Shown: one piece after another, positions 1 through 64,000 of the stretch
Position numbering within the stretch: position 1 is the first letter of the stretch
Layout: each line of letters starts with the position of its first letter
Source of the DNA: Candidatus Lindowbacteria bacterium RIFCSPLOWO2_12_FULL_62_27
GTDB lineage: Bacteria; Lindowbacteria; 2-12-FULL-62-27
Assembly: GCA_001784175.1 (NCBI GenBank)
Contig: MFPR01000002.1
Span: 46,221 to 110,220, forward strand
DNA length: 64,000 bases
Reading direction: 5' to 3'
Notes under the pieces: model-generated
The model's input: the letters and a program-made list of their open reading frames with translations, nothing else
Told to the model about the DNA's origin: nothing
The model's database searches: none
Position numbers and translations under genes: made by a program

Positions 1-1140
1 TCCAAAGCGGTCGAGCGGTTCGGAGACGAACGTATACACGCCGGGCGTGTCCAGCGTGAAGAGCCTGCTCCAGGCCTTGGCGCCGGACGCCTCGTAGAAG
101 GCGAACTGCGCGCCGGCGTCTGGGCCCTTGACGCCGACGCGGATGCGGACGATGTCATTGGGGGACGCGTCGGTGTCGGCGGCGACGCCGTTGATGAGGA
201 TCTGCGCGGCGTTGACCTGGGTACCGGTGGCCGGCGTGTTGATCCTGGAGCTGAGGGTGCTGCGGACGAATTTCTGCTTCTGCAGAGGCGCGATGAGGGT
301 GGTGTCGATGGTGAGGACGTTGTTGACCGAGTCAAAAATCTTGATCCTGACCGTAATGGGCAAAGACTCGGCGGCGGCGTAGTGGAAGGCCCAGTAGTAG
401 GTGTCGTTGGCGGTATTATCGGCGACATCCTCGTCGACGAGCGGGAAGATGAGCGTGCCGACCTTCGTCGCGACCACCTTGCTCGATCCGGGGAACCGGA
501 CCTCGTTGGCGCCGTTGTAGACGTAGGGATTGGTGTCGGCGACGTGCGCGAGCATGACCTTGTCGGCGCCGAGGGTGTATCTCCACGCGTAGAGGCCATC
601 GGGGTCGTCGACCCAGAAATCTCCGGCGACGCCGCCGAAGGCGCCCGGATAGTCATCGTTGATGTGATAGGAATCGGCGGCCTCCTCGTCCAGGAGCCCG
701 TCGCGGTCGTTGTCGACGCCGTCCCCGGCCACCATGGCGGGCATGTCTGACATCCCGTCGGCCGCGATGCTGACGCGGACGGCCGTGACGCGCGTGCGGC
801 GGGTGACGTTGCCGTTGGGGATGGTGGCGTCGGCGACGCCGTGGATGCGGAGGCCGAAGGTGTCCTGCGTGATCTGGACGGTGGATGAGGGCTTGCTGGA
901 GTCGATGGTGAAGACGACCGTATCGTAGGCGGTGTTGCCCATCCCGTCGGTGGCGCGCACGACGAAGGTCCAGACGCCGTCGGCGAGGTTGAGGGTCGAG
1001 AGCGCGAAGGAGAACATGGCCGCGCCGGTATCGGGCGAAGCGAAGAGCTGGAAGGATCCGGCGTCGGGCGCGACGGCATTGCCGGCCTTGACGGCGTACT
1101 CGAGTTTGGCGATGCGCCCGTTGTCGGACGTGACGCCGCG
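1..1140 (-). other. Post-vWA1 Ig-like modules, acidic loop, and start of a further Ig module
   Basis: Opens IIRGVTSDNGRIAKLEYAVK, then DGVWTFVVRATDGMGNTAYD and GLRIHGVADATIPNGNVT. The acidic loop GDGVDNDRDGLLDEEA lies near 680-730 and LIFPLVDEDVADNTANDTYY near 400-450. From about 260 downward a new slot-10-like module begins (RINTPATGTQVNAAQILING, then VAADTDASPND) and the frame leaves the window still open. The protein continues C-terminally. Confidence 0.82.
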
Positions 1141-4100
1141 GATGATGGTGAGCGGGATGCTGGTGTCGGCGGTGACGGTCGAGTAGAGGCCGGCGAACTG
1201 CGTAACGGCGTTTTGTTGTGTCACAAGATTTTTGACCCCCGTGATGGACCCGCCGGTGTTGGCGGTGGCGAGGAGGAGGTTGGGGTTCTTGACGGATCCG
1301 GAGAGGTCGATGGCGTCGACGACGATATTGGACAGCTTGGCTTCGGAGGTGGCCTGCGGCATCGCCTCGGGCTTTTCGTCTTCGGCGCGTCCCAGCGACA
1401 GGAGGAGGATGCGCCGGTTGGTGGCGGTGGCGTTGGTCCGGATGAGGGACACGGCGTTGTTGATGGCCGATGGCAGGAAGGACTGAACGCCGGTGATGGT
1501 GACATTGTCGTTGATGGACCGCTTGAGCAGGTCCTTGTCGGCCGTGAACGTCTGGAGGACCTTGATCTGGGTCGGGTCGCTGAAGGACACGATGGCCGCC
1601 CGGACCTTGGCGGGCATGCCGTCGATGATGCCATTGGCCACGACCTTGGCGGCCTGCAGGAGCGAGATCGTGTCGGAGGACAGGATGCCGAAGACGTTGG
1701 ACATTCCCGTGGTCGCGTCAAAGACGATCACGACGTCGAGCGGGTTCGTCACGATGGCTTCGGGGAAGATGATATTGGAGAGCAGCGCGCCGTCGCCGGG
1801 GAAGGTGATGTCGACGGCGGGCGGCGTGAAGTCGCTGACGCTGGTGATGCGGGCGGACGCGGCCGACAGGCGCGCGCCGAGCGTCTGGGTGGCGTCCTCG
1901 AAGATGATGTCGTTGGGTTCCAGCCTGACCACGAACGCGTCGTCCCGGCCGATGGTGGAAGAGGTGCGGATGAGGACGAAGAAGTCGTTCCCGGCGAGCG
2001 GCCCGAGGTCGGTGTCGGGAATGGCCGAGTCGGCGGCGCCGGCGGCCCGAACCTGGAGGGTGGTGCGGTAAGCGCCGCCGAATCCGGTCCAGGTGATCGG
2101 CGCGGTGACGGGCAGGATGCTGTCGGCCGCGTCGTAGAGGCCGGTTTCGGCGCCGTTGTCCACAGCGATCGCGATGCCGGACTCGGCGTGGAGATCGGAC
2201 GGCGAAAACCCGCCGAGGTCGTCAATCCGCACCGTGACCTGTTTGAGGTAGGGACCTGTCGTGTCGTCCCGGACGTTCAGGCCGAAGACCGAGACGTACC
2301 CGGATGCGCTCGGGACGGCGGTGTCGGACGGAATGACCGACGCCAGTTTCGCCGAGATTTCGAACAGGACCGTGTCCGTATAGACGGCGGCCTGCGGGAA
2401 GACGCCGTTATTGAGCACGATGCCTCCGGCCGGAATGTAGGCGCGGAAGGACTCCTTGTATTTTGCCGACGCGCTGGTGCGAATAGCGACGAAGAAGTCG
2501 GCGCCGGCGTCGCTGATGGTCGTGCCGGTCGGCAGAAGGGCCGGGTTGTTAAGCGAGATGGTGAAGGTTTCAGCCTTGTCCCAGGTCGGCAGTCCGCCGA
2601 GGTCGAGGCGCTGATCGAATGGATCGAGCTGTCCCTGGATGAGGCCGTTGTCCTGATAGATCGAGATGCCGCTCGCGTTCGTGTTCGAGAGCGCCGCCAA
2701 GTCCATGCTGTCGAATCCGCCGCTCTTGTCGAAGGCCACCTTCACGGACTGGAGCCGGCCGCCGCCCGAGGGATCGGAGATGTCGAGCCCGAAGAGCGCG
2801 AGGGAATCGGAAGGCACGGGGACGCTGCCGGAGAGCATGGGCGTCGGGACGACGCTGATGCGCGGTTTGACGGTGACGGTCACGGCCGTGTCCGTGACGT
2901 TGCCGGCCGCGTCCTTGATCCGGAGATTTACGGTGAGGACGGACTTGCCCGATGTGTTCAGGTAATAGGCCCAGCGCGCGTGGCTGTCTGGCAGAGACCC
3001 CCGGGCGATGTCCTCGTCGACCAGAGGATAGAGGACGGCGCCGGTCGGCGTCTGAACGCCCCGGGTGCGGCCCTCGTTCAACACCATGTTTCTGCCTGTG
3101 TACTTGACGAACGGCACGCTTTCCGCGACGTCCATCAGGAAAATCTCGTCGATGCCCGGCTCGAAAATCCCAGCAAGGCCGATCGGGTCGTCCGCCCAGA
3201 AGTCGCCGGCGGCGGCGGGCCCGAAGACGTTGAGCCAGTCGTCGTTCATATTGGGCGAATCGGGCGCCTCGTCGTCCATGATGCCGTCGCTGTCGTTGTC
3301 CTTGCCGTCTCCGGACATGATGGTTTTCTGGAATGTGACGCCGCCGTCGAGGCTGACCTCGACGGACGAAACGCCGGAGACGATGCCGCGCGGCGAGGAG
3401 GTCGCGTCGGCGAGTCCGGCGAGCCGCAGGGATCCGCTGTCGTCGTTGACCTGCAGGGTGGTGGTGGGCTTGGTGGAGTCGAGGGTGAAGAGGACGGTAT
3501 CGGTGGATTCGTTGTTTTTCTCATCGCCCGCCGTGATTGCAAAGACGTAATCGCCGTCGGCAAGCCCGAAGGACGAAACGGGGATCGCGAAATTGGCGGT
3601 GGGACCCAGGTTGATGGGCAGGGAGAAGGGTCCGAAGTAATTCGCCGGGTTGGCCTTTTCGGCGTACCGGTACTGGATGCGGTTGACGGCGACGTTGTCC
3701 GAGGCCGACCCTTCGATCTTGGCGGTTCTCGACACCTCGGTGACCACGGTCGATGAAATTCTCTCCGCGATCGCGGCCAAAGCGTCCGGCAGGTTCAGCA
3801 CGGTTTTCGTCTGGGAGGTGGTGATGGATCCGAGCAGACCGAAACTCGTGGTGGTGGTCACGGTCTTGCTCACGTACAGGTCAAAGGCCGACCCGCCGGT
3901 GGCGTTGGCCAGCGGCAGCAGTTCCTTCTCATTGTCCGGCGTGAGATCCAGTTTCAGGCTGAGTTCGCTGATGACGAAGACCGACACACCGGCGTTGGCG
4001 ATGGTGTCGGCCACGTCAGTGATTTTCAATTTGCTGAGGCCGTCGCCGTCCGACACGTCGTGGGTGGAGGCGTCGGTAACGAGCACGAAGAACCTGCGGC

Positions 4101-7100
4101 TGCCGGACTGGAAGGGCAGCCCGAGGGCGGCGGCGAGGGCCTCGAGGGCGGATTCGGCGGGAATGACGCCGTCCGGCGTGGCCTTGGGATCGCTCTTGGC
4201 CGTCAGGGTCAGGACGTTGTTCTGGAACCGTGAGAGGTTGGAAGTGATCCCGAAATTGACGAGCGACGGCGAGTCGACCTTCTCGTCCTTGAACGTGATC
4301 AGTCCCAGATTGACGGACAGGCCGCTGTTGATGAGCGTCTGATAGAAGGCGGCGACGCTGTCGCGGAAGAGGTCGATGTGCGCCTGCATGCCGGTGGTGA
4401 TGTCGAACACGAACACGACGTCCGCGATGGCCGCCGCGGCCGCCGTCAGGTTGTTCGTCATGATGGTCTTGGCGGTCGGGAACGTGACGGAGATCGCGGG
4501 CGGCAAAAGATCGACGGCCTTGGAGGCGACGATGGTTTTGCTCACGGCCGATTTCTGGCTGGCGCCGGAATCGAAGTGGACCGCGCCCGCGTCCAGGGCG
4601 ACCTTGAACTGGTCGCCGATGCTGAGGCTGTTGGAGGTGCGGACGACCACGAAGAAATCAGCGCCGGCGTAGGTGTCGTCGTCGTCGTGCGGCAGGGCGC
4701 GTCCGGCGGCGGGCAGGACGAGTTTGTATTCGTAGTTGCCGCTGGCGTTGATCTTGACGTTGGTCACGCTGGAGGCCAGAGAGACGAGGAGACTGTCTTT
4801 GGTCCGGTCGAAGACGCCCGTGTCGGTCCCGGCGGCGGTGCTGGTGCTGTCGAGCCAGAGTTCAACGGCGTAGAGGTCCTGGATGGAGAAGTTGGCGACG
4901 GGGATGAGGGTGACGATGATGGAATCGAGCCGCAGCCCTTTGCCGAGGTCGCTGATGTTGAGGCCGAAGATCGCGCGCGTATCGTCGAGGGTCATTGAGT
5001 CGCCGGCGACCGTAGTGTCGATGATCGCGAGTTTGGGCAGGATGCGGATGCCCTTGAGCGCGTCGGTGGTGTCGGCTGCGGTGGCGGGCCCGTCGCTGAA
5101 CTGGACGCCATTGGCCGGGATATTGAGGGTGAATGAATCGCCGGGCGTGGTGTTCGGGGAGGTGCGGATGACGACGAAGAAGTCGGCGCCGGCGTCGATG
5201 CCGGTATCGGACGACGGGACAGCTTGGGGCGTCGAGAGTGCGACCGTGATGGCGTGTCGGCCCTGCGTGGGCGTGTTGGGCATCCAAGCCGGCGCGCCGC
5301 CGACCGTCATGAGCTGGTCGAGCGCGTCGAGGGACCCGTCGACGACGCCGTTGTCCTTGTAGATGGACACGCCGTTTTTGATGAGGACCGGCTGGAGGAT
5401 CGAGTTCATGTTGGTGTCGGCCTCGATCGTGATCGCCTGGAATGTCTTGCTGGACGTGCCGATCATATTGAGCGCCCAGAGCGCGATGCCGGGGCTGGAA
5501 TCGTCGATGCTGGCCGGCGAGAGGTCCGATATCTGGAGTTCGACGGAGAACGCGAACGCGTAGGTGAGCGTGGCGGTGTTTCCGGCGTTGTCCTTGAGGG
5601 CGACGGTCAGCGTGTAGGTATCGTTTTCGGAGATCTGGTCGATCGGGTCGGCCGCGAGATCAATATAGAAGGTATCGGCCGCGCCGAAGTTGTGGACGCT
5701 GCCGTTGGCTTTGACGACGCCGGCAGAGTTCTTGAGGGTGACGGTGCTGAGGACGGTGTCGCCTCCGCTGGCGACCACGCGATTGGCGTCGACCAGGAAA
5801 TAGGAATCGGTGACCTGGACCACCACGCGGTCGATCGATTTGCCGTAGGGCGTGGTCGAGATCTCGCCGTCGACGCCGCCGCTCCGTATCTTGACGGACG
5901 CGACGCGCGGCGCGGTGTCGTCGAAGAGGATGGCCGTCCGGGTGTCCTCCGACTTGTTGCCGCTCAGGTCCTCGAGGTGGAACCACAGGGCCGCGCGGGC
6001 GTTCCGGCCGCCGGCCGCGAACGTGAGGGTCTGGCTGCCGCCGGTGATGGCCTGTCCGGGTGGGCTGAGCCGCTGATCCGCCGCGTCTCCATATATCCCG
6101 TTGTTGTTCATGTCCATCACGACATCGACCCAGGACACGCCCGGGTTGGTGTTGATGCCGGCGAGGGAGTCGGCGGTGTTGACGGTGAAGGTCAGGGCGC
6201 GGGTCGTGCTGCCGGAATCGGGGCTGGCGCTATTGACGAAGGGTCCTTTCGAGTCATACCGGAACTTGCGCGTGTAGGTGGCCTCGTTGCCGTTCTGATC
6301 GACGGCGATGAGATTGAAGACGTAATCCCCGTTCTCGGCGTCCGTATCCACCGGGCTCGCGAACCGGAGGGTGAAAGAGTCGGCGCTGGAGTAACGCGTG
6401 ACGCCGACGTCGGACGCGAGCGTGGAATTCTGGACGCTGGACCGGTCGCGGCTGTTGTTGGCGTCGACCTTGCCGTTGTACGGCGGCGTCGTCCCGAAAA
6501 TGAAGGTGGAGGGCGACGTGTCGGTGAGAAACGTCGTGACGGACGTGACGGTGGTCCCGGTGGCGGACAGGGGCCCGAAGACCTTGATCTCGGAGGCGGT
6601 GGCCCACGTGATCGCGGGGTCGCCGTTGAGGAAGACCGTCTGCGGTTGCGGCGGCGTCACGTCATAGACGAAGGTCCACGAATCGACGCGGGTATTGCCT
6701 GCGCTGTCCGTGAGGGTGACGCGCCCGATGTACTGTCCGTCCTGGGACCCGATACTGGAGAGCGGCGTGAGGAGCGTGAATGTGATATTGCTGCCGCTGA
6801 CGATTTTGGCGTTGAGGAGGCTGCGCTGAACGTCATTGGTATCGATCGCGTTCATGGTATCTCCAACGTCGTAGAAGAGTTCGAGTTTGGTGGCCTGCAT
6901 ATTGGCGCCGAAATCGTCCTGGAGGGCAAGCGAGATGGTGGTGACCTGCGTAGTGATCTTGGCGTTGCGTCCGGGCGTGGGATCGACGAGGGTGGGCGCT
7001 GTGCCATCGAAGAGGAACTGGCGCGAGTCGGACGGAGTTTCGACGTTGCCGGCGTTGTCGGTCGAGAAAACCTGGACCGTATAGATTCCTGAACTGGTGA

Positions 7101-10100
7101 CGACCTGCGTTCTGTCCAGGATATATTTGAAGTTCGACAGGCTGCCGGTAATATTCTGTAGTGTGGAACCCGCGAAGGGCGCACTGCTGCCGCTGGGCCG
7201 CGTAATGCGGATGGTGTTGGCCGCAACCGATCCGCCGCCGTATTCGGTGACCGTCCCGCTGACGGCGATGTCCGTATCGCTGAAAATCTTCATACTGACG
7301 CCATTGAGGATGATGGAATTCTGAGCGGGCACCGCGGCCTCGTTCTGAAACGCGACGTTGTCGATTTTGGTCTGCGGCGGCGTGAAATCCGTGAAAATAT
7401 AGAGGAACTGGTCATTGGGTTTGAAGTCAATGGAAACGGTCGAGTCACCGGCGACAATCATGATGGTATCAATCTGGCTGAACTTGCTTGAAGTGATCTT
7501 GCGGCCCAGGAAGCCTGAGTCGGTGACCGTGAGTGTTTCCTGAGTCGTGCCGCCCAAAATCGAGATCTGGACCGTCCCGCTCAAGTTGTTGCTTGCGATG
7601 ACATAGAGTTCGGTCGCCCGCGGGAGGGTCTTGGGCAGCGTGGTGGAAACCGAATCGGTCTGTGCGATCAAATTGGCGCCGTTGAACTTGAATGTGGCCG
7701 AATCGGGCGCGCTGCGGTTGCCGGCGGTGTCCTCGGCGATGCAGAAGACCTCGTTGGTGCCGGACACGGTGATGGCGATACTGCCGGAATAGGCGCCGAT
7801 GGAGGTGGCCGAAAATCCCGTCGTGGCCTGTGACCCCGCCACCACCGGAAACACGAGGCCGCTGGCCTCGCCAAACCCGGAAATGGAGTGTGCCGTTTGG
7901 ATGGACGCGATGTCGGGCTCGGTGATGGAGGGCGCATCCGGTCCCTTGTTGTCGACGAGGACCTGCCCGGCCGCCGTCTTGATCTCCTTGGTGAGTTCGT
8001 CGACCGCCGTGATCTTCCAGTAATACGTCTGCTCGGCGTTGACCGTCAGGACTGACCCCGTGTCGCTGGTGCCGTTCCAAGAGAAGAACTTGGCAGCCGG
8101 GAAGACCGCCAGGGCGGTCGGCGCTGGGCGGTAGACAGGGATGGAGTCGGTCTGTTTGGCGAAGACCTCAAAGATCACGGTGGCGGTATTGGCCGCGCCG
8201 TCGACCTTGTAGGTGATGAAGGCTTGGTCGTTGCGCCCGTCCTGCCGCTGCGGGGAGATGGTCGGGAAGGACACGGAGACGCCGGTCATGGAGAAGGGCG
8301 TGTTGTCGATGATGACCTCGCCGGCGACCTCGCGGGCCAGGCCGTTGTTGTCGACGGCCGTGATGACGTACCGGTAGGCGCCGTCGGACTGGTTCGATCC
8401 GTCCCACGCGATGATGGCGTTGGATGTGTCGCCGGTGAAGGGCCCGAAGGTCTTGACGGTGGCGCCCGTGTTCTTGGACACCATGTCGACCCGGACTTTG
8501 TCGGCCCCGGCGGTCTTGAAGCTGAAGACCGTCACGTCGTCGTCGCCGGGCGTGGTGCCGGGGCTGAACGGGCTGGGCAGGGCGCTGGCGATGAGCGTGA
8601 TGGCCGGCGGCGTCACGTCCTTGACGGCGGTCGCGCGGCCGGTCGACTGGTTCTTGGACCGGTCGGTCACGCGGATTTCGAAGGTATAGGTTCCTTCGAT
8701 GACGATGTTGCCGTTCTTGTCGAGTCCGTTCCAGTGGATGAGGTTCTGGCCGGCGGTCTGCGCGATGCCGGTGTCATGGGGTTCGGTGTCGAGGAGGTTG
8801 CCGGCGGCGTCGAGGATGATGAGCAGGGCGGTGTCGACGTTTTCCGAGAGGACGTAGCGGACGTCAAGCCCGTCGTTTCCGAAGGGCGCCGGCGCCGCGA
8901 TGATATCGCTGATGACCGGCGCGACGACGTCAGCGACGGCGGTGTCGAAATTGAATGAGACCGAGTCAGTGGTGGGGCCGGTGTTGCCGGCGTTGTCGAC
9001 CGCGTAGGCGTCGATTTTCCAGAGGCCGGGCACGAACCGCGAGTCGCTGAAATTGAGCGTGTAGCTCCAGCTTGACGTCCCGGCCGCCAGGGAATCGTTG
9101 ACCTTGGAGTAGACCGCGCCGTAGGGCGAGGTCGGCGCGAAGACGCGGACGAAGACGCGACCGACGGCGCTGGTGGTGTCGGCCGCGACGCCGGTGACGG
9201 CGATGGGGCTGGCGTTGAACTGCGCGTTGTTGACCGGGTTGACGATGATGGCCGACGGATTGTCGCGGTCGTAGACGAAGGTGACCGTGTCGTACAGGAA
9301 ATTGCCGGCGCGGTCGACGGCCTGGATGATGAGGGTGTAGGTATCGACCTCGGCGGCGTTGTCGATGACGGTGGCGCCGGTGAGTTTCACGCCGATCGTG
9401 TCGGTGCGCGTATCGAAGAGGATGGTGCCGAGACTCTGGCCGGCCGAATTGCGCAGGATCACGAACGTCGATTCGACGGCGTTGGCCGAAAAGCCCGTGA
9501 CGCCGGACGTATCGCCGTTGGGGCTGGTTGTGGTGTCGTCGAGGTCGACGCCGACGAAGACGATGCTGTCGCCGAAGACTTCCTTGCCGAAGAACGTGTC
9601 CTCATACTGGGTCGCGGCGATCCCGTGGGAGATCAAGTAATTTTTTACCGCCGGTTTCTTCGTGTCGTACAGGACGATCGCGGTGTCCTCGCGGAAATTT
9701 CCGGCGTTGTCGTACACGGTGGCGACGAGGGCGTAGTATCCGTCCTGCGTGCCGTCGGTCTTGCGGTTCAGGCCGAAGGTGCTGGTCGTGGGGTTGAGGT
9801 TGAACTGCGCGCCGATGTCGCCGGCGTCGATCCCGTCGCCCTCGTCGTCCCAATACCACCGGAAGGTGGGCAGGAGGGCGCCGGCGGTGGGAATCTGCGC
9901 GGGCGTATCGGACAGCTCGACGGTGACGGCTGCGAGGGAATTGACGAACTTGCCGGTGTCCGGCGTAATCTTGATGTTGGGCGCCGAATCGTCAAAGACG
10001 AACCGGCGGTCGATGGTGGTGTCGTTGCCGTTCTTGTCGCGGGCGAAAATCAGCAGTTCATAAAGGCCGGGCGGCGGGGTCGAATCGGCGGGAACGATGT

Positions 10101-13100
10101 AGAAGGAATCGCTGATCTTGGTGACCGTGAAATTGAGGGACTTGCCGGTCGTGAGGTTCGTGAGGCTGAGGACGGTCGTATTGGTGGTATCGACGCCGCC
10201 GACATATCCGCTGGGGCTCGTGTCGGCGAGGAAGACGGTGATGGTTTCGACGGAGGTATTGAACGCGACGGACGCGTCGAGGGTCTTGGCCGGATCGTTG
10301 TTCCGGAACGTCTGCAGGGCGTAGGGGTCGGTCGTGTCGAGAATGAATATCCGCGTGTCGGACAATGTGTTCCGGGCCTTGTCGCGCACGTCGATCTGGA
10401 TGAGGTACGTGTCATCTTTCGAGCCGTTGGCCGGCAGGGAGATCACGGGCGTGAAGATGAGGTCGGTTGAATCGGAGGTGACCGTGCCGCCGACCACGAG
10501 GTCGTTGTTGTCGATGATCGCGTCGCGGTCGAGGTCCTCAAAGAGCTGAATCCGCGCGCCGCCCTGGACTTCGGTGAAGAGCGAGAAATCGACGCCGGAG
10601 AGGGAGTCGACCGGCCGGATTTTGATCTGCGACAGGCTCGACTTGCTCGCGAAGGTCGAGGGATCGACGACGCCGAGATTGGATTTCGCCACCATGCTGG
10701 GCGATGTCGTCGAGAGCGAGGGTTTGGACTGGTCGAAGATGACGACGAGGTCGTCGTCGTTGCCGAACGTGCCGGAGGCTTCGACGTTGCCGGCGTTGTC
10801 GACCGCGAGTCCCTGGATGCGGAAGGACCCCTCGCCGCCGTTGACGAAGGTGGAGATGGGGATGTTTCGGACGCCCCACGTGTCCTGGCCGTCGCTCAGG
10901 GGATTGCGGGCGGTGTCGGTCGTGATCGTGACCGAGGTCCACGTGCTGTCGGGCCGGAGGATCCGCCACTGGACCTGCTTGAGGTCGGACTTGCCGCCGA
11001 CCTGCGGCACGCGGCCGAAGATGTCGATGGCGACGTCGGTGGCGTTGAAGGGACTGCTGTTGCCGCCGGTGGTTTTGGCCGTCGTGACGTCGGCGTCGGG
11101 CGCGACGGTGTCGACGCGGAAGAAGACGATCTGGTCGTTGGACCGCAGGTCCGCCTTGACCGGCGCGTCGCTGTCGCGGGTGGCCGCGACGATGACGCTG
11201 TCGAATGTCTTGAAGACCTGCGCGCCCGTCACGATCTGGCCGCTCTTGGTGCCGGTGTCGATCGTGAGGGTGTCGACGAGGAGCGCGCCGTTGGCGTCGC
11301 GTCCGAAGACGACCACGAGGGTGGCCGTGTCGACGTCGTCGAAGACGACGAGCACGGCCTGGCTCACGCGCGGGAGGGTCTTGACGTTGGAGTCGATCGA
11401 AACGAACCCGGCGGTGCCGTATCCGCCGACATTGACGAGGCTGAACCCGCCCTTGCCGGACACCAGGCTCTTGTTGCCGACCGTGTCGGTGGAGGTGGCG
11501 GTAAAGGTGTTGTTGCCCTGCGGCACGAGTACGCCGGCGATGGAGTATTCGCCGGTCGCGGCGTTGGCCGTGGCGGTTCCGACGGAGGAATCGACGCCGT
11601 TCAGGAGGACGTGGATGATCCCGCCGGGCGCGGTGAATCCGGAGACGGTGACGGTGAGCGTGGAGAGGGCGTTATTGTCGGTGTTGACGATCTGCGGCGC
11701 GTCGGGCCGCAGGTTGTCGACGTTGAACTGGCCGTCGCCGGTGCGGATTTCCTTTGTTTTCTCGTCGACGGCCGTCAATTTCCAGAAGTATGGATTCTCG
11801 GCGTCCTGCGACACAAATGACCCGGAGGCCTTGCCGTCCCAACTGAAGAATTTGGTAGACGGAAAGACCGTAAGGGTGACGGCGTCGGCCACGATGGGCG
11901 AGGTGTCGGTCCGTTTGGCGAAGACCTCAAAGCGGACGGTTGCCGTTTCGTCCGCGCCATCGATCTTGTAGGACACGATCGCGTTGTCCTTGAGGCCGTC
12001 CTGGTTCTGCGGGGAGAAGGTCGCGTTGGAGACGCTGAGGTCCGACAGCGTGAAGGGCGTATTGTCGATGCGGAGTTCCCCGACGACGCGGGCCGTGAGG
12101 CCGTGCCCGTCGATGGCGGTGATGATGTACTGATAGGTCCCGTCGGCCTGGAAGACGCCGGATGAGTTTTTGCCGTCCCACACGATCTTGCCGGCGGTTG
12201 TGTCGCCGGTGACCGGACCGAAGGTCCGTACGGTGAGTCCGGTGGTCTTGGAGATGATGTCGACGCGGGAACTCTGGGCCAGGAGCGTCGAGTAGACGAA
12301 CTCGGTCTGGTCCTGCTCGCCGGGCGTGGAGTTGGGCGAGAAGGGCGTGGGCGTGGCGGACTGGGCGAGTGTGACCTGCGGCGGCGTCACGTCCTTGATG
12401 CCGGTGGCCTTGCCGGTGGTCACATTGTTGGACAGGTCGTACACGCGGAGCGTGAAGAGGTAGGTGTCCTCGATGACGATGCTGCCGTTTTTATCGAGTC
12501 CATTCCAGTGGATGAGGTTCTGTCCGGCCGTCTGGTTGACGAGGATCGTGTCCTCGCGGATGAAGGCGAAGGCGGAATTGGTCACGGTCAGGACGGCGGT
12601 CTCGACCGATTCGGACAACACATATTTCAGATCCGCGCCCGCGTCTCCGAACGGCGTCGGCTCGACCACGATGTCGGAGACGGTCGGGCCGACCACGTCG
12701 GTCAGGCGGGGGTCATAGACCACGTAGAGGGTGTCGGACATGCTTCCGGTGTTGCCCGCGTTGTCGACCGCGTAGGCCTCGATGTTCCACACGCCGATGG
12801 TGTCGCTGAGCGCTTTGAAGTCGACGGTGCCGAGCCATGAGGCGGCGCCGATGGCGAGGGAGTCGGCGCCGTTGGCGTTGGTGGTGACGTTGACGTGCGC
12901 CGCCGTCGCGATCCCGCCGGTGTCGCGCGGGGCGAAGACGCGGAAGTAGACGCGCGCGACCGTTCCGGTCGTGTCGGTGGAACTGCCGCTAATGGCGATG
13001 GGTCCGGCGCGGAACTGGGTATTGGTGATGGGGCTGATGATGCGTGTGTAGGGTGTGTCGACGTCGAAGACGAAGGACAAGGTGTCCTCGGCGCGGTTGC

Positions 13101-16100
13101 CGGCGGCGTCGATGGCGACGTAGTGGAGGTCGTAGTCGCCGACCTCCGCGAGCCCGTCGATGACGCTGCCGCCGGTGAGGACGCGGGCCATGGTGTCGAC
13201 GCCGGTGTCGGCGACGAAGGTCCCGAGCTTGACGCCGGCCTTGCGGAAGATCAGCTCGACGAAGGTCGAGTCGGTGGTCTGCGTGCCGTAGCCGACGATG
13301 TCGGCGGCCCGGTTATAGTTTTTGACCGCAGCGGCGGAGGCGGTGTCGACGAGGTTGACGCCGACCATCACGATACTGTCGTTGAATCCGGCGCCGGACG
13401 TGAACGAATCATAGACACTCGCGGACTTGCCGTGCGTGATGATGAACGCCTCGACCGTGGGCTTGACGGTGTCGTACCGGACGATCCGGGTGTCCTCGCG
13501 GAAGTTTCCGGCCTTGTCGAAGGCGCCGACGACGATGGCGTAGTCGCCGTCCTGGGACCCGTCGGCGAGCCGGCCGAAGTTGACGGTGCTGCTGTCGGCG
13601 TTGAGGGTGGCGGACGAGAGCACTTCGGCGGCGGTGAAGACGCCGTCGCCGTCGGCGTCGTAGTACCACCGGATCCGCGGCTCCTGGCCGGAAGCGGTCG
13701 ACACGCCGGACACGGCGTCGGCGAGGACCACATTGACGGCCGAGAGGGAACTCACGCGCGCGCCGGTGTCGGGCGTGACTTTGATCGAGACCGAATCCTG
13801 ATCGAACAGGAAATTGCGTCGGATGTCGACCAGGTTGCCGTTCTTGTCGCGCGCGCGGACGCTGATGAAATAGGCGCCGGAGGCGGGCGTCGAATCGACG
13901 AGTTCGACGAACAACTGCGAGCCGGCCCGAACGGTCGTTCGAGTCGCGATGGCCTGGTTGGTGGAGAGATTGAAGAACCCGCTGAAGTCGCTGTTGACCG
14001 TGTCGATCCCGCCCACGTATCCGCTGGCGCTCGTGTCGGCCAGCTCCACGCTGATCGTGTCGAGGAACGTCGAGATCACGGCGCTTTCGGCGATCACCTT
14101 TGCAGTTGCGGGCGGCTCGCTGCCGGGCGTGTCGCCGAGGTGCCACGCGACGGCGAAGGGCTTGGTGGAATCGAGGATGAAGCGGACCGTGTCGGCCAGT
14201 ATGTTTTGCGCGTTGTCGCGGCTGTAGATCGGCACGAGGTACGTGTCGTCCCGCGTCCCGTCGCCGGGCAGGGGCAGGAAGAAGGTGAGGGTGACGGTGG
14301 AGTCGGCGTTGGCGACGGAGGGCGTGCCGCCGATCTGGATATCGCCGCCGTCAATGTTCCCGTTGCCGTTTTTGTCCTCCCATACCTGGATGGTGGTGAT
14401 CCCGCCTGTCGTGGTGGTGAGCCGGGCGTCCATGCCGGACCCGCCGTCGGCCGGCTTGATCGAAACCGCCGCGAGGCCGGTGTCCTGGAGCGCGTTGTGG
14501 ACCGGGCTGGATGAGCCGATGGTCGGCGGGGTCTGGTCGTAGATGAACTCGAGATCGTCCTGGTTTCCGCCGTCGTTGGCGACCTCCTGGTTGCCGGTGG
14601 CGTCGACGCCGACGGCCTGCACGCGGTATTTGCCCTCGCCGCCGCTGGTGAGGACGGTGGCGGCGAAGGTGGCGACGAAGGTGTCGTATCCGAGGCTGCC
14701 GTAATTGACGGTGATGGAATCGGCCTCGGTGAGCGCGGTCCAGGTGTTGGTGGGATTGCGGACGCGGATCTTGACCTTGGCGGCCTCCTTGGTCGGCGTG
14801 ATCCGGCCGAGGACGCGGACGTTGCCGGCCGTCAGATTGATCGGCGCCTGCTGGCCGCTCGTCGCCTCGTAGACGGTCCGCACGTCAGCGTTCGGCGAGA
14901 CGCTGTCGACCTTGAAGAAGACGATCTGGTCCTCGGCCCGCAGCTCCACGCTGTTGGCCGGGGTGCTGTCGGTCTGCCTGGCCACGGCGATGGTGTCGAA
15001 GCGGGTGAAGAGTTTGGACCCGGTGGCGATGGACCCGCTGGAGGCGTTGGTGTCGATGGTGAGGGTGTCGTAGTCGACCGCTCCGTTGACCAGCCCGCCG
15101 ATGACGACGCGGAAGGAGGTGTCGATCGTGTTGGTATGGCGGAGGATGATGAGCGCCTTGGACGCGCGGGGCAAGCCCGTTTCGCCGCCGAGCGCCGTTA
15201 TCGCCAGGCCGGTTTCGCTGACGCCGACGAGAGACACGCCGGAGAGGCCGGTCAGTTTGCTGATGTTGCCGACGGAATCGGCGGCCTGGGCGTAGACGAT
15301 GTTGTTGCCTTCGCTGAGGGCGACGGTGGTGAAGGTGAAGAGCCCGGTGACGTCGTCGGCCTTGGCGGTGGTCGTGAGGAGCGTGCCGTTGACGTTGAGC
15401 TGGATGGTGTTTGAGACTTCGGCGACGCCGGTGACGGTCGAGACGAGCGCGGTCTTGAGCGCGGTATCGTCGGCGGTCGTCATCTTGGGCGCCGGCGGCC
15501 GGGTCTGGTCCACGGTGACTCTGGCGTCGGCCGTGACGACATCATTGAGGAGCGGGTCCATCGCCGAGAGTCTGATCTTGTAGGTCCCGTCGGACACCAC
15601 AGTGTCGCCGTCGCGGGTTCCGGACCAGGTGAAGGAGTAGGTGCCGGTCGCGCTGGGCTTGTTGATCTGCGTGTCCTGCCGGATGGTGCGGACGGTGCTG
15701 TCGGTCGAATCGAGGACCTGGAGGGTGAGGAGGGCGTCCTTGGTGATCTCGAAGGAGATGATGGTTTCGTCCCTGTTGAAATCGCCGTTGGGGCTGATCT
15801 GTGCGTTGGTGAGCGCGAAGTTTTTGATCTGGAGCGTGGCGCTCTGGGCTTTGAGTTCGCCGGTCTTCAGAGAGAGGTTCCCGGACAGGTCCTGCACGGT
15901 GACTTTGACGTCGTAAATCCCGTCCGGGATGCCGCTCGGGCCGGCGGTTGAGATGTAATTGCCGGTGCCGTTGAAGACGGGCTGGAACGAGAGGTCGGAC
16001 TGTTTGGCCCCGTCCTTCTTGAACAATTCCACCCGCATGTTGCCACCGGGCCGTGTGCGGAGTTCGAAATCGGTGTTGATCACCCGTCCGCTGGCGCTGA

Positions 16101-19100
16101 GCCGGAGGACGCCGGTGACGCCGGTGATGGTGGCGAATTCGGTATTGACGTCCGCCACCGTATTGACCTGACTGCCCTCTTTGATCGTGACGACCTCGGA
16201 CTGGATCGTCTGGCCTTTGGCATTTGTCCCGAGGACCTGGAGATCAACGCTGGCGTTGATCAGTTGCGTGGTCACGACGATCTGGAGTTTGGTCGGCGTG
16301 GTCGGGTTGACGGGTCCGGCGGTGGGCGTGAGGGCAAACCCGGACGACACGCCGTCGTAGAAGACATTGAAGCGTTCGAGGAGTTCCGCGGATTCGACAT
16401 TCGACACGCTGATGCTGATGGTGGCGACGTCGTTCAGGTTGTCGCCGTTGGGCGAGAAGGGGCTGGGCGCGATTCCTGTGATGTTGACGATCGGCAGGAG
16501 GGTGTCGAGCCGGACCTGGCCGAGTTTCTGGGTGGCGACGTTTGCGGCGGCGTCTCGCACCGAACACCAGACGTCGTAGGTATTGTCGGCGACGCCGCCG
16601 CCCCACGAGAATTTGGCCTGCCCGCCGGTGCGGAACTGGTTGAGGACGACCGTATCGATGGCGTTTTTATCATCGAGGGACCCTGCGGCGGTGATCACGA
16701 CCGTGCAGAAGGCGTCCTCGGAGAGCGTGAAGATGAAGTCGACCGTATCGTTGACGCCGTCGCCGTTGGGCGAGAAGGGGCTGGGCGCGACGGAGACGTT
16801 CGAGATGTTGGGCGCGAGCACATCGGCCGCCGCGGTGTCGTATTTGACGAAAGTGCTGTCTGTCGGGTCCTCGGCATTGTTGCCGGCGTCGATCCCCTTG
16901 GACACGATGAGAACCGTGGTGACGGACTGGACGCTGAATTTGTTCCACTGGATGAAGTAGGTCCAGTTGGTGGTCCCGACGGCGGTGTCGTAGACGAAGG
17001 TGTCGCCGTAGGGCGCGGTGGTGTCGAATCCGACGAGGACGGTCTTGACCGACGAGGTGGTGTCGAAGGCCGATCCGGAGATGGTGACGTCGGTGTTGAA
17101 GATCTTGTTGTTGGGCGGATAGGCCATCGTGGTGACGGGTCCGCGCTTGTCGAAATTGAACCGCCGTTCCGTCGTCGAGATCAGGCCGGTCAGGTCGCGC
17201 GCCGTGACCACGATCCGGTAGTTGCCCTCCTCGGTCACCGCGTCCAGGCTGTCGGACAGCGTCAGTTTCATGACGCTGTCGCCGATGGTCGTCCGCGCGC
17301 CGTCGATCTTGGACGTGCCCTTGTACAGTTCGAGCGTGCTGATGGAGAGGTTGACGCCGGAACTGTCGCGGACGACGACGCCAAGGGTGACGATGCTGTC
17401 GGTGAAGGACTCGTTGTCGTCGATCGTGTCGCCCTGGTCGGCGCGGAACCAGAGGGCGACCCGGGGTTTAAGCGTGTCGAGGAAGAAGGTCCGCGTGTCG
17501 TAGGCGACGTTGCCGGCCTTGTCGGTGGCCGTGACCACAAACCGGTAGGACCGGTCGTAGGCCCCGGTCGTGTCGAACGCGGCGGCCAGGGTGAAGGTCA
17601 GTGTATTGGTGGCGGCGTCGAAGCTGGATGATCCGCCGATGTTGGTGCCGGCGGAATCCGTGAGCAGGACGGAACTCAGGGTTCCGTCGACCCCCGCGAC
17701 CTTGTCCGTGCCGAGGGACAGGGCGTCGTCGCCGAGTGTGACGGTGATCTTTGTGAGCGCGCCCGTGAAGGTGTCCTTACCGGCCGGCACCGACGTCAGG
17801 ATCTGGGGCTGGGTGCGGTCGTAAATGATCATCGTGCCGGTCTTCTTCGTGAGGTCCTCCAGGTTGCCCGCGGTGTCCTGGGCCTGGCTCTTGATGGTGT
17901 ACGCGCCGTCGCCGCCGTCCGAGAAGACGGATGCGCTGACGTTGAAGAAGAAGGTGTCCGGATCGAGCGAGGCGTCGATGTGTCCCTGGCCGCTCGTGAG
18001 GACACTCTTCTTCTGGATGAGCCCGTTGGGCAGGGTGACCTCGACGAAGACGTCTTTGGCGTCGCTGCCGAAGACGCGGCCGTCGACGCGGATGACCGTC
18101 GTGTCAAACGGCGTAAGCCCCCCCGCCGGGTCCTTGATCGAGTCGATGACCGAAATCGGCGAGATGCTGTCCAGCACGACCTCGGCGACTTCCTTGTCCG
18201 CGTACACGTCGACGGCGATGGAACTGTCGCCGGCGAAGACCTGGAGGGTGTCGATCACGTCGAAGAGCTGGCCGGTCACAGGCTGATAGAGCCGCGCGAT
18301 TTCCGCGCCCTGGATGAGCGTAATCGTGTCCGACACCGCCGTCCCGCTGCTCTTGCCGCGCACGACCAGCGTGGTGGTCGTGTCGATGCTGCTGCGCGTG
18401 ATGATCACGAACTTGGACGGCCGCGGCGAGGTGTCGGGGAACGCGGGCGTAACGGTGGCGGCGGTTTCGGTCGTGAAGGTCACGCGTGCGCCGGTGGTGC
18501 GGCTGATGTTTCCGCCGGCGTCTTTGGCGGACACGGTGATGAGGTTCGGGCCCTCGTTCAGGGTGAGTTTGTGCGTGTACCGGCTGGTGGCCGGGTCGAC
18601 GACCACCGACACTTTTTCCGCGACGGCGTTATTGGAAACCGTCACGGTGAGGCCCGGCTCGCCCTGTCCCGAAATTTCCTGCTGCGAGACATTGACCACA
18701 ATGTCGCCGTTGTCGACGGTGGGCCGGGTTGGGGCGGTCAGATCGATGGTGATCCGGACGCTGGCCCTTGCCGATTCACCCGTCTTGGGATCGAACGCCG
18801 TGACCACGGCCTCGTAAGGGCCGTCGACCTGCACGACACCGGAATCGTTCTTGCCGTCCCACACCGCCGTCTGGCCGCCCTTGAGAAGCGCCTTGGCCGA
18901 ATGGATCACGCGGACGGGTGTTGTGTCGGAGAGGTCCTTGTAGACTTTGACCGAAACATCCGCGTTGTCCGACAGCTCATAGGTCATGACGCTCTCATCC
19001 GTGACGAAGTCGAGGTTCGGCGAAATGACGTCGGGCACGGCTTTGACGTTCTTGATCGACAGCGGCGTATTGTCCACGCGAACGCTGCCGGTATGAAGCG

Positions 19101-22100
19101 CTTGATTGCCGGAAACGTCCGCGACCCGGATGGTGAAGGTCCAGTCGCCGTCCGGTGAAACGACGGCGCCGACCTTGGGCGGCTGGAAGGACCCGAAATT
19201 GCCGCCGTACGTTCCCGGGCCGATGAATACCGGCGACATGTCCGGAAGAACGGTGACGGTGCCGTCGGGCGACCGCATTTCGATGTTGGCCGATCCGGTG
19301 GCGGTGGTGATCATGAGGGACCCGCCGGTCCCCGCGTCGATTCCGTCGACCTGCACGTTGAGGACCTCAAAAAATTCGGCGTTGATCAGCTTGCTGGCGC
19401 CGATGGGGTCATCTTCAGGCAAGCGGACCGAGGAGGTGACGATATTTCCGACGGCGTCGCGGCCGATCACGATGACATCCACCGTCGTGGTGGTCTTGGA
19501 GGTTTTGACGACCCGCAATTTGGACGGTTTTCCGAGCGATTCCCGCGGATGCACCGGCCCGAAATCGAATTTGTTGAATCCCACCACCCCGATCACCACC
19601 ACGTCGCCGAAGATGCTGGAACTGGCTGATCCGTTGAACCGGGTACGGTCGCTGACGATGCTGGACGTGTACGTCAGCGCGGCCACCTGGAAGGCCTGTT
19701 CAACGCCGGACACGTCGAAATTGATGGTGGTGATGTCATTGACGTTGTCGTTGTTGGGCGAGAACGGGGACACGCCGAGAATGACGTTGAATATTTTCGG
19801 CACCGTCACGTCCAATCGTATCGACCCGAACGCCTCACCCGCATTTCCTTTCGCGTCGAAGGCGCGGATGTTGAACACGTAATTGCCCTCCGGCAGAATC
19901 GTTCCGGTGTCGTTTTTGCCGTCCCACGTAATGTTGTTGACGCCGGCCGTCAGATTCTTGAAAAGGAGGGTGTCGCCGACCCGCGAAACCGTCGTGTCGT
20001 CCGGCCCGAAGAAGGTGATGAGGATGGTGTCGCAGATTTCGGAGAGGCCGAAGGTGATGCCGGCGACGTCGTTCTGGCCATCGTTATTGGGCGAGAACGG
20101 GTTGGGCGTAACCGAGACGTTGAAGACATTGGGCCCGACGATGTCGGTCGCGTCGGTGTCGTAAAAGAGGATGATGCTGTCGCCGATGATGGTGTTGCCG
20201 GAAGCGTCGATCCCCTGGATTTCGACGATGATGAACGTGTCGGGACTGCCGGCCGGGAGGAGGTCGGTCGGGTTCAATCCGAATGTCCAGGAGATCGTGC
20301 CGCCGGTGAGCGCGAAGGCGGTCGCGTCCGTATCGTTGAATTGTCTGAGTCGTCCTTCGACCCGGCGGATGAAGCCGGCGTCGGACGCGGAGCCGGTGAT
20401 CACCGCCGGCCCGTTGATGACCGCGCCATCGGCGACCGGATACAGAATCGTGATCTTCGGGGGCGTGCGGTCATACTGGAATGTCCGGAAATACGTCTGC
20501 GCGTCCTGGCCGGCCTTGTCGTAAGCGATGACCTTGACGCGGTATTCGCCTTCATCCGTGCTCTCATCCAGGGCGTTGGTCGGGAAGAATGTGTAGGTGT
20601 CGCCCGAAATCACCTGTGTGCCGCTCACGACGGTATAGGTGGGGGTCGACAATCCCGCGATGCGTTTCTCGAGATTGATCTGGCTGCGCGCCGGATCCAC
20701 GCCCGCGAAACTGTCGGCCAGGACCACGGACACGGAAATGACGGTGGTGCCTGTGGACGCGCCGGTGGCCGTGATGGTTTCAGAGGGAATCCCGTTCAGA
20801 TAGAAGAGTGTGGCCAGGGGCGGCGCGGCGTCGTGGAAGAAGGAGAAGGTGTCGAAGGCGATGTTGCCGGACTTGTCCTGAACGCTCGCCGATATCATGT
20901 AGGTGCCGTCGGCGGTGCCGTCGAGCGGCAGCGGTGTCGAAAAATCGAAAGAGAGGATAAAGACGGAGGTGTCGGTCTTGGAGGTGCGCATCTTGTACGT
21001 GCCGGTCTTGTTCACGGTGGCCGGCGACACAACGATTTTGACGCTCGATGCCGCCTCGTCCACGCTCGAGGCTATTTCCCGCGTGTGGACTTGGATGGTG
21101 GCCAGGCCGGCGATTCCGGCGATGCCGGTTTCGTCATGGCCGTCCACAAGGGCGCCCGAGAAGGGCGACCGGGAGGTGATGAGCGGCGGCGTGATGTCGT
21201 ACATGAAGGACTTGGCGTTGGCCAACTGGGGTTCCTCGAAGAGCCCGTTGATGTTTCTCGCCCGCGACCGCACCGTGTAGGGGCCTTCGCCGCCGAGGTC
21301 CAGATGGAATTTGGACAGCGTGAACACCCAGGTATCGGGATCGGGCACGGTGGAGAGGGTGTCGACCCTGACCCAGCCGGTGACGGCGCCGTTGGGATAG
21401 GTGATCTGGATTTCGACACTGGCAAGGTTGGCGCCGGAGGATGCGCCGCGCACCGTCAGGGGTCCCGTGTTGTAGAAGAGATCGGCGTCGGTCCCAAATA
21501 CGACGTCGTCCACCCGGGTGGTGGGCGGGGCCTCCGGCGCGACGATGCGGGCCTCGACCACGGCTTCCGCGGCCGCGACGTTGGCGGCGGCGTCCGACGC
21601 CGTGATCACGATCTTGTACTCGCCGTCGGCAATCGCCGCCAGTTCCACCGACGAGCCAATCACCTTGCCCGATCCGAACTGCACGACGTATTCGCTGTCC
21701 ACGGTGAACTCCAGGTACTTGCCGCCCTTGCCGCCGAACGCCGGGTCGTCCACCACCCGGGTCAGGTCCGAATCGATGAGATGCAGGTTCGTCGAGACGG
21801 TCACGTTGACGCCCGACATGGTCTGGGCCTCGATGGTGCCCTGTTTCACGCCGCTTGTCCGGAACCGCACAAACACGTGGTCCAGAATGCCGTCGTTGTC
21901 GGGTGAAAACGGCGTCGGCCCCACCGACAGGATGGTGATCACCGGCGGCGTAATGTCCTTGCGGGCCGCCGTCATGGCCACGCTCTGGTTCCGGCCCGCA
22001 TCGATCGCCGTCAGCTCAAACCGGTAGTCGCCCTCGGGCACGAACAGTCCCTGATAGTCCCGGCCGTCCCACGAGAGGGCATTTTGGCCGGCGGGCTGGG

Positions 22101-25100
22101 CCACGCCGCCGGACGATGGAACGGTGTCGACAAACGCGCCGGCGCCGGTCTTGATCAGGATGACGGCCGTGTCGATGTTTTCCGTAAAGATGTAGCTGAA
22201 CGTCACGCCGGAATCCTTGAAGGGACTGGGGTTGGCCACAAAACTCGATATGAGGGGCGGTGTGATGTCGGTCAGGCGCGTGTCGTAGCGGATCGTGAGG
22301 GTATCGGACAGCGGGCCGGTATTGCCGGCGACGTCGACCGCGTAGGCCTGGATCTTCCAGTAGCCGAGGGTATCCCCGAAGAGATTGAAGTGGAGGGTGG
22401 CGATCCAGGGCGCGACGGCGGCGGCCAGGGTGTCGATCCCGTCCGCGAGGGCCGTGGAGTCGTCCGACCTCGGCGCGAAGACGCGCACGTAGACTTTCGA
22501 TACGGCCGAGTTCGTGTCGGAGGCCGTGCCGCTGACCGCGATGGGTCCTGTGTTGAACGCGGCATTTTGCGCGGGCGACAAAATGATCGCCGACGGCAGA
22601 TCCCGGTCGAACACGAAGGTGGCGGTGTCGGCGGTGAAGTTCCCGGCGGCGTCGATGGCCGTGACGGCGAGGGTGTACAGTCCGGCCTCGGCGGCGGCGT
22701 CCAGGGCCGACGCAATCGTCAGCCGGCGGGCCATCGTGTCGGGGCCGGTGTCAAACTCGAACGATCCGATCTGCTGGTTGAGGGCGTTGTAGAGGTAAAC
22801 CCGGGTCGTGTCGTTGTATCCGGCCACGTCCGAAACCTTGCCGTTGGGGCTGGAGGTGGTGTCCAGGAGGTCGACGCCGACCACGATCACGCTGTCGTTG
22901 AAGGCCGTGCCGCTTTTGGCCGTGAAGGTTTCCATGACGCTGACGGACACGCCATGGACAGCGAAGAAGTTCTGGATCGATGGCTTGACCGTATCGTACC
23001 GGATGATCCGCGTGTCCGTGACGCCCGCGACGTTGCCGCCCTTGTCGTAGACGACCATGTAAATCGCGTAGTCGCCGTCCTGGATCCCGTTGGTCGCCCG
23101 AACCAGATTCACCCCTCGGGTGTCGGTCACGCCCGGCAGGCCACTCGAAGCGAGGGTGACGATGTTGACCTGCTCGCCGAACACGCCGTCGCCGTTTTCG
23201 TCCCAGATCCACCTTAGCTCCGGCGCCGTGTCCGTCCCCGTCACCGTATCGCCGAACGTCACGACCAGGTTGTCCAGCCGGTTGGTCCGGGCGCCCGACT
23301 CGAGGCTGATCGAATAGAAGGGCGGCTCGCCGTCGTATTTGAATGTCCGCTTCGACGCGCTCTGATTGCCGGCCATGTCGAACGCATTGACCTGGACTTC
23401 CAGAATTCCGTTGGCCGGCGTCGAATCGGACAGCCAGAAGATCAGGAGCGAGTCGCCGGCGCGGCTCACGACCCCCGGGACGTTCTGGTTCGCCGTCAGG
23501 TTCCAGACGTTGATGCCGCTGGCGGCCAGACTGAGTCCGCCATTGAATTTGAAGCCCATGTCGGTGGCGGTCTGACTCGAAGAATCTGTGAGATGCACGG
23601 CGATCGAATCGATGGAATCCTTGCCGCCGAAGATCCGGCCCTCCGCCATCGTCTCCCCGCCGCCCCGGTTGTTCAAATAGAAGATGCTCCCCAGGACCGT
23701 TGGCCCCACGCTGTCGAGGACAAAGGAATCGGACAGGGTCGAGGTATTGCCGACGTTGTCCACCGCCGTCACATAAATGCCATAGACGCCGTCTTTTTTA
23801 CCGTCGGGCGCCACGTCGAAAATGAGGTCCAACGTCAGTTCGTTCACATTGTTTTGGCTCTTCGTCACCACCGCGTCCGCTCCCACCGGCTCCACCAGCC
23901 GGGCGCCGCCGAGGGTCGAGTTCAGATTCAAGCCCGCCATGCCGACGTCCGAGAGCTTCACCCGGACGAGGCCAATACCCGTCTTGACGGTCGTGTCAAG
24001 ACTCGTAAGGACCTTGGCGACCCCCGCCGAGTCGACCACGGTGATGGCGGCCGACGTGTCAAACGCCGGGCCGAGCCGGTCGACCACAAAGGTCGCCGCC
24101 ACCGAAGTGTCCTGATTGCCGACGTTGTCGACCGCGACGGCCGTGACGGTGTAGAGGCCGTCGCCGCCGGCCAGGAGGGTCGAGTTGGGGACCCGGACAA
24201 TCCACGTGTCTGAGGCCGTGCTCGAGGTGGTGTCGATCGACCTGCCCGGGAAATCCGGCGTTTTGACGAGCTGGGCGGATCCGTCCGGCAGACGCACGGT
24301 GACGTCCACCCGTGTGAGCATCCCGTTGAGGCCGGCCGGCGTGCTCCGGCCGATCACCAGGACCGCCTCCGTCGGATCGATGGCGCTCTTGCCGTCCAGC
24401 GGACTGACCTGACTGCTGAACTCCTCGCGGATGGTGGTGATCGAGGGTTTCGGCGCGGTGATGTCGCGGGTGAAGATCACGATCTGGTCGTCGGCCCTAA
24501 TTTCGATGGTGTTCGGCGGATTGGAGTCGGCGGAAGCTCCCGACACGGCGATGGTGTCGAACCGGATGAAGGACTGGCTGCCTTTGAACATCTGGCCGGC
24601 CACGGCGCCGGAGTCGATCTGGATGGTGTCGTAAATGACCGCGCCCAGCGTGTTGGCGCCGCCAATCACCACCGTCGTCGCGCGAGTGTCGACGTCCACC
24701 CGCAGAATAATGGCGGCCGGGCTGGGCCTCGGCAAGGCGGTTTCTCCCCCGATGGACACCCCGGCCGGACCCACGCCGACCAGCGTCACGCTGGCCTGGC
24801 CGGACAGGCGGCTCACGTTGGATACGGAATCAATGGCTTCGGTGTAAATGAGGTTGCGACCCTCCACGATCGGCACGTTTGCGAACGTGAAGAGGCCGGT
24901 CAAAGGCGCGGCGGTCTGGGGCGTGCCCGTCCCCGCGCCGTTCACCACCAGCCGCACCGCCGCCTCCGGCTCCGCCACGCCGGTGACGGTGACGGCGGAG
25001 GCGGTGACGAACGCGTCCGGCGAGGCGATCTGCGGCGGCGCCGGACGCGTAAGGTCCAATTTGACCGTGCCGCTCACGCTGACGCCGTCTCCCGTCAGGG

Positions 25101-28100
25101 GATCGACCGCGATGATCTTGAAGGCGTACGTCTTGTCCGGCATCGTGTCCCCGGCGGTCCGCAGGCCGTCCCAGGACTCGACGTAGGTCCCGGCGGGCCG
25201 CGGCTCGCTGTCGGACACGACCACGCGGACCACCGAATCGGCGTCCAGAATCTGGACCGCCACTCTGGCCCGGTCGTTCGTGGTGAACTGGAAAAAGACC
25301 TTGTCCTGCACAAAATCGCCGTTCGGGCTGAACGTCGGATTGATCACCTGCAGGCCGGTCACGGCCAGCGACACGCTCTTGGCGGTCACCTGCCCTGTTT
25401 TGATCTCGATGTTCCCGCTTCGGTCCGTCGCCGTGATTTTGTAGGTGTAACTGTTGTCCGGTATTTTCACGGCCGCGCCGTTTTCGATGAGGAAGTTCAC
25501 ATCGTAGCTGCCGTCGCCGACGAAATTCGAAGTGAGTTTGAGGGCCCGGAAGACCGTGCCGTCCGGATTGAGTATGAGGGCGGATGCGTTGCCGCTGAAG
25601 AAGATGAGGCTGAAGGCGGCGCCATCGTCCTCGTTTTGGGCGCCGTCGATGAGGACCCCGTTGATGCTGTCGAAGAAATCAGGGTCGCCGTTCAGGTCCT
25701 TGAAACTGGCAATCCCGGTTTTGATGCCGAGTGAATTGGAAGTCTTGGCGGTCACGCCATACGAGCCGCTCACCCGCATCGTCACGGTCTTCGAAAAATT
25801 GCCCACCACGGCCACATGAACCCCGGAGGGAAACGTGATGGGCCCCGACGTGAAGGTGGCGAAAGGCGGGTTGCCGGACGGCACGGACAGTTTGAGCGCG
25901 CCGATCGTGCCGGACGGTCCGCTGCCGGCGATGGAGAAGCGGACCTGGCTGAAATCGTTCACGCCGTCGAGGTCCGGCGAGAACGGATTGGGCGCCACCG
26001 ACAGGACGTCGATGGTCGGTTTCACTGCGTCCCGGATGACCTTCCCAACCCGCTCGACCACGACGTTCCCGGAATCGTCCCGGGCGGTGATCCAGATCTC
26101 GTAGGTGGCGTCCAGCAGATTCCCGCCGGCCCAGAAGACCCGGTTGATGCCGGTCTGGACGGCGACGTTCGGGGGCGCGAGGGTGTCGACGGCGGCGGCG
26201 GGTCCGGCGGAATTTTCGGGCGTGATGAAGAAGGTGCAGTTGGCGTTTTCGGAAATCACGAACGTGACCTGCGTCGAATCGTTTTTCCCGTCGCCGTTCG
26301 GCGTGAAGGGGTTGGGCGAAATGACGACGTTGGAGATGTCGGGCGGCGTGACGTCGGCCTGGGCCGGTTTGTAGTAGACGGTCAGGGTGTCCGACTCGAC
26401 TTCGACGTTCCCCGCCTTGTCCCGGCCTCTCGTCACCAGCCGGACCGGCGAATCCGGACCGACCGACAGGGTGGAGAGGTTGAGGAAATAGGCCCATTCG
26501 AAAGCGCTGGGGGTGAGGAGCGCCGGCGTTCCGGTGTCGTACCGGACGCCCGTCCCGGTGTCGACGCCGATGTGGACCGAATCGATGCCGCTGAAGGCTT
26601 CCGAGTAAGTTCCCGCGATGGAGACGTTGGTGTTGAAGATTTTGCCGGTGATTTCGGGGAACTTGATTTTCGTCACCGGACCGACGCGGTCAAACGTGAA
26701 GTTGCGGACAAAGGTCCCGGCATTGCCGGCGTTGTCCCTCCTCGTGATCAAGAGTTGATAGAACCCCTCCTCCTCGACGGTGTCCAGGGCGTTGGAAAGC
26801 CGGAGGATGAGGCTGTCGCCGGAAACGGTCTGCGTGCCGAACACGGACACGCCGTTCTTGAAGAGGTTGACGCTGGAAGCCGCGACGTTCACGCCGTTGA
26901 AACTGTCCGTGATCTGCACCACAAAGCTGTCGACGTTGAGGCTCACCGGCTCGTTTTCCGTGATGTCGTCCGTTGCGCCGTTCCGCAGAATCGCCACGAC
27001 GGCCGGGGGCGTCACGTCATAGAAAAATACCAGGGTGTCCTCCAGAATGTTTCCGGCCTGATCGACCGTCCGGACGGCAAACCGGTAGAGGCCGTCGGCC
27101 GCCCCGGTCGCGACCAGCGGGCTGGCGAGGGTGAACGTGAGCGTGTTTTTGGGGGGATCAAACGTGGTGGCGCCGCCGATGAGCGCGCCGGCCGAATCGT
27201 ACAGCCGAATGGAGCTGGCGGCGCTGTCGACTCCGGCCACGTCGCCGGCGCTGAGGCCGACCACGGTGTCGGTGATGACCACCGTGATGTTGCTGAGCTG
27301 CGAAATGTGCGTGTCGTTGCGGACCGGCACGGACGACAGGATGGACGGCGCGGACTGGTCGTAAATGAGGCTCAGATCGTCGGCCGACGTGGCGTCCGGT
27401 TCCGCCTCCAGGTTCCCCGCGCCGTCGATCGCCCGGGCCTGCAGGAAGTATCCGCCGTCGCCGGCGGCGGTGAAGATCGACGCCGGGATGCTCGCGCCCC
27501 AGGTGTCAAACCCCGCCGTGGTCGTCATCGTGTCCGTCGCGTTTATCCAGCCGGTGAAGGTGCCGTTGGGCTGGCGCACCCGCACCTGCACGTTCACCAT
27601 CTTCGGTCCGAAACTCCGGCCGGTCACCCGCACGGGGCCTTCGTTGATCGGCGTCGTTTTCTGGCTCGCATTGAATTCCTTCGCCACCTGGACGTCCGCG
27701 GCCGGCGGCGTCGAGTCAAGGGTGAAGAGAACGATTTGGTCCTCCGCCCGCACGTCCACGCTGGTCGGGGGATTGGAGTCGCCGGCGCCCGAAACCGCCA
27801 GCGTGTCGAACCTCGAAAATCGCTTCGTTCCCGTGAGGACTTCGCCCGTCACGGCGTTGGAGTCGATGAGAATCGTGTCATACACGACGTCGCCCGTGTC
27901 GGACAGCCCGCCCACCACGACCAGGCACGCCCGCGTGTCCATGTCCACATTCAAAACGATCGCCGCCTTCGCCGCCCTCGGCAGATTCGTGTCACCCGTC
28001 AGCGTGATCCCCGACGGCCCCACGCCCTTCAGCGACTTGCCCGTCTGACCGGAAAGAACGCTCCGGTTGAACACGGTATCGGTCGCCTGGGTATAGAGGA

Positions 28101-31100
28101 CGTTCTTGCCTTCGGTCAATAAAACATTCGAAAATGTAAAGGCGCCGGTGACGGCGTCCGCAAAGAGCGGCGATCCCTGGACCGATCCGTTCACAAACAG
28201 GATGACACTCGCGCTGGGTTCCGCTTCCCCCAGGACGCTGACCAGACTGGTCCTGACAATCTGGTCCGGAGACGCGATGACCGGCGCCGCGGGCCGGTTC
28301 AGGTCGATCGTGACCTTGCCGGTGTGGCTGACGCCGTCCCCGGTGATGGCGTCGAGGGCCATGATCCTGAACGCGTAAGTCTTGTCGGCAAAGGTGTCGC
28401 CGGCGGCGCGGATGCCGTCCCAGGACTCGACATACGTTCCCGCCAGACGCGGGCTGACACTGTCGGACACCACGACATCCACCACCGAGTCGTTGTCCAG
28501 AATTTCGATCGTGACGAAGGCCCGGTCGTTGATGGTGAATTTGAAAAAGGATTTGTCCTGCAGAAAATCGTTGTTGGGGCTGAAAACCGAATTGGTCACC
28601 TGCACGTTCGTGATCGTCACGGCCTTGCTCTTCGCCGTCACAATCCCTGTCTTGATGTCGACGTTCCCGCTCTGGTCCACGGCCACGAGCTTGTACGTGT
28701 AGTTGTCGTCCGGTACAACGTCCACCGTGACTGCCGCCACGGGGTCGACCAGTCCATTGGTGAAAGATGCGTCGTAGGTGCCGTCCCCGGAGAACGTCTG
28801 GCCGAGGGGCAGGCGGTTGAACAGCGGTGTCCCGTCGGACTTGAGGATCGACATGGAAACGTTGCCGCTGTAATAAACAAGTTTGGCCTGGGCGCCGATC
28901 TCTACAGTCCCGAAGCCGGAGAAATCGACGCCGTCGACGGAGTCAAAGAAGTCGGGGTCTCCGTTCAAGTCGGTGAAAAAGAACGTGCCTACGGCGGCGG
29001 CCGGGATGATGACCAATCTGGAGGTTTTGGTCGTATTGCCCAATCTCCCGGTAAGTCGAATATCCGAGCGGTTGGTTATATCCAAAGGCGTTGTGACAAC
29101 GAGGGCGACATGAACATTTCTGGGCATCGGGATGGGTGAGCGAGTAAAGGATACGCTAAAGTTTGACGTGAGAGCGACATCCCCGACCTCGCCGGTCCCG
29201 CCGCTGCCGGCGACGGTGAATCGAATGACCGAAACGTCATTGATCCCGTCCTCGTTCGGAGAAAACGGGTTCGGCGCCACGGAAAGGATGGTGACCGTGG
29301 GTTTGATCGAATCACGGATGACCGAAGCCAGCCGCTCCACCACCACGTTGCCGGAGGCGTCCCGCGCGGTGATCCAGAAGTCGTAGGCGCCGTCGATCAC
29401 GTTGCCGCCGTTCCAGTAGAACCGGTTCTGGCCGGTTTGCACGGCCACGTTGATCCCGATCGTATCCACGGCCGCCGCCGGCCCGGCGGCGCCAAACGGC
29501 GTCATGACGATGGTGCAGACGGCATTTTCGGAAATCACGAACATCAGTTGCGCCGAGTCATTGTTGCCGTCGCCGTTCGGCGAAAAGGGGTTCGGAGAGA
29601 TTTCGACATTGGAGATGTCCGGCGGCGCCGCGTCGGCCTGCGCCGGCTTGTAGTAAACGGTGATCGTGTCCGATTCGATTTCGATGTTCCCCGACTTGTC
29701 GCGCCCCCGCGTGACCAGCCGGACCGGGCTGTCCGGCCCCACCGACAGGGTCGACAGTTTCAGCGCGTAGGACCACTCGCTGGAGGCCAACGTCAGGGTC
29801 GCCGGGGTGGCGGTGTCGTACCGCACGCCGGCGCCGGTGTCGACGCCGATCTCGATCGTGTCGATGCCCGCGAAGGTTTCGGTGTAGGTGCCGGAGATCG
29901 CGACGTTGGTATTGAAATTTTTGCCGCTGATTTCCGGATACGTGAACCGGGTGACCGGGGCCGTGAGGTCGAATCGGAAGGTGCGCGTAAACACGCCGGC
30001 ATTACCTTTTTTATCCCGGCGCGATATCTGCAGTTGATACGTCCCCTCTTCGGAAACGGTGTCCAGGCGGTTGCCCAGAATCAGTATGAGGCTGTCCCCG
30101 GCTGTGGCTTGCGACGTCTGCAGGATGGTCAGTCCCTTGAGGAGCGACAGGGTCGATACGCCGATGTCCACGCCGGAGAAACTGTCGGCCAGTGGAACGA
30201 CGACGCTGTCGACGTTCAACCCCACGGGCCGGTTTTCAAAGATTTCGTCGGAATCGCCGTTCCTCAAAACCTTCAGCACCGCCGGCGGCGTCACATCCAA
30301 TATGATCGTCTGCGTGTCTTCGCTCATCCGATTGCCCGCCTTGTCGCCCGCGCGCGTGTAGATTTTGTAGAGGCCGTCGAACCCGCCCGAGATCGACAGG
30401 GGGGTGGCGAGGTTCAGGGTGAATGTGACATTGCTGTCGTTGGTGAGGGAGCCGGGGACATAGAATCCGGCCGGATCGATCAGCCGGACGGTGACGCTGT
30501 CGACGCTCAGGCCGGCGCCCACTTCGGTGAAGGTCACTTTGACGATCGACACGGATTCGGTCACGTTCGTGTCCGAGGGCGTGATGATCTTGGACCCCAA
30601 CTGCACCGTGGCGATGGACGGCGCGTCGGAATCGAAGACGAAGGCCCGGTTCTCCTGCCGCAGGTTGCCGGCGCCGTCGTAGGCGGAGACGAGGATCTCG
30701 TATCGGCCTGACACCGGCGTCGAGTCGGAGAGCCAGAAGACGAGGAGGGAGTCGCCGGCAAGGCTCTGGACGCCGGCCACGCCCTCGCCGGTTGTGGTGT
30801 TTCTGATTTTGAGGGTGGTGGCCGCCTGGTTGATGACGCCGCGGTAGTTGAATCCCAGATCGCCGGAGATGATGCTGGACGAGTCGATGAGCTGAACCGC
30901 GATCGAATCGATGTACCCGCTCGAGCCGATGATCCGGCCTTCCGCCATCGAATCCCCGCCGCCCCGGTTGTTCAGCCAGAACGCGCTGTTCAGCACCCTC
31001 GGGCCGATGCCGTCGACGATGAAGGAATCGCTCAGGGCGGACGTGTTGCCGGCGTTGTCCGCCGCCGCGACGTAGATGCCGTAGATGCCGTCCATCCGGC

Positions 31101-34100
31101 CGGAGCTGTCAATGTCCGTGGTCAGGCCGAGTTTGAGGGTGATCTGCTGGTTCCGCGTGGACTGCGTCGTCAGGTTGTTGGTCTTCGTGATGACAATGTC
31201 CACGCCCTTCGGATCTACGAACCTCGCGCCGGTGGTGGTCACCGGCGCGTCGATGCCGGCCACGTCCGTCGCCGACAGGCCCGCCGGCACGGGGTCTTCG
31301 ACAATCACCTGGATCGTGGAATCGATGCCCTGGGTAATGGTCGAGTCGCTGTTGGTCAATGTCTTGTTGCTGAGTTTTTTGTAGACGATGGTGATTCCGC
31401 TCGTTAAAGTGACGGGATCGGAAAACAACCTGGGTTGCGTCACATCGTAAATGAATTGGGCCGTCTGCTTGCCCAAGGGTTGCGCGTTGCCGATGTTGTC
31501 CACGGCCGAAACGTCCACGGTGAATATCCCTTCGCCGCCGCCGGTGACCACGTTGTTCGGGATTCGCACCTGCCAGGTGTCAAACGTTCCGCCCGTGACG
31601 TTGGTATCGATGTAGCCGCCGGCGTCCAGGGTGCTGAGTTTCGTCTTCACAAGGTTGGGAGACGTCACCGACACGTCCACCCTCGCCAGGCCGCCGCCCG
31701 TTCCCACCGGCGCGCTGCGGCCCAGCACCAGGATGTTCTCGTTGGCGGTGAAAGAACTCTTGGCGTCCAGTGGGCTTGCCTTTTTCGACAGCTCCTCCTG
31801 AATGGCCGTCACGCTCGCCACCGGCGCCACCGTGAAGATCCGGTAGAACACGTACTGGTCCTCCGCGCGGATTTCCAGGCTCGCCAGGTTCGCGTCGCTG
31901 TCGCCCGGCGCGCCGGTCGCAACGGCGATGGTGTCGAACCTTGAAAAGTCGACGGCGCCCGTCACCCGCTGGCCTACGGTGGCGCCCGTGTCGATGGTGA
32001 GCGTGTCTTCCAGCCCTCCGCCCCGGATCACCACACGCGTCTGCGTGTCGATTACATCGCCACGCACGATGACCACCGCCTTGCTCACCCTCGGCAACAC
32101 CGTGTCCCCGCCCGACTCCGGACCGATCGCCACCCCCGCCGGGCCCACCCCTTTCAGCGTCACCTGCAGGCCGCTCCGCGCGCTCTTGTTTCCGACGGTG
32201 TCCGACGCCGTCGCGTAGACGATATGGGACCCGTCCCCGAGCGTGAGCGTCGTGCTCCACAGGCCCGTCACCGAGTCGGCCTGTATGCTGCCGACGTCGG
32301 CGCCGTTCGCATTCAGCGTCACCAGCGCGCCGGGTTCGGCGGCGCCGCTGACCAGCTGGCCGGCGCTGCGGGCCGTCAGATTGTCGGCCGCGAAAATCTG
32401 CGGCGGCAGCGGGCGGCTGTTGTCGATCAGGACGTCGCCGCCGGCGGTCAGCACCTGGCCGTTCGTGCCGTCCACGGCCGTGATCTTCCAGAAATAGGTC
32501 CGGGTCGCGCTCGGACTCAGGATCGCGCCGGCGTCGTTCTTGCCGCGAAATGTAAACGTCCGGACGGCGGGGAACACGAATAAGGTCACGCTGTCCGTAT
32601 AGACGGGGACCGTGTCCGACGCGCCCGCGAACACCTGAAATCGGATCGACGCCGAATCTTTCACACCGCCGACGGCGTAACTGATCGATGCGAAATCGTT
32701 GACACCGTCGGCGTTTTCCGGACTGAGCTTCGTCGGGGTGATGGTGACGCCCGTCAGCGCAAACGGCGTGTTGTCGATCTCGACCTCGCTCGATACTTCC
32801 GCCGTCAGACCGTTTCCATCGACCGCCGTCACCAGCACCCGGTACAGTCCGTCCGGCTGGCCGCTGCCGTCCCATACCACCCGCGTGTCCGTCCCGTCGC
32901 CGGTCGCCGTGAAGATCGGCTTGCCGGTCACCAGCACGCCGGTCGCCTTGGAATAAATGTCCACCCGGCTGAACACCGCGCCTGTCGTGGTGTACCGGAT
33001 CGCCGTCACGTCGTCTTCGCCGGACGTCACGGCCGGACTGAATGGATTGGGGATCGGCGACTGCGTGAGCGTCACCACGGGCGGCACGACGTCCTTTACG
33101 CCCTTCACCGTCACCGCCGCGCGGTTCCCGCCCTTGTCCGTCACTCGAATCTCAAACGAGTACGTGTCGTCCGGCACCGGATTTTCGCTCACATCTTTTC
33201 CGTCCCACACGATCGCGTTCTGCCCCGCGACCTGCGCCGCGCCTCCCGTCGGCGCCGTGTCGATGAACGCCCCGTTGCTCCCCTGGATCACTACCAGGGC
33301 GGTATCCACGGACTCGCCTAACACATATTTGATCGTGGCGCCGTTGGCGCCAAATACCCCCGGATCGACCGTCGCGTCGCTGATCTGCGGTGGCGTCACG
33401 TCCACAATTCCCGTGTCGTACCGGATCACCAGCGTGTCGCTGGTCGGGCTGGTGTTGCCCGCCGCGTCCACCGCGTAGGCCACGATCCGCCAGTCGCCCA
33501 GCGTGTCGCCGAGCCGTGTGAAATTGATCGTCCCCAGCCACGACGCCGTGCCCGACGCCGCGCTGTCCATCCGCGCGACCGTTTCCGACGCGCCGAAATC
33601 CGCGCCCGGCAGATACACGCGGACGAACACTTTCGCGACGATCCCGGTCGTGTCGGTCGCCACGCCCGTGACGGCGATCGGGCCCGCGTTGAACTGCGCG
33701 TTTTGCGCCGGCGTTGTGATCCGCGCCTGCGGGTTGTCCTTGTCGAACACGAAGGTTGTGGTTTCGGCCATGAAGTTTCCGGCGCGGTCAATCGCCTGGA
33801 CGGCGAGGGTGTAGACGCCGCTCTGGGATGTGAGGCTGAGGGCGGAGGCGCCGTCGAGGGCGCGGCCGAGGGTGTCGGGGCCGTCGTTGTAGACGAAGGC
33901 GCCGATGGACGCGCCGGTCGGATTGATGAGCCGGACCGTGGTCGTTTCGCCGTAGGCCGTGAGGTCCGCCGTGTCGCCGGCCGGTCCGGTGTTGGTGTCG
34001 TTGAGGTCGACGCCGACGAACGTCACGCTGTCGCCGAATGCGGCGCCGGCGGTGAGCGTGTCCTCCACCGCGGCGGCGCTCACGCCGTGCGTGATCAGAT

Positions 34101-37100
34101 ACCGGGCGACCTTCGGTTTGACCGTGTCGTACACGACGATCCGAGTGTCTTCGGTGACGTTGCCGGCTTTGTCGACGGCCCGGACGACCACGGCGTAGAG
34201 TCCGTCCTCGGCGCCGTCGGTCCGGCGGCCGAGGTTGAACGGCGTGGTATCCGCGGGGAGATGGATGGTGAAGACCAACTCGGCCGGCTCAAATTGCCGA
34301 TTGGCGTTTCTGTCCAGGAAGACGCGAAGGGTCGAGGGGTTCGACAGGGCCGTCGAAATGCCCGCGCCGGCGTCCGTCAGGGACACCGCGATGGAATCGA
34401 GGCTGTTCACAAACGCGCCGGAATCAAGGGACCGGTCGATAAAGACCGCCGCGCCGGTCGTGTCGAGCGCCGGGCGTTTCTGCAGAACGGCCGCGACGAC
34501 CGGCGCGACGTAGTCGCTGACGCTGGTGATCCTGGCCGACGCGTATCCGCGGGTGACCGGAATGTCGGTGTTTCCGGTGTCGGCGAAGACCAGGCCGTCG
34601 GACGCGATCCGGACGCGGAACGCGTCCCCCGAACCGATGGTGGCCGAAGTCTGCAGGACGAGGAAGAAGTCCGACCCGGCGAAATCGTTGGCGTCCGTGT
34701 CGGGCACGCTCGTGTCGCCGTAGACCGACAGCGTCAGAGTCGCGCGGTATGTATTGCCAAATCCGTCCCAGGCGAGGGGCGAGGCGTCGGGGAGGATGGC
34801 GTCGGAGGAGTCGAAGGCGCCGGTGACGAGGCCGTTGTCCCGGGCGATCGCGAGGCCCGAATCGGCGTGGAGATCGGCCGGCGTGAATCCGCCGAGGTCG
34901 TCGATGGTGACGGTCAGTTTTTTGAGGAACGGCCCGGATGTGCCGTCGCGGGTGTTGAGTCCGAAGACGGGGAAGAATCCGGAGGAGTTCAATATCTGCG
35001 TGTCGCCGCCGAGCATGTCCGCGACCGTCACCGGCATCTGCACGGAGATCGTGTCGGTCCGGACCTCGTAGGCCGGCAGGGTCTGGGCGTTGTTGAAGAC
35101 GAGGCCGCCGGCCGGAATCCGAAGCCGGGCGCGGTCACGGAAGGCGGCGGTGGCAGAGGTTTTCAGGGCGATGTAAAAATCCGGCCCGAGATTGCTGAGC
35201 GTGTTGGCGGCCGGAACGGTTTCGGACACCGACAGGTACAGCGTCGCCGTTTCGGCGGCCGTCCAGGCCGGGACGCCCGCCAGATGGATCCGCCGGTCGA
35301 GCGCGTCAAACACTCCCTCGATCGGGCCGTCGTCCCGGTAGAACTGCAGGCCCCCCGTCGTGTCGTTGGCGAGGGCGGCGAGGTCGGTGGAGTCGAACCC
35401 GCCGAGATTGTCGAAGGCGATCTGCACCGCCGTCAGGCGTCCGCCGCTGGTGGGGTCGGTGATGTCGAGCGCGAAGACGGCGACGGTGTCGGACGGCGCG
35501 GGGACCTGGGCGGGCGTGAGGTTGGAGATGCTGACGGCGATCCGGGGTGAGACCTGGATGAGGAACGTTGTTTCGTGAATGTTCGTGGCCTCGTCCACCA
35601 CGCGGAGCTTGATCGTCAACGCCGAAACCTGGGCGGTGGGATCCACGTAGAAGGTCCACTGCGCCTGGGTTTCGCCAAGCGTCCCGCGCGCCATGTCCTC
35701 GTCGATGAGCGGGAAGAGCTCGGCGCCGATCGGCGTCTGGATGCCGGAGGTCTTGCCCTCCGACAGGACCTGATTGGACCCCGTGTACTTGACAAACGGC
35801 ACGCTGTCGGTCACGGACATGAGGAACACCTCGTCGATCCCGCGTTCATAGACGCCGGCCTTGCCGCCCGGATCGTCCGCCCAGAAATCGCCCCGGGATC
35901 CGGCCTGGGCGAAGAACGAGCCCCAGTCGTCGTTCGCGTTCGTGGAATCGGGAGACTCCTCATCCCGCAGGCCGTCGCTGTCGTTGTCCGCGCCGTCGCC
36001 CGAAAGGACCGCCTTGGAGTAATTCAGCCCGCCGTCCATGCTGACGAGGACGGACTGGATGGAGGACAGAAGGCCGCGCGGGGACGCCGTGGCGTCGGCC
36101 AGACCGGTGATCCGGATCGACCCGCTGTCGTCATACACGGTGACGGTGGTCTTCGGCCGCGTGGAATCGAGCGTGAAGATGGCCGTCCGGGTCTCCTCGT
36201 TGCCGTTCCCGTCGACCGCGACCACTTCGAACGTGTAATCTCCGTCCGGCAGGCCGAGGGACGACACTTGGATCTTGAAGTTGACCGAGTCGGACGGAAC
36301 GAGCGGGGACACGGCGTAGGAACCGGAGAAGGCGCCGGTTCCCTCCTTGTACCGGTAGCGGATGTTCGTCACGGTCGACACGTCGGTCGAAATGCCCTCG
36401 ATCCGGGCCAGCCGGTTTTCGTTGCCGATGAGCGAGATGATGGTCGCGGCTACAGAGTTGAGCAGGGGCGCGAAACTTGATGCGGTCGTGTCGAGCTCCA
36501 TGATCTGGCCGCCGGTGTTGAACGCGAGCGGGAACAGCTCGGACTGGCCGGCGAGTCCGGCGGTATCGGTGACGAGGAACAGGGTGACGCCGGCGCGGAC
36601 CAGGCTGTCGGACACGGTCTGGATCCGGACCTTGCCCGTGGGCTCGTGCCCGAAATTCTTCGACTCGGCGTCCGTGATCAGCACAAAGAACCGCTTGGCG
36701 CCCGGTGTCGCCAGGTTCAGCGCCTCCAGCGTTCCCTCCAGGGACGATTCCGGCAGGTCGCCGCCGCCGCTGGCGGTGAGCTGGGAGACGTTGTTTCGGA
36801 ATGTGTTGATGTCGGCGGTGATCCCGTAATTCACGACGGCCGGATTGTCCACGTCGACATCCTTGAAGGTCACCAAGCCGAGGTTGAGGGGGATGCCGGC
36901 GTTGAGGATCTGGGTGGCGAAGGAGGTCACGTTGTTTTTGACGCCGGTGATGGCGAATCCCATGCTGCCCGTGATGTCGACCACGAACACGACCTCGGCC
37001 GTCGGCGAGATCGCGGCGGCGTCGGCGTTGTTCGTGAGCTCGATGTTGACCTTCGGGAAATTGATCGTCATCGCGGGCTTCGTGAAATCGCTGACGCTGG

Positions 37101-40100
37101 TGATCCTCGCCGTCGCAAAGCCCCGCGTCACCGGCGCGTCCGTGTTGATCGTGTCGCCGAAGACCAGATCGTCCGAAATCATCCGGACGCGGAACGCGTC
37201 GCCGGCGCCGAAGGTGGCGGACGTGCGCATGAGGATGAAGAAGTCGCTGCCCGCAAGGTCATTGCCGTCCGAGTCCGGCACCGATGAATCCGTCGCCGCC
37301 GAGAGCGTCAGGGTTGCGCGGTAGGTGGCGCCGAACCCGTCCCACACGAGGGGCGTGGCGTGCGACAGGATCGCGTCGCCGGTGTCGAACACGCCCGTGT
37401 CGAAGCCGTTGTCCCGCGCGATCGAAAAGCCGCTGTCGGCGTGGAGGTCGGAGGGCGTGAATCCTCCGAGGTCCTCCACGGTCAGCGTCACCTTCTTCAG
37501 GAACGGCCCCGGCGTGCCGTCTTTCGCGTTCAGGCCGAACACCGGAAGGTAGCCGGACGACTCGCGGATGCGGGTGTCGGCCTCGATCAGGCGCGTCACC
37601 CCCACCGGCATCTGCACGACGATCGTGTCGGTCCGGACGTCCGCGGCGGGCGAGATTTGCGCGTTGTTGAAGGCGATGCCGCCCCGCGGGATCCGGAACC
37701 GCGCGCGGTCGCGGAAGGCGGCGGAAGAGGAAGTTTTGATGACGACGAAGAAGTCCGGGCCCGCGTCGTTGCCCGTGTTGTTGATCGGCACCGATTCGGA
37801 GGTCGAGAGAACCAGTCCCACGGTTTCGTTTCCGCTCCATGCCGGAACGCCGCCCAGGGTAAGCCGCTGGTCGAGCGGGTCCAGCGAGCCCGAAACGATG
37901 CCGTTGTCCGCGTAGAGCTGGACGCCGCCGGTCGTGTCGTTCGCGAGCGCGGCAAGATCGGTCGAATCAAACCCGCCCAGGTTGTCGAACGCGACCTGCA
38001 CCGACACCAGCCGGCCGCCGGCGGTCGGGTCGGAGATGTCAAGCCCGAAGACGGCGATGGTGTCGGACGGCGCCGGGACCTGGGCCGGCGCGACATTCGT
38101 GACGGCGACGGATATCTGGGGAGATATCTGGATCGTGACGCTGGTCTCCAGGACATTGCCGGCCTCGTCATGAACGCGCAATTTCACGTTCAGGGTCGGC
38201 TGGCCGGGCGGCGGAAGATAGAAGGTCCACCGCGCGAGCGTGTCGGTCAGCGCGCCCGTTCCCACGTCCTCGTCGATCAGCGGGAACAGCTCTGAACCGA
38301 TCGTTGTCTGAACGCCGGCGGTTTTTCCCTGATAGAGGACCATGTTGGCGGCCGTGTATTTCACAAAGGGGACGCTGTCCGTCACCGACATCAGGAACAC
38401 CTCGTCCACGCCGGGCTCGAACACGCCCGGCCGGCCGGCCGGATCGTCCGCCCAGAAGTCCCCGCGGGCGTCGGCCTGCGGAAAGACGGTCGACCAGTCC
38501 TCGTTCTGGTTGGTCGAGTCGGGCGACTCTTCGTCCACGACCCCGTCGCTGTCGTTGTCGATCCCGTCTCCTGAAGTGACCGCCGAACCGTACGTCTTGC
38601 CGTCATCGACGCTCACCGCGACGCGCGTGATGCGGGTCCGCCGGCCGCGCGGGGACGCGGTGGCGTTGGCGAGGCCGGACAGCCGGATGGACCCGCTGTC
38701 GTCGTAGACGCGCAGGTCGGTCGAGGGTTTCGTGGAATCGAGCGTGAAGGTCACAGAGCGGGTGTCCTCGTTGTCGCTCTCGTCCGCGGCCGTGACCTCG
38801 AAGGTGTACCGGCCATCGGGCAGGCCGAATCCGGAGACTTGGATTTCAAACAGGGACGCGATGTTGGGCGTGATCGGCTGCGTGAACGGCCCGGTATATC
38901 CGCCGGCGGCGTCCTCCTTGTAGCGGTACCGGACGGTCTTGATCCGGTGGTTGTCGACGGCGTTGCCCTTGATGATGGCCAGCGTGCTGGTGGTGGTGGT
39001 TTCCGTGACGGTGGTGCTGACGACCTGGATCTTGGTGGCGAACTGGCTGAAGACCTGGTTCAGGGTGGCCGAATTGGCGGCCGACACGAATGTCCCGCCG
39101 GTCTTGCTGGCCACCTGCTGCATGATATTGGCGAGGCTCTGGCTGTTCGCAACGGCGCTGCCGAACGCGATGGCGTCGACCACGATGCCCGCGGCGGCGG
39201 CGGTATCGGCGGCTATCGGGACCGCGGCCGGATCGTTGGGTTCGCCGTCGGTCAGCAGGATGATCCGCTTGTTGTTCGCGGTGGATTTCGTCACGAGTTC
39301 CTTGACGGCGAATTCGATGGCCTCCGCGGTTCCAGTGCCGCCACTGGCTTGGAGAGCGGAGATGACGGTCGTGAGTTTTGTTTTGTCGCCCGTGAGGTCC
39401 TGTTCGAGTTTCGGGGTGGATTCAAAGCTCACCACCGAAATCTGGATGCCGGACCCGATCTGATTGATGAAATTGATCGCGGTCTGCTTGGCCACTTCCA
39501 TCCGGCTCATCGTGTCGGGCGAATCGATGGACCCCATGCTGCCGGACACGTCGATCAGCAGGACGACGTCCACCGACGTGGTGGTGGTGACGGTGGAGGC
39601 GACCTGGACGTCGGTGAAGGGCACGTTGGTGAGGAGCGCGCCGTCGGCCGGGTACACCAGCGACACCGTCGGTTTCATCTTGTCAGCCGTGGGCGCCGCC
39701 TTGACCGGCTTTGTGGTGACGGTCCTCTGGCTCGCGCCGGAATCGAATTTCGCGCCGCCCGCGAGAATTTTTACCTGGAACTGGTCGCCCACCGAGAAAT
39801 TCTCGGCGGTGCGGACGACGATGTAGAAGTCGGACGTATCGTGTGTGCCGGTATCGAACGGCGGAAGCGCGCTGTCGGGCACGTCGATCGTGAACAGGTA
39901 ATTGCCGGCCGAGTCCTGCTGGATAGCGGTTGGCGTGGAGGCGACGGAGACGAGCCGGTGGTCGGTCGAGGCGCTGAACGCGCCGGTGTCGGTCGCGCCC
40001 GAATCGATCCAGAGGTCGATCGCGAGCAGGTCCTGGAGCGTGAATCCCAGGCCGGGCGTCACGGCCACCACGATCGTGTCCAGCCGGAGTCCCCGGCCGG

Positions 40101-43100
40101 AATCGCCCACGTCGATCCCGATCACGGCGCGCGTGTCCTGCGACAACATCGAGTCCGTGGACGTCGTCAGATCGATCAGATTCAGGCGCGGCAGGACCCG
40201 GATGACGCCGCTGGTGTCCGCAAGGCCCGAAACCCCGTCGTTGAACTGGATGCCGCCCGGCGGTATGCCGATCACAAACGTGTCGCCCGGCCGGGCCCAC
40301 GGGGCGGTCTTGACGACCACGAAGAAGTCATTCCCCGCGTCCGCGCCGCTGTCCGAGAGCGGGACCGATTGTGGCTCGCTCAAAGCCAGTGTCAACCGGA
40401 AGCCCGGCCCGCTGTCCCAGACCGGCGCGCCGCCCGGCGCAAGGCGCGCGTCAAACGTGTCGAAGACGCCGTCCTGCGATCCATTGTCCCTGTAGATGGC
40501 CACCCCGTTGTTTCCGCCGCCCACCGGCAGGAGGATGTTGTCGAGGTCGGTGTCGGCCTGCAGGGTGACGGCCTGAAGTGTCTTGGCGGCGGATCCCATG
40601 ACATTGATGCCGAAGAGGACGACATGGTCGCTTGCGACGTCGATCGCGTTGGGCGCCAGGTTCGCGATGACGGCTTCGGACGTGAACGTGAAGACGAACG
40701 TGGCGGTGTCGGCGTTGCCGGCCTTGTCCTGAATGAAGATGGTCAGAACATAGGTGTCGTTTTCCGTCACGTCGTCCAGAATGTTCCCACCCGTCAGCGT
40801 CAAGAGGAGGCTGTCGGCGCCGGCGAAGTTGGCCGTGCCGGTCGTCGAGCCGAGCAGGGCGCCGGTGGACCCGCGCGTCAGGGTCAGCCGGGCGGTTGGC
40901 GTGTCGACGCCCGAGAACGCGACCACGGTCGGGCTCGAATCGGACACCGCCACCCAGATACGATCGACCGCGCGGGTCACGACGTTGTCCGCCGCCGTCA
41001 GCGCCTTCGCCACGCCGCCGGTCCGGACGTTGAACGACGCGGATCGGGCGGCGGTATTGTCCAGCAGAATCCTCGTGCGCGTGTCCTCCGCGATGTTGCC
41101 GGTATTGTCCTCCATGTGGAACACGATCGCATGGTAGGCGTTGGCGGCGGCCGCGAAGGTCAGGGTGTCAACGGCGGCGGTCAGATTGACCGATTGAAGA
41201 ACGTCCGGGCCGTCTCCATATATATTATTGCCGTTCAGATCGCTGATCAGGCTCGCCCGCGTCGCGCCCCCGACCAGCTTGACGCCCGCCGGCTGGTCCG
41301 AGATCGCGTAGGCGAACACGGTCGTGCGCGTCATGGCGCCCGAATCCGGCGCGAGGCTCGTGAGGACCGGCCCGGCGGTGTCGCTGATGATCTTCGAGGA
41401 CACCACGCCGCGCGTCACCGGGACGTCCGTGTTGGTCGTGTCGCCGAAGACCAGATAGTCGGGCAGAATCCGCACGCGGAAGGATTCGCCCAGACCCATG
41501 CTCGCGGACGCGCGGATGAGGACGAAGAAATCGTTGCCCGCGAAGTCGCCGCCGTCCGTGTCCGGCACGCTTGTGTCTCCGGCCGACGAGAGCGTCAGGG
41601 TCGTGCGGTAGATGTTGCCGAAGCCGTCCCAAATGAGGGGCGACACGTCGGCCAGGATCGAATCGGCGGAATCGTAGACGCCCGTGTCGCTGCCGTTGTC
41701 CCGCGCGATCACGAGGCCCGAATCGGGATCGAGGTCGGACGGCGTGAATCCTCCGAGGTCCTCCACCTCGATCGTGACCTTCTTCAGGAACGGACCCGGC
41801 ACGCTGTCCCGGACGTTGAGTCCGATGACGGCCGTGTAGGCGGCCGTGTTCAGTATCTTCGGGTCCGTCGTCAGAAGGTTCGCCGCCACCACCGGCATCT
41901 GCACTGTGATCGTGTCGGTCCGCACGTCGGCGGAAGGCACGGTCTGCGCGTTGTTGAAGACGATGCCGCCCTTCGGAATCCGGACCCGCATGCGGTCCCG
42001 GAACGTTGCCGTGGCCGAGGTGCGGATGACGACGTAGAGGTCGGGCCCGATCTCGGAGCCGGTGTTCGCGACCGGGATGGTTTCGGACACCGACAGATAT
42101 AGCGTGACCGTTTCGGCCGCGCTCCAGACCGGCGCGCCCGACAGCGGGATCCGCTGGTCCTTGCCGTCGAATACGCCCGAGAGCATCCCGTCGTCGCGGT
42201 AAAGCTGGATGCCGCTCGAGCTGTCGTTGGTCGTTGCGGCCAGATCGCTCGAATCGAATCCGTTCAGATTGTCCAACGCCACCTGCACCGCCGTCAGCCG
42301 GCCGCCGGCCGTCGGGTCCCACAGGTCGAGCCCGAAAACCGCGATCGTATCGGACGGCGCCGGCACGCCGGCCGGGGCCAGGTTCGAGACGCTCACGGTC
42401 AGGCGCGGAGAGATCGCGATGGTGAATACCGTGTCGTGTGCGTTGCCCGCCTCATCGATCACGCGGAGTTTGACGGCGAGAGACGTGACGTTCGATCCGG
42501 GATTGACGTAGTAAATCCACCGGGCCTGCGAGTCAGTGAGACCCGCCTTGCCCATGTCTTCGTCGATCAGCGGGAAGAGCTCGGCTCCCACCGGCGTCTG
42601 AACGCCCGCAGTCTTGCCCTGCGACACGACCTGATTGGCGCCGGTGTACCGCACGGCCGGCAGGCTGTCCGACGGGATCATGAGGAAGACTTCATCGACG
42701 CCGGGCTCGAACACGCCCGCCTTGCCGGCCGGATCATCCGCCCAGAAATCTCCGCGGGCGGAGGCCTGCGGGAAGACGGCCGACCAGTCGTCGTTCTGGT
42801 TGACCGAGTCCTGATATTCCTCGTCGACCACGCCGTCCTTGTCGTTGTCGACGCCGTCGCCGGACAGACTGGCCGTGTCGAAGGTCGACCCGCCGTCCAG
42901 GCTGATCTCGACTTTCCGCACCTTGCTCACGCGCCCGCGCGGCGACATCGTGGCGTCGGCGAGGCCGGACAGCCGGATGGATCCGCTGTCGTCGTAGGTG
43001 GTGGACGACGTGGTGGGCCGGGTGGAGTCGAGGGTGAAGACGATTGTTTTTGTGTCCTCGTTGCCGCGCTCATCGGCCGCGATGACTTCAAATGTGTACT

Positions 43101-46100
43101 GGCCGTCGGCGAGGGTGAATCCGGACACCTGGATGTTGTAGTTGATGTTGGCCGCGGGCGTGATCGGCAGGGTGAACGGCCCGGAATAACCGCCGGCGGC
43201 GTCCTCCTTGTACCGGTACCGGATCGACGTGATCTTGAAGTTGTCCGTCACGGTGCCGCGGACGGCCGCAAGCGTGCTGGTGTCGATGAGGACGCTGGCG
43301 AGTTTCTGGGCGAACTGGGTGAAGTAGGCGTTGAGTTCGTTCAGATCGTTGGCCCGGGTCATGATGCCGCCAGTCTTGGCGGCCATGTCCTGCATGAGGA
43401 TGAGGTCGGTGCCCACCAGGGACGGATTGAAAATCACCGGGTCGACCACCACGAAGGACTGGACCGCCGTGTCGGTCGCCGCCTGCACCACCGTGTCCGC
43501 CTCGGTCGGCCTGCCGTCCGTCACCATCATGATCCGCTTGTTCGTCGACGCGAGGTTCGCGTTGACGTACTGGACGGCGAAACTGATGGCGGTGCCGGTC
43601 GCGGTCTGGCCGCCGGTGGTCACGAAGCCTGATATTTTGTTCTTGAGCGCGGTCTTGTCCGTCGTGAACGTCTGCTCGATCCGCGTCAGCTCCGGCGTGC
43701 TGAAGGACGCGATGGCGATGCGGATGTTGGGATCGACCTGGTCGATGAACGACAGCAGCGCTGTCCGAGCGTCCGACAACCGCGTGGTGCCGGAGCCGGT
43801 CGATGCGTCCATGCTGAGGGACAGATCGAGCAGAACGACGAGGTCCATGCTGCTGACGGGATTAAAGATGAACGGATTGTTGGACAAAAGCGCGTTCGCG
43901 GACGGATAGACGATCGTCACGGCCGGCGCCTGGTTGTCGGCGGTCGGCGCTGCGGTTACGGTCTTCGTGATCATCCCGCGGCGGCTCGGCCCCGAATCGA
44001 AGATTGCGCCGTGCGGCGCCACGCGCACCTGGAAGACGTCGCCGTTCGTGAGCGAGGCCGACGTGCGGACGATGACGTAGAAGTCGGAGGTGTCGTAGGC
44101 GCCCGTGTCAAAGGCCGGCAACGGGGTGTCGGGCAGATCAAGGGTGAAGACGTACTGGCCGCCCGAATCGAGTTTGGCGTTGGTCGCGTTGGACGCGACC
44201 GAGACGATCATGCTGTCGGTGAACCGGTTGAACGTGCCGGCGTCGGTGGAGCCGGAGTCAATCCAGATTTCAACCGCGATCAGGTCCTGCAGGGAGAAAT
44301 TGGTAATCGGGACGATGCTGACCGCGATCGTGTCCAGCCGCAGGCCCCGGCCGGTGTCGCCGACGTCGATCCCGATCACGGCTTTCGTGTCCTCGGCCGT
44401 CACGGAATCGTTCGCGACGGTGAGGTCGATCAGGTTCAGGCGCGGTAGAATCCGGATGACCGGCGACGTGTCCGAAATCGACGAGAGGCCGTCGCTGAAT
44501 TGAATGCCGCTCGCCGGGATGATCACCACAAACGTGTCGCCCGGCCGCGCGTTCGTCGAGGTCCGGATGACCACGTAAAAGTCGCTGCCCGACGCCGAGC
44601 CGCTGTCCGACGCCGGGATGGCCTGCGGCGCGGTCAGGGCCAGCGTGATTCTGAATCCGCCCAGCCCGCTGTCCCACACCGGCGCGCCGCCCACCGGCAG
44701 GAGCGCGTCGGTGGTGTCGAAGACGCCGTCGATCGTTCCGTTATCGGCGTAGATCGCCACGCCGCCTGATCCGGCCGGCATCAGGATGTTGTCGAGGTCG
44801 GTGTCGGCCTGGAGCGTGACCGCCTGGAAGGTCTTGCTGGCGACGCCGGCCATGTTGAGTCCGAAGAGCGCGACCTTGTCGCTGCCGACGTCGATCGAGA
44901 CTGGCGCGAGGTTGGTGACGTTGACTTCGGCAGTGAAGGTGAAGACGAAGGTGATCGTATCCGCGTTGCCGGCCTTGTCCTGCTTGAAGACCGTCAGGAA
45001 GTAGGTGTCGCTTTCGTCGATGGCGTCGATGATGTTGGCGCCGGCCAGCGGGATGGCGATGCTGTCGGCGCCGGCGGTGTTCGCGGCGCCGATGACGGTC
45101 GAAAGGACGCTGCCGTTGCCCCGCGTGAGCGTCACACGGGACACGCCGGTGTCGACGCCCGAAAACGCCAGGACGTTGGGGTTCGAATCCGACAGCACGA
45201 CCCAGATGAGGTCAATCGCCTGCGATACGATGCTGTCCGAGGCCGAGATGACCTTCGGCGCGCCGCCCGCGCGGACGTTGAACGACGTGGCGCGCGCGAC
45301 GGTGTCGTCGAACAGAATCCGGGTGCGGGTGTCCTCGGTGACGTTCCCGGCGCTGTCCTCCATATGGAAGACGAGGGCCTGCCGGGCGTTGGTGACGTTG
45401 ATGAAGGTCAGGGTGTCGGCGGCGGCCGTCAGGTTGAGGGTCTGCGCGACATCCACGCCGTCGTTGTAGACGTCGTTGTTGTTCATGTCGGTGATCAACC
45501 GCGCCCGGCTCGTCGCGCCGCTCAGTTTCAGGCCCGCCGGAAAGTCCGTGATCGAATACGTAAATACGGTGGTCCGCGTCGTCCCGCCGGTGTCGGGCGA
45601 CAGCGCCGACAGGACCGGGCCGGCGTTGTCATAGGAGAATTTGCGGGCGAGCTGGAAGATGTTGCCGTTGTTGTCCCGCGCCACGGCCGAGGCCTGGTAG
45701 ATGCCCGGCGGGGGCGTGCTGTCGGTGAGCCAGAAGTAGGCGCGGTTGCCCTTCTTGAATTTCGTGCCGGTGATCGTCGCGCCCGTGGTGGTGTTGATGA
45801 GCGTGAGGATGTCGCTCGTGGCGGTGTCGATCCCGGCGGTGTAGCCGCTGAGAGACGTGTCGACGAACTCGACGCTGAGGGTGTCGAGTTCGGTCGAGAA
45901 GGCCTCGTTCTCCTCGATCGTGTCGTTGATCGTCCCGCTCAGGCTGTCGCCCCGGTACCAGTTCCAAGCCGAGGGGAAGGTCATGTCGACGATGAAGAGG
46001 CGGGTGTCGTTCAGGATGTTCAGCGCGTGGTCCCGCGTGCGGAATTCGATCAGGTAGGTATCGTCGTGCAGGCCGGTCTTGGACAGGGCCAAAAAGAAGG

Positions 46101-49100
46101 TCAGGGTGATCTTGGAATCCGACGTTGCGACCGACAGCGTCCCGCCGATTTCGACGTCGACCGAATCGATGATGTTGTTGCTGTTCTCGTCGCGCCAGAC
46201 CTTGGCGTAGGAGACCCCGCCCTGTGTCGTCAGCCGGCCGTCGATCTTCGTCAGGTTGTCCGACGCCGTCACTTCGACCTTCGTCAGGCCGTTTTGCGTG
46301 TCGTTGACGACGGTCGTCGCCGGCGCCAGCGCCGAGATGCTCGGCTTCGTCTGGTCAAACACAAACGTCTTGTCGTCCGGGTCCGTGCCGGTCGTGGCGT
46401 TGGCCTCGAAGTTCCCCGCTGCGTCGACGGCCTGCGCCTGCACTTTGTACGTGCCCTCGCCGCCGGCGGTCAGGGTCGCGGACGGAATGACGGCCGAATA
46501 CGTGTCATAGCCGAGGCTCTGCCAGTTGGAGACGGTGTCGGCCGACTCGATGTAGGAGCCGAAGGTGCCATCGGGATTCTGGACCCGGATCCGCGCGCGC
46601 CGCATCTCGCCCGAGGGCGTGGACCGGCCGAAGACAATGAGGGGGCCGGCGTTGAAGGGACTGGTCTGCGAGCCGCCCTGGACGATGATGGTCTGAACGT
46701 CGGCGTCCGGCGAGAGGGTGTCGATGCGGAAGAAGGTGAATTGATCTTCGGCCCGGACCTCGACTGAGGTCAGGTTGACGTCGCTGTCGGCCGTGTCCGC
46801 GGTCACGACGCCCATGACCGAGACTGTGTCGATCCGCGTGAAGAGTTTGGTGAGATCGCCGGTTACCGCCTGGCCGACCTCCGTGCCGGTGTCAAGCGTG
46901 ATCGTGTCCTCGAGGCCCCCGCCGCGGACCACCACGCGCGTCTGCGTGTCGATCTTGTCGCCCCGCACGATCACCACGATCGGGCTGGCCCGCGGCAGAA
47001 TCGAATCGCCGCTCACCGCAACGCCCGTGTCGCCCACGCCCTTGAGATTGACGCTCCCGCCGCTCGAGATGCTCTGGTTGCCGTCCGTGTCGGTGGCGCG
47101 GGCGAAGACGACGTTGAATCCCTGGCTGAGCGGGATGGTGGTCGTGAACGCGCCGGACACGGACGCGGTGACGCTCACTGCGAAAATGTCGTTCACCGAG
47201 ATGTCCACCACCGCGCCCGGATCGGCCTGGCCGGTCACGATCGAACTCGTCGCGGACAGCGACAGGTTATCGGCCGTCAGAATCTTGGGCGCGGCCGGAC
47301 GCTTGTTGTTGATGACGACTTCGCCGCCGGCCGTGAGAACCTCGCTGGTCGTGCCCTCCAGCGCGGTGATCTTCCAGAAATAGGTCTTGATGGCGGCCTG
47401 CGACAGATACACGCCGGCGTTGTCCTTGCCGAAAAACACGAAGGATTTGCCCGCCGGATAGACGTTCAGGGTGTGGCTGTCGGTGAAGACGGGGGCGGTG
47501 TCGTTGGCGTTGGCGAAGATCTGGAAGGTGACGGTCGACGTATTTTCGGCGCCGTCCACTTTGTAGCCGATCGACGCAAAGTCATTTTTCCCGTCGGCCA
47601 GAATCGGCGAGATGCTGGTCGGGGTGAGGGCGACGTTGGTCAGCGAGAACGGCGTGTTGTCGATCCGGACCTCCGCGCTGGCCTCGGCGGTGAGGCCGTG
47701 CCCGTCCGCGGTCTTGACGACGACCCGGTACAGGCCGTCGGAGAGCTTCGTGCCCTTGTTGCCGTCCCACGTGACGAGGGCGTCCGTCACGTCGCCGGTC
47801 ACCTGGTTCAGGGTCTTGACGAGCGCGCCGGTGGCTTTCGAGTAAATCTCAACCCGGCTGGTCGCGGCGCCGATCGTCGAGTACCGGATGGTCGTTGCGT
47901 CCTTGTCGCCCGGCGTGACTTCGGGGCTGAAGGGGCTGGGCAGCGGAGACTGCGTGATGGTGACGACCGGCGGCACCTGGTCCTTCACGCCGGTCACCGT
48001 CACGTTGGTCTTGTTGCCGCTCTTGTCCGTCACCCGGATCTCGAAGGTGTAGGTGTCGTCCAGCACCAGATTGCCGTTGATATCTTTTCCGTCCCACACG
48101 ATCACGTTCTGGCCCGCGCTCTGGGACACGCCGGCCGCGGTCGGCGCCGTGTCGATGAAGGTTCCGTCGCTGGCCTTGATCACCACGAGGGCGGTGTCGA
48201 CGGTTTCGTTCAATACATATTTGACGGCCGCGCCGTTTCCACCGAACACCGCCGGGTCGACCACCGCGTCCGAAATCACGGGTGCCGTCACGTCCGCGAT
48301 CCCCGTGTCGTACCGGATCACCAGCGTGTCGCTGGTGGGGCCGGTGTTGCCCGCCGCGTCCACGGCGTAGGCCACGATCCGCCAGTCGCCCAGCGTGTCG
48401 CCGAGCTGCGCGAAGTTGATCGTCCCCAGCCACGATGACGCGCCCGACGCCTGGCTGTCCATCCGCGCGACCGTTTCCGACGCGCCGAAGTCCGCGCCCG
48501 GCAGATAGACGCGCACGAACACTTTCGCGACGCTTCCGGTCGTGTCGGTCGCCACGCCCGTGACGGCGATGGGGCCGACGTTGAACTGTGCGTTCTGCGC
48601 CGGCGTCACGATCCGCGCCTGCGGCAGGTCCTTGTCGAAGATGAAGGTCGCGGTTTCGGACATGAAGTTGCCCGCGGCGTCGATGGCCGTCACCACGATC
48701 GTGCAGACGCCCGCCTCGACCGCGAGGTCCAGGATGTTGCCGCCGACGAGCTGCCGGCCCATCGTGTCGGTCGCGGATTCGAAAACGAACGAGCCGACTT
48801 TCTGGTTGGCCGCGTTGTAGAAGGTCACGGTCGTGGTGTCGTTGTAGCCGGTCACGTCCGTCGTGTCGCCGTTCGTGCTCGGGGCGGTGTCATCGAGGTC
48901 GACGCCGGCGAAAATTACGCTGTCGTTGTAGGCCCGCGTCGCCACGAAAACCTCCTGAATCCCCGATCCGGTCGCGGTCACGGGAATGGTCTCCGTGACG
49001 CTCACGCCGGATCCGTGGACGATCACAAAATTCTGCCGCGTGGGTTTGACGGTGTCGTACCGGATGATTCGCGTGTCTTCCTGGACGTTGCCCGCGCGGT

Positions 49101-52100
49101 CGACCACGCGGACCCACAGGGCGTAGTCGCCGTCCTGCGTGCCGTTGGTCTGCCGGCCCAAGCTAAGCGTGCTGACGTCGATGGCGCCGGGGGTGCCGCT
49201 CGCGTTGAGGTTGAGGGCGGTGACCGCCTCGCTGAACGTCGCGTCGCCGTTTTCGTCCCAGATCCACCGCAGTTGCGGCGGGGTGTCGGCGCTGACGCCG
49301 GTCACGGTGTCGCCGACGCGGATCACGATGTTGTCCAGCTTGGGCGTCTTGGCGCCGGTGTCGGGCGAAATCGAGAAGAACGGCAGTTGCGCGTCGTACC
49401 TGAAGGTCCGCTTCTCGCTCTTCTGGTTGCCCGCGCGGTCGAAGGCCGTGATCTGGACCTCCAGCTCGCCGCTGACCGGCGTTGAGTCGGTCAGCCAGAA
49501 AATCGCCATCGAATCGCCGGCCGTGCTCACAACGCCCGCCACACTCTGGCCCGTGGTCTTGTTCGTGGCGCTGATCGAACTGCCGGCGAGGTTGATCCCT
49601 CCGTTGAATTTGAAGCCGATGTCCGTCGCGACCTGGCTGGAGGAGTCGGTGAGCAGGATGACGATCGAGTCGATGACCTGCGTCGCGCCGAAGATCTGGC
49701 CCTCCGCGATGGTCGCGCCGCTGCCGCGCTCGTTCACATAAAAATTGCTCCCGATTACGGCCGGACCCACGCTGTCGACCACGAAGGAGTCGGTCAGGGT
49801 TGCGGTGTTGCCCGCGTTGTCCGACACCACGACGTACACGCCGTAGACGCCGTCCTTGCGGCCGTCCGGCGCGATGTCGAAGACGAGGTCCATCGTGACC
49901 TGATCGCCGGGCACCGGGCCGTTGTGACTCAGGACAATTCCGACGCCGGCGCCGGACGGGTCGACCAGCCGGCCGGTGCCGGTGGTGGTGTTGATGTCAA
50001 CGCCGGAATTTTTCTGGCCGGTCACGGGCGCGGCCGGGTCGGTGAACTTCAGGCGGACCTTGCCGACGGACGTGCGGACGGTCGTATCGAAACTCGTGAG
50101 GGTCTTCGAGCCGGCCGCCGTGTCGTCCACGATGAGGAATCCGGCGCTGATGAAGGCCGGCGCGGTCTGGTCCAGCGTGAACTCGAACGCGGCCGAGGTG
50201 TCCTGGTTGCCCGCCTCGTCGACGGCGACCGCTTCGACCTTGTAATCGCCGTCGCCGCCGGCCAGCAGGTTCGCGTTTGGCAGGCGCGCCACCCACGTGT
50301 CAAACGCGCCGCCCGACACGGCCGTGTCGGGGTTGTTGAGGCCCGCAAAGTCCGTCGTGCTGACTCTGACGGTTGTCTTGTTCGGCAGCGTTACCACAAC
50401 GTCGACGCGCTTGAGGCCGCCGGTCTTGCCGGCCGGGGTGCTTCGGCCCAGAATCAGGATGTCTTCCGACGGGTCCTGGATGCTCTTGCCGTTGAAGGGA
50501 CCGACCTGCCCGCTGGCCTCCTCTCTGGCCTGCGTGACGCTCGGCAGGGGTGCGACATTGTCGAGCCGTAAAAAGACGAATTGATCTTCCGCGCGCACTT
50601 CGAGTGAAAGGCCCGTCGCGTCGCTGTCGCCGGATTTGACGCCGATGGTGTCGAGCCGGCTGAAATTTATGTTGCCGGTCACGGCTTGGCCGATGAGCGT
50701 GCCTGTGTCGATCACAATCGTGTCCTGCAGCGACCCGCCGCCGACGACGACCACCGTGCGCGTGTCGACGTTCGAGCCTCGCACGATCAGGACCGCCTTG
50801 CCTGCGCGCGGCAGAACCGTGTCGCCGCCCGACTCCACCCCGATCACGACGCCGCCTGACGTGTCCGCGCCGGCCATGCTGACCTGCTTGCCGCTTCGCA
50901 CGCTCTTGTTGCCGACCGCGTCGGTCGCGGTGGCGTAGAGGGCGTTGTCGCCCTGCGCGATCGTGACGGTCGCGCTCCACGCGCCGGTGGTGGCGTTGGC
51001 GGTGGCTGTCGTGACGTCGGAGCCGTTCAGGTTCACGGTCACCAGCGCCCCCGCCTCCGCCACGCCGCTGACCGTCTGGCCCGTGAGGGCGGTGGCGAGG
51101 TTGTCGGGCGTGAATATCTGCGGGGCGTCCGGCCGGGCGTTGTCGATGGAGACGTTGCCGCTGGCGGTCAGGATCTGGCCGTTGGAATTGTCGATCGCGG
51201 TGACTTTCCAGTAATAGGTCTTCGTGGCGCTCGGACTCAGGATGACGCCGGCGTCGGTCTTGCCGCGGAAAATGAACGACTTGGCCGCCGGGTAAACGTT
51301 GACGGTCACGCTGTCGTTAAAGACCGCGACGGTGTCGCCGGGATTGGCGAATACCTGGAAGAGCGCCGACGCGCTGTCCTTGGCGCCGTCCATCTTGAAG
51401 CTGATCGTGGTGAAATCGTTGACTGCGTCGCCGTTCTCGGGGCTGATGGTCGCCGGGCTCATGGCGACGTTCGTCAGGCTGAAGGGCGTGTTGTCGATCT
51501 CGACCTCGGTCGAGACTTCCGACGTGAGGCCATGCCCGTCCACCGCCGTGACCACGATCCGGTACTGGCCGTCCGGTTGAGGCGAAGCCGCGCCGCCGCC
51601 GTCGAGGGTGACCAGCGCGTTCGTCACGTCGCCGGTCGGCGCCGCGTACGACGTGAACGTGACCTTCGCGCCCGTGACTTTCGAATAAACGTCCACACGG
51701 CTCGTGACGGCGCCTATCGTGCTGTACCGGATCGTCGTCACGTCGTCCTCTCCCGGCGTTGCGGCGGGACTGAACGGGTTCGGGATCGCGCTCTGCGTCA
51801 GAGTCACCACCGGCGCCACCTGGTCCTTGATGCCGGCCACCGACACGCTCGCCTTGTTGCCGCTCTTGTCCGTGACGCGGATTTCAAACGTGTAGGTGTC
51901 GTCCAGCACGAGATTGTCGTTGATATCTTTTCCGTCCCACACGATCGCGTTCTGCCCGGCGCCCTGGGAGAGGCCGACGGTCGGGACCGAATCGATGAAC
52001 GTCCCGTCGCTGGCCTTGATCACCACAAAGGCCGAATCGACGGACTCGTTCAATACGTATTTGATCGTCGCGCCGCCCGCGCCGAACACGGCCGGGTCGA

Positions 52101-55100
52101 CCACGGCGTCGCCGATCTGCGGCGCCGTGACGTCCGTGATGCCGGTGTCGTACCGGATCGTCAGCGTGTCGCTGAGCGCGCCCGTGTTGCCGGCGGCGTC
52201 GACGGCGTAGGCCACGATCTTCCAGTCGCCCAGCGTGTCGCCGAGGAGCGTGAAATTCACGGTGCCGAGCCAGGAGGCGGCGCCCGAAGCCTGGCTGTCC
52301 TGTTTCAGCTTCGTGATCTGGCCGAAGTCGGTGTCCGGAACGTACACGCGCACGAACACCTTCGAGACGCTGCCGACCGTGTCGGTTGCGGATCCGGTGA
52401 CCGAGATCGGGCCGGCGTTGAACTGCGAGTTCTGCGCCGGCGTCGTGATCCGCGCCTGCGGGTTGTCCTTGTCGAACACGAAGGTTGCGGTTTCGGCCAT
52501 GAAGTTTCCGGCGACGTCGACGGCGGTCACGACGATCGTGCAGATTCCGGCCTCGGCCGCCGCGTCCAGGATGTTGCCGCCGGACAGCAGCCTTCCCATC
52601 GAGTCGGCGGCGGCGTTGAAGTCGAACGTGCCCACTTTCTGGTTTGACGCGTTGTAGAAGGTCACCGTGGTCGTCTCGTTGTAGGCCGTGACGTCCGTCA
52701 CCCGGCCGCTCTGGCTCGGCGTTGTGTCGACGAGGTCGACGCCCGCCAGCACCACGCTGTCGCCGTAGGCTCGCGTCGCCACAAAGACCTGCTGGGCGCC
52801 GGACCCGGACGCGGTCACGGGGATCGTCTCGAAAATCGTCGCGGACAGGCCGTGGGCCAGAATGAAATCGACCCGCGTCGGCTTGACGGTGTCATAGCGG
52901 ATGATTCGCGTGTCTTCGAGAATATTGCCCACGCGGTCGACCACCCGCACCCACAGGGCGTAGTCGCCGTCCTGGGTGCCGTCGGTGAGCCGGCCGAGCG
53001 AGAGGGTGCTGACATCGATGGCGCCCGGGGTGCCGCTCGCGTTGAGGTTGAGGGCGGTGGCGGCTTCGGTGAAGGCGCTGTCGCCGTTTTCGTCCCAGAT
53101 CCACCGAAGCTGCGGCACGGTGTCGCCGCTCACGCCGGTCACGGTGTCGCCCACGCGAACCACGATGTTGTCCAGCCGGTTCACCTTGGCGGCGGTGTCG
53201 GGGAAGATGGAGAAGAACGGCAGCTCCGCGTCGTATTTGAACGTCCGCTTTTCGCTCCGCTGGTTGCCCGCCTGGTCGAAGGCCGTCACGAGGACCTCGA
53301 GGTCGCCGCTGACCGGGGTCGAGTCGGTCAGCCAGAAGACCACGAGGGAGTCCCCGGCCGTGCTGATGACCCCGCCGATGCTCTGGCCGGTCGTCTTGTT
53401 CGTGACGCTGATGGAACTGCCGGCGAGGTTGATCCCGCCGTTGAATTTGAAGCCGAGGTCCGTCGCGACCTGGCTCGAGGAATCGGTGAGCTGGACGACG
53501 ATCGAGTCGATCTGCTGGCTCGCGCCGACGATCTGGCCCTCCACGACGGTCGGGCCGCCGCCCCGGTTGTTCAGATAGAAATTACTGCCGATGATGCTCG
53601 GACCCACGCTGTCGATCACAAAGGAGTCGGTCAGCGTGGCCGTGTTGCCCGCGTTGTCGGCCACCACGATGTAGACGCCGTAGACGCCGTCCTTCTTGCC
53701 GTCCCCGGCCACGTCGAAGACCAGGTCCAGCGTGACGGCGTCGCCCGGGGTCGGGGCGTTGTTGCTCCGCACGATCCCGACGTTCGCGCCCACCGGATCG
53801 ACCAGCCGGGCGCCGCTGGTGGTCGTGTTGATGTCGACCCCCGCGTTGTTCTGGCCTGCCACGGGCGCGGCCGGGTCCGTGAACGTCACCTTCACGCGGT
53901 CGACGCTCGTCCGGACGGTCGTATCGAAACTCGTCAGGGTCTTGGAGGCCGTGCCCGTGTCGAACACCACGATCTTGCTCGTGCTCGCAAACGCCGGCGC
54001 CGTCTGGTCCAGCGTGAACGTGAAGGACGCCGAGGTGTCGCGGTTGCCGGCGTCGTCGATCGCGACCGCCGCCACGACATAGTTGCCGTCCCCGCCGGCC
54101 ACCAGGGTCGAGTTGGCGATGCGGGCAATCCACGTGTCGAAGGAACCGCCCGCGTTCGTGTCCGGGTTGTTGATCCCGCCGAAGTCCGCCGACTTGACGG
54201 TCACCGTCGAGTTGTTCGGCAGCGTCACGAGAAGCTCCACGCGGTTCAGGCCGCCGGTCGCGCCCGCCGGGGTGCTCCGGCCCGAAATCAAAATGTCCTC
54301 GGTCGCGTCCTGCGTGCTCTTGCCGTTGAAGGGACTGACCTGCCCGCTCGCCTCCTCCTTCGCGGTCGTGACGCTCGGTTTCGGCGCGACGTTGTCGAGC
54401 CGGTAAAAGACGAATTGATCTTCGGCGCGCACTTCGAGTTGGAGCGTGTTGGCGTCGCTGTCGCCCGGCGCGACGCCGATCGTGTCCAGCCGCGTGAAGT
54501 CCACAGCGCCGGTCACGCGCCGGCCGATGGTCGTGCCCGTGTCGATGACGATCGTGTCCTCAAGGCCCCCGCCGCGAACGATGACCGTCGTCCGCGTGTC
54601 CACGTTCGAGCCTCGCACGATCAGCACGACCTTGCTCGGACGCGGCAGCGCCGTGTCGCCGCCCGCTTCCGTGCCGATCGTCACGCCGGTGGTGTCCACG
54701 CCTTTCAGGCTGACCTGCTTGCCGCTCCGGACGCTCGTGTTGCCGACGGTGTCGGCGGCCGTCGCGTAGAGGACGTTGTCGCCCTGCGAGATCGTCACGG
54801 TCGCGCTCCAGGCGCCGGTCGTGGTGTTCGCGGTGACGGTGCCGACGTCCGCGCCGTTCAGGTTGACGGTCACCAGCGACCCGGCCTCGGCCTGGCCGCT
54901 CACGGTCTGCGCCGAGGCGGACACGGCGAGGTTGTCCGGCGAGAAAATCTGCGGCGGGTCCGGCCGCTGGTTGTCGATGTTGATGTTGCCGGCGGCGGTC
55001 AGGACCTGTCCGTTGCCGCCGTCGATGGCGGTGATCTTCCAGTAATATGTTTTCGTCGTCCTCGGACTGAGAATCCCGCCGGTGTCGATCTTGCCGCGGA

Positions 55101-58100
55101 AAATGAACGTCTTGACGGCCGGGAACACGTTGATGGTCAGGCTGTCGTTGAAAACCGCGGTCGTGTCGGTGGGGTTCGCGAACACCTGGAACCGCACGGT
55201 CGCGCTGTCCTTCGCGCCGTCCGCGGTGAACCGGACGGTCGTGAAGTCGTTCTGGGCGTCGGCGTTTTCGGGGCTGATGGTCGTCGGGCTGATCGATACG
55301 CCGGTCAGCGAGAATGGCGTCACGTCGATCTCCACCTCGCTCGCCACCTGCGCCGCCAGGCCGTGCCCGTCCACCGCCGTTACGACGATGCGGTACAGGC
55401 CGTCCGGCGGCGTCGTCGCGCCGGTTCCGGTCCATGTGACGAGCGAGTCCGTGACGTCACCCGACACGCTGAACACGGTGGCCGCAAGCGCGCCGGTCGT
55501 CTTCGCGTAGACCTCCACCCGGCTCGTCACCGCGCCCACCGTCGTGTACCGGAGGGTTGTGACGTCGTCCTGGCCGGGCGTGACGCCGGGGCTGAACGGA
55601 TTGGGAATGGGCGACTGCGTCAGCGTCACGACCGCCGGCACCACGTCCTTCACGCCCTGCACCGTCACGCTCGTCTTGTTGCCGCTCTTGTCGGTCACGC
55701 GGATTTCAAAGGAATACGTGTCGTCCAGCACGAGATTGCCATCCACGTCTTTTCCGTCCCACACGATCGCGTTCTGGCCCGCGCCCTGCGCCACGCCGTT
55801 GGTGGGCGCCGTGTCAATAAACGTGCCGTCGCTGGACTTGATCACCACGAGCGCGGTGTCGACGGCTTCGTTCAATACATATTTAATGGCGGCGCCGGCC
55901 GCGCCGAACACGCCCGGATCGACGGCGGCGTCGCTGATGATCGGCGCCGTCACGTCCGTGATGCCGGTGTCGTAGCGGATCGTGAGCGTATCGCTCAAAG
56001 CGCCCGTGTTGCCGGCCGCATCCACTGCATACGCGACGATCTTCCAGTCGCCCAGCGTGTCGCCGAGGAGCGAGAAATTGACGGTACCGAGCCATGAGGC
56101 GGCGCCGGACACCTGGCTGTCCTGTTTCAGCTTCGTGATCTGGCCGAAATCGGTGTCCGGAACGTAGACGCGCATGAAGACCTTGGCGACGGTGCCGGTC
56201 GTGTCGGTGGCGACGCCGCTGATGGCCGTGGGGCTGACGTTGAACTGCGTGTTCTGGGGCGGCGCCACGATCCGCGCGATCGGCAGGTCCTTATCGAAGA
56301 CGAAGGTCGCGGTTTCGGCCATGAAATTTCCCGCGGCATCGACGGCCGTGACGACGATCGTGCAAATGCCGATCTCGCTCGCCGCGTCCAGAATCGTCCC
56401 GCCCGTCAGGTACCGGCCCATCGTGTCGGGAATCGCCTGCGACACGAAGGCGCCGACCTTCTGGTTGGCGGAGTTGTAGAAGGTCACGGTCGTGGTGTCG
56501 CCGTAGCCGGTGACGTCGGTCGTGTCGCCGTTCGGGCTCGGCGCCGAGTCGACAAGGTCGACGCCGGCGAAGATCACGCTGTCGTTGTAGGCGCGGGTCG
56601 CGACGTAAATCGTCTGGCCCAAGGCGTCGGTCGTCGCCGTGACCGGGACCGTCTCGGTCACGGTCGCGCTGGCGCCGTGGACGATCAGAAAGTCCTCCCG
56701 GCGCGGCTTGACGGTGTCGTACCGCACAATCTTCGTGTCCTCCGTCACGTTGCCGGCCCGGTCGGTCACGCGGACCCACAGGGCGTAGTCTCCGTCCTGG
56801 GCGCCGGTGACCGCGCGGCCCAGGCTGAGGTTGCTCGTGTCGATCTGGCCGGCGGCGCCGCTCGTGTTCAGAATGAGGGTGGTGACGGCCTCGTCGAAGG
56901 TCCCGTCTCCGTTTTCGTCATAGATCCATATCAATTGCGGCGACGTGTCGGGACTGACGCCCGAAACGGTGTCGCCGATGCGCACGACGAGGTTGTCCAG
57001 GCGGTTCACATTTTTTCCGGTGTCGGGCGAGATCGTGAAGAACGGCGCCTGCGCGTCGTACTTGAAGGTCCGCTTTTCGCTCCGCTGGTTGCCGACCTGG
57101 TCGAAGGCGGTGACGTTGATTTCAAGCTCGCCGCTCACGGGCGTTGAATCGGTGAGCTGGAAGATCAGGAGGGAATCGCCGGCCGTGCTGCTCGTGCCGC
57201 CGATGCTCTGGCCGGTCGTTTTGTTCGTCACGCTGATCGAACTGCCGCTGAGGTTCACGCCGCCGTTGAATCCGAAGCCGAGGTCGCCGGCCACTGAACT
57301 TGACGAGTCCGTGATCTGGAGGGCGATGGTTTCGATGGTTGAATTTGCGCCGAAGATCTGGCCCTCGTCGATCACCGAACCGCCGCCGCGGTTGTTCACG
57401 TAGAAGGCGCTTCCCACGATCCGCGGACCCACGCTGTCGATCAGGAAAGAGTCGGTCACGGCGGCGGTGTTGCCCGCGTTGTCCGCCACGATCACGTACA
57501 CGCCGTAGACGCCGTCTTTGCGGCCGTCGCCGCTCACGTCGAAGATCAGGTCCATCGCGACTTCGTCGCCCGGCGTCGGGCCGTTGTTGCTCCGCACGAC
57601 GCCGACGTTCGCGCCGCGCGGGTCCACCAGCCGGCCGCCGCTGGTGGTGGTGTTGATGTCGATGCCCGCGTTCTTCTGGCCTGCCGTGGGCGCCGCGGCG
57701 TCCGCCAGTTTCACCCGCACCTTGCCGACGCCCGACCGGACGGTCGTGTCAAACGGCGTCAGCGTCTTGGAGGTCGTGCCGCTGTCCGGATCGACCGTGA
57801 TGGCCCCGGTCGCGGCGAGGCCCGGCGCGGTCTGGTCCAGCGTAAAGGTGGAGGCCGTCGAGGAATCCTGGTTGCCGGCATTGTCGATCGCCACCGCGAC
57901 GATCTGATAGTCGCCGTCGCCGCCGGCCAGCAGGGTCGAGTTCGGAATCCGGACCACCCACGTGTCGAAGGAGGCGCCCGCACCCGTGTCCGGATTGTTC
58001 AGGCCGGGGAAATCCACCGACTTGATCGTCGACGTCGCCTTGTTTGGCAGCGTCACCACCAGTTCCACCCGGCTCAGGCCGCCCGTCGTCCCCGCCGGAG

Positions 58101-61100
58101 TGCTGCGGCCGAGTACCAGCACGTCCTCGGTCGCGTCCAGCGTGCTCTTCGCGTTGAAGGGGCTCACCTGGCCCGACAGCTCCTCCCGCACGGCGGTGAT
58201 GGTCGGTTTCGGCGCGACGTTGTCAAGCCGGAAAAATACGAATTGATCCTCGGCGCGGACTTCCAACTCAAGTCCGGCCGCGTCGCTGTCGCCCGATTTC
58301 AGGCCGATCGTGTCCAGCCGGCTGAACTCCACGCTGCCGGTGACCGCACGGCCGATGGGCGTGCCCGTGTCGATCGTGATCGTGTCCTCAAGTCCGCCGC
58401 CGCGCACAATTACCACCGTGCGCGTATCGACGTTCGAGCCCCGCACGATCAGGACGGCCTTGCTCGACCGCGGAAGTATCGTGTCGCCGCCGGCGGCCAC
58501 CGCGATCGCCACGCCGGCCGTGTCGGCGCCTTTCACGCCGACCTGCCCGCCGCTTCGCACGCTCTTGTTGCCGACGGCGTCCGTCGCCGTGGCGTAGACG
58601 ATGTTGTCGCCCTGCACGATGCCCACGGTCGCGCTCCAGGCGCCGGTCGTCGCGTTCGACGTGATGGTCGCCACGTCCGAGCCGTTCACGTTGAGCGTTA
58701 CGAGCGCGCCGGCCTCGGCCGAACCGCTGATGGTCTGGCCGGTGGCGGACGTCGCGAGGTTGTCGGGCGTGAAAATCTGCGGGGGATCGGGGCGCTCGTT
58801 GTCGAGGTTGACGTTGCCGCTGGCGGTCAGAATCTGGCCATTGCCGCCGTCGATCGCCGTGACTTTCCAGTAGTATGTTTTGGTCGCGTTCGGGCTCAAG
58901 ATGCCGCCGGTGTCGATCTTGCCCCGGAAGATGAACGATTTCGACGCCGGAAAGACGTTGACGGTCACGCTGTCATTGAAGACCGCGGTCGTGTCGGTCG
59001 GGTTCGCAAAGACTTGGAATCGTATCGTCGCGCTGTCCTTCGCGCCGTCCGACGTGAACCGGATGGTCGCGAAATCGTCCTGGGCGTCGCCGTTTTCGGG
59101 GCTGATGGTCGCCGGCGTGATCGATACGCCCGTCAACGAGAACGGCGTGATGTCGATCTCCACTTCGCTCGAGGCTTCCGACGTCAGGCCGTGGCCGTCC
59201 ACGGCGGTCACGACGATCCGGTAGAGACCGTCCGGCGGGGTCGGCGCGCCGGAACCGGTCCACGTCACCACCGAGTCGGTCACGTCGCCCGCCACGTTGA
59301 CCAGCGTCGCGATCAGCGCGCCCGTCGTCTTTGCGTAGACCTCCACCCGGCTGCTCACGGCGCTCACGGTCGTGTAGCGGAGGGTCGTCACGTCGTCCTG
59401 GCCCGGGGTGGCGGGCGAGGGACTGAACGGATTCGGAATGGGCGATTGCGTCAGCGTCACCACCGGCGGCACCACGTCCTTGACGCCCTTCACGGTCACG
59501 CTGGTCTTGTTGCCGCTCCGGTCGGTCACCCGGATCTCGAACGAGTAGGTGTCGTCCAGCACCAGATTGCCGTTCACATCTTTTCCGTCCCACACGATCA
59601 CGTTCTGGCCCGCGCCCTGCGTTACGCCGTTGGTGGGCGCCGTGTCGATGAACGCGCCGTCGCTGGCCTTGACCACCACGAGGGCGGTGTCGACGGTTTC
59701 GTTCAATACATATTTAATGGCGGCGCCGCTTGCGCCGAACACGCCGGGATCGACCACGGCGTCGCTGATCTGCGGCGCCGTCACGTCGGTGATGCCGGTG
59801 TCGTACCGGATCGTCAGCGTGTCGCTGAGCGCGCCGGTGTTGCCGGCGGCGTCGATGGCGTACGCGACGATCTTCCAGTCGCCCAGCGTGTCGCCGAGGA
59901 GCGTGAAATTGACGGTGCCGAGCCAGGAGGCCGCGCCGGAGGCCTGGCTGTCCTGCTTCAGTTTCGTGATCTGGCCGAAGTCGGTGTCCGGAACGTAGAC
60001 CCGCACGAAGACTTTGGCCACGCTCCCGGTCGTGTCGCTCGCGATGCCGGTGACGGCGATGGGACCGATGTTGAACTGCGTGTTCTCGGCCGGCGTCACG
60101 ATCCGGGCCTGCGGCAGGTCCTTGTCGAACACAAACGTCGCGGTTTCGCTCATGTAGTTGCCCGCGGCGTCGGCCGCCGTCACCACGATCGTGCAGACGC
60201 CGACCTCCGACGCAAGGTCGAGGATGTTGCCGCCGCTCAGTTGCCGGCCCATCGTGTCGGCGCCGGCCTCAAAGACGAATGAGCCGACTTTCTGGTTGGC
60301 CGCGTTGTAGAAGGTGAGGGTCGTGGTGTCGTTGTAACCGGCGACGTCCGTGACCCGGCCGTTCGGGCTGGCTGCGGTATCGACGAGATCGATGCCGGCG
60401 AACACCACGCTGTCATTGTAAGCCCGCGTCGCCACGTGGACGGTCTGGAGGCCGGAACCGGTCTTCGCCACCGGGATCGTTTCGGTCACGCTCGCGCTCG
60501 CGCCGTGTACCAGCACGAAATCCTGCAGGGTGGGTTTCACCGTGTCATAGCGGAGAATCCGCGTGTCCTCGAGGATGTTGCCGGCCCGGTCGGTCACTCG
60601 CACCCACAGGGCGTAATCGCCGTCCTGCGTGCCGCCGGTCGCGCGGCCCAAGCTGAGCGAGCTCACGTCGATCTGTGCGGCGACGCCGCTCGCGTTGAGG
60701 GACAGGGTCGTCGCCGGCTCGGTGAAGGCGCTGTCGCCGTTTTCGTCCCAGATCCATTTCAGTTCCGGCGGCGTGTCGGAGCTGACACCCGTGACCGTGT
60801 CGCCCACCCGGACCGTAATGCTGTCCAGGCGGTTCATCTTCGCGCCGGTATCCGGGGAGATCGTGAAGAACGGCAGTTGCGCGTCATATTTGAACGTCCG
60901 CTTCTCCGTGCGCTGGTTCCCCGACTGGTCAAAAGCCGTCACCTGCACCTCGAGGTCGCCGCTGACCGGTGTCGAGTCCGTCAGCCAGAAAATCACCAGC
61001 GAGTCGCCGGCGGTGCTTACCACGCCCGACACGCTCTGGCCCGTGGTCCTGTTCGTCGCGCTGATGGAACTGCCGGCGAGGTTGACCCCGCCGTTGAATT

Positions 61101-63999: not shown

Positions 64000-64000
64000 C

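Follow-up and report, generated by a model that had tools for sequence, protein, structure and literature searches.

How large can a single bacterial gene become, and how would a cell export and hold on to the product? Bacteria very rarely have proteins the size of titin, and little is understood of how such proteins are exported. Both questions are raised by a stretch of 64,000 nucleotides (C2:46221-110220, here called the window) on the 110,685-base contig MFPR01000002.1 (C2) of Candidatus Lindowbacteria bacterium RIFCSPLOWO2_12_FULL_62_27. The source assembly (G000, GCA_001784175.1) has 44 contigs and 4.39 Mb and is 94% complete. An original prediction, made from the letters alone, held that a single open reading frame spans the whole window from edge to edge with neither end visible and that it encodes an Ig-like fiber with clustered VWA domains. 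Below, we ask whether this frame is a gene, what its product looks like, where its ends lie, and how the protein might reach the cell surface.

A frame without a stop

The frame is present as predicted: 21,333 codons on the minus strand contain no stop, and the frame continues past both edges of the window. In a six-frame scan of the window, each of the other frames contains between 61 and 1,246 stops. Could such a frame be open by chance? A first-order Markov model of the strand gives 274 expected stops in 21,333 codons, and a calculation from the frame's own codon-position composition gives 268, so a chance open frame is ruled out by 0 stops against about 270 expected. The GC content by codon position is 0.58/0.48/0.89, and the order of the three positions is identical in all 43 blocks of 500 codons. 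Selection can be read from the repeats that the gene contains (described below). Among eight full-length repeat units, with partial and more diverged copies left out, dN/dS lies between 0.18 and 0.44 in 28 of 28 pairs, and third positions hold most of the changes. This substitution pattern and the high GC at third positions fit the giant frame, and a shadow of a gene in another frame is thereby ruled out as well. Because stops are absent where about 270 are expected, because the third-position GC pattern holds, and because dN/dS is 0.18-0.44, the giant frame is a coding gene under purifying selection, not a product of chance.

Repeat units, Ig-like domains, and VWA domains

The coordinates of all features are collected in Table 1. 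The basic building block of the array is a unit of about 1,277 residues that is common to C2 and to a second contig of the same assembly, C40, discussed below. What kinds of domains does the chain contain? In all five scanned pieces of the C2 gene, Big_13 and FlgD_ig match above their cut-offs (27 bits, over the whole piece), and Big_13, FlgD_ig, and other Ig families are matched in all eight Pfam-scanned pieces of the C2 and C40 parts together. This supports the Ig-like fiber of the original prediction. The VWA domains, five in number, do fall into two clusters (window 36481-43845 and 1192-4422), and PF00092 (VWA) matches at 141 and 44 bits, above the Pfam cut-off of 23.8. Two of the five retain DxSxS at the metal site; one carries DITGS, and in two the motif is altered. 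No RTX family (calcium-binding repeats, PF00353) is among the Pfam matches listed at an E value of ≤0.001 in the scanned pieces.

TABLE 1 Features of the giant gene and of its surroundings; positions are those of the window unless a contig is named
Feature	Position	Strand	Remark
Giant ORF, in-window part	1..63999	-	21,333 codons, 0 stops; continues past both edges
Partial repeat unit (~1,277 residues when full), right edge	62005..63999	-	converted from C2:108225-110294
Full repeat unit	58177..61998	-	closest relative is a unit on C40, 89.3% DNA identity
Full repeat unit	54352..58170	-	
Full repeat unit	50518..54342	-	
Full repeat unit	46702..50505	-	
VWA domain 1	43309..43845	-	DLSLS at metal-site position
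VWA domain 2	39037..39570	-	DVSGS
VWA domain 3	36481..36993	-	DITGS
Partial repeat unit	31789..34449	-	
Partial repeat unit	21826..24411	-	
Diverged repeat unit	11074..14823	-	40% identity
Diverged repeat unit	7372..11025	-	38% identity
In-window share of C-terminal 5,026 residues with counterpart on G002 C6	1..12684	-	
VWA domain 4	3859..4422	-	DITTG, altered metal-site motif
VWA domain 5	1192..1737	-	DATTG, altered metal-site motif
Sorting-like C-terminal end	-2393 to -2211		left of window
Stop of giant ORF	-2396 to -2394 (C2:43824-43826)	-	found by contig extension
PorV-like gene	C2:42271-43647; window about -3949 to -2573	-	directly downstream of giant ORF
18-N run	C2:110221-110238		directly right of window
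PLDc, fn3, LTD gene	C40:31314-37760	-	2,148 codons; directly upstream of probable N-terminal half
6,120-codon frame	C40:104686-123045	+	runs off C40 right end
1,918-codon frame	C44:58735-64488	-	TIGR04183 end; enters at C44 right end

A structural model of part of the unit at 58177..61998 shows roughly ten beta-sandwich domains in a row, with a mean pLDDT of 69.7, a level at which only its all-beta nature is used. A fold search with this model returned general beta-sandwich matches, with TM-scores by query length of ≤0.18 among the best 50 matches listed. At the sequence level, a profile of the repeat units weakly matches SiiE in the PDB (E value of 1.4e-4), and a single unit gives no match to PDB sequences. 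Protein-database searches gave no match at an E value of ≤0.001, an odd outcome for an Ig-rich sequence that a word filter may explain and to which no weight is given. Cysteines are few (14 in the C2 part and 14 in the C40 part), and a simple hydropathy scan finds nothing in the C40 part beyond a signal-peptide-like segment and nothing in the C2 part beyond a single marginal window. If every domain, at roughly 110 residues, lengthened the fiber by about 4 nm, the whole would exceed one micrometer. The VWA domains presumably bind ligands, which would make the fiber an adhesin for cell-cell or surface contact.

The C-terminal end and its PorV-like neighbor

Neither end lies within the window, but on the left the C-terminal end is found nearby on the contig. 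Extending the contig on both sides, as the original prediction had advised, located a stop 2.4 kb left of the window, giving a continuous frame of 22,131 codons from the right edge of the window to that stop. The same exercise produced no N-terminal start on C2.

Does the protein end in a sorting signal? A similar terminal domain is shared by eight other ORFs (1,918 to 9,114 codons) in the stretches examined, and a profile of their C termini matches the last 61 residues of the giant to the last model position at 28.4 bits. This profile is not specific for ends, and internal domains score 27.6 bits in the N-terminal part and 31.4 bits in the related genome G002 (described below). The curated type A model, TIGR04183, is matched at an E value of ≤0.01 by 7 of 10 C termini, but the last 200 residues of the giant give no match at that threshold. 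For the type B model, TIGR04131, one of 10 C termini matches at an E value of ≤0.01, and that of the giant does not. Searched alone, the C terminus of the giant weakly matches the end of PorU (E value of 0.0065), and in a PDB search a joint profile of ten C termini matches PorU (2.5e-7) and PG93 (PorZ; 3e-5) at their ends, and also FlgD (3.8e-6). A model of the C-terminal region has a pLDDT of 82.5. Its top Foldseek match is SiiE, and PorU, the C-terminal domain of RgpB, GhpA, and many Ig-like folds are also matched; the VIA-align rows cover mainly residues 5-106 of the model and barely include the terminal domain. A sorting domain had been suggested as something to look for downstream, and what was found answers this in part: the end resembles type IX sorting domains and fails TIGR04183. 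Because TIGR04183 gives no match, the giant is not filed as type A cargo.

What lies beyond the stop? The gene directly downstream is PorV-like, scoring 48 bits against PorV_fam, under the cut-off of 90, with no PorP/SprF families listed for it at an E value of ≤0.001. Both this gene and its copy in G002 show weak TolB-type propeller matches at the C-terminal part, so an additional propeller-like portion may accompany the barrel. The G002 copy also weakly matches Toluene_X/FadL-type barrels.

This neighborhood is not peculiar to the giant. Among nine large ORFs with sorting-type ends, drawn from stretches picked by Big_13 matches, six have a PorV-family match directly downstream (five at 116-196 bits and that of the giant at 48), and three do not. 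A PorV neighbor accompanies two of the five genes with a TIGR04183 match and all four without one, the giant included, though these are small numbers. Outside this count stand other TIGR04183-ended ORFs, for example those of 7,200, 5,498, 5,224, and 5,038 codons. An ORF of 2,187 codons on C23 has neither a sorting-type end nor a PorV neighbor.

What about the rest of a type IX system? TIGR04183 is matched 28 times in G000 and 10 and 11 times, respectively, in two related genomes, G001 and G002. A SprA-like ORF of 1,825 aa scores 69 bits against TIGR04189 (cut-off of 200); it is present in G001 too and was not found in G002. Matches to PorU (NF033707) involve the C-terminal part of the model alone, none of them above the cut-off. 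GldM was not found in the three genomes, nor was peptidase C25 in G000; no control genome matched either.

It could be asked whether the giant is a secreted or surface protein that is not type IX cargo at all. Its end would then be an ordinary FlgD-type Ig domain, of which there are matches inside the protein too, and the PorV-like gene would be a neighbor with another task, such as that of a FadL-type transporter. Such an account accommodates the missing TIGR04183 match, the weak PorV-like score, the FadL-type leaning of the G002 copy, and the motor genes that were not found, but it leaves unexplained why a PorV-family gene follows six of nine large genes, five of them with neighbors above the PorV_fam cut-off, why this gene order is retained in G002, and why it is the extreme ends of PorU and PG93 that the joint profile matches. 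We regard it as doubtful, if the most serious of the competing explanations, and favor type IX-like export.

The probable N-terminal half

Where, then, does the gene begin? Directly right of the window lies the run of 18 N's. The 148 codons between this run and the contig end are again Ig-like, but they are out of frame with the window if the N's are counted literally, so the N count is unreliable for the frame. Reading straight through the run would give 22,286 codons, and this was rejected: the first 148 residues are then not Ig-like, and those of another frame are. Automated gene prediction would thus fail to treat the sequences flanking the run as belonging together.

A candidate for the missing part is found on C40, a contig of 123,045 bases, where a frame of 10,454 codons on the minus strand runs off the left end. 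Its first ATG overlaps the stop of the upstream gene (ATGA), with a GTG 26 codons further on, and its start shows, by eye and by hydropathy, a hydrophobic stretch followed by an AxA-like site, as in a signal peptide. Several observations connect this frame to C2. (i) When both protein parts were compared with 88 contig ends of 2 kb each, C40-left and C2-right alone gave strong matches to the array. (ii) C2-right is 86% identical to residues 8505-9014 of the C40 frame. (iii) Of the eight full units, the two most alike in DNA (89.3% identity) lie one on C2 and the other on C40. (iv) Five yardsticks within the array put the stretch missing between C40 and C2 at 517-519 residues plus a whole number of units. 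We infer from these matches that the C2 gene has its missing N-terminal part in this 10,454-codon frame, in which case the C2 frame is likely the C-terminal two thirds of the fiber. With the missing stretch put at 517-519 residues plus whole units, the joined protein would likely have about 33,200 residues or more: about 33,210 with no further unit and about 34,490, 35,760, or 37,040 with one to three more. The C2 and C40 parts together amount to 3.4 MDa. As for the signal peptide that was to be sought upstream, C2 does not reach the N terminus; a signal-peptide-like start exists on C40, and its assignment to this gene goes with the join.

Other contig ends were considered. The right-hand exit of C40 was rejected as a partner of C2, since its 6,120-codon frame matches C44-right (54% over 616 columns), and neither C40-right nor C44-right matches either protein part at an E value of ≤1e-3. 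C15-right, C13-right, and C38-left (E values of 2e-6 to 1e-3, 24-34% identity) were set aside as general Ig similarity. A separate end-versus-end comparison of frames used a cut of 150 codons, so C2-right, with 148, was left out of it.

Conservation of the locus among relatives

How widespread is this gene? The closest comparison is among three genomes of the phylum (G000, G001, and G002), which represent three genera of one family. In G002 (NC_groundwater_1274_Ag_S-0.2um_61_68; one of its contigs is JACQOF010000039.1), contig C42 carries a match to the N-terminal part (residues 76-3318, 59% identity) that runs off the contig. A frame on its contig C6, entering from the contig edge, matches the C2 part at 57% over residues 17107-20861 and at 39% over residues 20884-22132. 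In between, the G002 frame has a stretch with VWA-type units (at about residues 2701-3450) that matches other array units better, and there the two are not strictly colinear. Between G000 and G002, the upstream gene is 66% and the downstream PorV-like gene 75% identical; in G001, a PorV-like gene at a contig edge is 77% identical over its second half. Because G002 keeps both end regions and the flanking genes, the locus is conserved across genera. The upstream neighbor, with PLDc, fn3, and LTD domains, may belong to the same system.

Among the 60 genomes searched, G000 included, the N-terminal part is matched in 3 and the C-terminal part in 12 at an E value of ≤1e-3. Only G002 matches both parts strongly; the rest are weak Ig-type matches, with the exception of G020. 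In that genome, which belongs to another phylum, G020:C36:1596-2543 is 28% identical to a portion of the N-terminal module (E value of 2.4e-12).

Are C40 and C2 perhaps two related giant genes, of 10,454 codons and of 22,131 plus 148 codons, whose missing ends were simply not sequenced? The assembly does not join them, a 94%-complete bin could miss a whole contig, the ends lie on different contigs in G002 as well, and the genome has several related giant genes. Against this, only one N-terminal and one C-terminal module of this kind were found at high score in each of G000 and G002, the C40 frame lacks exactly the end that the C2 frame has and vice versa, both lie in one array whose closest unit pair crosses the break, and no other contig end matches strongly. 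Contigs break inside the array in both of these assemblies. We therefore consider two genes unlikely and retain a single split gene. An assembly artefact, that is, a frame made by misjoined or expanded repeats, is highly improbable. The assembly is metagenome-style with an N run adjoining the window, the copies compared share stretches of up to 110 identical bases, and many contig ends lie in repeats. Nevertheless, the 63,999 bases hold no N and no stop, although a misjoin has a two-in-three chance of breaking the frame. In addition, the independent genome G002 has a largely colinear counterpart of the C-terminal 5,026 residues, and purifying selection acts in all 28 unit pairs.

Comparison with known giant proteins

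The closest functional parallel is SprB of Flavobacterium johnsoniae, described as an adhesin of 669 kDa that is repetitive and carries a sorting domain at its C terminus (PMC9143113). Its cognate barrel, SprF, is encoded directly downstream and is reported to be needed for its secretion and anchoring (PMC12618676, PMC9143113). The locus studied here resembles that pair, as these sources describe it, in having a very large repetitive protein with a barrel gene directly downstream. It differs in size, the two parts coming to about 3.4 MDa against the 669 kDa given for SprB (PMC9143113), in an end that is not type B, and in a barrel that is PorV-like rather than PorP/SprF-like. By the features tested, the giant is not a member of the SprB-SprF family.

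Among proteins of similar length, Cag_0614 of Chlorobium chlorochromatii is given as 36,805 aa, exceeding human titin at 34,350 (PMC4053972), a small correction to the 36,806 aa quoted for it in the original prediction. It is proposed there to stabilize cell contacts and is, like the giant, a repetitive surface-type protein. That account likens it to hemagglutinin and to RTX-type adhesins with calcium-binding repeats, whereas no RTX family is among the Pfam matches listed here. An ORF of 39,678 aa in V. archaeovorus (Omnitrophota) is reported with 42 predicted transmembrane helices, and most giant ORFs of the Velamenicoccia are described as having few annotated domains (PMC10066038). The giant shares their size class and the single long ORF, and differs from the V. 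archaeovorus ORF, as described there, in having no membrane helices by a simple hydropathy scan and Ig families in every scanned piece. With ORFs of up to 85,800 aa on record (PMC12057145, citing West-Roberts et al.), it is not the longest known; it is set apart by recognizable domains in each scanned piece, by the absence of membrane helices in the simple scan, and by a probable export partner.

What about other Ig-like fibers? GhpA, the grappling hook protein of Aureispira, is reported to be secreted by a type IX system and used in predation (PMC11205867). A GhpA fragment ranks 22nd in the Foldseek search with the C-terminal model, a general Ig-like fold match, and GhpA is not listed in the PDB sequence searches with the repeat unit, the repeat-unit profile, or the joint C-terminal profile. 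SiiE-type adhesins, which are type I secreted, likewise consist of strings of Ig-like domains; the giant is unlike them in having no RTX family among the listed Pfam matches, a different C-terminal end, and a PorV-like neighbor. A literature search on giant Ig-like type IX proteins found no description of such a protein. In a survey of bacterial huge proteins, as its categories are given, these are mainly secondary-metabolite synthases and surface proteins (PMC11573180), and the giant falls in the surface-protein group.

G000 has several related giant genes. Further ORFs have 8,313, 9,114, 7,200, 5,498, and 5,224 codons (C6:121122-146060 and C6:153699-181040; C19, C28, C34, and others), and all except the 8,313-codon one match TIGR04183 at an E value of ≤0.001. 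Open frames at contig ends also resemble one another: C15-right and C13-right at 87% (622 columns), C14-left and C22-right at 77%, and C6-right and C34-left at 67%. Because many contig ends carry such mutually similar frames, the assembly has probably divided further giant repeat genes between contigs. The frames at C40-right and C44-right, judged by their sequence match, probably form one further giant gene of at least 8,000 codons.

A proposed route to the cell surface

How might such a protein be exported? The reading that we favor, to which we assign a probability of roughly 0.6, is that this is one gene of at least 22,131 codons, likely part of a fiber of at least about 33,200 residues, which is exported by a type IX-like route and held at the surface by the PorV-like outer-membrane barrel encoded downstream. 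The signal peptide would send the chain across the inner membrane to the periplasm, where the terminal beta-sandwich would act as a sorting signal recognized at the SprA-like translocon. The PorV-like barrel would then collect and anchor the chain, by analogy with what SprF does for SprB. The outcome would be a long Ig fiber on the cell surface with VWA domains in two places.

A broader, tentative speculation is that this barely sampled phylum builds its surface from giant Ig fibers, many with their own collecting and anchoring PorV-family barrel. PorV would here have turned cargo-specific, like PorP/SprF in Flavobacterium. The largest fiber, at 33,000 to more than 37,000 residues and over one micrometer, would be larger than any known type IX cargo, at about five times the size of SprB. 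We put this forward as a possibility, with less confidence than the reading for the single gene.

What does the locus offer? Its C-terminal end is in view, a probable N-terminal half has been located, its neighbors are conserved, and it has a plausible export partner. How a chain of more than 2.3 MDa is secreted and anchored thus becomes testable, since a single barrel gene and the last 200 residues could be moved into a laboratory type IX host. Overall, the findings suggest that giant fibers can have PorV-family barrels dedicated to them and that a little-known phylum devotes much of its coding space to such fibers.
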